Source of the DNA: Ashinkailepas kermadecensis
Lineage: Eukaryota > Arthropoda > Thecostraca > Neolepadidae
Assembly: GCA_034440615.1 (NCBI GenBank)
Contig: JAOTOM010004753.1
Location: 347,501-411,500, forward strand
DNA: 64,000 bases
Reading direction: 5' to 3'
The position numbers were made by a program, and so were the translations under genes. The notes under the pieces were generated by a model. That model was not told the DNA's origin, did no database searches, and saw only the letters and a program-made list of their open reading frames with translations. Below are positions 1 through 64,000 of this stretch, piece after piece. The stretch's first letter is position 1, and every line of letters starts with the position of its first letter.

Positions 1-98
1 GCTCTGGTGGCGGCTCGGGCGTGACCGGCCGGTCTGGCACGGTGTCCGGCCGCCGGCTGCACAGGCGAGCACTGCGCCGGGTCGGCACCAGCGACACA
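1..98 (-). CDS. WDR76/CMR1-like protein, exon C (partial, runs off left edge)
   Basis: Third visible exon of a minus-strand gene whose earlier exons lie at 2999-3121 and 2269-2494. The acceptor reads ccggcag just above position 98. The previous exon ends with two bases of a codon, and the single base before GTG here completes it as Pro, so the phase fits. The first residues read VSLVPTRRSARLCSRRPD, then a Pro-rich stretch. A TRRS-x-RL motif shortly after a YExxxxxNI motif is characteristic of the WDR76/CMR1 family (known: a WD40 protein that associates with chromatin and the DNA-damage response). The WD40 repeats would lie beyond the window edge, so the identity rests on the N-terminal motifs only. 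Confidence 0.65.
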
Positions 99-1062
99 CT
101 GCCGGCCAACACACAGGGCCACCATCAGCGACACACTGCCGGCCAACACACACGGCCACCATCAGCGACACACTGCCGGCCAACACACGGCCACCGTCAG
201 AGGCACACTGCCGGCCAACACACACGGCCACCGTCAGCGACACACTGCCGGCCAACACACACGGCCACCGTCAGCGACACACTGCCGGCCAACACACACG
301 GCCACCATCAGCGACACACTGCCGGCCACCATCAGCGACACACTGCTGGCCAACACACACGGCCACCGTCAGCGACACACTGCTGGCCAACACACACGGC
401 CACCGTCAGCGGCACACCGTCAGCGACACACTGCCGGCCAACACACACGGCCACCATCAGCGACAAACTGCCGGCCACCGTCAGCGACACACTGCCGGCC
501 AACACACACGGCCACCATCAGCGACACACTGCCGGCCAACACACACGGCCACCGTCAGCGACACACTGCCGGCCACCATCAGCGACAAACTGCCGGCCAC
601 CGTCAGCGACACACTGCCGGCCAACACACCCACGGCCAGCGACACACTGCCGGCCAACACACACGGCCACCGTCAGCGACACACTGCCGGCCAACACACA
701 CGGCCACCGTCAGCGACACACTGCCGGCAAACACACACGGCCACCGTCAGCGACAAACTGCCGGCCACCGTCAGCGACACACTGCCGGCCAACACACACG
801 GCCACCGTCAGCGACACACTGCCGGCCAACACACACGGCCACCGTCAGCGACACACTGCCGGCCAACACACACGGCCACCGTCAGCGACAAACTGCCGGC
901 CACCGTCAGCGACACACTGCCGGCCAACACACACGGCCACCATCAGCGACACACTGCCGGCCACCGTCAGCGACACACTGCCGGCCAACACACACGGCCA
1001 CCATCAGCGACACACTGCCAGCCACCGTCAGCGACACACTGCCGGCCAACACACACAGCCAC
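99..1062. repeat. 37-bp tandem array abutting the WDR76-like exon C acceptor
   Basis: Roughly 25 units of 37 bp with shortened 24-bp variants that lack the AACACACACGGCC segment. On the minus strand each unit contains GGCCGGCAG followed by TGTGTCGCTG, which is the exon C acceptor plus its first ten exon bases. The true exon edge at 98/99 is therefore the last unit of the array. Stop codons are largely absent in one frame, giving a 373-codon open frame that is not a gene. Confidence 0.9.
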
Positions 1063-1290
1063 TGGTTATGGATACAAACCCATATAGTGGCCAGCAGCAC
1101 ACTGGATTCACACACAACCATATAGTGACCAAAACATGCTAGTCACACACACCCATATAGTGACCAGCAGCATGCTGGAGTCATATGGACCCATATAGCA
1201 GCCACCAGCACACTGTAGTTACATGCACATTTAGAGTAATCAGCAGCATACTGGAGCCACATGCACAGACATATAGTGATTTGCAGAACA
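1063..1290. repeat. Degenerate CATATAGTG-containing repeat
   Basis: Several imperfect units of roughly 40-55 bp containing CATATAGTG and CAGCAGCA(T/C)(A/G)CTGGA follow directly on the 37-bp array. This looks like an older, decayed repeat within the same intron. Confidence 0.6.
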
Positions 1291-2268
1291 CCAGAAAACA
1301 TTGAAATGTCACATTACAAGTTAAACTTGACACACACAGTGGGTAGTGCAGCTTGGTTTATACCTCAAACATCTGAATTTGGAGGACATATTTAATAACC
1401 ATTGAAGATGGAGAGGAAACCTTTTGCATTGTTTCCCTGCCATAGAACAGCAACCGACTGACCTTGGTGATTTGTTTATGATAGAACAACCAGCTTGGTC
1501 CAGTGCTGTGGAGCTTAGTCCAGTCTTATGCAGCTTAGTCCAGTTTTACAGAAGGAAAACAGATTACAACCATCTGGAGAACATAATGTTCTGGACAATG
1601 AAAATTAAGGATGTTTCCATCCTTTTCCATCCCAGGTGAGGTTCCACCAGTGGAATACACATATAGTGAGGGCTTACCAGGGCAGAGGTGTTGCTCACTA
1701 CAGCTACACTCATGGAGAAGGGCAGCAACTTAGCAAGTCAAACAGACAACACGAGGTGCTGTCAAAAGATAACTACAGCCAAACATGCATGGTGAGGGGT
1801 AGTGAGTCAAATGAACATCACAAGGGATTGTGAAAAGATCACTACAGCCAAATATTCATGGTGATGGTTAGTGAGTCAATGAAACGTGTCAGACACAGTG
1901 GCAATGTAGACACCACGTGATCCCCAGCTGAAGAAAAAACCAGCAGGTTCCTGATATCATCCCAGAACTCTGAAATTATGTTCTTTGTCAGCTATCATGG
2001 TGTCTGTCCCAAAATCCCCAAGATAATCACTGGTGTAGCTGAAAATAATATAGGTACAATATATACTTTATCTTCATAAAATGTTATGCAAAGTTAATTT
2101 ATTAAAGGTGATTAGCTTGCAGATGTTCATTTCATTATCACATACACTGATGTATTCCAAATATTGTGACATTGTGATTTGCCTTGTGTAACTCTACCTT
2201 AGTACACATCCTCCAATGTGTGCCTTTGCTCTTTCAGCTTAGTAGGTCTCAAGTTCACAGGTACTCAC
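1291..2268. other. Intron of WDR76-like gene, nothing recognised
   Basis: AT-rich sequence between exons B and C of the minus-strand gene. Short open frames on the plus strand show no recognisable family. Confidence 0.5.
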
Positions 2269-2494
2269 GGTTCTTGCTTAGCCCTCTTGATGGCCTTCTT
2301 CTTGGGTAGTAGAACAGATGCCTTCACTTCTTCCTTCATCACATCAATCTGAAGCATTTTGAGCATCTCCATTCTTTCTTGAATATTCTTCTGGATCGTT
2401 TTCTCATACTCAGATATATACTCTAGCTTTGGATTTGTCCCAGAATTCATAACAACACACTTCAAAACAGATCTCTTGTTTCTCCTTTTCAGGT
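2269..2494 (-). CDS. WDR76/CMR1-like protein, exon B
   Basis: 226-nt exon bounded by acceptor TTCCAG above 2494 and donor GTGAGT just below 2269. It enters in phase 1 and leaves in phase 2, matching exons A and C. The peptide is Lys/Arg-rich (start DLKRRNKRSVLK) and contains the helical motif SEYEKTIQKNIQERMEMLKM followed by a basic KKKAIKRAKQEP tail. The pattern YExxRxxNIxxNxxxLxxL is the conserved N-terminal signature of WDR76/CMR1 proteins, where it precedes the RRSxRL motif, here on exon C. The phase match across three exons is direct evidence. The family name is from motif recognition without a search. Confidence 0.7.
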
Positions 2495-2998
2495 CTGGAA
2501 TGACACAGACAAACAATAAAAAGCATGTGGAGATCACAGTCCTTATGGAGCAAGTATTCGTCCAGATATTTATCAGCATTGCAGCACTTGAGAAACATTA
2601 CTATCAGGACATACCCATTGGAAGCATATATAAAACCACATCATAAACAGCCAGTCATGCCTTGCAAACAATGCACCTAGGACCTTGGAGCAGTATCTGC
2701 ATGGTGGCAAGTTGTGCTCACCAAGAATATAGCTTCCAAAGACAAAAAGGCTTTTCCCCACCAGAGATGCCTAGTTGGCAGGAACACAACACAAGCTTCA
2801 ACTACTGAAAAGCTAGCTTCCCTTCATATGTTAAAATGTAGATCACACAATCAAATTTTCTTGTGGCAGCATTTCCGATGTAAAAAATAGACGTGCTTAA
2901 GAAAATAGCATGCCAATTTATAATTAAGAACAATACAACTAACAAGAGCATTTATGTGGTTGCATCATACTGCATGCTTCAAGGTGCCCAATACTTAC

Positions 2999-3121
2999 CC
3001 TCCTGTGGTGACTTGTCCTCATGAGTGTGTGACCTCTTAGCAGCTGGCTGAGTGACTTCAGCACTACTCGGAGCACCACTCCCTGTTCTGATGTGATGTA
3101 CATCACTGTGCTGCTGCATCT
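2999..3121 (-). CDS. WDR76/CMR1-like protein, exon A (likely N-terminal disordered region)
   Basis: 123-nt exon between acceptor CCACCCACAG and donor GTAAGT (2998-2993). It enters in phase 1 and leaves in phase 1, and the split codon GAC joins it to exon B. The peptide begins MQQHSDVHHIRTGSGAPSS and continues hydrophilic (AAKRSHTHEDKSPQE), with no domain. The in-frame ATG two bases into the exon could be the start, but the good acceptor upstream suggests an earlier exon that I did not find. Confidence 0.6.
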
Positions 3122-3139
3122 CTGTGGGTGGCAGTCAAG

Positions 3140-3410
3140 GGTCAATGGCACAAACAAACAGGCTGCAGGCAGCAGACAGCCAAAAGATACAAACAGGCTG
3201 TAGACAATAGATGCAGGCCAATGGCACTATCAAACAGGATACTGACAACAGTCACAAGAAAGTGACAGAAACAGACAGGCTGCAGGCAACAGTTACCAGC
3301 AAATAGCACAACCAAATAGACTACAACAACAGTTACCAGCAAATGGCCCAGACAGGCTGCAGGAAGGTTATGAGCCATTGACACAGATAAACAGACTGCA
3401 GGAAAAATAT
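3140..3410. repeat. Degenerate CAGGCTGCAGG(C/A)A repeat
   Basis: About six imperfect units of 35-50 bp containing (A/G)ACAGGCTG(C/T)AG(G/A)CAACAG lie immediately upstream of exon A of the minus-strand gene. On the minus strand the unit contains CTG.AGCCTG pieces that do not clearly match exon A's acceptor. Confidence 0.6.
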
Positions 3411-3809
3411 GTACCTCAATTTTTATGAAAATTGAGTTGTCACAATTAGATTTGTGTAGATCAGACCTACCACATTGCAAAAGGATGTTTTGTGTCACAT
3501 TTTTGACATGAAGAAGTGTTGAATCAACTGCATAGAGTGTAGAGTGTGGCTTGGATGGCACATTATATCAATTATAGCTATGATAAACCTAGAGGCAAGT
3601 GCAAGCAGCAAAAACAAGTGGTCACATCTTCCAAATCACATTCTTAAACATTGTATTCTGAAATTAAGTTCCAAATATTCCAAAAACAAAATAATACCTC
3701 CATTTTTCCTCAGAATCATGAAGTTCCATCTTAACTTGCATATAAATGATTTGCATATAAATTGCTTTGGGGCCAATGACAACTGTTGCAGGAGTTGCAG
3801 AGAAACAAG

Positions 3810-4879
3810 GGTAAATTTACAGAACTAGGTAAAATGTGATTTTTCGGATTTTTTTTTAATACGGGGTATCTTAACGTAAAAATCATGATGCGACCACTCA
3901 TTTTCTCCGCAAATGATTACTTTTCAGTTGGCAAACAAATACACGACCATAATCTTCACTCTGCAAACATAGCACATCGCGTATAATTATCCGTACCTGG
4001 TGTGTCACAGACGTGATAAAGAAGACATTCAACACTTCAGGCACTCTATTTGATACTCTTTGACATCGAAAACCTTGTTTCTGCCTTAATTCGACATTAT
4101 CTCCGAGAATGCATATACTCGCAACACGCAGCGCCAGCCACCGTCGATAAGGGTGGCGTCAACATTCCTTGCGATGCTGTATTATTTTATTTAAATATAT
4201 TTGATGACGTCATGGCCGAAAAATTTGTTTCGGATAATTCTTGGTTTTTCCGGTTAGGTTAGGTTAGATTATATTATTATATAATTATATTATATACCTA
4301 ATTAAATATGAATATATAAATAATACAACAAAATAAAATAACCTAACCTAACCTAACCTAACCTAGACTAAGATAATGTAGCATAATATATAAAATATAT
4401 TATATCATAATATAATCTAACCTAACCTAACCTAACCGGAAACCCAGAATTATCCAAAACAAATTTTTCGGCCATGACGTCATCAAATATATTTAAATAA
4501 AATAATACAGCATCGCAAGGAATGTTGACGCCACCCTTATCGACGGTGGCTGGCGCGGCATGTTGCGAGTATATGCATTCTCGGAGATAATGTCGAATTA
4601 AGGCAGAAACATAAGGTTTTCAATGTCAAAGAGTATCAAATCGAGTGCCTGAAGTGTTGAATGTCTTCTTTATCACGTCTGTGACACACCAGGTACGGAT
4701 AATTATACGCGATGTGCTATGTTTGCAGTGAGGATTATGGTCGTGTATTTGTTTGCCAACTGAAAAGTAACCATTTGCGGAGAAAATGAGTGGTCGCATC
4801 ATGATTTTTACGTTCAGATACCCCGTATTAAAAAAAAAATTCCTAAAAATCGCATTTTACCTAGTTCTGTAAATTTACC
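3810..4879. mobile_element. Fold-back DNA transposon with ~470-bp inverted arms, TTAGG core and 8-bp TSD
   Basis: The left end GGTAAATTTACAGAACTAGG is mirrored by the right end, CCTAGTTCTGTAAATTTACC. The arms (about 3810-4290 and 4400-4879) are near-identical inverted copies. GAAACAAG at 3802-3809 and again at 4880-4887 is a perfect 8-bp target-site duplication. The centre holds TTAGG/CCTAA tracts (4253-4268, 4342-4368, 4415-4435) and AT-rich DNA. There is no transposase; the 70-codon frame at 4050-4262 lies in an arm. An 8-bp TSD fits a non-autonomous hAT or P-like element, so the superfamily is an inference. Confidence 0.9.
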
Positions 4880-4887
4880 GAAACAAG

Positions 4888-6399
4888 TACGTTCATGAAG
4901 GAATCGTACCTGAGTTACTTAGTTTTGCTTTGTGGGACATGCATATGTCTCACTCACTCACTCACTTTTGTGGTCTCTTGCTATAGTTCAAGCACATAAA
5001 ATACATATTTCTTGACCTACCTACTAATACATAGGTCAAGCACTAGTGTAGCCCGGACTTATGCAAATCAATTGAAATGTTATTTTATCATATGCAGTAA
5101 CAGGCCAAGTCAAAATTACATGGCCTACAACAGTCAATTGGCAAGCATAAACTTAGAAATGAATAGTGGGGAAATTGTACAATTCAAATATTGGCCATAA
5201 GATACAGCATTCATTCCAGTTTGGAAGAAGTTCATCTGACTTAACAAAGGACCATGCACTTATTTTACAAGCATCACTGGTGGTATTATGATCTGGGAAC
5301 ATTTCAAACACAAAATGCAGCACAGAAGCATGCACGCAGGGAGCTACCCACTGATCCCCCAAGCATCAACGCGTGGCATTGACAAAATTAACAACTTATA
5401 TTTTCGCGCGCTTTGGTAGTGCCAAGTGGTGCCAAGAACCTAGAATAACAGCCTGAACAAAGTTTCCTACTGTAGAAAACACACATGTTCCGAGAAATAT
5501 GATATTTTACAGTCATTTTAACTACTTACTAAACTAAAATTTATTTATTTCCATAAGCAGGTGAATTCATGCTGCTTACTTGCATATATTTTTGTTCTTA
5601 CGATCAGAAATTTGGAACGTAGATAAGGTGCTTGGAGAGCTGCATAACAATCTAAATTTGCCAGATGGTGCGGTCATAGCGCAACAGTGACAATTAAAGA
5701 AGACAAAGTTGGTATGACAGCACGACTTGAACAGTCACCTGATGTCAGCTGCGGGATTGCACGTTTCGAATTCAGTGGCTACGTTTGAACGGCGATTAGC
5801 TCAGTGAACGGTGATCGAAGCCGATTAAAAAATATAATGCCCCTATTTTAATAGGTAGGCAGGAGTCCTCTTCCCTATCCATGTGACCTCACTACGCTAA
5901 TATTCTTTTAGGCATGCAGAAGTGGGATGCAAATTATGGTATGTCACATCATTCACCGCACTTTTTTTTGTATATTTTTTTTAGGAAGGCCGCCACCAGA
6001 ATGAGTAAAAGATGCATCCCACAACCCATACCGACATATGGCATATCTGCTAACGTCAGTCCGGTCCTGGATTGTACCAGGGTATTAGTGGGGCTTGGTA
6101 ATTAACTATCATAGAACAATGAATAATCAAATGGTAATGGCAGCTACACTAAGCATAGCAAAGTGGAAGAGAAACACAAATTTGTGAAACAGAGCATATG
6201 GAGAGTAAAACATAAAGATGAGAGAAAACAACAAAACCATAAAACAAGAACTGAACCATAGGTAATAAAGAAGAAAATCGCGACCGACCGTGTATTCCTC
6301 CATTATGTCACATCAAATCCTCAATATTGGTCCACAAAATATTTTTAACATGTTTATTTAGCATTGTTCTCAAGGGTGCCACTTGCGTATGTTCCGTCC
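4888..6399. other. Intergenic, no gene recognised
   Basis: AT-rich sequence with only short open frames and no recognisable domain. A 5'-flanking region of the WDR76-like gene could lie here, but I could not identify a first exon. Confidence 0.4.
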
Positions 6400-7260
6400 T
6401 CAGCCCCCACTGTTCGGTCGCTGTTCTCCGGTGCCGCACCGATCCGTGGCGAGTTCGCCGCCTCGCTGCTTCGCCGTCAGCAGTTGGTCAACGTAGCGAG
6501 ATCAGATAGCGTGCCCCACGTCCACTTCGTAGGACACGGGACCGGGGCGTGCGACAACTATCCCGCGCACCCACTTACTCGCGCCGGTGTAGTACCGCGC
6601 CCACACGGCGGCTCCTTGCCGAAATTCTGTGTCCGCACTCGGCACCAGCAGGTTCAGCCGTGTGCAGATGTTCCGGCCGTACAGCATTTCTGCTGGCGTA
6701 CGCCCTGTGGCCGCGTGTGGAGTCGCCCTGTAGGCCATCAGTGTGCGGGCTAACGCGAGGTCCACTCCGCCGCCCGCAGCCACGGTCGTCGTCAGGGCGT
6801 TCTTCAACGTGCCGACCGCCCGCTCCGCCAACCCGTTTGATGAGGCGTGGTACGGAGCGACGCGAACATGACAGATGCCGTTGGCTCGCATGAAGGTGGC
6901 GAACTCGTGGCTGGCGAACTGAGGGCCGTTGTCAGTCACCACCCTGCAGTGGCAGCCCCAGCCGAGCGAACATGTCCCTCATTACGGCCACTGTCCGGCT
7001 GGGCGTCGTTGTCTTCATCGGCACCGCCTCCGGCCATTTGGAATAGCTGATCACAACGACGAGGAAGCTACAGTCCAACATCGGGCCCATGAAGTCGACA
7101 TGGATGCGCTGCCACGGCCCGCTGGCGGACTCCCAGGCGTGCCGAGCCGCGTCAGGGAGCACTGCCCCCCTGGCGACGCAGGCGTCGCAGTCGCGCGCCA
7201 GCGCCTCGAGCTCGGCGTCCAGCCCCGGCCACGCAAACATACGACACACGAAACGTACGA
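6400..7260 (-). pseudogene. Ty3/gypsy-type retrotransposon integrase remnant (frameshifted)
   Basis: Two minus-strand frames make one integrase read 5' to 3' from about 7260 to 6400. The first has the end of the zinc-binding region (FAWPGLDAELEALARDCDAC, second half of the HHCC motif) and the first catalytic Asp in HVDFMGPM. It stops near 6932. The second resumes in another frame with TDNGPQFASHEF (second Asp) and SSNGLAERAVGTLKN (catalytic Glu), then a C-terminal VWARYY...WVRGIVVARPGPVSY segment typical of gypsy integrases. A one-base frameshift near 6940 separates them. A second frame change near 6500 leads into a short R-YVDQLL tail ending around 6400. No reverse transcriptase, RNase H or LTR was recognised upstream, so this is a dead fragment. 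Its GC content is far above that of its neighbours. Confidence 0.88.
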
Positions 7261-8807
7261 CGCAAAGCACTGTAACAAAGTTGGTTTTCGGGCATCTAAA
7301 TCCCAGCCATTCAGCCCCTACCCCCACCGTTCCTGGCGCGACAAGTTTCCAGGCACATACCTGTCGCCCGCCTATCTAGATGCTGACGAGTGAAGTCACC
7401 GCTCCAGTCGGAGCCGTTCAATGGACCTTGTCCCTTCCCCTCCCCTCTCCGGCAGTCATCCCGGCCGCCGGAGATGTGACCTCGATACCTGAGCGGCGTG
7501 CCCGCCCGCCACCGCTGCACCCCAGTACCCCGGCGCGCGCCCCGCCGCCGTCGTCAGATGGTGAATGACAGTGGGTGATGTGACGTCAGTGGGTGATGTA
7601 GGACAAGTGATTATATTATGGGAACCCTATGGACAGGCGTGTCTATGATGTCTATGCCAGCTGTCAGTAGGCTGCGGTGAATTGAACGTCGTGTGTCGCT
7701 AGTGTGTCAGGCGCCGTGTCGCCAGACCAGAGGCTGGAGTACCGCGCCTCTGCCAGTCGGACGCTGTTGGGGTTCACCAGCGTCAGGTGAAATGCTGATA
7801 CAGCCCATGTGTCGACGCCAGGCCGAGCGAGGCTGCCGATGTGCACTCTCAGCACCAGTTCCCACGGATGTGGACCGTCGTGCTGAGATCAGAGGGGTCT
7901 CTGATGTCTGATGTCAGATAGACAGCGCGCCCGCCTGCAGTACGGTGCGCTGAGTTCAGAGCGAGCCTTTGTTCTCTAGCGGGGATGAGTAACCCCACTG
8001 GCCATGCGACGCAGTCGGTCATGTGGCGTGTTGCGGGTTGATCACGTGGCCAGTGACGTGTCGTAGTCTGCGGGTATCTAGCGACGGTACCCCGAGGCAG
8101 GAGGGCTCTTGCGAACGAACGGTCGTGACGAGTGGACGTCACCGCGGGCGGCCTGGCAGGTGGCCAGCCGCCGCTTCACCACTGGAGGTATGTGAGGCTG
8201 ATAGCAAATCGCTATGCGTGACTGAGATGTAACCGCTTGAATACTTGTAAGGCGTAGAGCGAATGAAGACCGGTTAGAATGTACGTTGGAGATCGTATGT
8301 GAAACTGTTGCTACTGCTACCGCTTGGAATATCCGAACTTGTGACGGGAGATGAGAGCCAGAGATATTGTATGAAGATGTGGATGGCGGTGTGAATCGAA
8401 GGCGAAACTGTTGCTCTGTCTGTCAAGCTGATCGAATCACCATTAATGTCTAATCTTCGTGGCCATTTATCTGTTGACTAATTTGCACAAAATAGAAGTG
8501 CTGGTTTTGGAGGTGCGTGTCAAGGTGTGCAGATCAGAGCTCTGAGATGGAAGTCAGAGCCATTGATTGCAAACATAACCTGGGTTTTAAATATCGCCAA
8601 CGCAGAGGTCAAACCCTAGATTCCCCACGGCCAGGGAAGAAACTACCCAACAGCACAATCAGACGCACAAACACACCGGTCCACTCCCGACCACTCACAC
8701 GACCTCACTGCCCGCCGGCCGGCCGGGGTCGGACTGGGTCAGCCATCTACCGGCTGGGCATGAAACGCCCGAGCTCCTATAGCTCGGCCGCTAGGTAGGC
8801 TGGGCTC
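7261..8807. other. GC-rich intergenic sequence, no gene recognised
   Basis: This is where the polymerase part of the 6.4-7.3 kb retroelement would lie if intact, but no reverse-transcriptase motif is seen in any minus-strand frame. The short open frames look like chance in GC-rich DNA. Confidence 0.4.
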
Positions 8808-8986
8808 GTGACACCACAGTATATGTTAGGGGGTGCTGGCCACCTCAATCATTGCTCCCCCTCTATATCAGGCTGAAGCTTAACCATTGAACATATGTAC
8901 GTGCACTAAATACGAATGGTTGTCGAGGAAGCTTTGACCATCAAATAGGTCATTCCCCATACCATCAAACTGCATAAAGTGACACC
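8808..8986. mobile_element. MITE-like element, family A copy 1
   Basis: Short element ending ATAAAGTGACACC, with a degraded left end. It shares an internal core (GGGGG-GCACTGGC, CTAAATACGAATGGTT, GCTTTGACCATCAAA) with copies at 18735-18930 and 30930-31188. The ends of the better copies are inverted repeats of GGTGTCACTTT. There is no coding capacity. Confidence 0.75.
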
Positions 8987-9680
8987 ATGGTTGCTTTGGT
9001 ATGTGGGAAGTCAAAGTAAGTTGTGAATAATTGTGTTCCATGTTTTGTGCGTTATGCATTATAATGAAAAGACTGTGGACTTAGTTCTGAGTGGGACGAA
9101 TTATGGTGAGTGCTGAGCAGCAAGAGTTGCGAGTTCTGGTGAGTGCTGGCAGCGGTGTGGTTTTGTGTCATCAATTGGTGGGAGGAGGGAGAGGTGGAGT
9201 GACAAATAAACCGTGGGGAACTACGGTTGGTCACACAAGCGCAGCCAAGAGGCTCCCTGGCAACAAAGCCCCTGGTTGATCAAAAGGTTTCCAATTGAAA
9301 TAGGCGACTGTATGTTGCCGTACGCTCTGTGGCACTTCGCACTTTCGCATCGAGTATCATAAAATATATTCTTAAAGCCACGCATGTCAATAAATACATA
9401 CAGTTTCTCTGACAGGGATGCTACCATCACAATGCCGCATCACTTGGCACTCCACGTCACCCTGGTCGCCAGTGTGGTTCCAGTCGGCGCAGATCTACCG
9501 CGGATTCACCACGTGGATCCGCACCCACAACCACATCCACATCCACGTCTACGTTCACGTGGACGGGCACACCGACCTCGCACCACATCCACCGTACCTC
9601 CGCTGTCTCCACCGCCGACCTCGCGTAGTGCTCGGACTGAATCGCTGCCCGACCCTATCTGGTGCAGCCAGGGTCAGTCG

Positions 9681-9970
9681 TCACCCAGCCGTGCGAGTCC
9701 GCTGACGGCCGGGCCGTCGACCACGACGCGACGCCTGTGCGCGTCGGACGGCCACACCCTGCAGTCTGTCGTACGGGCTGGGCGCGGGCGTGGGCGGGTG
9801 GTCGCCGGCGGCCGCGTAGCCGTCGACGTTGGCGACGAACGACAGCTCGATGGGCGTGCCCTCGGGCGAGACGTACTCGACGCTGCCCGGTTGGTCGTAG
9901 CCGCTTTGCGAGTAGCCGCAGGAGGGCAAGGGCGCGCCGCTCGCGGCTCGCACGGCGCCGTTTTCGCTCC
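9681..9970 (-). CDS. RR-1-type cuticle protein exon (partial gene)
   Basis: A minus-strand frame contains SENGAVRAASGA, then GYDQPGSVEYVSPEGTPIEL and SFVANVDGYAAAGDHPPTP. The order GSxxYxSPEGxPIxLxFxAxxxGYxxxGDHxPTPxP matches the Rebers-Riddiford RR-1 chitin-binding consensus of arthropod cuticle proteins (known role: binding chitin in the procuticle). A plausible exon is 9758-9969, with a weak acceptor (GCACGAG) and donor GTGTGG after DRLQG. The frame stays open to 9681. I could not place the signal-peptide exon or confirm the boundaries, so the limits are approximate. Confidence 0.7.
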
Positions 9971-10346
9971 TCGTGCAGTGAGGTCGTGAGGCCAGTTGTG
10001 AGTAGGCTGGTGATTTGTTACAGGCACAGGGATGCAAATTGCGCAGGTGTTTGGCCCACTGATTGAGCATTCTTGCAGATTATCCGGTGCCGACATGGAA
10101 GCATTGAACAGCGTTCAAAGCTGGCTGCCGTGCCGATGTTGCTGATTTGCCAACTGAGGAACCTTGCAATCACATTTTTAGTTTAGTTTTGTCATCGAAA
10201 TGCTCCCAACATTTCGACGGGAAATGCTGGTTCGACGGGAAATGCTCGATGGGAAATTTTAGTCTTGTTTTGCACATTTAATTCAACTTTTGCTTGCGTG
10301 CTCCTACTGTGCCAATCTGAATTTGCTGTGTGAATCCTGGCTCAAC

Positions 10347-10460
10347 CAGGGACGGATCCAAGGGGGAGCGAAGGGGGCGACCACCAAAAAAGGCGCCCCC
10401 GATGGAAATGGGGAGTCCCTCCAGGTGGAAAGGGTGCCCCTCCGAAAAGGCGCCCGCAGC
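10347..10460. mobile_element. Dispersed repeat family B fragment (GGCGGATCCA end)
   Basis: Starts with GGGACGGATCCAAGGGGG and continues with GGGCGCCC/TCCAGG segments shared with 11366-11570, 32548-32790, 33138-33340 and, inverted, 34600-34790. There is no coding sequence. Confidence 0.6.
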
Positions 10461-11365
10461 ACAATCGGGACCTACTTGGCGCCGCAGCACGGCCGCCGGT
10501 GTCATAGCACATTCGGATACACTCAGCGTGGGTTAAACTTCGGTCTGATTTGTGGGATAAATGATTGGGGCTTCAGTTCCTCCCCTTGGCGCATGCAAAG
10601 TTACACCTCTGGGAAGGACAATACCCCTCCACAGGTTATTACGCCTTACGCAAGCGAAACAATGATCGATTAATTGAAAAATGTTAATTCATGTAACAAA
10701 TACTTGAGTAAGTTGTGGATGCAGCACACAGGACCATATTGTATTGTCTGCGAAGACAGCACCCAATCGCACGGATTCTCCACCCAAAGCGGCCACCACG
10801 GTGGGTCAGCATAACCTGAGACGCCCGGATCATCCATCCCTGCCCGCAGGCGTTTCTGCGCGTGCGACCTGACACGCTGTAGGGACAGCAAGCAGGCCTG
10901 TCCGTTAGTTCACTACTCGTGGATGGAAGTTTGTCGTGCGGGCGGCGGTGACATTCCTCGACTTTCAGTGTACGGCTTGGCCAAAGTTGTAAGTAGTGCG
11001 TCGGATGATGAGTGCCGGGGAGGATTTGTAGCGAGTGGTAAATGGCGATGAAAATTTGCTTGGTGAGTGCCTAGCGACAACACTTAAAATATGTTGAGTG
11101 ATAACACGGTGAGCACTGAGTGGTGAGGAGAAGGGTGGACGGCGCGAGCTGCGGTGGGCGGCGAAACAGTGGATGTTCAGAGGCGTGTAGTGCAACACGC
11201 GTGCACTGCAGTTGGCCTTCGCCGCCTGCCTGCCGCGCACTGGCGGAAATTTGTTCCAACGGCATCCCTACTGCTTCTGCCAAGAGGTGATGTACATGTG
11301 CTGTTATTCCAGTCGGGTCGTGGGGTGGTCTGAGGCTCGTGCTTGTCGTAGTGGTTACTGCCGCC

Positions 11366-11570
11366 AGGGGCGGATCCATACATTTTATGAGGGGCGCCTC
11401 ATTCCTGGAGGGCGCCATTTCTTCCGAGGGGCGCCTCTAGCTGAACAATTCGAGGGTGGAGGACGCACTCAAGCCTTCCTTGAGGGGGACTTTTCTCGGC
11501 CGGAGGGACGCCAATTTCCATGGGTGGCGCATGCCTCCAGTGCCCCCTATATCCGCCCCCGACTGCCGCA
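11366..11570. mobile_element. Dispersed repeat family B fragment
   Basis: Begins AGGGGCGGATCCATACATTT and contains GGGGCGCC(T/A) blocks repeated several times. It is related to the other family B copies. The overlapping minus-strand open frame is a shadow. Confidence 0.6.
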
Positions 11571-13024
11571 AGCCGTGCACCTGCGGTACGCGGGGCCGTG
11601 TGTGTCGTGTGGCCGCCGGAAGACTGGATATGCCGGATAACTAGCTGGCTGGTTAGACACGGACAAATGTGTTGGAAATGGGGCAGAATTCCCACTACGG
11701 TGTGACATGGAAAAATGAGCATGACATGAAGAAGTCTCCAGATTTCAGTACATTTGCTTTCAAAAATACATATGCCTTTGATGCTATCCTTGCTCAGAGA
11801 TAGGCGGAAAATCGCATTCTTCCTTCTCGTCGATCCTTCAGTGCTACAATTAAACCATTCCTTCCAACAAACTCCACGCACCCAGCCATGCGAATTCATT
11901 CCTCAATTAGGGGACGAACACTTAGATCTTCATCAAAATTCCTGGACCCGCCCTTGGTTCAGTTATATCAGGACCCAGTAGCGTGGTTCCAAACAATATG
12001 TGGTCGTCAGGTGGCCCACAAGAAACATGGTCTTCAACACTGTTGGCTTTCGGTTGGAGGAACACTAGATTAAATGGACTCATGCATTTCTAAACATCTA
12101 TACCTACATAATATACAAAACTCCCGGCTGCCCCTGAGTGGATGAAACTGGAAATTGCACACAAAGCTGGTTTGGTACAATGATGTAAATCAGTGGAACT
12201 GTGTGTAGGCAATCCCACAATTGCAGACGGAAAGCGCAGGATGCAGCGTCCCCAACTGACCAGTGATTTTGATCTTGCAGATGAATGAATATTTGTTGCT
12301 CGGAGCTATAGGCGAGGGTCGGCTGAGGAGTGGCACCCTCCAATGAAGTCATTAGGCGATTTTCTCCAGTGATGAACCATTACCAGCAGAAGTCAGAGGT
12401 CAGCCCGAGCCCTCGGAGTGACCTTTGGCGCCCGCTATGTCCTCGTGTCATCAACCGCCATGAATGGCAAGAACATAAGGATCGTCGTAGTCTTAACCAT
12501 TATGCATTGGGATGCGCACTTCGAATCCCGGTCCTACAGACACCGTAGCTGGCTTGTTTAGCCCAACTGTTATTTAGTTTTCTAAAGATAGAAGTTCCTT
12601 CTCAAAAGTCTGAGAGGGACTGATGAACCGCCTATTCACAAAATCAACAGCAGGCATTTCATCACTCACCAGTTAGGGGCCCAATAAAGCCGAAGCAGCT
12701 GAGGCGCCCAAAAATCCCAACTACACATACGCACACTCGCCTGTTAACTTCAAATTGGTATTTGACAATTAATCTCTGCGAGCTACAGTGGTGAGAAGCG
12801 AGCGTTTGTGATCGCTCGACCGTCCGCTACGTAGCATTACGACACCACACCCCCTCTCACGTTAGGGATATAAAATTTGCACAACTATGCGAAGAGATTA
12901 ACTACTTAACTCCGGCAGTGACCAGTTCGAAGAACAAACCGTCCTTGGTTTGCTTGGAGACCTTGAAAAACTAAGAAAGCAGTCATTGACAGTAACACAG
13001 CCAGAGGGTGGGGGTGTGCAATGT
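11571..13024. other. Intergenic, no gene recognised
   Basis: Mixed-composition sequence with short open frames only and no motif I recognise. Confidence 0.4.
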
Positions 13025-16000
13025 TAGGGTGTGGTGAAAACAGCCAAAGTAAAAATTTTGGGAGGCCTGAAGTTTTTTTCCATGTTTTTGACCTTTGCGA
13101 ACTCAGCCATGGTGTTATTTCCCAAAAAATGAGTAAGTTTAGTTTGGTGTTTTTTAATTTGAAAATTTGATGTTTTTGGTCATCCGCAATGACGCCTCCA
13201 CAGCGGGATCGTGGGTCGACTATCCACCACCGCTTCACTTCTAATTGAGCTAGACCCACCAAACAAAAACGAGCGTGTTGCTCTTCTTGTGAGAAATTCA
13301 GGGATGCCTTATTTCAAGGTCTCAGGTCAACCGGTGACGTCACAGGTCAGGTCAGTTGCTAAAAAGGAACAAATGGTGACCTATGCGGGTTTAGAGTAGC
13401 ATAGCAAAACACCTTATCGTGATAAGTGGCATGAAACAAGACACAAAGAAAGCTAAGAGCATCCCGACTCGCATCGGTGTATTCATCGCAACTATTGATG
13501 AATGACCCAGGTCAGGTCAGGTCATGTTCTGAGACTGGTCGGAGAGATGAGTCTGGAGTCTACCGGCACCAAGCAATAAACACCCGACCAAGATTCAGAT
13601 GTCCCAACAGGCGGCTATCACGAGTTCAACGAAAACCAGACCACACAGCTCTCATCTGGAGGAAGTTGAATAGCGCCATGTAGTCGGCCTTGGTGTTCGG
13701 ATTGCCGAGCTTACGCGCGGCCTCCGCGCAGCGGATCCACCCCTCCCTCCTCTCCTGTCCCACTACCATGAGGCATGACTCGGACACTTTCCTCACTGCG
13801 CGCTCTGTACTCTGTGTGTGACAGTGCCAGCTGGGGGGGGACAGACAGCGGCGTGTCCCGGCAGGCCTCCACCTGCTCGGTGCTGAGGGTGGCCGTGAGG
13901 AGCGGCTCCGACAGGGGCACAGCGTCCCAGTCGATCAGGTCTGCCAGCGACTGCGCCGCGAAGTTCAGTGACGGTGCGCTGAACTTGCGAGGCAGCGAGC
14001 TGCCCGCACTCACCCCCTCCCGGATGTCCTGACAGATGATGCCGACAGCGCGGGCCCGCTCCTCCTTGTCCTCAGAAGCCAGCATGCTGAGCAGCAGCAG
14101 CTCGGGGTGAGCGAAGAAGCTGCCGATGTATGGCCGCACGATCGTCTGGACGGCAGAGGGGCTGTACTGCTCCACTAGCTGGACCTGTAGGAACACCGTT
14201 TGTGCCAGCACAGCACGGACTATAATCGAGAAAACAGGCTTTGTGTCGTTTATATCTGATTCAGTGATAACATTTTCACCGATTTATGATACGTTGACTG
14301 GTACTTAGGTTCCGTCCCAAACCTTACGCATGTGCAAGAAAGGTTCATTTCCCGCTCTATCATGTTCAACACACATATGCATGCAGTTCCTGTAAGTGTA
14401 CAAGCTCTACCTGCTTCAGATGGTTCCTGGCGCCGTCGATGAGCTTCCTGTCCCGCTTGATCCGAAACCATTGTTTCAGATAGATGGCCACAGTGAACTC
14501 GCAGAGGTGCGTCAGGTTCACCAGCTCCTCCCCGGTCTGTCTCCTCCCCGACAGCCCGTGCTGTCTCGTCCACAGGTCGAGGAGCCTTTGGAAGACAGGA
14601 TGGAGGGGTTTTAATAGTGGGAAATAATGCTGGATGCAATGATAAATGGAGAGAATGGTAAGCAAATGGGGAGGGGATGACTGATGGTACATACGAGTAT
14701 GCAGTGTGAGGAGTGTGTCATTTGGCGCAGACGATATGTTTACTCATGTTAGGACTGAGGCTTGGACTGAGGTTACTGGATTAAGTTAAATGTATATATA
14801 TCAAAACAGGGCCTGCTTCCCCACCTGTTTGCTGTCGTGAGCCAGCGTGAATGGTTGACTGGCCCGATGGCCATCCGTTGCAGGCTGGGGGGCACGGAGC
14901 CGGCCTCCAGCGCCTTCAGCATGCTGTAGCTGTAGCGCTGGTCCCAGCTCAGGTCGTCCAGCACCGCCTGAGGCAGCTCCGGCAGGGGCTCGCCGACAGC
15001 CAGCGGCGTGAACTGGTTGTTGTAGGGCAGATCCTGCGTCACGGGCAGCAACTTCCCGATGGGGCCACTGAAGCCGTCACCGGACACCGTTGGTCCATCC
15101 AGCCGCTGTATCAGGTGACCCAGCGGGAGTTCGTTGATGTGGAGCGTGCAAATGCTCCACACCAACCGCCTGCCGAGGAGCCGCTCCAGAATGGTGATGA
15201 CATCGGCGTTGCACCCAGTGTTTAGATTTGTTGAGTCGGCGCCCACCATCTGCAGTGTGTCGCTGATCCCGTAGTTGTTCATGATGTCGACGATGTGGTC
15301 GGCGATGACGCGCGCTGGCCTGACTCCTTCCACCTTCTGTTTCGAGAAGTGGGTGAGGAACCGCCCCTCACTGTCCGTCAATGTGCCCCTGTCGGAGCCG
15401 CTCCTCACGGCCACCCTCAGCACCGAGCAGGTGGAGGCCTGCCGGGACACGCCACTGTCTGTCCCCCCCAGCTGGCACTGTCACACACAGAGTACAGAGC
15501 GCGCAGTGAGGAAAGTGTCCGAGTCATGCCTCATGGTAGTGGGACAGGAGAGGAGGGAGGGGTGGATCCGCTGCGCGGAGGCCGCGCGTAAGCTCGGCAA
15601 CCCGAACACCAAGGCCGACTACATGGCGCTCTTCAACTTCCTCTAGATGAGAGCTGTGTGGTCTGGTTTTTGTTGAACTCGTGATAGCCGCCTGTTGGGA
15701 CATCTGAATCTTGGTCGGGTGTTTATTGCTTGGTGCCGGTAGACTCTAGACTCATCTCTCCGACCAGTCTCAGAACATGACCTGACCTGACCTGGGTCAT
15801 TCATCAATAGTTGCGATGAATACACCGATGCAAGTCGGGATGCTCCTAACTTTCTTTGTGTCTTGTTTCATGCCACTTATCACGATAAGGTGTTTTGCTA
15901 TGCTACCCTAAACCCGCATAGGTCACCATTTTTTCCTTTTTTTTAGCAATTGACCTGACCTGTGACGTCACCGGTTGACCTGAGACCTTGAAATAAGGCA

Positions 16001-16278
16001 TCCCTGAATTTCTCACAAGAAGAGCAACACGCTCGTTTTTGTTTGGTGTGTCTAGCTCAATTAGAAGTGAAGCGGTGGTGGATAGTCGACCCACGATCCC
16101 GCTGTGGAGGCGTCATTGCAGATGACCAAAAACATCAAATTTTCACAGTAAAAAGCACCAAACTAAACTTACTCATTTTTGGGAAATAACACCATGGCTG
16201 AGTTCGCAAAGGTCAAAAACATGGAAAAAACTTCAGGCCTCCCAAATTTTTTACTTTGGCTGTTTTCACCACACCCTA
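13025..16278. mobile_element. Inverted-duplicated DNA transposon (two 896-bp arms around a transposase fragment)
   Basis: Bases 13025-13920 and 15383-16278 are inverted copies of one another, each 896 bp. Both outer ends carry TAGGGTGTGGTGAAAACAGC. The centre (13921-15382) holds a transposase-like gene on the minus strand whose 3' end continues into the left arm. The right arm therefore duplicates the gene's 3' end in reverse and replaces its 5' end. No convincing TSD is seen: TGCAATGT on the left and GTGCATGT slightly displaced on the right resemble each other but are not at symmetric positions. Confidence 0.88.
13711..15382 (-). pseudogene. hAT-like transposase remnant, 5'-truncated, three exons
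   Basis: Three minus-strand exons join in phase. Exon a (15382-14825) has MVGADSTNLNTG with a candidate catalytic Asp, then WSICTLHINELPLGHL, which contains a CxxH motif, and NHSRWLTTANR with an RW motif. Exon b (14585-14411) reads LLDLWTRQHGLSGRR...FRIKRDRKLIDGARN. Exon c (14184-13711) reads VQLVEQYSPSAVQT...LLLLSMLASEDKEERARAV and ends at a stop inside the left arm. The junctions are GTGGGG/CAAAG (phase 2) and GTAGAG/CTACAG (phase 0). D, CxxH and RW in this order resemble the hAT catalytic core (known for the superfamily; assignment here is by motif only). The N-terminus is lost where the inverted arm begins at 15383. Confidence 0.7.
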
Positions 16279-16414
16279 GACTGTGCATGTGGAGAGGAGT
16301 GGGGGGAGGTGGATTGCTCCCCATGGGGACGACTTGCCTTATTTTTCTCACTTTGATCTGCCAGTCATCAGAAATTTCATCTCCTTAAACCTTAGCAAGG
16401 AAGGGAAATACACA

Positions 16415-16421
16415 CACAAAT

Positions 16422-16462
<41 letters not shown>

Positions 16463-16466
16463 CACA
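16415..16466. repeat. (CA)n(TA)n microsatellite
   Basis: ACACAC run followed by about ten TA dinucleotides and a short CACACA tail. Confidence 0.95.
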
Positions 16467-16841
16467 CAAATGCGCGTGTATGTTTATTCTTAACCATCTT
16501 TCGCTTATTTGAAACGGGTGCCACAGCCTTCATTTACACATAGAACAAGTGGATTCAGAGGCACAGACAATGGGGGTGGGGGGGGGGGGGGTGATCCCCC
16601 CCCCCTTAGGAATGTGGTGGCACACACTCAGTTGGTCAATGGTTATGGCACCACGGACGCACGACCCACTCCCGACTGCTCGCCCCGACAGAGCCAGTCG
16701 CGTGAGAGCAAAGCTCTTGTCAACAGCGTGCTTATGCAGGCCGTGTACGGCGAATACAGAGAGACCGTGATCGTACAGTGTATTGATAACAGACAGTGAG
16801 AACTGAGTGTGCACCACCACAAGGAACCCAAAACACACTAG

Positions 16842-16945
16842 ATCGAGAAAGATATTTTCATATTTTAACAACATAAAACTAGAAATTTTATGCACGCGAA
16901 GCGCACCGTTAGCGGTCTCTGTTTCCACATATTTTTTCAGTCGGG
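16842..16945. mobile_element. Dispersed repeat family D fragment
   Basis: Contains AGAAATTTTATGCACGCGAAG, GCGCACC and AGCGGTCTCTGTTTC, shared with 32025-32110. It ends in a loosely conserved TTTTT(C/G)AGTCGG-like stretch. It is non-coding. Confidence 0.6.
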
Positions 16946-18180
16946 CATCCCTTAAGAAAATTATCGCTGCCCCCTGAGTGGTGGATTGCTTGCTCTATAT
17001 ATATACGGAATAATTCATAGCGAGCCACAAAGTGATCAGCCATCTCCTCTCCCGGCAGTCGTTTGATGAAAACGATGACAAATGTTCAACCGGTTACGTT
17101 TTGATATAGCTGAGTAACGGTGATGTATTGGCACTTGTGAATCTCGCACATACAAACGCACACGCAAACACATTGAAAGCGAACTAATGGACAAGCTGAC
17201 ACACACACTGACATCGTAACATTTAGCAATGCTCACGCTTTTGCACAAAGTGAACATCAAGGACAACGGACGGTGCAACGAAGGCACACAGTGATGTGAG
17301 TACCGATCTGTGACACCAATTCGCTCAGTTTTGTGGAGGACAACGGACGCTGTAGCCAATGAACATGGCGACGTCAATACTGATCTGTGACACGACTTTG
17401 CTCAGTTCTGTAGGCCGCGTTGTGCTGGGCTTGAAATGAACTTGAAATAAATATTTGGGAATTCCATGAAAGCTATGGAACCAAACAGTTGTTCGCATGT
17501 TCCGGTCTAAAATAACCATGTAAGACACAAACAAAGAATTTACTGGCATGTCGATTTCAGCTGTCATCTACTTCAATACAGTATCGTCTCGAGGTACCAA
17601 AACTTGGAGAGCACAGCGCACCTACCAACAAAGTGGCATGTAACATAGAACGCGGCCGACGCTTGGCAGTCCATGCATTGACGCCCACCATCGGACTGTG
17701 ATGCAAACTCTTCACCGCGTACACAACGCAACAGGACGCCGTGCGACCTTTGGTACAGAAGAGCGCACCGTGAAATCTCCATGCTAACGATCGTCCGCGT
17801 GTGTAGGTGACGTATCCGAAGAAGCCGGGACGTGGTCGTGGCTCCTCTCGACGGTGTGAATTCGGACTGCCGGTGCGCCCACATAGGAATTATCGGTACC
17901 GATCTTTCAAAACAAAACGGCAAACGTGGGTCCATTTATGCTCAGAGACTCGACTCGAATGAGCGGGAACGTCTCAGAAACAACCACGCGTGCTGGATGC
18001 CCTTTACGGCCTCCGGTGCAGCCGACCGGTCACGTGCTACCAGCCACCCCAACCATCGTGGAGCCACGTGACGCCGCTCCCCGCACCAGCAGTCACGTGG
18101 CGGGCGGTCACGTGACATGGCGACGTCGGGACGCCGACAGTCGGTGACACGGCAGCGCCGGTCGCCGGCCGGTCACGTGA
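16946..18180. other. 3' flank of the cuticle gene, nothing else recognised
   Basis: Lies downstream of the minus-strand cuticle gene at 18181-20006. No further exon or polyadenylation signal can be assigned with confidence. Confidence 0.4.
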
Positions 18181-18324
18181 TCAGCGGCTGAAGTTGACGA
18201 AGCTCTGCGTGCCCGGCGAGCCGCCGCCGCCGCCGCCGCCGCGCCCGTCGCGCTCGTCACGGTCGGGCACCACCGGCAGCGGGTACTGGGTGGGCACCGA
18301 CGTCGGGATGTCGTCGCCCTGGGC
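18181..18324 (-). CDS. Cuticle protein exon 4 (last coding exon)
   Basis: 144 nt including the stop. Acceptor CTCGCCGCAG; begins AQGDDIPTSVPTQYPLPVVP and contains a run of seven Gly codons (GGC)7 before the terminal SPGTQSFVNFSR. It starts in phase 0. Confidence 0.88.
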   Translation of the reverse strand, partial: AQGDDIPTSVPTQYPLPVVPDRDERDGRGGGGGGGSPGTQSFVNFSR

Positions 18325-20006
18325 CTGCGGCGAGAGGCGCACGTGGCGTGATGCCCAGCTGAACGTGCACCGTGCCGCGCCGCTCCTGAGGTGACGCTCT
18401 CCACCACGGAACGGCAGGCTATGGGTTCGAAACTCGGCTGTGTCTTCGAAACGTTCGCCGATTCGTGGACTACTGGCATGGCTTTGGCGCCTTCTACGTA
18501 ATTAACTGCGTCTAAAAAGATGCACCACTGCTTTGTGATGATGCAGTGCAGTGCATTCTCGACTGTGCGCGTGAACTCGACTGTGAAGGTCGAATGCATA
18601 TGCTGGGTGCGGAATACAACGGGACATATGCGTGCCACACTAACACTTGGGGGGGGACATACGATTACACTTTTGCATTGCAACGCTGGGCACTTCCTTT
18701 CTTTATTTGCGAAGGTTTCTGACATATTGTAGCGGGGGTGTCACTTTATATATGCTAGGGGGCACTGGCTCCCTCAATCCTTGATTTGGCCCTCTCGATC
18801 ATCGACTTCCCCGAAACAAACCGAATACAGCCTATGAGTGTACACTAGATACAAATAGTTTTCGGGGCAGCTTTGGCCATCAAAAAGGTCATTACCCCCC
18901 CCAACCAACCAAGTTCATAAAGTGACACCCATGCATTGTAGCTGTAACTTGAACTTAAAATTTGTAGCAAATGACTCGCGTAACAGCAGGGCACTTAACA
19001 CCACCCCACCTGTTTCATCAGCCCAAGTTCTGCATTTTTCACAACCTGTGGACAATGTTTCCTCGTCTCTGGGTCCTCGTCACAGAGAGGAGTCGACAGT
19101 TGTCCTGCGGTGGCGCGATACCTGGAAGCCACCGACGCCGGCCGTGTAGCTGATGGTGCGGGTCAGCCCGTTCGGGTCGACGTACGAGTAGGAGCCGGTC
19201 ACCTCCATGTCGCCGGTGTCCGGCTCCTGGCCAGGCTCGAACACGCCCTCCTCGCTCTGGGTGATGCCGTTCGACGTCGAGTACCTGCCACGGTGCGGTC
19301 ACAGAGGTCAAATGAGGATGTCGCGACCAACCTTCCGCCCGATAGTACCTGCCACGGTGCGGTCACGGGGGTCACAAAATTATAACGGCGCGACCACCAG
19401 ATGGCTCAGATGGTTACAGCGCCGACCTCCATTGGTTCCCCCTGTCCTGACGTCTAGGTATAGTACTTATCATTTGTATGCGGTATGGAAGTGTCCGTAG
19501 TGTGTCCAGCTCATAACTATGCCAACATTTTGGGATTCATTTATAGGTGAAACGATGTGAGTGCTATTTAAGTGCACGGTGGCTAGTGGAAAACGAATCG
19601 AAAGCGGTAAGGTTGGCACAAAATTCGACTATCGTTTTGCGTGCTTCTTTCGACTTCACCACCATTTAATGCTTTACTTTGTGTTACGATTAGCCAGCCA
19701 TGCTTGGGGAAAGTATCCCGGCAGAGCGCATTTGTCACTTTGTCGCTTCCTGAGATGGTACTACCGAGCCGTCGTGAGATCAATCACTGTTCCAAGGTGG
19801 CGTCAAAAGCGTCTCCCTGTAGGAACTGGATCACCACGATACCTGTATGCGTAGTTTCCTGAGCCGTCGTTCTGCTTGTTTTCCTCTTCGATGATGGTGG
19901 CCTGGCCATCTGCGCCGGATATGTAGGAGACGGTGTTGAACTTATCGTACTGCGGCCGGGCGTCCACTGAGAGTGCCGACAGCACCGCCGACACCAGCAC
20001 CAGAAC
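18181..20006 (-). CDS. Rebers-Riddiford cuticle protein gene (exons 2-4 seen; first short exon missing)
   Basis: Three minus-strand exons join in phase to 156 residues plus stop: 20006-19843, 19284-19122 and 18324-18181. Exon 2 starts with a hydrophobic secretion signal (VLVLVSAVLSALSVDA), so a short upstream exon carrying the start Met is expected, as is common in cuticle genes. The mature protein reads EENKQNDGSGNYAYRYSTS, then GITQSEEGVFEPGQEP, then GSYSYVDPNGLTRTISYTAG, VGGFQAQGDDIPT and a C-terminal Gly-rich tail ending FVNFSR. This is the extended RR-1 chitin-binding domain of cuticular proteins. Introns are phase 2 and phase 0. The missing exon 1 would lie upstream, probably beyond the 5.5-kb element at 20179-25663 that sits in intron 1. 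Confidence 0.9.
18735..18930. mobile_element. MITE-like element, family A copy 2 (in cuticle-gene intron 3)
   Basis: Flanked by inverted ends GGGTGTCACTTTAT and ATAAAGTGACACCC. The core TACAAATAGTTTTCGGGGCA is shared with the copy at 30930-31188. It lies between exons 4 and 3 of the cuticle gene. No clear TSD. Confidence 0.8.
19122..19284 (-). CDS. Cuticle protein exon 3 (core of RR-1 domain)
   Basis: 163 nt; enters phase 2 (the G of the split Arg codon) and leaves phase 0 with donor GTATCG. It carries GSYSYVDPNGLTRTISYTAG, the most conserved part of the chitin-binding consensus. Confidence 0.9.
19344..19372. repeat. Duplicate of cuticle exon 3 acceptor region
   Basis: AGTACCTGCCACGGTGCGG (plus strand) repeats the sequence at the exon 3 acceptor (19281-19310), giving a second, decoy copy of the acceptor 60 bp upstream in the intron. 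Confidence 0.8.
19843..20006 (-). CDS. Cuticle protein exon 2 (signal peptide and N-terminal region)
   Basis: 164 nt; acceptor GCGTGCAG, phase 0 in; donor GTATCG, phase 2 out. It encodes the hydrophobic secretion signal and the EENKQNDGSGNYAYR start of the extended RR-1 domain. Confidence 0.85.
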
Positions 20007-20012
20007 CTGCAC

Positions 20013-20178
20013 GCCGGGTCACCAATGTTACTGCTGCCCACCACACACAGATCACCACCATCACCAGGGCCTGTCACACACACACACACACATGTCACCA
20101 TCGTCACCACCGTCACCAGGGCCTGACACACATACACACACATGCCACTATCGTCATCACCGTCACCAGGGTCTGTCA
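20013..20178. repeat. Tandem array next to cuticle exon 2 acceptor (left half, split by element)
   Basis: Units of about 45-55 bp with GTCACCAGGGCCTG(A/T)CACACAC. The unit CAGGGCCTGACACACAGGTCACC resembles the exon 2 acceptor edge CAGAACCTGCACGCCGGGTCACC (plus-strand reading). The same array resumes at 25672 on the far side of the 20179-25663 element. Confidence 0.8.
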
Positions 20179-20299
20179 CCAAGGGCGTCGCCACCGGGGG
20201 GGGGGGGACAGAGGGGGACAGTCGCCCCCCTCCTGCCGTGAGACTGGGGGGGGGCGCCGCCACCCCTGAAATTTGAGGAGGCCCTTATCCGGAAATGCA

Positions 20300-20830
20300 C
20301 AGGAAAAAAGTGAGCAAGGAGGCCGACGAGACATGAGAGGAGGCCTCCAAGACGTGAGAGGAGGCCCCTAATTTGAAGAAGGAGTCACCTTGGAGAGGAT
20401 ATGAGGCCCCAGAAATCAAAAGAGTGCCAACAATTGGCACGGAGGGCCCTAGGAATGCAAAGGAGGCCCCCAGGATTGCAAAGGAGGCCCCCAGGATTGC
20501 AAAGGAGGCCCCCAGGATTGCAAAGGAGGCCTCCAGGATTACAAAGAAGGCCCCCAGGATTGCAAAAGAGGCCCCCATGATTGCAAAGGAGGCCCCCAGG
20601 ATTGCAAAGGAGACCCCAAGGATTGCAAAGGAGGACTCCAGGATTGCAAAGGAGGCCCCCAAGAATTGTAAAGGAGGCCCCATGATTGCAAAGGAGACCC
20701 CCAGGATTGCAAAGGAGGCCTCCAGGATTGCGATGGGGGCCCCCAGGATTGCAAAGAAGGCCCCATGATTGCAAAGGAGGCCCCCATGATTGCAAAGGAG
20801 GCCCCATGATTGAAAAGGAGGCCCCAATAC
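20300..20830. repeat. 21-bp minisatellite (GCAAAGGAGGCCCCCAGGATT)
   Basis: About 25 units, mostly 21 bp with some 18-20 bp variants. A seven-codon unit keeps frames open on both strands (131 and 180 codons), which are not genes. Confidence 0.92.
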
Positions 20831-23800
20831 GGGAAGGGAGACCTCAGAAAATGAGAGGAGGCCCTAAGACGGAAGAGAAAGCCAGTGGATATGAGATGAG
20901 GTTTTGGAGACGCAAAAGCAGTCCCCAAAACGGGTAAGGTTCCACCAAGATAGAAAAGGATGATCCAGAAAAGTGGCAGGAAGCACCTAATTCGGAAGAG
21001 GACGATATAAGATTGGAAATGAGACCCTATGATGAACGAGGAAGCCCCTAAAATAGGAGAGAAGGGCCATTAGATAAGAGGGATGGCTCCCAGGCGAGAA
21101 AGAAGGCTCCAAGACGTGTAAGAAGGTCACCAGGAAATGACAAGGTAACTGAGATAGGAAAGGTTGCTTGTAATTTCGAAGAGGAGGCACCTGAGAGAGA
21201 AGAGGAGTCCACCAGGAGATAAGAGGCCACCCTTAAAATGGGCAAAGGTAGAATCAAAACGCAGAACAGGAGTCCCCCAAGACGTGAGAGGAGGCCCCTA
21301 ATTTGAAAAAGAAAGCCTCTAGAAGAGAAAAGGAGGCCCCTGCCGGACTCGAGAGGAGTCCCTCAAGACGGAGTAGGTCTCCAGGGCCGAATGAGGCCCC
21401 GACGACCGGAAGGAATTTCCATGAAATGAGAGAAGGCCCTAAAGATGGGAGTGGTAGGTAGCAGGTATGGAAAGAGGCGAGGTTTCCAAAATTGAAGATC
21501 CCCTCAAGACGGGTAAGCTTTGCGAGGACAAAGGAAGAGGCCCATGAGGCGTGGCAGGACGCCCCTAATTTGGCAGAGGATGCCTCTGGAACATGAGAGG
21601 AAGTCCCATGCCATGTTAAAGGAGCACCAGGAAGTGGGAGGAGGCCCTCCAAAACGGGAGAGGAGGACCATTGAATATGAGGAGGGTAGGACGCACGAGG
21701 AGACATCCAAAACGGGTAAAGAGGCTCCAGGAAATGAGACGAGACCCCTAAGACGCGAGAGGAAGCCTATAATTTGCCAGAAGCCCCTGAAATGGTAGGA
21801 GTCGTGCCGGGGTACTTGAAAATCACGATATGGGCCCAAAAAGACCCGGCCGGGCCCCCTGAAATTACGCTGAGCCTAGGGGTACCAAAAAGTCACGCCC
21901 GGACCATGAAAATCACGCTAGGGGCACGATAGGTCGTACCGTTCCCCAACAGTATCATTTGGACACAAATGAAGCCGGGGCAACGAAAAACAATCCGGAC
22001 ATGGAAAATCACTCTGGGGCCCCAGCAATAACACCAAAAGCATCCAAAACGTATTGGACCCCCACAAAGTGTCGAGGTCGCTAAAACTCGCGCTAGAGAT
22101 CCAAGCAAATGACGTCGGGACACAAAAGATTACATTGGACTACAAAAGTCGTGTCGCAGCCCTTGAAAATCTCACCAGGGACCAAAAAGGTCGCGCCTGG
22201 ACTCCAAAGGTCGAAAAAGAAGAAGAACCTTGGTTTCTTTTACGACGCATTCAACCGCTAGGTTATATAGGGTCGCCAACCTCTCACGCCGATTGGTCGC
22301 CGGTGGACTCGGTAAATACCGTCGGTTGTGAGATTCGAACCCACAATCTTGCGATCAAGAGTCCGATGCTCTACCAACTGAGCTACCGCGGCCCCGGCCC
22401 CAAAGGTTGCAGCTGCCCCAAAAATCAATTATCAACCGGAATGTCACTCTGCGCCCCCAAAAATCGTGTCAAAGTCCCCCCAAAACCCGTTGGGCACTGG
22501 GAAAAAAACGTGTCAGGGCACCGAAAAAAATCGCACCTGAAGACCGAAGAATCGTACCGGGACCCAAAAATATCACATAAGGACCTTTAAAAAAAGAATT
22601 CGATGTCCAAGATTCACACCGAGACTCGATCGAATCCACCCCAGCACAGGAAAATTAAGAACAGGTCCGAAAAAAATTACCCGGAGGGCTTTTATTCTCC
22701 GAAAGGTGCCATCGGCTAAACAAAAAAAAACTCCTTCGGTGGCCGCAGTGGCATATCAAAGCGGCAAATTCCCCCTCCTTCCTAAGAGGGATATGCTCCC
22801 TAGAATCGAGCCGAGGCCCCCAAAAGTCCCGCTGGGGCCACACAAATTCGCGTCGGTCCATCAGAATTTACGTAGGGGCTCCAAGTAAATACGGCGGGCC
22901 CCAGAAAACTCGCTCCGAGGCCCGAAAATCTGCAACAGGAACCGCCAAGATCGCGTTGGGGCCACAGCTAAGTACAACGCGCCCCGCAAACTCGAACCGG
23001 TCCCACCAAATATCGCGCTCGGACCCACAATTCCCATCGGTAGTACCAAAAACTTGGTCTGGGCATCAAAAATTAACGTCGGGCCTGCCAATAATTGGCG
23101 TCTAGGGCCCCACATAAGCACCGTGTGACCGCCAAAGTCGCATCGGTATCCGACAAATAAAGCCGGAGCCCTCCAAAATAAGGAGGGATTCCAAAAAAAT
23201 GTCCGGATCAGGAAAATGGTTCTGGAGCACCGAACATAACATCAGATGCCTTCACAAATCGCGTACGGCATCGAAAAACATACCGGAGCTCGAATAAAAT
23301 CGAGGTGAGATACAAAAACCTGGCGCCAGGGACTGGAAAAATCAGGCCGGGATTCGGAATTTAAAGCAAATTAAGAAGAGATCCACAAAAATCGTGTTGA
23401 GCCCAGATAACTGGCGTTGGGTCCCCGGAACCACGCGCCTGGGCGCGATAAGTCGCGCTAGGACCAGAAAAATCGCACCGAAGCCCAAAAATCGTACTGG
23501 GGCCTCACAAATGTGCGCCAGAAGCCCCAAATGAACACAGCGGGACCCGAAGAGCACAACGGGGACCGAAAATGCAACTGACCCTCCAAAGCGCAGTCTC
23601 GCAAAAAGCGGCAGGGCCCTAAAACATGCGTTGCAGCCCTAAATAAATATACCCGGAACTCTAAAAAACACACAAAAAAAACACCGGAAGCTCTCAAGGC
23701 ACACAGGGGCCATGCGACCGCACAAGGGCCTGAAAAGAGGCTGGGGCCGCAAAAAGCAACATGGTCCCAAAACGAACAAAAATACCGGGCATTAAGTAAA

Positions 23801-24000
23801 CACATCGAGATCTTTGAAAGCGCCCCGACAACTAAGAAAAATCATCGGTGCACAAAAAAGCGACAAAACCCTAAAACGAGCAGGGGTTTCGAAAATGCGT
23901 TGGGCCTCTAACAAAAATGGATTGGAACCCTAAGACACATCCGTAGACGAAGAAATACGAAACGGGTCCAAATAAGTACACTCAGGCAGAGCCTCGGTTC
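20831..24000. repeat. Degenerate minisatellite tract
   Basis: Up to 21800 the motif is A(G/A)GAGGCCCC(T/A)A(G/A)GACG; from 21800 to 24000 it is a spaced GGGNCCCNNAAAATCGCNC pattern with a period of roughly 22-30 bp. Units are too diverged to count. There is no gene. Confidence 0.65.
22212..22399 (-). mobile_element. tRNA-derived SINE
   Basis: On the minus strand a tRNA-like head begins GGCCGCGGTAGCTCAGTTGG (box A) and has GGGTTCGAATCTC (box B). The D-arm and T-arm fold, but the acceptor strands do not pair (GGCCGCG versus AACCGAC), so it is not a working tRNA. A body of about 100 bp and a TTC-rich tail follow. CCAAAGGT at 22204-22211 and 22400-22407 may be the TSD, although that motif also occurs nearby. 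Confidence 0.75.
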
Positions 24001-24469
24001 GGAAGCCAACCTGTAAGCATGTTTAATCAAAGATCTGAGGTGCACAAAGCGCAGCGGGTATCCGCATTTCTTCACCATAAAATATGGGAAGTAGGGAACT
24101 AATGATCGAATTTATTTCATCGAATTTTCGCAACGAACGCCCATATGAAGCATTTCATCACGTCAGATATCCCGCAAGTCTATCATGTGACAGCAATTAG
24201 CAAAGCGTAGGAGGTCCAGCAGAATCCGTAGCATCGCACAAAGTGTGGCGATGCACCGAATGCGCAAGATGGGTGTGCACGTGCACTATCGTTGGCGTCG
24301 TGGCGACCGGGCACTATGAACGGGAATGTCTGAGATTGGGAAATTTTACATTTCGAAGTTATTTGTGTAGGTGTAATTTCAGCAGTGCGAGGTGACTTAT
24401 CAAGGGATACCAAAATAATACATTCGAACAGGGTGGGGGACGTAGGGTTGAAATCCGACGAATCGGAAA

Positions 24470-24740
24470 CGATAGTGGTAGATTAGGCCCCTGCACAGGA
24501 TAATTCAGTTGTTCACTGATTATTTTATTTAAAAAGGTCCCCTTTGACAAAATAGTTATCGAAATCGGAAGACTTTTTATGGAGTAGATGGACCACCTCC
24601 AAATACGCTTCCCCCCCTCCCCTTGACGCAAATATAGGTACGTCACTTGTCCCCCAATAATTTTCAGAAACATAAGCCCATGGAGTAAAGCCAACATTGA
24701 GGGGGCAAGTTCCCCGTCACAAGCATACAAAACAACACCG
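24470..24740. mobile_element. Dispersed repeat family C copy 1
   Basis: Shares TTAGGCCCCTGCACAGGA, a T-rich middle, GGTCCCCTTTGACAAAATAG and the end TAGGTACGTCACTT with 36698-36920. It is non-coding. Confidence 0.65.
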
Positions 24741-25671
24741 ATGCCCCATATTAAATGGGAGGAATGATGTTTTAAAATATATTTTCCTCCTACAAACTTG
24801 TCTTCTGTGATTACATCCTGCATGATTAGAGCTTCCCAGCTTCAATACCTTTTCAACGACATAATTTACCAAACGGTACAGCACAGCGAAAACCATGGGC
24901 GTGACGGCGTGGAATTTGAAGGTTTTGCATTATTTATGCATTGTCATTGTTACATCGTTGCGTTGCCATTGATGCATTGCTGTTCAATGCTTGTTCTTGC
25001 CGCGAATTTATTCGCGGAGGATTTATTATTTTAGCTTCTGTGCTAAGTGCCTTGCAGCCAGCACCAAATGTTATTAACAAAATAAATCCCTAAGATGACG
25101 ATCAGAAAACCAATTCAATCCACTTCTCGTTGTCACCTTCGCGAAATTGTCGTCCTAGGACTGAGAAATGATCGTTTAAACCTGTTTATGAGATCAAGCT
25201 GGTGGGAATGACGAACAGTAGTGATGAACCTAGCTATATTCAATTAAACTTGGTGGACATAGAAGTGGGTTGATCAATGGGAGATATCTTTAAGATATGC
25301 TCAGCACCAGCTCCACCAGCTCGCTGCAGTCTAGAGGCCAGCGGGAAGATTCTTCTCGTCGATAAAGCATAAAGATATTGGTTTGTTTTGGCACTGACGT
25401 ATTTATCTACATTTACTTATTTATACCCTGGTATGGCTCAATTCTCAGCGAAAAAAAGATTCTTGCTACTGCGTTTTGCGTAAATGATGCACCATGCCAA
25501 GAACAAACAAGACATCAATATGAAATCATGTTCCCTATTCGGGAACCATACTAAGAACCTAAAAAGCAATAGGAGGCCCTAACACAGTGGAGGGCCCCTT
25601 TCGGGGAGCAGGAGGCCCCCTATCAACATTGCCCCCCTGGGAGCATTTCGTGGCGACGCCACTGTCTGTCA

Positions 25672-25784
25672 CACACACAGGTCACCACCGTCACCAGGGC
25701 CTGACATACACACACAGGTCACCACCGTCACCAGGGTCTGACACACACACACACACACATACAGGCCACCACCGTCACCAGGGC

Positions 25785-25790
<6 letters not shown>
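25672..25790. repeat. Cuticle intron array (right half)
   Basis: Continuation of the array at 20013-20178: GTCACCACCGTCACCAGGGC units separated by CA runs. A shorter piece recurs at 26125-26180. Confidence 0.8.

Positions 25791-25875
<85 letters not shown>
25791..25875. repeat. (CT)n(CA)n microsatellite
   Basis: About 15 CT followed by about 28 CA dinucleotides. Confidence 0.97.
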
Positions 25876-26172
25876 GACACAAAGACAAAGACATAAAATA
25901 TCAGTGCAACTATGAGCCACAAGGGCCCTTCTTGGTTGCACTCTGGACACTGAAACAGTTTCCCACCAAATACGTCGATCAGCCCTCCCTGGAATACCGA
26001 AAAGCAAGACCTCTTTTCTTATAATAAGTGTCTATGCTGTTTTTAAAGATGTTCAGTGTGCTGCTACTGACAATGGTTTCTGGCAGCTGGTTCCAATGTT
26101 CTACTACCCTGTTGGTGAAGAAATGTCACCATCGTCACATGTCACCATCGTCACTACCGTCACCCTGGCCTG

Positions 26173-26175
<3 letters not shown>

Positions 26176-26253
<78 letters not shown>
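26176..26253. repeat. (CA)n microsatellite
   Basis: About 38 uninterrupted CA dinucleotides. Confidence 0.97.
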
Positions 26254-26255
<2 letters not shown>

Positions 26256-28428
26256 CACAGTCGCCTTCCCTCTTTTCCCGCTTTCCGGGAATACCGATGC
26301 GCCTTGCGTGACAGTCACCATTGTTACCAGTGATTAATAATCAAGATGCGGCACACTAACACACAGGGCATTGTCGACACAAAGAAGTCGTTGCGGCCAT
26401 ACTCACACTGATTTCAATTATCGCTTAGCACTATTTGTATCACCTCCAAAACGGCGGCAGGCATTTTCCTCGCTAATGTGCGCTCCTTACTCGACATGGC
26501 AAGACACCGATACTCACAAATCGACTCAGCATAGCGCCGAACGTGTTGAGCGCGTGCTGTTGGCTGGTCTCCGCGTGCTGTTGGCTGGTCTCCGGCGCGG
26601 TGGGAGGTGTCCGGCCAGGCTGGACTGGCGAGTGAGGAGCTGGACAGCGGACCACCCGCTATAAGTAGTCTGCGCGGCCTGCGATGCCTTGCCGGGCTTC
26701 CGAGACACACAATGGACAGCGGTGGACCATTGTTACCGGCTATGGTCGGCGCGTGTTGCCACGAAGTGTCAGGAGGTGCTGTGCTGAGACGTGCGGCCTG
26801 GTGCGTCTGCAGACGACGCCGACCGCGCCATTGTAGAGGCTGCTGTGCATGCGTCCGTCACAAGTGGGATAGGCAGATGATTCGATCAGAGCGTTGGTCA
26901 TGATTTGCATGTCGAGGGTGTGTGTAGCGGTACAGGCAGGTTTCTTTCCGAAGTGTCCGTGCTCACTTCCTGGGCGATCCAGATAGAACGTGAGACCACC
27001 ACCCTGTGACTTCTCCAGAACGTGGAAATCAGTGATCACTTGCTGCATTCCTGCCAAAGCCTGGTGGGTTTGGTCGCTTGCACAATCGTTGTCACCAGCG
27101 GACTCCGTCGAAGGGCATGTTTGTTGGGGCATGCCCATTTAATTCCTCATTTAAGGGACACAGTGGGCCTTCACAACAATGAAATGAAGATAACCGCAAA
27201 ATTCTGTCCAAATGGGTCCACTTGTCATTGGCCTCCCATGTCCTAATACCTCCTGTGGTCAGGGAAATCGATTAGCCATTCGCAGTGTGGTCGCAACCAG
27301 CCAACACTGAACTATCCGCTTTGTCTGCCACAAACCCCATTGGTGTAATAGCCCACAAGGCAAATTGGACGCCTGCTTGGTAACTTTAAAAAATATACAT
27401 TCAGCATATCTACACTTCGTGGTGTTGAATGGAACCTAATTGGAATCTATTTGGACTTGGATGCACCGAGAAGTTTTGTGAGGGCGTGGGCCAGGCTTAA
27501 AGAGACCGTCCCGGAAGTCGTCGGTTTTCTCTGAGCATACTCGAAGGGACATTTGACACCGGGAATAACTTTGTCGGTAATGTAATGTGCATTTAGTATT
27601 TCCAACATCAATAATTCAGGTCTCATTTTGCGTATCGTTAGTTCACCTGGTATCGATCAGAAACACAGGATGATTCACTACTAGACTTGATGGAATCTGT
27701 TCCACTAGCTGAGGAAAAGTACCATCTGCTAGTTATTTACGTTAAGCTTGACAAGTGAAAATAAAAGTGGAGGTTAGTTGAGGCTTGATGATACTTGCCA
27801 CGGGAGCGACCGGTGGAGCTTTGTGTATAAATCAGCTGACAGCGGTGCGAATTCCGCGACAAAAATGAAGCGTTTGGCGCTGTATCATACATTGGTTAAA
27901 TTGCTCTCAGATTTTTGTTCAGCTTACCCAGATGATCGCACAATGTACATAGTATGCATTGGAATACAAAATCTCAAAATATGACTTTCTTGCTGGCAAT
28001 AAATGTATCCTCAGAGACTGCGAGGGAGCACAGATGTTCTTTTCGTCTATGCGATGAGCCAGGCAATCTACCTTCTCCCTCGGTTGTTCACTAAGCATCG
28101 TCTCCACTTGTTTTGCAGCTGGTCACAACCTACCTTCTTAACGTACAGCATATAATCCGGTGTTTGGACCCGCTGGGCTTTCTGTGCCCCGAGGCGCTTC
28201 TCTGCCCGACGCTTACTTTTCCTCATCTCAACTTGTTCGACCTAATCGATCGGGTTCGAGTGGGATTTTAGTCGGCGCCGGGAGAACGGCGTGCCTTCTG
28301 GTCTCGGGATTGTGGCGGATCCGGTCAGTAAAGTAATACCTTCCCCATAGGCCGAATGACTTAGATCAAAGGATCCAAGAAATGGATGTTTCTGTGGTCT
28401 GCATCTGCTTCATATTTCCTTTGCAAAG
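26254..28428. other. No gene recognised
   Basis: A GC-richer patch at 26550-26900 includes CTATAAGTAG at about 26660, which resembles a TATA box on the plus strand, but no coding exon can be tied to it. The missing first exon of the minus-strand cuticle gene may be in this interval. Confidence 0.35.
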
Positions 28429-28556
28429 GATGATCCTGTTATTCAATTCACGTATGTAGATGAGATTCATATCATGGAGGATGCTTCTAACGACTCTGAG
28501 GAAGAAGCAAATGCTGCATGGTCAAGACTAGTCCGTGCTGCTGCCATGGGCTTAAG
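28429..28556 (+). CDS. Candidate isolated exon, unknown protein
   Basis: 128-nt open stretch between acceptor TTTCCTTTGCAAAG and donor GTATGC. It reads DDPVIQFTYVDEIHIMEDAS, then acidic NDSEEEANAAWSRL and VRAAAMGLR. Composition and good splice sites look exon-like, but I do not recognise the family and found no partner exon. It may be a transposon gene fragment. Confidence 0.35.
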
Positions 28557-28845
28557 GTATGCAGCCAAATACCTAGGACCTTCTGGAGCATCATCAGGAT
28601 TGATGCATGTGGTAGTGATTTACGCGCAAATATATGGGGCAAGTGCGCCGTGATTGAGCTCAACTGAAAAATCGCAATTGCACCCTGCTCTTGGGTTGGT
28701 GCGGTTAGTGGAGCATTTGCTCCACTGATGGAGGTTGGTGGAATAAAAATATCGACCAGATTTGCGACGAGAAGGACCAGTGGATGATTGTGGAGGTTAG
28801 TGGAGCTACGAGAACAGACCCAACCACTTCATTACAGCCCCACTC

Positions 28846-29429
28846 ACTAGCGCAACCAGGGGGGGGGGGGGCCAAGGGGCCATGGCCCCCCCCCAAATTT
28901 TTTTGGGGCCCGGTCCGAGCCAGGGGCCCGCGAAGCGGGCCCCTGGCTCGGAGTGGGCCACCCTACTCAGAGCCCTGGCTAGGGGCCCGCGAAGCGGATC
29001 TGTGGCTCGAATCAGGGGCCCTTTGAACCAACTGAAAATCTGGGGCCCGTTTTAACCAGGGCCCGCCTCGAACCGGGGCCCATTTTGATTCAGGGGCCCA
29101 CATTGAACCAATAACCCGCTTAGAACCAGGGGCCCGCTTCAACCTGGGGCCCTGTCTTGAACCAGGGGCTCTCTGGAACCAGGGGCCCGCTTCGAACCGG
29201 GCCCACTTTGATCCAGGGGCCCGCATTGAACCAATAGCACGCTTAGAACCAGGGGCCCGCTTTTACCTGGGGCCCGCCTCGTTTTAGTTTTTACAAACAT
29301 AGGGGTCCGCTCAAAAGTAAGTGCATGTTTTCCGCAGACTTTTTAAAAACACGAGGGGGGCCCGCTTGCGAGGGGGCCCGCTCTCCAACCGTGGCCCCCC
29401 CCGAACTGAAATCCTGGTTGCGCCACTGG
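28846..29429. mobile_element. 584-bp element with internal GGGGCCC minisatellite and 8-bp TSD
   Basis: Imperfect inverted ends AGCGCAACCAGG and CCTGGTTGCGCCACTGG. CCCCACTC at 28838-28845 is repeated at 29430-29437. The interior is built of roughly 25-30 bp units of the type GAACCAGGGGCCCGCTT. No coding capacity. Confidence 0.82.
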
Positions 29430-29437
29430 CCCCACTC

Positions 29438-30929
29438 TACGGGAGTCGGCCGGTCGGTTTTATGTGGTGTCCTCGTTTTCCGGGAAAGAAACCAACTTTT
29501 TCATGATAATAGAAGCAAAGACGACATATATTCGTTTGTAGAATTCTGCAGGCATTTGCATGGTATTACACTTGTCTGTGTACAGTTAAAATATTGTCAG
29601 TTTTAGCTTCAGATGTACTCAAAATTATGCGGGGTATCGCCTTGATTACGTCACAGGCTCCGAGGAACTTGACTGGCCGCGCTATCAACTATAAACAATT
29701 GCTGATTGGACAGTTACTACGCACTTAGTACATAGTCGTCGCATTTGTGAGTAAAAGGTTAAACAAAGTCGAACCTATCGAGTACAGGCGGACTGTCAAA
29801 TATCTGTCTGTTTCTCATATCTAGGGACAGCTAGGACATTAATGATTCACCGAACCCAAGGCTAAAGCTGACCACAAGATACGTCCGAGTTTCCGGAAGA
29901 CGCAGCATGACACATTTTGCCGTATATATGTATTATATACCTTTTCTTTTTCGCTGCCTTTGTAAAATAAAACATTATGTGCATGAGTATGCAATAATTT
30001 ACTCCAATTTACTTCGAACTCTACGAGCCAGAATTTGCGAGTATCCAAAATGGCGCAGGATATGCGACAGCTGACGAGATTGCCATGGGAACACAAAACA
30101 AACGTGACAACAGAAGTAGACGGTGTGGCAACAGTGATGAGAACAGTGACGTATTGCAGTTTGCACTTATAGTTTGCAGTGGCATTTCCTCAGGCTCAAC
30201 ACTTGCTATGAAGACTGCAGTGGTGAGAAACGAACACAAGCTTACCATGTGACGTCACTAAATGAGTGCAGTAGATGGCATGTCAAAGTACCGACCCATA
30301 CAAATTAACCGGGCCTCTACCTGCCCTCTTCCAATAATTTTCAGAAACCTATACCTATACCCGAGAATACGCAAAACATACGCAAAAGGGCAGACCACAA
30401 TAGATTGGGGGGGGGGAGGGGAGGGCGGGACACCATGATCTCCCATGTTAAACGTCGAAATTATTAGGGGGGGGGAAAAGCCATATTGAGGGGCACTTAC
30501 CCCCTCAAAAGTGTACCTAACAAAGCCCCTGTACAGGTTTCATTCAAAGCCTTAGTCCAGTGAGCATGCTAACAGCGGTCCGCGGTCGGCTGGGAAGTGG
30601 AATGTTCGCCCATGCCGACATGCAGCCGACGTGGAACCGATGTTGTGCTGCTGTAGGGCTGCTCTCGGGACGCCAACGACCGGCTCTCGAGTGGATAATG
30701 AAATATCGGACAACTGCCTGACGTCGGCTGGCTGCAGTTGATATGCCGAAATCAACCCGACATATGTTGATATTCCAAGTCAGTTTGCCGATGTCGGCAT
30801 GCCGCTTACGAGATGCTGAGCTTGCCCCGACACATTCCAACAGCGGACCAACATCGGGATGCTTGCTGGGAGCAATGTTGGGGAGGGCAAGTTCCCCAAA
30901 AGTACAGAAAGTTCCATGCCCTCACGCAA
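29438..30929. other. No gene recognised
   Basis: AT-rich with scattered low-complexity poly-G (30405-30430, 30465-30475). A GGGGCACTTACCCCCTC fragment near 30488 belongs to a dispersed repeat seen elsewhere in the window. Confidence 0.35.
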
Positions 30930-31188
30930 GGGTGTCACTTCGTATGTGCTACAAGGGCCACTGGCCCCTTCAATCAATTAATTGGACCCCATCAATCATC
31001 GATCTGACCCTCTGAATCATTGATTTCCTCCATGATCAGGCTGAAGCTGAACTATTGACCTATGCGTAAACTGACCCCATGCGTACACTAGATGCAAATG
31101 GTTTTCGGGGCAGCTTCGGCCATCAGGAACTTCACTTTGTTCTACATCATTTGCCCCCCCCCCCAACCAACTTCGCAAAGTGACACAA
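30930..31188. mobile_element. MITE-like element, family A copy 3
   Basis: Inverted ends GGGTGTCACTT and AAGTGACAC; the core has GATGCAAATGGTTTTCGGGG and ATCAGGCTGAAGCT shared with the other copies. A poly-C tract lies near the right end. Confidence 0.8.
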
Positions 31189-32547
31189 GGGACAATCCCG
31201 AACCATACTGTGTCCAACAGCAGGAAAAATGCACTCATGGTACCGTAAAACGATGCCAAATATTTATACCTGAATTTGACACTTGACCTTGACAGTGCGT
31301 CATGTTGGCTACCAAAGTTTGTTTATTTTGGCGATGGCGGTGCTACTGGCTGATGGAATAAGGAGAGCATTGTTGTTACCCGAGTACTGAACGATTGTTG
31401 ATTCAGTTGATTCAATCAAATGGCAGGCATAACATACTGTGCTCATCAAGCGCTTCGCCAGTCCCGTTAGGCTACAGGTAGCTGAGGAGTCCTGTATATT
31501 ATATTTCTGCTCTTCCAGTGGTTTACGATGAGTGGAAGCAAAGCAAACTGAACCGTTCTTCCAAGACAAACCGTTAGTAAAAATGTATTATCTGGGATTT
31601 TTTTTCTCCCGATTTCTCCGTATTTCATTAATGCATAATTTCATTAAACTCGTCTCCATTTCCGTATTGCTGCAAACCAGAAATATCTTCTGAATTGGGT
31701 CCATTTTGTATTTCACTTTAAGAGCTCGTCGCGCCACAAGACCGTTTTTCTCTTTGGTACTTGGTATATCGAAAAGCGCATTACTCTGTTGGTTGTTCAC
31801 TGCTCTGGCTCGCATGGCATGTGGAAAGATGTGCTAAATGTTAAACCAACTTCGGAACTCTTTAGATTGACTTAAAAAGCCATCGTGAACTCCTGCGGGT
31901 TTTCCGCCATGCTGGTAGCGCGGGTTAGGTAGCTAATGAATTTATATCATCAGCAGAGGTGTATACAGAGGCACAGCCAAGGGCCCCTTTAGCAACCAAA
32001 AATGCACTGGGTCAAGCAAGAAATTTAGAGATTTTCACATGCAAAACCAGAAATTATCGGTGCGCGAAGCGCACCAAAAGCGGTCTCTGTTTCATGACAT
32101 TTTTGTTGGTCGGAGCCCATTGACCTCTATAATATCTAGACGGCTGACTCGCCGCCCGCCGCACGCTCTGTGCCCTTTTCCGGCCGTTCCCGGCTGGAGG
32201 TGGCCGAGCGGCGGTATGTGGGCAAAAGATCGGGCGCGCCACTCGCTCCCATGCATTTTGGCTCTGAAATTAAATGTTGTAAAATGAAACGTTTTGGCTA
32301 GATTTTGATAAAAAGTAGTGCAAAATGATGCTGGTTTCATGATGAGCAGATTGAAATGGAGAAATACCTTGTAAAATTGTGTAATTGTGCTTTGGAGGTC
32401 TAACTTGTATCATCGTTTTGCCAACTTTGTGTGGTATTCGGCATGAAATTATGACCCCGGATACCCGATAAACGCTAGCGAAGTAACGCTGGGAATGTTT
32501 GGAGTTGACAACATATGTGTACTGTGTGTGCATCCTATATCCTAATC
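31189..32547. other. No gene recognised; contains a family D fragment
   Basis: Minus-strand open frames at 31309-31569 and 31588-31815 have no recognisable domain. A family D fragment (GCGCGAAGCGCACC ... GCGGTCTCTGTTTC) lies at 32025-32110. Confidence 0.4.
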
Positions 32548-32790
32548 AGGGGCGGATCCAGGAATTGTCATGGGGAGGGGTATTTGTCTGGGGGCGCCAT
32601 TTCTTAGGAGGATTTCTTTCTCATTTCTTTCTTACCCTGCGAAAATACCTGAAGGGGCGCCTTCGGCCGAAAATCCGTTTAGCGGGGGAGGGGCGTGCAC
32701 CTGAGCACATTGAAGGGGTGCTTCTGGATGAAAAGTATGAGGGGGAGCATTCGAGCCTTCCCGGAGGGGCGCGGGTTCCAAATTACATGG
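32548..32790. mobile_element. Dispersed repeat family B copy
   Basis: Starts AGGGGCGGATCCAGGAATTG and contains GGGGCGCC blocks spaced about 40 bp apart. A second copy follows at 33138-33340 (GCGCGGATCCAGG). Confidence 0.65.
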
Positions 32791-32866
32791 GGACATGTCC
32801 CTAAATCTGCCGACCATCCCTGAATCCACACGACCATCCTGCAGGGCACGGGTTGACGTTCAGGCA

Positions 32867-33050
32867 GGGGTGTTGCTTTATATGCTTTCTAGGGGCAAGT
32901 GCCCCATCAATGTTGGCTTATCCCCCCCCCACCACCAATAATTCCAAGCTTTAACATGAGACCCTATGGAGTGTGCACCCCGATCAGTTTGGGCCTGCCT
33001 ATTGCCTTCATGTATTTTGCCCCCCCCCCCGCCAGAATAATTTTTAGAAA
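32867..33050. mobile_element. Degraded MITE family A copy
   Basis: GGGGTGTTGCTTTATATGCT start followed by AGGGGCAAGTGCCCCATCAA, similar to the left end of family A. The right end is not recognised. Confidence 0.4.
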
Positions 33051-33137
33051 TCAACATCCGTGCGCTTAGGACTTCCTCTTTAATTGTAGTTCTTTCTATC
33101 AGTCCGGGACCTCTTCCAAGGGCGTAGCCAAGAGGGC

Positions 33138-33340
33138 AGGCGCGGATCCAGGATTTTTCATGGAAGGGGCATGTTTGGAGCCACTGGATGTGCCTTCAGC
33201 TGAAAATTTCGAGAGTGGCGCACTCGATGGTCTTGGAAGGGAGACTTTGGCTGAAAATTCAAGAGGGTGCACTCAATGATTCTAAGGGGCACATTTTCAT
33301 CTGGAGGGGGCCCTTTAGCTGAAAAATTGGAAAGGGTTGC
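33138..33340. mobile_element. Dispersed repeat family B copy
   Basis: Begins GGCGCGGATCCAGGATTTTT and has repeated TGAAAA(T/A)TTCGAGAG / GGGGC blocks. Confidence 0.55.
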
Positions 33341-33515
33341 ACTCGAGCCTCACTGTAGGACCACTTTTCCCGGTAAGATGGGCGCCACCTTGCCATGAGC
33401 TGTGTCCTCTTATCCACATGTCCCCTGTGCCCTCTGTATCTGTCTCTGCAAGGGGATGAACGGCAGGGACGCGGCAGGTCGGAGTAAAGGCTTAATGGGG
33501 AATAGATGATGTGGA

Positions 33516-33596
33516 TTTTGCTTGATATATGCATATATATCAAGCAAAAGTTTTTGCTTCACATATGACTATATCATTTGAAAATGATATAGTCAT
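33516..33596. repeat. Two adjacent short palindromes
   Basis: TTTTGCTTGATATATG pairs with CATATATATCAAGCAAAA (33516-33549), and ATGACTATATCATTT pairs with AAATGATATAGTCAT (33565-33596). Each would form a nearly perfect hairpin. No function assigned. Confidence 0.8.
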
Positions 33597-34599
33597 TTTC
33601 ACCACCTAGAACGCCCCAGCATCACCACTTTACATCCACAACACACTGCGCAGCGCCATACCAGCGCCGCCGTTTTGCCTATATGCGGCGCCGACGTCGG
33701 GCACTTTTTTAAAAGTCGAGTTGTCTGTCTAGTTATATATTGAGGTCAATGTCGGGGCCCCTTACGAAAATACTGATGCGCCGCTAGTGTGTGCGTCGCC
33801 ATGGGTGTCGAATTGTATAGTTCTTGGGAGCCATGCTCGCCCCACAATGCTGGCTCTCCCTAGTATTAACTAACGGTTCTTCGTTGGGTGCAAGATGTCG
33901 AAAATAGTCCAGTAGGACGTCAAAATTCGTCATGAAAACGGTGTTTCTTAAATATCCTTTACTTCCTTTAAACTTAATTTTGATCCAATAGTGTACTTAT
34001 ATGTACATCTATTGGTTTGGTTTTGAAATATATAATTCACATACATTATTTATTATCATTATTTAAAGGTACATTATTTATTATGATTATATATGCATTA
34101 TTTATCATGCATATATAATCGGCTCAGGCTCAGTTTATAAAAATAATATAAATTGATCTGTGGATACCAAAGCTATTTTTTTTTTCAGTTCCATCCGCCT
34201 GAACGTCTTCCAAGGTATCGTATAAAGAATCTGCCCGCAGAAACTTTGAGGCTATCAATTTTGCTCCCGGTGCTAAAACAAAAATTGCAGTTAGCGGTAG
34301 AACGTCCCGAAGCTCTATATGAAGAGCATTTCCTATGAAGTTACGCATAGGGGCCGGGAACATTAAAGTCGTGGAAAAATGATGGTGTTATTTTACATAA
34401 AAATAGAAAATGCGTGCGTTATAAAATTAATCTTATGGTTAGCCAGGTTAACCCTTGCAGTGTACTTCTCGCATTTAGTATAGTTCTGAACAAGAATACG
34501 CTAACAATATTCTTTTTGTGAAGCTGGTGTCTGGTAAAATTTTCCTGAAGACCATTAACCGATCTAGGAATTCGCTATCGGCTGACAAATTGCTAATGA

Positions 34600-34790
34600 C
34601 GGGGTGGGGTTGCGCTTGAACTTCCGGCAGGGGTGTCTTTTTCCATTCGGAGGGACCCTTTCGACTGACAATTTCGTTGCGGGGGGGGGGGGGGGGGTAT
34701 GGGGTCTGTTCAACCTTCCAGGAAGGGCGCACCTTTTCCATCTCAAGGGGCTCCCCATCTCTATCGGGGGCGCCTTTCGGGTGCTACGGG
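34600..34790 (-). mobile_element. Dispersed repeat family B copy, inverted
   Basis: GGCGCACCTTTTCCATCTC and CGGGGGCGCCTTT are the reverse complement of blocks at 10380-10450. It contains a poly-G run of about 18. Confidence 0.55.
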
Positions 34791-35606
34791 GACCCTCTTC
34801 GCCTCCAGGATCAGTCTCTGTTAAAGACTAACAATCCCGGGTTCAACACTCGCACCGCTCTGGACATTTCCCAATCCCGTGGCCCACCGGCGAAACAGTG
34901 TGGGTGGCTCCATTAGCCGTGAATGTGCATAAAGTGTGTCGTGAATCATCCAATAAACAAACAAAGACTAACAATCTTGTCATGTCACGAGATTCTATTT
35001 CGCTTTGTAGGGTCACGAGCCCCTCCAGTGTTCACTTCAGCCCCATCAACAAGAACACATTTTAAATAAAGAGCCCCGCGACCAGGCACTTCAATGTGTG
35101 TTGAATTGATCATCCTTAGCATTGCTGAGCCCTTCCAATGATTTCAGTCCAGGTTCACAAACCATCCATCAATCAACTCATCTGTGTAATATGTAAAAGC
35201 TTCGCACTGACAATAATGAACGATTTTCCGAGAAAAGTTTTTTTTTGTGATTGATAAGAAGTGCCACGAAAATTGTATAGCCATTTCCTGAAAAAAGTTG
35301 GTGCGTAATCACTACCAAATCGCTAGACATTCAAAGTTTTTATTTCTTATACAGAGAAGCTGCTTGAAAGGTTTTCGGGCCTCACTGAGAAAAAATCAGT
35401 GGCCAGGAGTGAGACTTAAAGAAATAACTTGAAGGACTGAGCAATGCTAAACTAATTAATTCAAGACGTTTTGGTGACACGCATTAGACGAACTTGTTCT
35501 GAATGGTGCCCCGTGGCAGTGGCTCGATAACCAATAACTATCGCAAGGTTGTGGGAGCAACAGCCATTTTACAGTCTATTCTTTTAATGCAACGCCCATT
35601 CATAGG

Positions 35607-36993
35607 CACTGGCGGATCCAGGGGGGGGGGGCATTCCGGCCAGGCCCCCCCAGCGCTTCAAAGGGGGGGGGGCATAGTGTCTTTTGGCCCCCCAAACCAA
35701 CAAAAGTAAACTAAATTAAAATGCAGTAACCTTTGCTGAGGTTAAAAAATAGCGTTCCGGGTGAAATAATCTCCAATCCTTTATAACAAAGGTATTTTGT
35801 TATAATTGTTTGGAAGCACAATCTGGTAGCATAGTAGATTCTGACACATCGAGGGTTCTATGCTGTTGAAGTTCTGCTTACAGCAAGAGATGACGAGATA
35901 AGCGGTTTCATTATTCCTCCGTGAGATAGGTTCATGAAGTTTGTTTAGCCAGTAACGGGCAAGCGGACCCAGTGAGCCAGATTTCGAAAGCGGAATTTGA
36001 ACAGGATGTTTTGTGCGAGTGACCAGTTGAGCCCAGTTGAGCAGCATGTTTCGTATGTTGGTGTTGGGGCAAGGCCATATAGCCATATAGGTGTTGGGGT
36101 TGCTAAGACGAAGAGACAGGCTACATTGACTGATTTTTTTCAAGAAGAATAGCAAGAGGAGGTATGTATTTATATCCTGAATAAGAGATAAGTGGTGGGT
36201 TTGCATGTAGGGGAGATTCGGGTGGTAGGACCGGGCTATCAAAGTTTAAGGGTATTATTGCAGTTTAAGGTATCTACGAGACAAGTTTTACACATACCCT
36301 CATGCACTGGCGGATCCAGGGAGGGGCCATTCCGGCCATGCCCCCCCGAAGCGCTTAAAAGGGGGCCATAGTGTTTTTTTGCCCCCCCGAAACCAACAGA
36401 AGTCAACTAAATTAAAATGCAGTAACCTTTGCCGAGGTTAAAAAATAGCGTCTGGATGAAAGAATCTCCAATTTTAAAGGATTTTTTAAAATATATAATT
36501 GTTTGGAAGCCAGTATAGTAGCATGGTAGATTCTGACACACATCGAGGGTTCCATGCTGATCAAGTTCTGCTTACAGCAAGGGTTGACAAAATCGGATCC
36601 GCCAGTGTCCACGTGCGCGAACGTTGACGTGGTACAAGACGTTGAACGTGAACGTGAACGTTTTGGTAAACAAGAACAAAAATCCGGTAACATAGAAACG
36701 GTGGAGGTAGGCTGGGGCCCCTACACAGGAAATTATGTTGTCAATTATTATTTTACTTTTTATTTTATTTTAATTTTAATTATTATTTTAAAAATGGGCC
36801 CCTTTGCCAAATAGTGGTCGAAATCCGGTGCATTTAACCAAAAATAGTGGGAGAATGGGCATCCTCCAAATCCGTTCGACCCCTCCCCTGATGCAATTCC
36901 TAGGTACGCCACTGGGGGAGGGGAGGGGGGGGGGGCTGACGCCGAAAACCGAAAGTTGACCCCCCCCAAACCGGTGGGCTAGATCCGCCAGTG
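35607..36993. mobile_element. hAT-like non-autonomous element with CACTGGCGGATC ends and 8-bp TSD
   Basis: Starts CACTGGCGGATCC and ends GATCCGCCAGTG. TTCATAGG occurs at 35599-35606 and at 36994-37001, a perfect 8-bp duplication. The interior carries a second, shorter copy of the same family from 36305 (CACTGGCGGATCCAGG) to 36607 (GGATCCGCCAGTG), similar to the outer element's first 300 bp, and a family C repeat at 36698-36920. A 153-codon minus-strand frame at 35781-36242 has no recognisable transposase motif. The ends and TSD length fit hAT. Confidence 0.87.
36698..36920. mobile_element. Dispersed repeat family C copy 2 (nested)
   Basis: GGCCCCTACACAGGAAATTA, a T-rich middle, GGGCCCCTTTGCCAAATAG and CTAGGTACGCCACT match 24470-24740. 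Confidence 0.65.
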
Positions 36994-37001
36994 TTCATAG
37001 G

Positions 37002-38243
37002 GTCATACCGTTCATAGAGTCAATGTTAAAACTCGTCCAGAGCTGGAGGGCTGTAGTCTCTTCTACTCATGGTTCCCGTACCCTTGCTCAGTGGTTCTGA
37101 AATACCATGCTAAAGTATAACTTTTCGGCATGCATCTGTTTATAAGTGTCTGAGTTCGAAGCGTAGGCACACGGAAACTCCAAATAAGAAAGTTTCACAG
37201 CAAAAAAAAATGATTTGAAATAAGAAAGAAAAGTACGCCGAGCACCAGCAGCCGAGATCCACTTTATTATTCGTTGTCTGCGAAGGACCATACCTGAAAA
37301 CCCACAATAAGCTATGGCGAAGAGGGGCAGTCCTGACCGACCTGTAGGCACTGGCAGACGCAATGGATCATGGGAGAGTCATGGGCTGAACTGCAAACCA
37401 GGGAACCATTGGCAGCCCGATACGCGCGCAGTTTGCGCGTACTTCGTGTAGTTTGGTTGGTTATTGGAGTTTAGGGGCGCATCGACTGCGTCGGTCATGC
37501 AGCGCCCACTTCGCGTAGTTTGTGAGTGCCGGGACACACTGCGCGCGCCGCACGTCGTGTGTCCCGGCCTGCAGGGAACAACACTGTAAGCGAGATATCG
37601 TCGGACGTGCTCGGAAGCAAATTGCCGAGATGTTGGTGCTGTGCTACCGGCAACTGATGCCTTTGGAGCAATGTCTGGTGCATCTTGTGCGCCGTGCAGG
37701 GCAGGGACCCATTTTCATGTTTGTTTTCACTGGACGTCGGGAGCGAGGAAATTGCCCAAGAAATACACGCGAAAATGAAGTGTTGTATTAGTTTGACCGA
37801 TATTTCCCCTGGGAACGAAGAATATTTTCCGATCACTGGAGAGCGAAATGTGCTACTTCCTCTTCAGTAAGCATGGTATTCGAGTCCCTGGGGCTCGCCG
37901 ATTATATGCACACGATGCATTTCACACGGCATGACTACGCTTTTTTTTATAGATACGTAGGCCCGTTAATTTGTCATTATTCTGTAGCTGCCACGTGTCG
38001 GTCTGTCACGTGTCAGTTAGAGAAGAAAAGAAAACGGGAAGCGCAGAGGGTCAATTGGATCAAGCTGGACAAGCCCATCGCCTAATTACAGCATTCCCAT
38101 TACAGACCACCAGGCAGAGCACCACCTGTACCAGCCGGTATGACTTCCAGGAATCAAGGATGTTATGCAGAATCGACTGGTGAAGTTAATTCCCGTAAGA
38201 TTCTGCTATTTGTGTCCAAGATCGAACACCGACAAACACAACA
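37002..38243. other. Upstream region of ADAM10 gene
   Basis: The 5' flank or 5' UTR of the metalloprotease gene should lie here. A GC-richer stretch at 37420-37800 is the likeliest promoter area, but I see no clear TATA box. An upstream non-coding exon cannot be excluded. Confidence 0.35.
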
Positions 38244-38298
38244 ATGAAGCGTCTCATTGAGCTGTGTTGCTGCTGCGTCGTGGTGCTGGCATATGCAG
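38244..38298 (+). CDS. ADAM10: ADAM10 exon 1 (signal peptide)
   Basis: ATG at 38244 opens [18 protein letters not shown], a basic start followed by a hydrophobic core typical of a secretion signal. Donor GTCAGT follows. It leaves in phase 1, which fits exon 2. No sequence similarity can confirm a signal peptide, so support is the phase and composition. Confidence 0.7.
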
Positions 38299-41200
38299 GT
38301 CAGTGATCAGTTCTGTCGCGACTAAGACACGTCAGTTACCGTTCTTGTGACCAGTTTGCAGGCCATTGATCGCTTCACTGGCTATATGTAGTGCCAGTAG
38401 CCGAAATACGTGTAGTTTCATGCAATGTTGTTTGCTTTGTTTAAGTTGTAATTGCAAGCTGGATACTTGCACCAACAACGTATTGCGGGAATATGCCTGA
38501 GTCTGGAATTCTACCACTTCGATATTGTTTCCATATTTGCATTCCTTAACGCTGGTGGTAAATTCGATAATTATTCAAGATGGAGTTGCATGTTGCCGCC
38601 CCGGTAGCTCCGTTGGTTTGAGCGCTGGCCTGCACTGGTCTCCCCTGTCCTGGCAAGGCAGGGTTCACTTCGCTTCACGCGCTCGCATCTAGGCTGGGAG
38701 GGTTAGTTGGCAGCTGGACCGATACGGCCGGGGACGAGCTACCGGGGCCGCCGTGTCGGTGCATTGAAGGCACGTTAAACTCTTGGTCAAAATTCTGCCG
38801 TTGAACTGGAATTCATGGATCGGGTGGTGGGGCTAGGGTTCACGCAACAAGCTCTGCTTAGCAATTGGCCCATGGTTCATAAGGGCACCACAGCAAGAAT
38901 TCGGACTAAATTTACAACAACAACAACAAAATGTTGTGGCTGGAAACAATTGCAATCGCCAGGGATTCCATCTAATAGAGTTCATGCTGAATTTAGTGAT
39001 GTATTTACAAACATCACGGGTGCCCCGGTGTCTCCAAAGTATCCAATTCTCCAACCCTCTCCAATCATCCAACCTCGCCGCTTCGATCCTGCGAACCGCC
39101 GTTTACCCCACTGGGCGCCGTCCGTTCCTTAGCGGACGGGTCAGCGCCGTTCGTGCGCCGCTGGGAGTACCTGGACTACCGGGCCGCTCCCGAACACGCC
39201 GACCACCTGGCGAGCCGGGCCGGCGGCGGCGGCGGCGGCGCGCGGCCGCAGCGAGCCGCCGACACGGCTGCCGTCAGCTTCACGGCTCTGGGTCGCCAGT
39301 TCAGTCTGCTGCTGAGCCGCGATCACACCACCATGTCTGCCGACCTGGAGGTCACTGCGCCCGGCGGACCGGCGCCGCCGCCCGCCCTGTACAGCGGCAT
39401 CGTCCGGGGTGAGGTGTCGGCACGGAGAGGTGGCTGGGGCCGCCGTGTCGAGGCATGGTCCAGGGCGAGGTCACTGCAATTGAGAGAGGGGATCACTGTT
39501 GGGACGTGTCGAAGGGTGAGGCCTTGTAGGTCGAGACAAGCGATGCGATTTGTCACGTAGGACCGACAGAATACAGTAGACTACTAAAAAGAATACGGGA
39601 CAATTGGGGCGTTTGATGCGGCACTATGACCCGGAACATAATGTCGTACCTATTAAATACACCACTTGGCGTATTTCAAAGTCTGAGGAGATAGGTATGT
39701 AAACATTTGTTCATGTGGCCCACGTTTCGTTCTACCGCCTATACATATCTCTTATTTCGCTGCCAAGGAGACATTCCCCACTGGTCCTCCGTGGCCGGTC
39801 CAACCGGCCCACACACCCCTCACCCACTCATCCGACATTCCTGGCACATACGGCCCACACTCAACTCATCCCACATCCCGAGGCCTTAGCCCCCCCCTCC
39901 ACCGATGCCAACTATCCCCTACCTACCTGCTGCCCACCGATGACACCCATCTCGAGTCCACTTGCTCCCCGTCGACCGTCGCCTGCAAACCACCGACACC
40001 TGCCACCCCGCGGCAGGCTTCCCCGACTCGCTGGTGTACGGCTCCCTGTCGAGTGTCGCCCGCAGGCCACCGACATCTGTCACCCCGCGGCAGGCTTCCC
40101 CGACTCGCTGGTGTACGGCTCCCCGTCGAGTGTCGCCAGCAGGCCACCAACACCTGTCACCCCGCGGCAGGCTTCCCCGACTCGCTGGTGTACGGCTCCC
40201 CGTCGAGTGTCGCCAGCAGGCCACCGACACCTGCCACCCCGCGGCAGGTTCCCCAGACTCGCTGGTGTACGGCTCCCCGTCGAGTGTCGCCCGCAGGCCA
40301 CCGACACCTGCCACCCCGCGGCAGGTTCCCCAGACTCGCTGGTGTACGGCTCCCCGTCGAGTGTCGCCCGCAGGCCACCGACACCTGTCACCCCGCGGCA
40401 GGCTTCCCCGACTCGCTGGTGTACGGCTCCCCGTCGAGTGTCGCCCGCAGGCCACCGACACCTGTCACCCCGCGGCAGGCTTCCCCGACTCGCTGGTGTA
40501 CGGCTCCCCGTCGAGTGTCGCCCGCAGGCCACCGACACCTGCCACCCCGCGGCAGGCTCCCCAGACTCGCTGGTGTACGGCTCGCTGTCGGCCGGCGTGT
40601 TCGAGGGCACCATCGAGATCCCGCCGCTCGCCTACTTCGTCGAGCCGGTCCAGGTGTTCGGCGCTGCTAACGTGACGTCACGCTCGCCGGCGTCACACTC
40701 GGTCATTTACTCGAGCCGCGACGTGAGCCTCCCCGCAGGTGAGACGGTCGGTCGCGTGACGTCAGACTCAGCCGCGATGATCAGATGACGTCACACAGGT
40801 ACGGAGACGTGCACATAAAGTGTGGGGACGAATCTTGCAGGAGTCGCGGAAATCGGCTTAATGACTACGAAATTGTTGCGGAGGATGAGGTGTATGCGAT
40901 CATTTACTGGTGGGCGTCATAACCGGTGTTGTCTCGTAGTGTAATTGTATAGTCGTCCATAGGAGTTTACTTAACCGCGGAACAATATACGTATCGGTGA
41001 AACGTGGCTGCAGTTTTATAAATCAGGCATGGGGCGTTTATTTTTCGGCTTGGATAGGTGACACTTTATGTGCAATGGATGGCAAGTGATTGTCTCGGGG
41101 CAGCGTACTATGTTTAAGAAGCATCCTCAGGAACGTAGGTGGGAGATAGGTAATCTAGTCAACTTCAGTTGAATTTCGCACCACTGGAAGCACATCATTT

Positions 41201-44200
41201 CGCCAGGAGGTTTTCTGATTAGGGGGGGGGGACTGGTTAACAGCTCAGGTCAGTCCCACATCAGGACTGGCACTCGGACCAGGGTGGGTCCCATACAGGC
41301 GGGTTCCATCTCGGGTGAACCACACAGCAGGGCTCCGTTTCTCTCCGGGCTGGTACCGTTTCTCTCACGGAGCCCTCCCTAGTATTGTCAATCAATTAAA
41401 TAGAAATCCGCCCGAAAAAATATGTACCCGTAACACTGAACTTCAGCGGGTTCGAGTGCGGTGGTGGCGTGCCTATGTCGACTGGGGAAATTCAATTCAA
41501 AACAAGGCCTACCAGTCCTACCGAGAAAACTGTCATAGACTTACGTCAGCGGGGAACCCATTTTCTTACGAAATATTCACATGAAAATGAATATGCCTTC
41601 CAGATATGTATAAGTGTTCAAATATAATGCGCCTATGTATGTTTTGGCTGTAGTTTCATAAAGGGGGTGTCATGCAATTTATGGTATTTGCCGACTTTTG
41701 GCGTCTTTCAGGGGAGCGTTGTGGTTTCAAAGATGACACGAAAAGTAAGATTGAGCAGCCGGAAGTTGAACTTCAGGAGGATGACGAGGAGGACGAGATC
41801 TTCGTGAGTATTTGCTATCCATAATTCTATAATATTTTCCTTTTTATCTCCTCTCAGGTTCTGCCACTCACCTCTATCTATGACTTACCCAGATATTAAA
41901 TAACATTTATGTCGGGCAGCTGATATAATTGCGCATTTGGTACCTATCAAATGCCGTTTGGTTTCAAGATGGCGTCCTTTGCATTATGTATTGTTCCAGC
42001 TACTTTCATATCACTCCTCAGTTCCTCTCAGCAGGATCCGTCCAGCAAGGGAACAGTGCCGGTGTATTGTTTGGTGTCTTAATTGATGTTATCCCGTCGC
42101 CAGACCATTTCTGGGCACTGTTTCCGAGTCCACGGATCCTGTCGGATTGAGTCTCTCTCCTCTTCCGATTCCGTTCAGTATACAACTCCTGTTCCTCTCC
42201 GCCGCCGGGCTATGCCCAACAGGCAGCACCACGCTTCTCCACTCCCAGACCGTGCTCGGTACACACCCCCCTCCCTCCCCCCCCCGGGGATTTTTTTTTT
42301 TTTAAAAACCCCCCCCCCCCCCCCCCCCCCCAAAATATTTTTTTTTTAAAAAACCAACCACCCATTCTCTCCTCAAAAAAAAACAACAACCCCGCTCCAC
42401 TCTTTCTTCGCCCCAGATCCTGCCCGGTGCACAGCCATTCTCTCTTCACCCTGGCCTTCGGTGCCTATTCAAAGCCAAAATCACACAGCCCCACTCCATC
42501 TCCCAGAGCCTGTCCAGTACACAGCCCCACTCCGTCTCCCAGAGCCTGTCCAGTACACAGCCCCACTCCATCTCCCAGAGCCTGTCCAGTACACAGCCCC
42601 ACTCCCTCTCCCAGAGCCTGTCCAGTACACAGCCCCACTCCATCTCCCAGAGCCTGTCCAGTACACAGCCCCACTCCATCTCCCAGAGCCTGTCTAGTAT
42701 ACAGTCCCACTCCCTCTCCCAGAGCCTGTCCAGTAGACAGCTCCACTCCGTCTCCGCCTCCAGACCCTGTCCGGCAGACAGCGCCGTTTCCTGTCGGGGC
42801 GGTTCAACCCCTCCCCTGACGCCAACCCAAACAGACACCAGTCGGGCGTGTGCACCATGTCTATCGAGACGGACCCCATGCTCTGGAACTACGCCATCGA
42901 CAGGGTAAGATCCGAGTGCATGCCTCCGTGAGGCAGACATGGGAGTCGTATATTAAGCTGGAGGGTCATCACTGCGCTCTTGGACAAAGTAGCATTAACG
43001 GTGGCGATGGTGCCTGTGTGGGGGGAATATGTAAACCGATCTTGGCATTTGATTTTAATCTATAAATCGATAGTGATGTTGCTTTTAACCTATAAATTGA
43101 TAGTGATATGTGTCGTGCTAGATGGTGCGCTAGGCATAGCTATTGTTATTGCCTGTGTTGAAGACATGACAATTATTTGACAGCCCAACAATACTAAAGC
43201 TGATGAGTTACAACTCATGGATCTGGGAGTATATCCAGGAATCATTTGGTAATACTTAGATATCAACATTGCGGCTTTATGGTCCAATCAGTCAATCTAT
43301 CATCCATCAATAATGCGTGAATAAATCAGGCTTACACGCGTGCCCAGCCTGCACTGGCTAGTCATGTGCGGTCGGCAGTTTGGCGGTGACGTGCGTCACG
43401 ACCCAGCCCACACATGACACGCGTGCCCGGCCTGCACTGGCTAGTCATGTGCGGTCGGCAGTTTGGCGGTGACGTGCGTCACGACCCAGCCCACACATGA
43501 CACGCGTGCCCGGCCTGCACTGGCTAGTCATGTTTGGCGTTTTGGCAGTTTGGCGGTGACGTGCGGCGCAGTCGCGACTACTTGCTCAGTCTGATGGGCA
43601 CGCACGTGGCGTTCGTCAACAGACTGTACGCCAACATTAGCTTCAACGGCCAGTACCAGCACGAGGGACTGCAGTTTCAGCTGCAGAAGCTGCTGGTACG
43701 TACCTGCCTTTTACCCGCCGTCGTGTCGAACCCCTGGGCTTGCGTTAGTCAGCTTTGGTGCTGTTTTGTTGTTGTTGTTGTTGTGTGTATGTGTGTGGAT
43801 TTGGATAGGGCAGCACCCCATTTGTTCGAAAAATGGAAGTTGAAGGTTGATTGGTCCACTCCACTGAATTGAAAGCGTCTAAACTTTTGTTTCACATGAT
43901 AACACATACGCTTAGCAAACTATATGTTGTTGCCATCTTACGTGGAGTTTTGCCAGGTGGCCACCTCTGGAAATGCTATGAAAGTAATCGTTGGGCATAT
44001 GAAAGTATTGCCAACATGGCTAGTTTGGGTAATGTGTAATGCCGTAGACGGTCAGCGTTAAACACGTTCTTGCCTAGCTTTAGTAAGTAATCATTCATGA
44101 AGTGGTCCTTTTTGCACTTGAACTACTCGAAAAAGTGAAGCATCCGATATTTTTGTTTTCGTTTGCGATCGTTGTCGTGCTTCCCGACTTGCGAAGGCGC

Positions 44201-47200
44201 CTCCCTTGCCGTCTGTTCCGTCACCTTGGATAACGGGAACGACGTCCGACTGGGACGCCACAGGTAAGGGAGGGCGCCTTGTCACCTCAGGTCAGGGATG
44301 ATGCTGTCACCTCAGGTCACGGACGGCGCCGTGTCACCTTAGGTCACGGACGGCGCCGAGTCACCTTAGGTTACGGACGGTGTCATGTCACCTCAGGTCA
44401 CGGACGGCACCGTGTCACCTCAGGTCACGGACGGCGCCGTGTCACCTCAGGTCACGACGGCACCGTGTCACCTCAGGTCACGGACGGCACCGTGTCACCT
44501 CAGGTCACGGACGGTGCCATGTCACCTCAGGTCACGGACGGCACCGTGTCACCTCAGGTCACGGACGGCACCGTGTCACCTTAGGTCACGGACGGTGCCA
44601 TGTCACCTCAGGTCACGGACGGTGCCATGTCACCTCAGGTCACGACGGCGGCGAGTCACCTTAGGTTACGGACGGTGTCATGTCACCTCAGGTCACGGAC
44701 AGCACCGTGTCACCTCAGGTCACGGACGGCACCGGTGGTGTTGCTGTCACCTCAGGTCACGGAGCACACGGCACCTGGTCACCACGGCACCGTGTCACCT
44801 CAGGTCACGACGGCGGCGAGTCACCTCGGTCGCTCAGGTCACGGACGGTGTCATGTCACCTTAGGTCACGACGGCGGCGAGTCACCTTAGGTTACGGACG
44901 GTGTCATGTCACCTCAGGTCACGGACGGCACCGTGTCACCTCAGGTCACGGACGGCACCGTGTCACCTCAGGTCACGGACGGCACCGTGTCACCTCAGGT
45001 GACGGGTGGCCTGTTCCTTAGGGGTCACGGGTGGTGTCATGTCACCTCAGATCACGGACACCAGCTCATGCGAGGCTGGCTACCAGAACGAGCCGAGCCG
45101 GTTCTGCGCGTCCAACGTCGACTACAAGGAGTTCCTACTGCTGCAGTCGCAGGGCGACCACCGTCAGTTCTGTGTGGCGTTCACCTTCACCTACCGCGAC
45201 TTCACTGACAGCGTCATGGGCTTCGCCTGGAAGGGCAGCAGCAATGTGAAGGGTGGGTGCTGGGGACCGCTAAGAGGAGGCGACGTTCTCTACTGTTTGA
45301 TGGATGGAGTATGTGCTTCGCTGCCACAGGCACATAATCTCCATGTGCTTAGTGGTTGACGCGCAGAGGTGAGGAGATGGGTCGCCCTCTCGACGGTGTG
45401 ACGACGGATCCGAGTATCAGTGACCAGGCAGGCTGACATTCCCAGTCGGTCACTGTCACTGATACGCTTATCCGCTGAGTGATAGGCCGATGCGTTTGGA
45501 GTTGTGGCTTCATGCAAAAACTGGGATCACTGGACATGCAGAACTAGCATGACGATGGGGACGAGGAGTACAAATGGCGAATAATGACATGAGACGCGGA
45601 GGTTCGAGTTAATCGATCAATACGTGACTGGACTATGCATATGTGCTCCGTGCAGCCTCGTCGAGCATCCACCCCGACGGTGGGTGTCATGAAAGGCATC
45701 AGCTGAGGCTTCGCATGTGTGAACTATTTCAGACACACACTCACTCGGCGTTGACACTGATCACAGACAAATACTCGGGCGTGTGCGGCAAGTCCGGCCT
45801 CAAGATGATGATGAAGGACGGCAAGCTGGCCAAGGTGCGGCTCAGCAAGAACTGCGGCATCGTGTCGCTGCTCAACCACAACGAGCGCGTGCCGGTCGTC
45901 ACGTCGCACGTCACGTTCGCGCACGAGATCGGCCACACGCTCGGCTCGCCGGTCAGTCTCCGTCACGTCACGTCACATCACGTCACGTCACATCACACCA
46001 CGTCACATCACATGACGTTCGCGAAAGAGATCGGCCACATGTCCGGCTCGCCGGTCAGTCTCAGTCACGCCACGCCACGCCACGCCACGCCACGCCACGC
46101 CACGCCACGCCACGCCACGCCACGCCACGCCACGCCACGCCACGCCACGCCACGCCACGCCACGCCACGCCACGCCACGCCACGCCACGCCACGCCACGC
46201 CACGCCACGCCACGCCACGCCACGCCACGCCACGCCACGCCACGCCACGCCACATCACATCACATCACATCACGCCACATCACATCACGCCACATCACAG
46301 CACGTTCGAACGCGTTCGGCTCGCCGGTCAGTCTCCATCACGTGACGTCACGTCACGCCACGGGCTGACGCTGCTGACTGTTGGTGAATGGTTCGCTCGG
46401 CTGGATGATGGCCGTCACGATCATATCAGCCGGCTGCAGTTCCCGTGGTGCCGCGAGCCTGCTGAGTGGGGTTTCACGCTCGGGAACATCGATATCGACT
46501 CTAGGACAAATATACGTAAGGACAAATGTACGTATGGCAGATGTACGTAAGCAAATGTACGTAAGCGCAGATGTACGTATGGCAATTGTACGTAAGCGCA
46601 GATGTACGTATGGCTAATGTACGTAAGCGCAAATGTACGTATGGAAAATGTACGTATACGCAAATGTACGTATACGCAAAAGTACGTAAGCGCAAAAGTA
46701 CGTATGCGCAAAAGTACGTATGCGCAAATGTACGTAACCGCAAATGTGCGTATGCGCAAAAGTACGTAAGCGCAAATGTCGTATGGCAATGTCGTATGCG
46801 AAATTATACGCAAAGTACGTAAGCGCAAATGCGTATGCGCAAAGTACGTATGCGCAAATGTACGTAACCGCAAATGTACGTTGCGCAAAGTACGTAAGCG
46901 TAATGCGTAGCGCAAATGTACGTGCGAATGTACGTAAGCGCAAATGTACGTATGGCAAATGTACGTATGCGCAAATGTACGTATGCTCAAATGTACATCA
47001 GCGCAAATGTACGTATGCGCAAAAGTACGTATGCGCAAATTGTACGTAAGCACAAATGTACGTAAGCGCAAAAGTGCGTATGCGCAAAAGTGCGTATGCG
47101 CAAATGTACGCAAGCGCAAAAGTACGTATGCGCAAATGTACGTAAGCGAAAAAAATCGTATGATTAAATGTACGTATGCGCAAATGTATGTATGCACAAA

Positions 47201-50200
47201 TGTACGTAAGCACAAATGTACGTAAGTGCAAATGTAGGTACACGCAAGTATACATAAGCGCAAATGTACCTAGGCGCAAAAGTACGTAAGCGCAAAAGTA
47301 CGTACGCGCAAATGTACGTAAGCGCAAAAGTACGTAAGCGCAAAAGTACATAAACGCAAATGTACCTATGAGTACTTACGTAAACGTAAACGCTCCAGTA
47401 CGTAAACGTAAAACAATGTAAGAGCAAATGTACGTATGAGCTAATGTACGTACATTTAGGCATACGTGCCTTTGAGTTTAAGCACATTTGGTCAGGTGCA
47501 TATGCCATACGTACATTTGCTCTTACGTGCATTTGCCACAGGTAAATTTGAGCTTAAGTAATTTTGGCATACGTGCATCTGCACGTACGTACAATTGCCA
47601 TACGTACATTTGCGCATACGTACATTTGCGCTTACGCACATTTGCGCATGCGTACTTTTGTGCATACGTACATTTGCGCTTACGTACATTTGCGCTTCCG
47701 TATTTTGCGCATACGTACATTTGCGCTTACGTACATTTGCGCATACGTACTTTTGCGCATACGTACATTTGCCATACGTTCATTTGCCATACGTATATCT
47801 GCGCTTACGTACAATTCCCATACGTACATTTGCGCTTACGTACATTTGCTTACGTACATTTGCGTATGTACATTTGCCATACGCACATTTGCTTTACGTA
47901 CACTTGTCCGGTTACCTCGATATCTTGTGCATTGCATGCTTTTCCAATGGGGAATGCAGATGAATGTTTCTGGAAAGTAAGCCAACTAATCTGCAGAGTG
48001 CAGCAGCGACGGTGTGTTGTTGCCGGGGTGGCGGCGGCCATGGGAGGTGACGGTGTGTTGTTGCCGGGGTGGCGGCGGCCATGGGAGGTGACGGTGTGTT
48101 GTTGCCGGGGTGGCGGCGGCCATGGGAGGTGACGGTGTGTTGTTGCCGGGTGGCGGCGGCCATGGGAGGTGACGGTGTGTTGTTGCGGGGGGCCATGGGA
48201 GGTGACGGTGTGTTGTTGCCGGGTGGCGGCGGCCATGGGAGGTGACGGTGTGTTGTTGCCGGGGTGGCGGCGGCCATGGGAGGTGACGGTGTGTTGTTGC
48301 CGGGGTGGCGGCCATGGGAGGTGACGGTGTGTTGTCGCCGGGGTGGCGGCGGCCATGGGAGGTGGTGACGCCTGCCGATCCGTCGGAGGCTAAGCAAAAC
48401 TGCACACTCATCACATGCGTTCTGTCTGAAGCACTTACTCAGTTTTTTTTCCTCATATAGGGTGTTCGTCTTGTTTTCTTCAACCTGCCATTTTGAAATG
48501 GTATAGGTTAGGTATGCTATGTGCTTTTACGGCTTAGAGCATAGGCAAGGTTGGGAAAACAGGCTGTTCCTTGTTGTTGGCATTCAGAACATTATCCTCT
48601 CCAGAAAATTATCGTCTAATTTGTATCATTTGGAGGTTGAATGGTGCTGTTTGGAAATGAAGTGCTCTGTCATAAAGTGGTCATTATTCACTGGAGGGTG
48701 CAAACGGGGAGTCTGATGTCATATATTTGAAGAAAAATGTCTCTCTGTATTCAATCAACCCCAAATTTTCCCCCCCCCACCAAAAAAAAAAAAAAAAAAA
48801 AAAAAACCCCCCATCTGTGGAGGATGGCCATGCACATCATTGTTCAGAATTGCGCGGCGTGCAAAGTGAAATAAACATCAGTTTGGTATGCATTACAATT
48901 CTAAGAATGTTGCTGTTGCCACGCTAAAATTTTCCTCCAGGTTTAAATAACATGCTGGGACATGGTGTAAAATCATGTCAAAACTATCTGCAATCTAGCG
49001 AAAAGCATGTACCTCTGTCAGACCAAATACCGGACATATTAGAGGGGCTGTTTAATCTAAGCAGATCTGTACCCTGGGCTGCCCTGTACCTTACAACCTT
49101 CTGTCGAATGGTTTCCAAGTAGTTCCGATATGGACGACATGGCATGTGCTCCCAGGGCCTCCGCCACCGTTCCCGCTGACCGGGCGCCTGTGGCCGACGT
49201 GCCCGCAGCACGACCTGCCCGAGAACAACAAGCCCGAGTGCGTACCGGGCGGGTACGACGGCTACTTCATCATGTACCCGTACTCGATGTCCGGGTACGA
49301 CCCCAACAACTCGCGCTTCTCCCCATGCAGTGCGCACCACATCTCCAAGGTGTTGGACATCATCGCCAATGCACAGCGACGCCAGTGTTTCGTCGGTCAG
49401 TGAGCGCCGGGTTCGGGAAGCGGTAGTGGGGCTGAGGGCTGTGGTGGTGGTGGGACTGACGGCTGGGATGGTGGTGGGACTGAGAGCCGGGGTGGTGGTT
49501 GGTCGGGGTGGTGGTGGGACGGAGGGCTGTGGTGGTTGTGTGACTGAGGGCCGGGATTGTGGTGGGACTGAGGGATGGGGTGGCGGTGGTGGGACTGAGG
49601 GCCGGGATGGTGGTGGGGCTGGGGTGGTGGTGGGACTGAGGGCCGGGGTGGCGGTGGGACTGAGGACTGGGGTGGCGGTGGTGGGACCGAGGGCTGGGGT
49701 GGTGGTGGGCCGGGGTGGCGGTTGGTCTGAGGGATGGGGTGGCGGTGGGATTGGAGATAATGGGCGTAAGTAAGAGTTCGGGAAGAATTGGTAAGCAAGC
49801 TGGTGATAGCAGACGGGAAATGAGTCTAAGATGCCCCAGCATCACGAACCTATGTTTAAAAGTCAAACGTAACGACAAGATGGTGCGCTGGGCCTGTAAG
49901 CCTGCCTTGCCAGGGTGTCGATTCACGTCTCGTGTAGCGTTCTCAGTTCTGACTCATGCACTTTGACTAACAACTAGAGAAGGAGGGACTTGGCTATCTG
50001 GACCGTGTCGGTTCATTGATAGCACGCTGAAATCTCAGTTGAGACTACGCGTTTGAGCAGGAATTTGCGCTTTATGTGGTGGATTGCTGATCAGCGCAAA
50101 AAGCTCCGCGTAGTATGCTCCTTGTTTCTATAAAGCCATCTCGGCACGCATTTGGGCCAATCCTTTGTGTTATGACTCACATGACTTTGTGCTGGCGAGA

Positions 50201-53200
50201 ATGCTGACTGAGCTGAGTTCGGGATGCGCTGACAGTGTTTTCAGTCGTGATATTGAAGTATTTGACTTCGCCACGCCAGCCGATTCAACACCACGTGTCC
50301 GTTCAGGTTGACTAGGCGGCCGTCTCGGCCCGTCGGTGTGTTCAAATCAGTCTCGTCTGACGAGGTGTTCCCGCCGCCGTGTCCGCCTGACCGGACGACG
50401 TGTCCATCTGACCTGACGGCGTGTCAGTCTCACATGACACCGTGCTGGTTTGACCTGACCCCGTGTCGGTCTCACATGACACCGTGCCGGTTTGACCTGA
50501 CCCCGTGTCGGCGCCGTTTGACCGTCGGTCAGCCGCAGCCAGAGAGGCCAGCTTCTGCGGCAACCGCGTGCGGGAGCCGGGCGAGGAGTGCGACTGCGGG
50601 TACGAGGCCGACACGTGCTCGGACGGCTGCTGCTACCCGGCCGTGCCTTCGGACCATGACCTCGCCCGCAACCAGTCGGCCGTCGGCTGTGCCCGCCGCA
50701 TCCGCACACAGTGCAGGTCAGGTCAGGTCAGATCAGGCCGTGCCGTCCGACCGGGACCGCGCCCACAACTGGTCGGCCGTCGGCTGCGCCCACCGCGCCC
50801 GTACACAGGTCAGGTCAGGTCAGGTCAGGTCAGGTCGGTCGCGCCTACAACCAGTCTGCCGTCGGCTGCGCCCGCCGCGCCCGCACATAGTGCAGGTCAG
50901 GTCAGGTCAGGTCGGTCGCATCTACAACCAGTCGGCCGTCGGCTGTGCCCGCCGCACCCTCACACAGTGCAGGTCAGGTCAGGTCAGATCAGGCCGTGCC
51001 GTCCGACCGGGACCGCGCCCACCGCGCCCGTACACAGTGCAGGTCAGGTCAGGTCAGGTCGGTCGCGCCTACAACCAGTCTGCCGTCGGCTGCGCCCGCC
51101 GCGCCCGCACATAGTGCAGGTCAGGTCAGGTCAGGTCGGTTGCGGCCGCAACCAGTCTGCCTTCGGCTGCGCCCGCCGCGCATGCACACAGTGCAGGTCA
51201 GGTCATGTCGGCTGCGGTCACACCCGGTTCCGGCCGGCCATTTAACCCGCTAATGCCCAGGTCAGGTGAGCTCACTTTGACAGCTGGGGAATTCCAGGAT
51301 AAATCGACCAGGCAAAGGGGTGATTGTCCACCCTCATGTCTTAGATTTTGAGTAAATCTGGTGTATAGGGTTATCTTATCCCATTAATTCACCTGCTAAA
51401 AATGTAGTTCGATCAGGTCAACGGTTCAGGTGTCATAGCCTCAGGCATTTCTGGAAGGTCACCCTGCAAGGTTATGTTCGGTGGCCGGTATCTATGCTAA
51501 ATATCATTCAAAATATAAATATCCAAACATTTTTTAGCTCGAAAGAATTTAAGGAATCCAATGTTTTGAGAGCGGGCCACGTCCTGTGCCACCACAGTGA
51601 CGTCACACCCCCGCCCATTTATAGCGTAACGTTCGGCTGGGCCGGCCGCGTCCTGTGCCACCACAGTGACGTCACGCCCCGACTGTGCGCAGCGTCAGCG
51701 AGGGTCCGTGCTGTCACCCGGACACGTGTCAACTGGTGGCCTCCTCCGAGGCGCGCACGTGCCACGAGCAGAGCGACTGTCTGCAGCGAGCCACGTGTAA
51801 CGGCACCAGCGCCGCGTGCCCGCCGCCCGCGCACCGGCCCAACATGACCCTGTGTCAGAGGGGGTCAAAGGTGAGCGGCGGTGGCGTCGCAAGGGATCAA
51901 AGGTGGGCCGTCATAGCGTCAGAATGGATTAAAGGTGGACCACGGTAGAGCCGGAGGGACGAAAGGTGTGCCGCGGTGGTGTTATGATGGATCAAACGTG
52001 GGCCGTGACATCGTCAGAGGGGATCAAAGGAGGGTCATGGTGGAGTCAAAGGGATGAAAGGTGTGTTCCACAGTGGTGTTATAATGGATTAAACGTGGGC
52101 CGTGTTCGCGTGAGAGAGGATCAAATGTGAGCCGCATTAGTGTGAGAAGGATCGAAGGTGAGCTGCGTTAGTGTCGGAGGGGATCAAAGAAGGGTCGCGC
52201 GACATAGACTGGCATTGGGGCGATATACAATACACTCGTCGCTATTACAGCCCCACGTCGTTACGAGTAAGATGAGGCGACATGGAACAAGAGGCATGGA
52301 TGCAAAGTTCGTACACTCAAGCTCATTATATTCACGTGCACATACTGTGGACAGCATGTGCACGTGGCATCTGCACGGTGGCGTATCACGGTGGCATCTG
52401 CAACATGTGGCGCCTTAAAGCGTGTCTAACCTGCAGCGCAGGTAGCTGCTTCAGAGTGGTAGGCTGTTGTATTGCTGCTTCAGAGTGGTAGGCTGTTGTA
52501 TTGCTGCTTCAGAGTGGTAGGCTGTTGTCTTGCACTGCTGCCCAGCAGACAAAATGGCGCCCTCTCATCTCAGTGCTGGACCGGGCCACATGGAGATCTC
52601 TGTCCTGTCGGGTGGGTCTCAGGTGGATCTCTCCAACGGTGCGAAGCTGGCGGGCGAGCTCCTCAGGCTCGCCAGTGTGCCGCTTCTTGTGCGTCAGTGC
52701 AACAGCGCTGAACCTCACAAGGCCTACCGTCGATAGTCGGTGGAGTTTCTGTGGCAGGTCCGCTACGTGATCAAACTTTTTTTGCGGCAAAATATGAATT
52801 GAGCTGAGTAGTTCAAACTTCTTGGATCCGAGAGAGGTTGGTTTGAGTACTCTGACCATAAATTGTGATTCAGTAACGGACGGGAGACAGAACGAAGGCA
52901 TCCACAAGCGTAGGAATGACGTCGAGAGGAATAAAAGTCCCTCAGATATGACAGACTAGCCAAAGTACCGAAGCGATGCTGGGATATCACGGAGACATGA
53001 TGATTCCAGCTGAGAGTGCGATCAAAGACTGGATCGAGGTGTTTGCTTCAAAACAGGGGGGGGGGGGAGAGATAATGGTAACGAAATTTGACACTGCCAT
53101 TGGGAGCTGCATGGGATTAATCGGGATACTTCCCGAAGACGCAATTCCTTGTACATGCTGCTCTGCACGCCTCAGTCTTTTGAAGGCATTGTTTGTTGGT

Positions 53201-56200
53201 ATTGAAGACGACAGTTTTGTTTTGATGGTCACACAATTATTTATTCATTTTTTATTTTTAGTTATAATTAAAAAAGAAAGAAAAGAAAGGCAGCTAAAAT
53301 TAATGTGTTATGGGAGGAGTTTGTTCGAAAGCTGGGAATTGCATGTATATACGCAATGCATGTATTGTAGCCAATCACTTGCCTCGATTCATTGCGGTTG
53401 GTTAAAAATTTTCAGCTGCTCGTGCGTCCAGAACTCGAAACCCTTCACGTCCCAGCCGAACACGCTCATCGCCCGGCTACCGAGACCCATTGTCTGAGCT
53501 CGACTGCGCCGCGCCGCAGGTGTGTCTGGACGGCCTGTGTCAGGCGTCGGTCTGCGTCAAGACGGGGCTGGAGGAGTGCGGCCTGACGTCCGGCGACACG
53601 CAGGTAATGGTGCTGCGGCCGCTACCGTGCTGCCGCGCCACGACACGCAGGTAATGGTGCTGTGGCCGCTGCCGTGCTGCCGCGCCACGACACGCAGGTA
53701 ATGGTGCTGCGGCCGCGCTGCCGTGCTGCCGCGCCACGACACGCAGGTAATGGTGCTGCGGCCGCTGCCGTGCTGCCGCGCCACGACACGCAGGTAATGG
53801 TGCTGCGGCCGCTGCCTTTGCTGCCGCGCCACGACACGCAGGTAATGGTGCTGCTGCCGCTGCTGCCGTGCTGCCGTGCTGCCGCGCCACGACACGCAGG
53901 TAATGGTGCTGCGGCCGCTGCTGCCGTGCTGCCGCGCCACGACACGCAGGTAATGGTGCTGCTGCCGCTGCCGTGCTGCCGCGCCACGACACGCAGGTAA
54001 TGGTGCTGCGGCCGCTGCCGTGCTGCCGCGCCACGCTGTGTGGCGGCGGTGGATGTCAGGAGCGCAATGGACCGATGTGGAGTGCGACCCGACGCGAGCT
54101 GTTGGTCCTCGTCACAGGGGCGAATACAGGTGGGGGCACTGGAGACATGTTCCCCCAGTGCCCCAGCATGCTCGAGTTCACTCCTCCCCTCCCCCAAGGA
54201 ATTTTTGTTTGCTGCTGCTGATGGCGCCCCTCAGAATAAATGTTCCCGCATGAAAATTCTTGGTGTCCTCGCCTTGTTGTGTACGAAGTACTGACGTTAT
54301 TTTGATCCGTGCTGTCTGTCTGCCGCTTGCGTTCCTTGGTTTTTACTCTGGCAAGGCTCGTCTCGACGAGGCGAGACGAAAGCCAGGATATGGCGGGGCG
54401 AATGGCCAACAGTTCGCGTCACGAGGCGATGTAAAATAGATAAGAATGGCTTCTTCGTTTAGCAAGCAACAATAAATATAATATCCGCAAGTACTACTTC
54501 GACCCGAACACTTCCCTCCGTAAAACCGCTGTTCGGGTGTCCATGTGTGCAGATATGTACTCAGGGAGCTGTGAATGAACGGTAGTAAAAGCTGGCGTGC
54601 GAGAGCATGCTTGTGGAAGTAGTGTTCGTGCCCCAGTTTTGACGACCTAATCATAGACAAGTATCCAAGTGGTTTTGTGCCATGCAGCGTCCGTACAGGC
54701 AGCATCGATCGGTGTCAAAGACGGTGAGATGCAGCATTATTGCAGAGGTAACGTCAAGCATTGCGGAGGGATGGGTGCAGAGGGCCACTGGTTTCTGGTA
54801 TCGTCACGCGAAGACGGGCGATGGCCCGGCTTTGATAACGCCCAGGGGTGTTACACAGCCGCGTCAGGTCCTAGGCTAGGACCTGACACAGCTGTGTACG
54901 GTGTCGTACACAGCTACACATGACATGACATGACACCCCAGGCCCTGACTCAGCTGTGTACGGTGTCGTGACACCCCAGGACCTGACGCAGCTGTGTGTG
55001 TCTGACACCCCCAGGACCTGACGCAGCTGTATACGTTTCGTGACACCCCAGGACCTGACGCAGCTGTATACGGTTTCGTGACACCCTCAGGACCTGACGC
55101 AGCTGTATACGGTATCCGTGACACGGTGTGACACCCCCAGTACCTGACGCAGCTGTGTACGGTGTCGTGACACCCCAGGACCTGACGCAGCTGTGTACAG
55201 TGTCATGACACCCCCAGGACCTGACGCAGGTGTGTGCGGTGTCATAACACCCCAGGACCTGACGCAGCTGTGTCGGTGTCATGACACCCCCAGGACCTGA
55301 CGCAGCTCTGTACGGTGTCATGACACCACCAGGACCTGACGCAGCTCTGTACGGTGTCATGACACCCCCAGGACCTGACGCAGCTCTGTACGGTATCATG
55401 ACACGCCCAGTACCTGACACAGCTCTGTACGGTATCGCGCCACCCCCAGTACCTGACGCAGCTGTGTACGGTGTCGTGACACCCCAGGACCTGACACAGC
55501 TGTGCACGGTGTCGTGACACCCCCAGGACCTGACAGCTGTGTACGGTGTCGTGACACCCCCAGGACCTGACGCAGCTCTGTACGGTGTCATGACACCCCC
55601 AGGACCTGACGCAGCTCTGTACGGTATCATGACACGCCCAGGACCTGACACAGCTCCGTACGGTGTCGCGCCACCCCCAGTACCTGACGCAGCTCTGTAC
55701 GGTGTCATGACACCCCAGTACCTGACGCAGCTCTGTACGGTGGCATGACACCCCCAGGACCTGACGCAGCTCTGTACGGTGTCGTGACACCCCCAGGACC
55801 TGACGCAGCTCTGTACGGTGTCATGACACCCCAGTACCTGATGCAGCTCTGTACGGTGGCATGACACCCCCAGGACCTGACGCAGCTCTGTACGGTGTCG
55901 TGACACCCCCAGGACCTGACGCAGCTGTGTACGGTTTCGTGACACCCTCAGGACCTGACGCAGCTGTATACGGTATCCGTGACACGGTGTGACACCCCGA
56001 GTACCTGACGCAGCTGTGTACGGTGTCGTGACACCCCAGGACCTGACGCAGCTCTGTACGGTGTCGTGACACCCCCAGGACCTGACGCAGCTGTGTACGG
56101 TGTCGTGACACCCTAGAACCTGACGCAGCTCTGTACGGTGTCGTGACACCCCCAGGACCTGACGCAGCTCTGTACGGTGTCGTGACACCCCCAGGACCTG

Positions 56201-59200
56201 ACACAGCTGTGTACGGTGTCATGACACCCCAGGACCTGACGCAGCTGTGTACGGTGTCGTGACACCCCCAGGACCTGACGCAGCTCTGTATGGTGTCATG
56301 ACACCCCCAGGACCTGACGCAGCTCTGTACGGTGTCGTGACACCCCCAGGACCTGACGCAGCTCTGTATGGTGTCATGACACCCCCAGGACCTGACGCAG
56401 CTGTGTACGGTGTCGTGACACCCCCAGGACCTGACGCAGCTCTGTATGGTGTCATGACACCCCCAGGACCTGACACAGCTGTGTACGGTGTCGTGACACC
56501 CCCAGGACCTGACACAGCTGTGTACGGTGTCATGACACCCCAGGACCTGACGCAGCTGTGTACGGTGTCGTGACACCCCCAGGACCTGACGCAGCTCTGT
56601 ATGGTGTCATGACACCCCCAGGACCTGACGCAGCTGTGTACGGTGTCGTGACACCCTAGGACCTGACACAGCTGTGTACGGTGTCATGACACCCCCAGTA
56701 CCTGACACAGCTGTGTACGGTGTCGTGACACCCCCAGGACCTGACAGCTGTGTACGGTGTCATGACACCCCAGGACCTGACGCAGCTGTATACGGTGTCG
56801 TGACACCCCCAGGACCTGACGCAGCTCTGTACGGTGTCGTGACACCCCCAGGACCTGACGCAGCTCTGTACGGTGTCGTGACACCCCCAGGACCTGACAC
56901 AGCTGTGCACGGTGTCGTGACACCCCTGGACCTGACAGCTGTGTACGGTGTCGTGACACCCCCAGGACCTGACGCAGCTGTGTACGGTGTCGTGACACCC
57001 CCAGGACCTGACGCAGCTCTGTATGGTGTCATGACACCCCCAGAACCTGACGCAGCTGTGTACGGTATCGTGACACCCCCAGGACCTGACGCAGCTGTGT
57101 ACGGTGTCGTGACACCCCCAGGACCTGACGCAGCTGTGTATGGTGTCATGACACCCCAGTACCTGACGCAGCTGTGTACGGTGTCATGACACCCCAGGAC
57201 CTGACAGCTGTGTACGGTGTCGTGACACCCTAGAACCTGACGCAGCTCTGTACGGTGTCGTGACACCCCCAGGACCTGACGCAGCTCTGTACGGTGTCGT
57301 GACACCCCCAGGACCTGACACAGCTCCGTACGGTGTCGCGCCACCCCCAGTACCTGACGCAGCTCTGTACGGTGTCATGACACCCCAGTACCTGACGCAG
57401 CTCTGTACGGTGGCATGACACCCCCAGGACCTGACGCAGCTCTGTACGGTGTCGTGACACCCCCAGGACCTGACGCAGCTCTGTACGGTGTCGTGACACC
57501 CCCAGGACCTGACGCAGCTCTGTACGGTGTCGTGACACCCCCAGGACCTGACACAGCTCTGTACGGTGTCGTGACACCCCCAGGACCTGACGCAGCTGTG
57601 TACGGTGTCGTGACACCCCCAGGACCTGACGCAGCTCTGTACGGTGTCGTGACACCCCCAGGACCTGACAGCTGTGTACGGTGTCGTGACACCCCCAGGA
57701 CCTGACGCAGCTCTGTACGGTGTCGTGACACCCCCAGGACCTGACACAGCTGTGCACGGTGTCATGACACCCCAGGACCTGACGCAGCTGTGTACGGTGT
57801 CGTGACACCCCCAGGACCTGACGCAGCTCTGTACGGTGTCGTGACACCCCAGGACCTGACACAGCTCCGTACGGTGTCGCGCCACCCCCAGTACCTGACG
57901 CAGCTCTGTACGGTGTCATGACACCCCAGTACCTGACGCAGCTCTGTACGGTGGCATGACACCCCCAGGACCTGACGCAGCTCTGTACGGTGTCGTGACA
58001 CCCCTGGACCTGACGCAGCTCTGTACGGTGTCGTGACACCCCCAGGACCTGACGCAGCTGTGTACGGTGTCATGACACCCCAGGACCTGACGCAGCTGTG
58101 TACGGTGTCATGACACCCCAGGACCTGACGCAGCTGTGTACGGTGTCGTGACACCCCCAGGACCTGACGCAGCTGTGTACGGTGTCGTGACACCCTAGAA
58201 CCTGACGCAGCTCTGTGCGGTGTCGTGACACCCCCAGGACCTGACGCAGCTGTGTATGGTGTCGTGACACCCCCAGGACCTGACGCAGCTGTGTACGGTG
58301 TCGTGACACCCTAGAACCTGACGCAGCTGTGTACGGTGTCGTGACACCCCAGGACCTGACGCAGCTGTGTACGGTGTCGTGACACCCTAGAACCTGACGC
58401 AGCTCTGTGCGGTGTCGTGACACCCCCAGGACCTGACGCAGCTGTGTACGGTGTCGTGACACCCTAGAACCTGACGCAGCTGTGTACGGTGTCGTGACAC
58501 CCCCAGGACCTGACGCAGCTGTGTACGGTGTCGTGACACCCTAGAACCTGACGCAGCTCTGTACGGTGTCGTGACACCCCCAGGACCTGACGCAGCTCTG
58601 TACGGTGTCGTGACACCCCCAGGACCTGACGCAGCTCTGTACGGTGTCATGACACCCCAGTACCTGACGCAGCTCTGTACGGTGGCATGACACCCCCAGG
58701 ACCTGACGCAGCTCTGTACGGTGTCGTGACACCCCCAGGACCTGACGCAGCTCTGTACGGTGTCGTGACACCCCCAGGACCTGACACAGCTGTGTACGGT
58801 GTCATGACACCCCAGGACCTGACGCAGCTGTGTACGGTGTCGTGACACCCTGAACCTGACGCAGCTCTGTACGGTGTCGTGACACCCCCAGGACCTGACG
58901 CAGCTCTGTACGGTGTCGTGACACCCCAGGACCTGACACAGCTCCGTACGGTGTCGCGCCACCCCCAGTACCTGACGCAGCTCTGTACGGTGTCATGACA
59001 CCCCAGTACCTGACGCAGCTCTGTACGGTGGCATGACACCCCCAGGACCTGACGCAGCTCTGTACGGTGTCGTGACACCCCCAGGACCTGACGCAGCTCT
59101 GTACGGTGTCGTGACACCCCCAGGACCTGACGCAGCTGTGTACGGTGTCGTGACACCCTAGAACCTGACGCAGCTCTGTACGGTGTCGTGACACCCCCAG

Positions 59201-61265
59201 GACCTGACGCAGCTCTGTACGGTGTCGTGACACCCCCAGGACCTGACGCAGCTCTGTACGGTGTCGTGACACCCCAGGACCTGACGCAGCTGTGTACGGT
59301 GTCGTGACACCCCCAGGACCTGACGCAGCTGTGTACGGTGTCGTGACACCCCAGGACCTGACACAGCTGTGTACGGTGTCGTGACACCCCCAGGACCTGA
59401 CAGCTGTGTACGGTGTCATGACACCCCAGGACCTGACACAGCTGTATACGGTGTCGTGACACCCCCAGGACCTGACGCAGCTCTGTACGGTGTCGTGACA
59501 CCCCCAGGACCTGACGCAGCTGTGTACGGTGTCGTGACACCCCCAGGACCTGACGCAGCTCTGTATGGTGTCATGACACCCCCAGGACCTGACGCAGCTG
59601 TGTACGGTGTCGTGACACCCCCAGGACCTGACACCCCCAGGACCTGACGCAGCTCTGTATGGTGTCATGACACCCCCAGGACCTGACGCAGCTGTGTACG
59701 GTGTCGTGACACCCTAGGACCTGACGCAGCTGTGTACGGTGTCGTGACACCCCCAGGACCTGACGCAGCTCTGTACGGTGTCGTGACACCCCCAGGACCT
59801 GACGCAGCTGTGTACGGTGTCGTGACACCCCCAGGACCTGACGCAGCTGTGTACGGTGTCATGACACCCCCAGGACCTGACGCAGCTCTGTATGGTGTCA
59901 TGACACCCCCAGAACCTGACACAGCTGTGTATGGTGTCGTGCCGGCGGCCGGGCCCGGACCCGACCTCGTGTCGCCCGCTGGCCGGCCCGGTGCCGCTGC
60001 CGGCCGGCACCAGCTGCGACAACACCACCGGCTACTGCGACGTGTTCGGCCGCTGTCGGCCGTACCAGTCGGACGGGCCCCTGGCGCGCGTGCGCCGCCT
60101 GCTCTTCACCAGCCAGGGCCGCAGCGATCTGGCCGTCTGGCTGCAGGTATGTCGCGCTGACCTTGCTCGGCTTCAGGCGCGCTGTGTCGACCTTGCTCGG
60201 CTTCAGGCCGACCTTGCTCGGCTTCAGGCCGACCTTGCTCGACAGCAATATTCCCACTTATCTGCCATCTGTTCCGTTTGCCATCCGGCTGGTTCATTAC
60301 TGCTCATACCATCAGCACCAGCTCAACTGGCTGTCAGGAATGGGACGTATGGATGACTATCTTACGTATTGACTGATGTGTCTAATTGCAACCTGGGCAG
60401 CAGTTGCCGCGGTAGCCATAGCAAAATAGCCATGACAGACGCAATAGCCACACGTGTCACACAATAACCATGACTACGATATCAGTTTCCTCAGTCATTT
60501 TATGGTTGTCATGAATGTCGCTATCAGTGTTGTCATTGTTCTGGTAGTCATAATGACCATAGCTACGTGCTGCGTGTGATTGCCGCACTGCCATAGTGAT
60601 TGCTAGTGTAAGGCGCCTGCGGGGGCGTTGGACGAGCCAGAACAAGTTCTGAAATCGCGCGGAAGTCGAATATCCGTGTATGTCAGTCACAGGCAGTTTT
60701 GGACACATCGAGCCGTTCAGTATTTGAGTTCCGAAGAGGACGAGTGAACACAGGCTCCTGCGCGCTGTTGTTTTGCCAGCCAAGTGGCCGTGACCGGTCA
60801 CCACACGGTTCTCTGGTCGCGGGGTCCAGCAGGCCGGCCAGGTCGTAGCGTGCAATAAGGGATTATCCGGCTGTTTGTTCTCCGGGGAGTGCAGCGAGTA
60901 AAGCCTAGTATTTCCGGGCCGGGCTCTGAGGTGAACTTTTCCAGCTGTACTCGCCTGGACCCCAGCCTCGCTCGTGACTAAGATGATGCAGTCGGTTCCG
61001 CCTGCGAGGCGTGTTACGCGACGCACCACACAGTGCTCGTGATGATCGCTGTGTGTGGCCGTGTCGTGACGCAGTGTGACGTGTGCCGCAGCGCAAGTGG
61101 TGGGCGGCGCTGCTGGCGGTGGCGGCGGTCATACTGCTGCTGGCGCTGACTGTGCGCTGCGCCGCCGTCCACACGCCGTCCTCCAACCCGCTGCGTCCGC
61201 CAGCACGTCGCCTGACTGACACCCTGCACCACCCCGTGGACGCGCTCGGTCTACCCCCGCGCAAG
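38244..61265 (+). CDS. ADAM10: ADAM10 / Kuzbanian disintegrin metalloprotease (14 exons seen, C-terminus incomplete)
   Basis: Fourteen exons joined by GT-AG introns give an uninterrupted 772-codon frame, with every phase matching. Domains by residue: signal peptide 1-18; prodomain to 210 with candidate cysteine switch C175 (GERCG) and furin site RQRR 207-210; catalytic domain 211 to about 485 with [12 protein letters not shown] (418-429; H418, H422 and H428 bind zinc, E419 is catalytic) and Met-turn M449; disintegrin and Cys-rich region from [16 protein letters not shown] to GYCDVFGRC; transmembrane helix about 717-735 and juxtamembrane HTPSSNP 741-747. The last motif, GPLAR and TGYCDVFxRC are specific to ADAM10 rather than ADAM17. 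The family sheds membrane proteins, including Notch and its ligands, at the cell surface. The frame reaches a donor at 61265; the final tail exon was not found. Human ADAM10 is 748 residues. Confidence 0.95.
38594..38938 (+). mobile_element. tRNA-like SINE in ADAM10 intron 1
   Basis: Head CCCCGGTAGCTCCGTTGGTT resembles Pol III box A, and GGTTCACTTCG about 50 bp later resembles box B. A conserved-looking GCACGTTAAACTCTTGG body follows, and the element ends in (ACA)n (38913-38930). No clear TSD. It is related in design, not in sequence, to the SINE at 22212-22399. Confidence 0.65.
39133..39408 (+). CDS. ADAM10: ADAM10 exon 2 (prodomain)
   Basis: 276 nt; acceptor CCGTTCCTTAG (an alternative AG at 39143-39144 is also in phase); phase 1 in and out; donor GTGAGG. 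It reads [20 protein letters not shown], a run of six Gly, then [19 protein letters not shown] and YSGIVRG. This parallels the ADAM10 prodomain pattern (YIRHYEGLSY ... FHAHGRHFNLRM ... YTGHIYG). Confidence 0.88.
39975..40555 (+). repeat. 77-bp tandem array carrying exon 3 acceptor copies (intron 2)
   Basis: Eight units at an exact 77-bp spacing (CGGCAGG at 40011, 40088, 40165, 40242, 40319, 40396, 40473, 40550). Each unit holds ACCCCGCGGCAG followed by GCTTCCCCGACTCGCTGGTG and TACGGCTC, that is, the exon 3 acceptor and its first 30 exon bases. The eighth copy runs into the real exon at 40556. All three plus-strand frames stay open because 77 is not a multiple of three and units lack stops. 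Confidence 0.96.
40556..40738 (+). CDS. ADAM10: ADAM10 exon 3 (prodomain)
   Basis: 183 nt; phase 1 in and out; donor GTGAGA. It reads [20 protein letters not shown], then [20 protein letters not shown] and [16 protein letters not shown]. This matches ADAM10 prodomain features GRFEGFI, YVEP and HSVIYHEDD. One N-glycosylation sequon NVT. Confidence 0.93.
41712..41803 (+). CDS. ADAM10: ADAM10 exon 4 (prodomain, cysteine switch)
   Basis: 92 nt; acceptor GCGTCTTTCAG; phase 1 in, phase 0 out; donor GTGAGT. It reads [20 protein letters not shown], then an acidic run EDDEEDEIF. The single Cys (C175) sits where ADAM10 has the GGCADHS cysteine switch, which keeps the zymogen inactive by binding zinc. 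The acidic tail is unlike the human protein. Confidence 0.85.
42290..42375. other. Homopolymer patch, possible consensus error
   Basis: Runs of C, T, C, T and A of 8-25 bases follow one another in 80 bp, inside an otherwise CTCCC-rich, decayed part of the intron 4 array. This looks more like poor consensus than biology. Confidence 0.45.
42486..42763 (+). repeat. 36-bp tandem array carrying exon 5 acceptor copies (intron 4)
   Basis: Eight CAG(C/T)(C/T)CCACTCC starts at exact 36-bp spacing (42486, 42522, 42558, 42594, 42630, 42666, 42702, 42738). The unit CCACTCCATCTCCCAG-AGCCTGTCCAG parallels the real edge CCACTCCGTCTCCGCCTCCAG-ACCCTGTCCGG at 42763/42764. More diverged copies seem to extend back to about 42170. 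Confidence 0.93.
42764..42904 (+). CDS. ADAM10: ADAM10 exon 5 (furin site and start of protease domain)
   Basis: 141 nt, phase 0 in and out; acceptor CTCCGCCTCCAG, donor GTAAGA. It begins [24 protein letters not shown] (207-210) is a furin-type maturation site at the expected place. It continues [20 protein letters not shown], matching the ADAM10 start NTCQLYIQTDHLFFKYYG. Confidence 0.93.
43334..43548 (+). repeat. 83-bp tandem repeat carrying exon 6 acceptor copies (intron 5)
   Basis: Two full 83-bp copies plus the real edge. GGCAG-TTTGGCGGTGACGTG occurs with junctions at 43378/43379, 43461/43462 and, at the real exon, 43548/43549. The rest of the unit (GCCTGCACTGGCTAGTCATG) is also shared. 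Confidence 0.95.
43549..43695 (+). CDS. ADAM10: ADAM10 exon 6 (protease domain)
   Basis: 147 nt, phase 0 in and out; donor GTACGT. It reads [20 protein letters not shown], then [20 protein letters not shown] and LQFQLQKLL. This corresponds to the ADAM10 stretch [20 protein letters not shown]. Sequon NIS present. Confidence 0.94.
44279..45050 (+). repeat. 27-bp tandem array carrying exon 7 acceptor copies (intron 6)
   Basis: About 28 units, mostly 27 bp: GTCACCTCAG-GTCACGGACGGCACCGT. The real exon edge is GTCACCTCAG-ATCACGGACACC at 45050/45051. One 25-30 bp irregular unit set lies near 44740-44830. Confidence 0.96.
45051..45252 (+). CDS. ADAM10: ADAM10 exon 7 (protease domain)
   Basis: 202 nt, phase 0 in, phase 1 out; donor GTGGGT. 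It reads [20 protein letters not shown], then [20 protein letters not shown] and [20 protein letters not shown]. It aligns with the ADAM10 segment [35 protein letters not shown]. Confidence 0.95.
45767..45951 (+). CDS. ADAM10: ADAM10 exon 8 (zinc-binding site)
   Basis: 185 nt, phase 1 in, phase 0 out; acceptor CTGATCACAG, donor GTCAGT. It reads [20 protein letters not shown], then [20 protein letters not shown] and [14 protein letters not shown]. It holds H418, E419 and H422 of the HExGHxxGxxHD motif; the third zinc ligand, H428, is the first codon of exon 9, over 3.2 kb away. Confidence 0.96.
45952..46360 (+). repeat. Array with exon 8 donor copies and (CACGC)n (start of intron 8)
   Basis: Degenerate copies of the exon 8 end plus donor recur: TTCGCGAAAGAGATCGGCCA to GGCTCGCCG-GTCAGTCTC with junction 46053/46054, and TTCGGCTCGCCG-GTCAGTCTC with junction 46326/46327. 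Between them, 46064-46252 is about 37 copies of the pentamer CACGC, and CACGT/CACAT variants flank it. Confidence 0.95.
46502..47905. repeat. 16-bp tandem array with orientation switch: large imperfect palindrome (intron 8)
   Basis: From 46502 to about 47440 units read GCGCAAATGTACGTA(A/T). From about 47445 to 47905 they read in reverse complement, (A/T)TACGTACATTTGCGC. The turn-around is near 47444 (AATGTACGTACATTT). About 55 forward and 28 reverse units; many vary at one or two bases. Confidence 0.95.
48000..48365 (+). repeat. 40-bp tandem array (intron 8)
   Basis: Nine units of GGTGACGGTGTGTTGTTGCC-GGGGTGGCGGCGGCCATGGGA with small deletions. Unlike the other arrays, it does not match a neighbouring exon edge. 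Confidence 0.93.
49209..49395 (+). CDS. ADAM10: ADAM10 exon 9 (third zinc ligand, Met-turn)
   Basis: 187 nt, phase 0 in, phase 1 out; acceptor GTGCCCGCAG, donor GTCAGT. It begins [20 protein letters not shown], then [20 protein letters not shown] with Met-turn M449, then [20 protein letters not shown]. It follows the ADAM10 pattern HDS..[24 protein letters not shown]. Confidence 0.96.
49420..49760 (+). repeat. GGTGGTGGGACTGAGGG array (intron 9)
   Basis: About 14 imperfect units of 22-28 bp beginning 25 bp after the exon 9 donor. The unit's GGACTGAGGGCCGGGG loosely resembles the donor flank GTCAGTGAGCGCCGGG, but the match is too weak to call a junction copy. Confidence 0.85.
50539..50716 (+). 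CDS. ADAM10: ADAM10 exon 10 (disintegrin domain)
   Basis: 178 nt, phase 1 in, phase 2 out (an alternative AG at 50531-50532 is also in phase). It reads [40 protein letters not shown], then [18 protein letters not shown]. [16 protein letters not shown] followed by CCF is the disintegrin start of ADAM10. Further CAGGTCAGG junctions downstream could serve as alternative donors. Confidence 0.93.
50717..51215 (+). repeat. 70-92 bp tandem array carrying exon 10 donor copies (intron 10)
   Basis: Each unit has AACCAGTC(G/T)GCCGTCGGCTG...CGCACACAGTGCAG-GTCAGG, the last 45 bases of exon 10 plus its donor. Junction copies end at 50808, 50895, 50972, 51042, 51119 and 51196 (spacing 92, 87, 77, 70, 77, 77). 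Some copies have an in-frame TAG (ACATAGTGC). Confidence 0.95.
51693..51870 (+). CDS. ADAM10: ADAM10 exon 11 (disintegrin/Cys-rich)
   Basis: 178 nt, phase 2 in, phase 0 out; acceptor CTGTGCGCAG, donor GTGAGC. It reads [20 protein letters not shown], then [20 protein letters not shown] and [19 protein letters not shown]. It matches SPSQGPCC..QC, C..DSDCAREGICNG and CPASDPKPNFTDC of ADAM10. Confidence 0.95.
51871..52200 (+). repeat. 45-55 bp degenerate array carrying exon 11 donor copies (intron 11)
   Basis: Units of the form GTCAGA(G/A)(G/T)GGATCAAAGGTGGGCCGTCA recur six to seven times. The real edge is GTCAGAGGGGGTCAAAG-GTGAGCGGCGG. Copies have drifted more than in other introns, so this array looks older. 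Confidence 0.88.
52444..52530 (+). repeat. 29-bp repeat, three copies (intron 11)
   Basis: GCTGCTTCAGAGTGGTAGGC-TGTTGTATT repeated three times, nearly exact. It is not a copy of an exon edge. Confidence 0.95.
53520..53603 (+). CDS. ADAM10: ADAM10 exon 12 (Cys-rich)
   Basis: 84 nt, phase 0 in and out; acceptor GCGCCGCAG, donor GTAATG. It reads [20 protein letters not shown], then GLTSGDTQ. It matches [20 protein letters not shown] of ADAM10. Confidence 0.95.
53604..54045 (+). repeat. 47-bp tandem array carrying exon 12 donor copies (start of intron 12)
   Basis: CACGCAG-GTAATGGTGCTG recurs with CAG at 53648, 53695, 53744, 53791, 53839, 53897, 53947 and 53994 after the real donor at 53601-53603. 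The unit is the last 10 exon bases plus 37 bp of intron (47-58 bp spacing). Confidence 0.96.
54046..54864. other. Unique part of intron 12
   Basis: Between the donor-derived and acceptor-derived arrays. A poor copy of family B-like GGGGGCACTGGAGACATG sequence is present near 54130; no exon seen. Confidence 0.4.
54865..59912 (+). repeat. 39-bp array of ~130 exon 13 acceptor copies (end of intron 12)
   Basis: Unit ACACCCCCAG-GACCTGACGCAGCTGTGTAC-GGTGTCGTG, 37-39 bp, repeated over 5 kb. The real exon 13 edge is ACACCCCCAG-AACCTGACACAGCTGTGTAT-GGTGTCGTG at 59912/59913, where CCGG replaces ACAC. In the exon frame most decoys read DLTQLCTVS then stop. Other frames are open for hundreds of codons on both strands, giving spurious proteins. 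Confidence 0.98.
59913..60146 (+). CDS. ADAM10: ADAM10 exon 13 (Cys-rich to stalk)
   Basis: 234 nt, phase 0 in and out; donor GTATGT. It begins [20 protein letters not shown], matching ELCHVCCMKKMDPSTC of ADAM10, then [20 protein letters not shown] and [17 protein letters not shown]. TGYCDVFxRC and GPLAR are ADAM10 hallmarks. The first 30 bases are shared with the array upstream, so the exact acceptor used needs transcript data. Confidence 0.93.
60147..60245 (+). repeat. 20-bp repeat after exon 13 donor (intron 13)
   Basis: ACCTTGCTCGGCTTCAGGCC in four copies. GGCTTCAGGCGCGCTG loosely matches the donor edge GGCTGCAGGTATGTCGCGCTG, so this may be a young or weak junction-derived repeat. Confidence 0.85.
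61092..61265 (+). CDS. ADAM10: ADAM10 exon 14 (transmembrane and juxtamembrane)
   Basis: 174 nt, phase 0; acceptor GTGTGCCGCAG, donor GTGAGA. It reads [20 protein letters not shown], then [20 protein letters not shown]. The hydrophobic helix followed by HTPSSNP-x-xPP is diagnostic of ADAM10. If the donor is not used, the frame continues without family resemblance to a stop at 61538. Confidence 0.94.
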
Positions 61266-63507
61266 GTGAGACGGTGTGGCCGAGGAGGTAGCCAGCCTGG
61301 TCGGCCCTCGGGCGGCAGCGGTGTCCCAGTCGGCAGGTCAAATCCATGTGTCTCCGACAGTGTTCGTGGTAGGCACACAACACACAGCCAGGCTGATTCC
61401 GACAGGCATTGCTGTAGCGGCGACAAGCCCTCTGCGCAGTTATCGGGAACGCTCGAGCTCGATGAAGCGTATCTGAAGAAGGTGACATTCCGGTGGCCCT
61501 TCACTACTGCCCACCAAAAACATTTCGTGCTGTGTTGAATGAGTATTGGTGATGTGCAGCTATTCTCACAGCCGTGCGCAAAGCGCAGCTCAATCTGGAC
61601 TCCAAGTCCAACTTGGATTTCAGATTAGCTGAACAGATTGCACCGAGCGTGCGCCATGATTCGCCGCCGTGCCAACTGTGAGTTTTCGGCACTCCAGGTA
61701 GGGCTAAGACTCATTGGGCTCTTACTGTCGGTGGGTGGTTACCGTAGCTCGGGTGTCCTGACTGAATATGCGAATTGGTCTTATAAACGTGGACGATATA
61801 ATGATAAATTGTAACCAATTAACATCACTTTTAATCACGATTAGCATAATATACACCATGTTACACCACGTTATACAGACCAATACTATAGGTATCCTAG
61901 GTGAGACTTACTACCTCTTTGGAGAAACTCGGATCCCTCCAATGTTGGAAGAAGTCTCTCCAGTAATTAGATATTCTATCCTGGGATGAATTCAGCAGCT
62001 TTGGCATTGCTGCCCCCAATAAATTATTTGAAGCTCCGTCCAGGGTCAATATTCGGGATTATAACACATTTGAGTCAAATAACTTAACATGATGTGATGA
62101 ATGGAGCAGCTTTGCCTGACGAGATCTGATGTCGGATATGACACCATAAACGTGCTACACACTCGCAATCTGTTTTCCAAGTCCTGCACAAATTACCACC
62201 TGTATTTGTCCTGGACGCGGGAACACCGGGACCTGGCGAGAGGTTGGGGTGGGGCGAATATAACGCCACCAGCCGGTCGCGGGACGCGAGTCGAAACGGT
62301 CGGAACCGCTCGACGGCGACGCAGTGACGACGACGGCTGCCGCACGTGTTGTGGCGGCCGCGGTAGTCTGGCGGATCGGTGATTGTTGGGAAGTAGCGCG
62401 TGAGTGCGGCCTGCGACCGACAGCCTGGGGGCTGCGTCCGGCCGGCCGCACCGGCATTCTGCTGTCGATGGAGCCGACTGGCAGCCATTGTCCGCGGGTC
62501 TCTGCTGGGCGGCTGCCCCCATAGCGGCGGCCGTGTGTACCGTCCGTGTCGGACGTGGTGCTGGCCAGGCCGGGCAGGTGTCAGATGGTGTCAGATAGTG
62601 TTGGACGGGTGTTACACGGGCTCCGACAGCGGCGGCCGTGTGTACCGTCCGTGTCGGACGTGGTTCCGGTCAAGCTGGGTCTGGTCTGGTGTGATGGTCA
62701 AATGGTGTGAAACAGGTGTCAGATGGTGTGAGACAGGAGTCAGATGAGTCAGACGTGCGTCACACGACAGTAGGCGATGACAGACAGCCGACCGGTTTGC
62801 ACTTGTGCACTGTATGTGCATGGCGCGGTATTCACCGCACTTGGGGATGTCAGACGGACCTGACTCATTACACGACAAATCGACAAGTGAATGGGACAAA
62901 AGGTAATGCGAAGGTTATGTGATATCAGGAGGGGTGGAGCCTCGTTGGGGTGTTCAGTTCTCACTCTCGCTGCCCTTTCTTCTGCCTCGGGAAGTGCGAA
63001 TTACCAAGACCTCGTTCGAGCGACTTAGGTGTGGTGCACGAAACACAGCGTCTTGGCAGGCTGCAGTGGTACGCACTCGGTGTGCGTGTGCACTTATCAA
63101 CATACAGGACTACTCACATCCGCCCCCGGCCTTCCTGGTCTCAAACACCGTGATCTCCTGGATCACGCTGATGTGACACGGAAAACCGTGACAAATGCGG
63201 GTACTGCTCTGGTGAAGAGTGGGTGATGATATTCCTGAAGATTATCCCTTACCTTCCAGCCCCCTCCTAAACGCTACTGGGTTCTGGTTAAGCGTTTTGA
63301 GTTTCTAATTGTCCTTTCTATCCCTGTAATAATTGGTCCTGAATTTGAATTAGCACCAAAATTTATCCAACATTCGTCCAGGCTTATTGACCTTTTAATC
63401 CGACCAAGCGAATGACTTGGTGTCAATTCCCGCAATCAGCCGTCACCGAACCGGTCGTCGGCAGTTGGGTTAATGTGCGGACTGGGGAAGGAGGATAGTC
63501 GAGTATT

Positions 63508-63510
<3 letters not shown>
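61266..63510. other. Downstream of ADAM10 exon 14, no further exon recognised
   Basis: The final cytoplasmic exon (Arg/Pro-rich in other species) was looked for and not found; it may lie past the window. Short tandem duplication at 62555-62660 (GGCGGCCGTGTGTACCGTCC twice, about 100 bp apart) and GTCAGATGGTGTGA-type repeats at 62580-62750. Confidence 0.4.
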
Positions 63511-63813
<303 letters not shown>

Positions 63814-64000
63814 AGAGAAGGGGGGGAATTATTGTTGGAGCCCAACGTATAGAGGAAATCAGTGCTGTCAATTTCGTTGCTGGGGATCGCTTCATAAAGT
63901 CTCATCTCAAGGGAGCAAGAAGTTGGTGGGGCCAAGACAAAATAGTGAGGCTCACCAAAGGTACATGAAATTCCATCACTGACGATGATTATCTTCAGAA

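Follow-up and report, generated by a model that had tools for sequence, protein, structure and literature searches.

Tandem arrays resembling amphioxus mirages at exon-intron junctions of an ADAM10 gene in Ashinkailepas kermadecensis

Tandem repeats lying over exon-intron boundaries have been described in amphioxus under the name of mirages. According to the accessible parts of the papers, they occur in the globins BflGb6 and BflGb9 (PMC3087553) and also in TnC and PGBD5 (PMC3902484), and the founding case, known here through citing papers, is Adh3 (Canestro et al. 2002). In its available text, the globin paper proposes mirages as seeds of introns (PMC3087553). Another described route is intron gain by tandem genomic duplication, in which, according to the portion of the source at hand, a new intron forms from exon sequence and its donor and acceptor sides are alike (PMC3443670). 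A second paper listed for this route is PMC4974935. The "Mirage" of PMC9912274 is the name of a transposon and is unrelated. No report of junction minisatellites in barnacles or cirripedes was found in the literature covered, which excluded most subscription journals. The arrays of the ADAM10 gene described here are best explained, with a probability of about three in four, as mirage-type minisatellites that arose by ordinary local tandem duplication, were tolerated at splice sites and then expanded.

The window is a stretch of 64,000 nucleotides of A. kermadecensis, from an assembly of 908 Mb in 4689 contigs. The gene at 39.1-61.3 kb is ADAM10. A protein of 757 residues was joined from 13 exon pieces; compared with solved ADAM10 chains it gave a best E value of 9.7e-100, and its nearest proteins are those of barnacles, Pollicipes pollicipes (57% identity) and Amphibalanus amphitrite (55%). 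Exons 2-14 were placed via phase-consistent GT-AG joins; the beginning of exon 2 was set arbitrarily at 39129, and the C-terminal exon is further downstream than exon 14. Alignment to the Amphibalanus ADAM10 shows no indel near 10 of the 12 joins. At introns 4 and 9 the alignment does contain indels only a few residues from the join, and these two joins were therefore set by phase and GT-AG only. In the following list, exons 3 to 14 were placed by phase join and Amphibalanus alignment unless another basis is given.

39129..39408, plus strand: ADAM10 exon 2, start arbitrary, donor at 39409, without a crossing copy
40556..40738, plus strand: ADAM10 exon 3
41712..41803, plus strand: ADAM10 exon 4
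42764..42904, plus strand: ADAM10 exon 5, by phase and GT-AG, the least certain exon start
43549..43695, plus strand: ADAM10 exon 6
45051..45252, plus strand: ADAM10 exon 7
45767..45951, plus strand: ADAM10 exon 8
49209..49395, plus strand: ADAM10 exon 9
50533..50716, plus strand: ADAM10 exon 10, by phase and GT-AG
51693..51870, plus strand: ADAM10 exon 11
53520..53603, plus strand: ADAM10 exon 12
59913..60146, plus strand: ADAM10 exon 13
61092..61265, plus strand: ADAM10 exon 14, transmembrane

An array was regarded as crossing when its unit aligned over a splice junction with at least 8 bp on each side. TRF reported 18 tandem arrays in ADAM10, half of which (9/18) cross a junction, and a separate junction-centred detector returned the same 9 of the 24 intron ends (5 acceptors and 4 donors). 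Two detection methods thus agree on what a sequence-only reading of this DNA had described, namely introns with arrays built from copies of the neighbouring junction, on either side; such arrays are present in 8 of the 12 introns. The acceptors crossed are those of introns 2, 4, 5, 6 and 12, and the donors those of introns 8, 10 (77 bp), 11 and 12.

39964..40590, plus strand: intron 2 array, 77 bp x 8.1, acceptor and first 35 bp of exon 3
42483..42755, plus strand: intron 4 array, 36 bp x 7.6, diverged unit, spans the acceptor and 22 bp into exon 5
43334..43565, plus strand: intron 5 array, 83 bp x 2.7, acceptor and 17 bp of exon 6
44261..45050 (TRF 44261-45005), plus strand: intron 6 array, 27 bp x 27, reaches the acceptor, 9-13 bp of exon 7
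45913..46304, plus strand: intron 8 donor-side array, 102-bp unit, end of exon 8 and GTCAGT donor, CACGC pentamers between copies
50639..51209, plus strand: exon 10 end and intron 10 donor-side array, units of 77-97 bp, at least 59 bp of exon end and the donor
51894..52189, plus strand: intron 11 donor-side array, 31/97 bp, diverged, 76% identity to the junction
53594..54035, plus strand: intron 12 donor-side array, 47 bp x 9, last 10 bp of exon 12 and GTAATGG donor
54931..59941, plus strand: intron 12 acceptor-side array, 39 bp, about 129 copies (121.5 + 8.1), acceptor and 29 bp of exon 13

In all these arrays the last unit is the one that forms the edge of the exon in use, as had been noticed from the sequence. 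This follows from geometry, since no copy but the outermost is continuous with the remainder of the exon. The exon portion within the units varies from about 9 to at least 59 bp; array edges do not lie at CAG|GT itself, which the sequence-only reading had given as an example of a seed of the duplications. At 9 intron ends the distance from an array edge to an exon edge is at most 25 bp, compared with 1.2 expected from random placement. At the level of single bases, nearby copies are no more frequent at the junctions of ADAM10 than in the remainder of its introns: a copy exists for about 22-24% of the points up to 10 bp from a junction, against 28-89% of intronic points more than 20 bp away. 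The reason is that arrays already make up 10,779 of the 19,866 intron bases (54%). Each array was therefore counted once, and only in this way is the junction enrichment in ADAM10 visible.

The splice dinucleotides are kept in many copies. AG is retained in 7/7, 2/2, 25/26 (intron 6) and 88/89 (intron 12) matched copies of the acceptor arrays, and in intron 4 in 1/3, the real one alone; GT is retained in 2/2, 6/6, 8/8 (intron 12) and 5/7 (intron 11) copies of the donor arrays. Such retention need not mean selection, since the acceptor unit of intron 12 has 12 sites out of 37 that are as well kept as AG. The view that unit sequences are unrelated holds for most of the 21 pairs among 7 units and breaks down for one of them, the intron 12 acceptor unit against that of intron 6, which alone beat nearly all shuffles. 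Within intron 12, the donor-side unit shows no likeness to the acceptor-side unit (shuffle p=0.6).

Further arrays in ADAM10 do not cross a splice junction; they are listed here together with one array at the margin of the window. Among them is the array of intron 13, for which a weak junction case had been claimed and which crosses the junction in neither test.

46507..47906, plus strand: intron 8, 16-bp array and its reverse complement, not junction-derived
48008..48364, plus strand: intron 8, 41-bp array, not junction-derived
49422..49750, plus strand: intron 9, G-rich array, 26 bp past the donor, no junction crossing
50375..50511, plus strand: intron 9, 21/42-bp array, ends 21 bp before exon 10, no crossing
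52445..52533, plus strand: intron 11, 29-bp array, not junction-derived
60188..60241, plus strand: intron 13, 21-bp array
89..1062, minus strand: 37-bp array at the left edge of the window

The 16-bp array of intron 8 (CAAATGTACGTAAGCG), followed by its reverse complement, is also found in a myosin gene on another contig (L026 5837-6885), and this inverted pair is a dispersed fold-back-like repeat. The 37-bp array at 89-1062 may border a putative minus-strand exon at the left edge of the window. At positions 1-39000, 11 exons were predicted (score at least 4) and none has a crossing array; the claim that two other genes in the window obey the same rule was accordingly not confirmed. The arrays are nevertheless not specific to one gene, as had been proposed, and crossing cases were found elsewhere in the genome in fn3 and myosin genes and in an ADAM10 paralog.

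The remainder of the window holds several other elements. On the minus strand, an integrase core fragment (PF00665, E 1e-4, below the cut-off) at 6502-6978 is retroelement-like, a cuticle protein exon with Chitin_bind_4 lies at 9681-10079, and further predicted exons at 19122-20006 look cuticular by eye; neither of the latter two regions has junction copies. A 21-bp array of 18 copies at 20441-20825 is an open frame on both strands, and GGACAG is repeated 43 times at 63554-63811, adjoining a GA run. The arthropod telomere motif is TTAGG, which a short TAACC run of 5.4 copies at 4339-4365 resembles.

Other genes of the genome were sampled in 20 stretches around fn3 matches, 6 around myosin matches and 2 of the ADAM10 paralog (30 including a haplotig pair). 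The fn3 stretches were hand-picked from partial-length profile matches among 105 listed, and the myosin stretches were picked from 78 matches for their many exons per 10 kb. The independent sample for the junction count comprised 27 sequences with 229 junctions. Predicted exons scoring below 5 or lying more than 60% inside arrays were dropped, as were junctions within 60 bp of a stretch end, and introns shorter than 250 bp were left out of the array-edge placement test. The training set for the codon model of the gene finder consisted of ADAM10 and the same fn3 exons. Of the ADAM10 exons it found 7 exactly, 4 with one end right and 1 by overlap, with 2 false and 1 missed, its errors sitting mostly at arrays.

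Arrays fill 21.5% of the 200 kb sampled in the fn3 stretches, where 19 of 130 predicted junctions cross a local copy. When junctions were set directly by the ends of the fn3 profile, 1 of 22 (L018) lay in a repeated stretch, by a 40-mer measure. In the myosin stretches 3 of 76 junctions cross, without excess, and these three cases are located at well conserved exon edges. The related fn3 loci L001, L003 and L009 have one common 36-bp unit, consisting of the acceptor and 7-8 exon bases. The array built from it is 673 bp long in L001 and reaches 3.6 kb in L009, and L003 shows at least 184 bp of it before the stretch breaks off. In L009 the exon that follows the array (9153-9260) contains an in-frame TAG in place of a lysine codon of L001, and this gene may be decaying. 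Over 7.4 kb, contigs C2253 and C2647 (L029/L030) share 99.3% identity and represent haplotigs retained in the assembly. This single pair compared has almost no arrays, and no second haplotype of ADAM10 was found in the assembly.

Crossing was scored by a single detector, at junctions as well as at control points, and every array counted as one unit. Outside the window 24 of the 229 junctions cross a local tandem copy, against 7.4 expected from random intronic points (3.2x, p=1e-6) and 15.6 from GC-matched points (1.5x, p=0.03). An earlier, cruder null had given 12.7 expected (p=0.003). The GC-matched test is conservative, because copies were sought on either side of a control point but on a single side of a junction. 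With stricter exon filters it gave 23/211 vs 14.7 (p=0.03), 17/181 vs 12.7 (p=0.14) and 14/151 vs 10.6 (p=0.18). The crossing rate of control points themselves rises with GC, from 1.2% below 0.45 to 8.4% above 0.65. Elsewhere in the genome, junction copies are therefore only slightly commoner than expected for GC-rich exon-flanking DNA; GC-rich sequence beside exons accounts for most of the excess, and a residue is possible. ADAM10, with 9/24 against 1.8 GC-matched (p=1e-4), is an outlier that was picked up through being striking. Taken together, the two GC-matched comparisons suggest that GC may not be the whole story.

Such a residue would be expected if a mutational process, through transcription, R-loops or the splice signal, targeted functional splice junctions beyond equally GC-rich DNA. 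The ADAM10 count and the sample (p=0.03, or 0.003 under the cruder null) point in this direction, as do array edges within 25 bp of exon edges at 28 of 156 intron ends, against 7.1 from random placement without GC correction. Strong donor motifs are also more frequent in the 116 array units on the strand of the gene (20) than on the other (8). The rank test of sense against antisense donor scores is, however, flat (p=0.46), and acceptor motif counts by strand, at the same threshold, hardly differ (6 vs 4), so that seeding by splice motifs was rejected as mixed. The breakpoints are variable, the excess loses significance under the two strictest filters, the myosin genes and the fn3 profile ends show few cases, the ADAM10 count is affected by ascertainment, and the gene finder makes errors close to arrays. 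Targeting is thus unlikely, although it is the best placed of the alternatives. The recurrent process at splice junctions put forward by the sequence-only reading is accordingly not demonstrated, and that interpretation is at best partly right.

A paralog on contig C3484 gives information on the birth and age of the arrays. It has six introns in common with ADAM10 (6, 7, 9, 10, 11 and 13) and is without introns 5, 8 and 12. Placed by homology, it has crossing arrays at 2 of 15 counted junctions, the acceptors of introns 10 and 11; in ADAM10, the arrays of these two introns are on the donor side. Shared introns with different arrays in the two genes mean that those arrays are younger than the introns and were born separately, in agreement with the repeated independent origins proposed earlier. 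At the intron 13 donor of the paralog (L027 3736), the exon end and GTAAG form an exact 35-bp duplication in two copies, with 3 bp common to its ends, and this is what array birth looks like. The junction detector missed this duplication, and its counts are therefore incomplete. A 39-bp array of the paralog extends 6 bp into the last exon. Microhomology was seen in one clean case and is statistically not established; a wider count was discarded because it mixes old arrays and its null is inflated, and a stricter list of 25 rows still includes several older arrays. Contig C3735 (70796-72931) holds an intronless open frame of 778 aa that resembles ADAM10, with 42% identity to residues 39-750, and is possibly a retrogene.

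The same paralog bears on whether the arrays are traces of intron gain, either by tandem genomic duplication or by the mirage model of the amphioxus globins. The three introns absent from it (5, 8 and 12) all have crossing arrays in ADAM10, compared with 3 of the 6 common introns (6, 10 and 11 yes; 7, 9 and 13 no), a weak lead, since the chance of such a split is 20/84 = 0.24. Loss in the paralog is as likely, however, and the ADAM10 family also includes an intronless copy. Where introns are shared, the different arrays are younger than the introns, and the unlike donor and acceptor units of intron 12 do not fit a simple AGGT duplication, which needs likeness. Intron gain is therefore a very improbable origin. 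That the arrays are collapsed or mis-joined repeats of the assembly, as one 5-kb array of about 129 units and the earlier misassembly of amphioxus mirages mentioned in the available text of PMC3087553 might suggest, can hardly be right, given the same structure across many genes and contigs, units that diverge within arrays and a common unit in three related loci. Rather improbable, too, is the wider combination in which duplication favours splice junctions beyond GC, about one junction in ten has a mirage, introns lengthen from their ends and introns 5, 8 and 12 of ADAM10 were born from arrays.

Ordinary local duplication followed by expansion would proceed as follows. A tandem duplication of about 25-100 bp in GC-rich DNA would break within the exon edge on one side and within the intron on the other. 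The outermost splice-site copy would still be spliced normally to the exon, the protein would be unchanged and the extra copies would turn into intron. A duplication straddling a junction would be tolerated for this reason, probably as a neutral change, and would survive where one inside an exon would not, since the gene product stays the same. This is in keeping with the distribution of array edges, whose density is 1.9-2.4 per kb at -30 to +30 bp of the junction and 0.5-0.7 at 120-2000 bp; inside exons it is 1.9 per kb at 0-30 bp, 0.85 at 30-60 and 0.18 beyond 60. The array would then grow and homogenise like any minisatellite, presumably by slippage or unequal exchange, and lengthen the intron. 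Transcripts with premature stops are destroyed by nonsense-mediated decay. An upstream copy in intron 12, if read, has an in-frame TGA after nine codons, and errors from internal acceptor use there would be removed in this way.

A crustacean genome in which about 10% of the sampled junctions (24/229) are copied would indicate that mirages are not an amphioxus oddity. It would offer many natural tests of spliceosome choice among near-identical sites (about 129 in intron 12), of intron lengthening and of intron gain from mirages. If the excess is only a matter of GC, it also calls for caution, as arrays at exon edges need no splice-specific cause.

Among known systems, ordinary intronic minisatellites are like the present arrays in their GC-rich units, array growth and abundance in this genome, and unlike them in that the ADAM10 unit includes a splice junction. 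Intron gain by tandem genomic duplication, as far as its source was available, shares the local tandem duplication with a splice signal inside; in ADAM10, by contrast, existing introns are lengthened and the two sides are unrelated (as tested in intron 12 only). The amphioxus mirages belong to another phylum, and the present case, known here from DNA alone, has nine clusters within a single gene, the largest with about 129 units. The sequence-only reading knew of no described system that matches, yet the accessible descriptions of mirages (PMC3087553, PMC3902484) do. They report minisatellite-type repeats spanning boundaries at donors or acceptors, in which the cluster ends at the authentic edge, the units measure tens of bp (10-72 in Adh3, 150-160 in one globin) and many copies, not all, keep AG or GT. 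Mirages are also described as differing in length between haplotypes or cells and as leaving regular splicing intact. The edge unit is said to be less homogenised, and the real junctions of intron 12 differ from the array consensus at 4 of 37 sites (acceptor) and 1 of 37 (donor), which coding constraint would also fit. As far as these descriptions extend, amphioxus mirages thus appear to match the ADAM10 arrays in every testable sequence feature.
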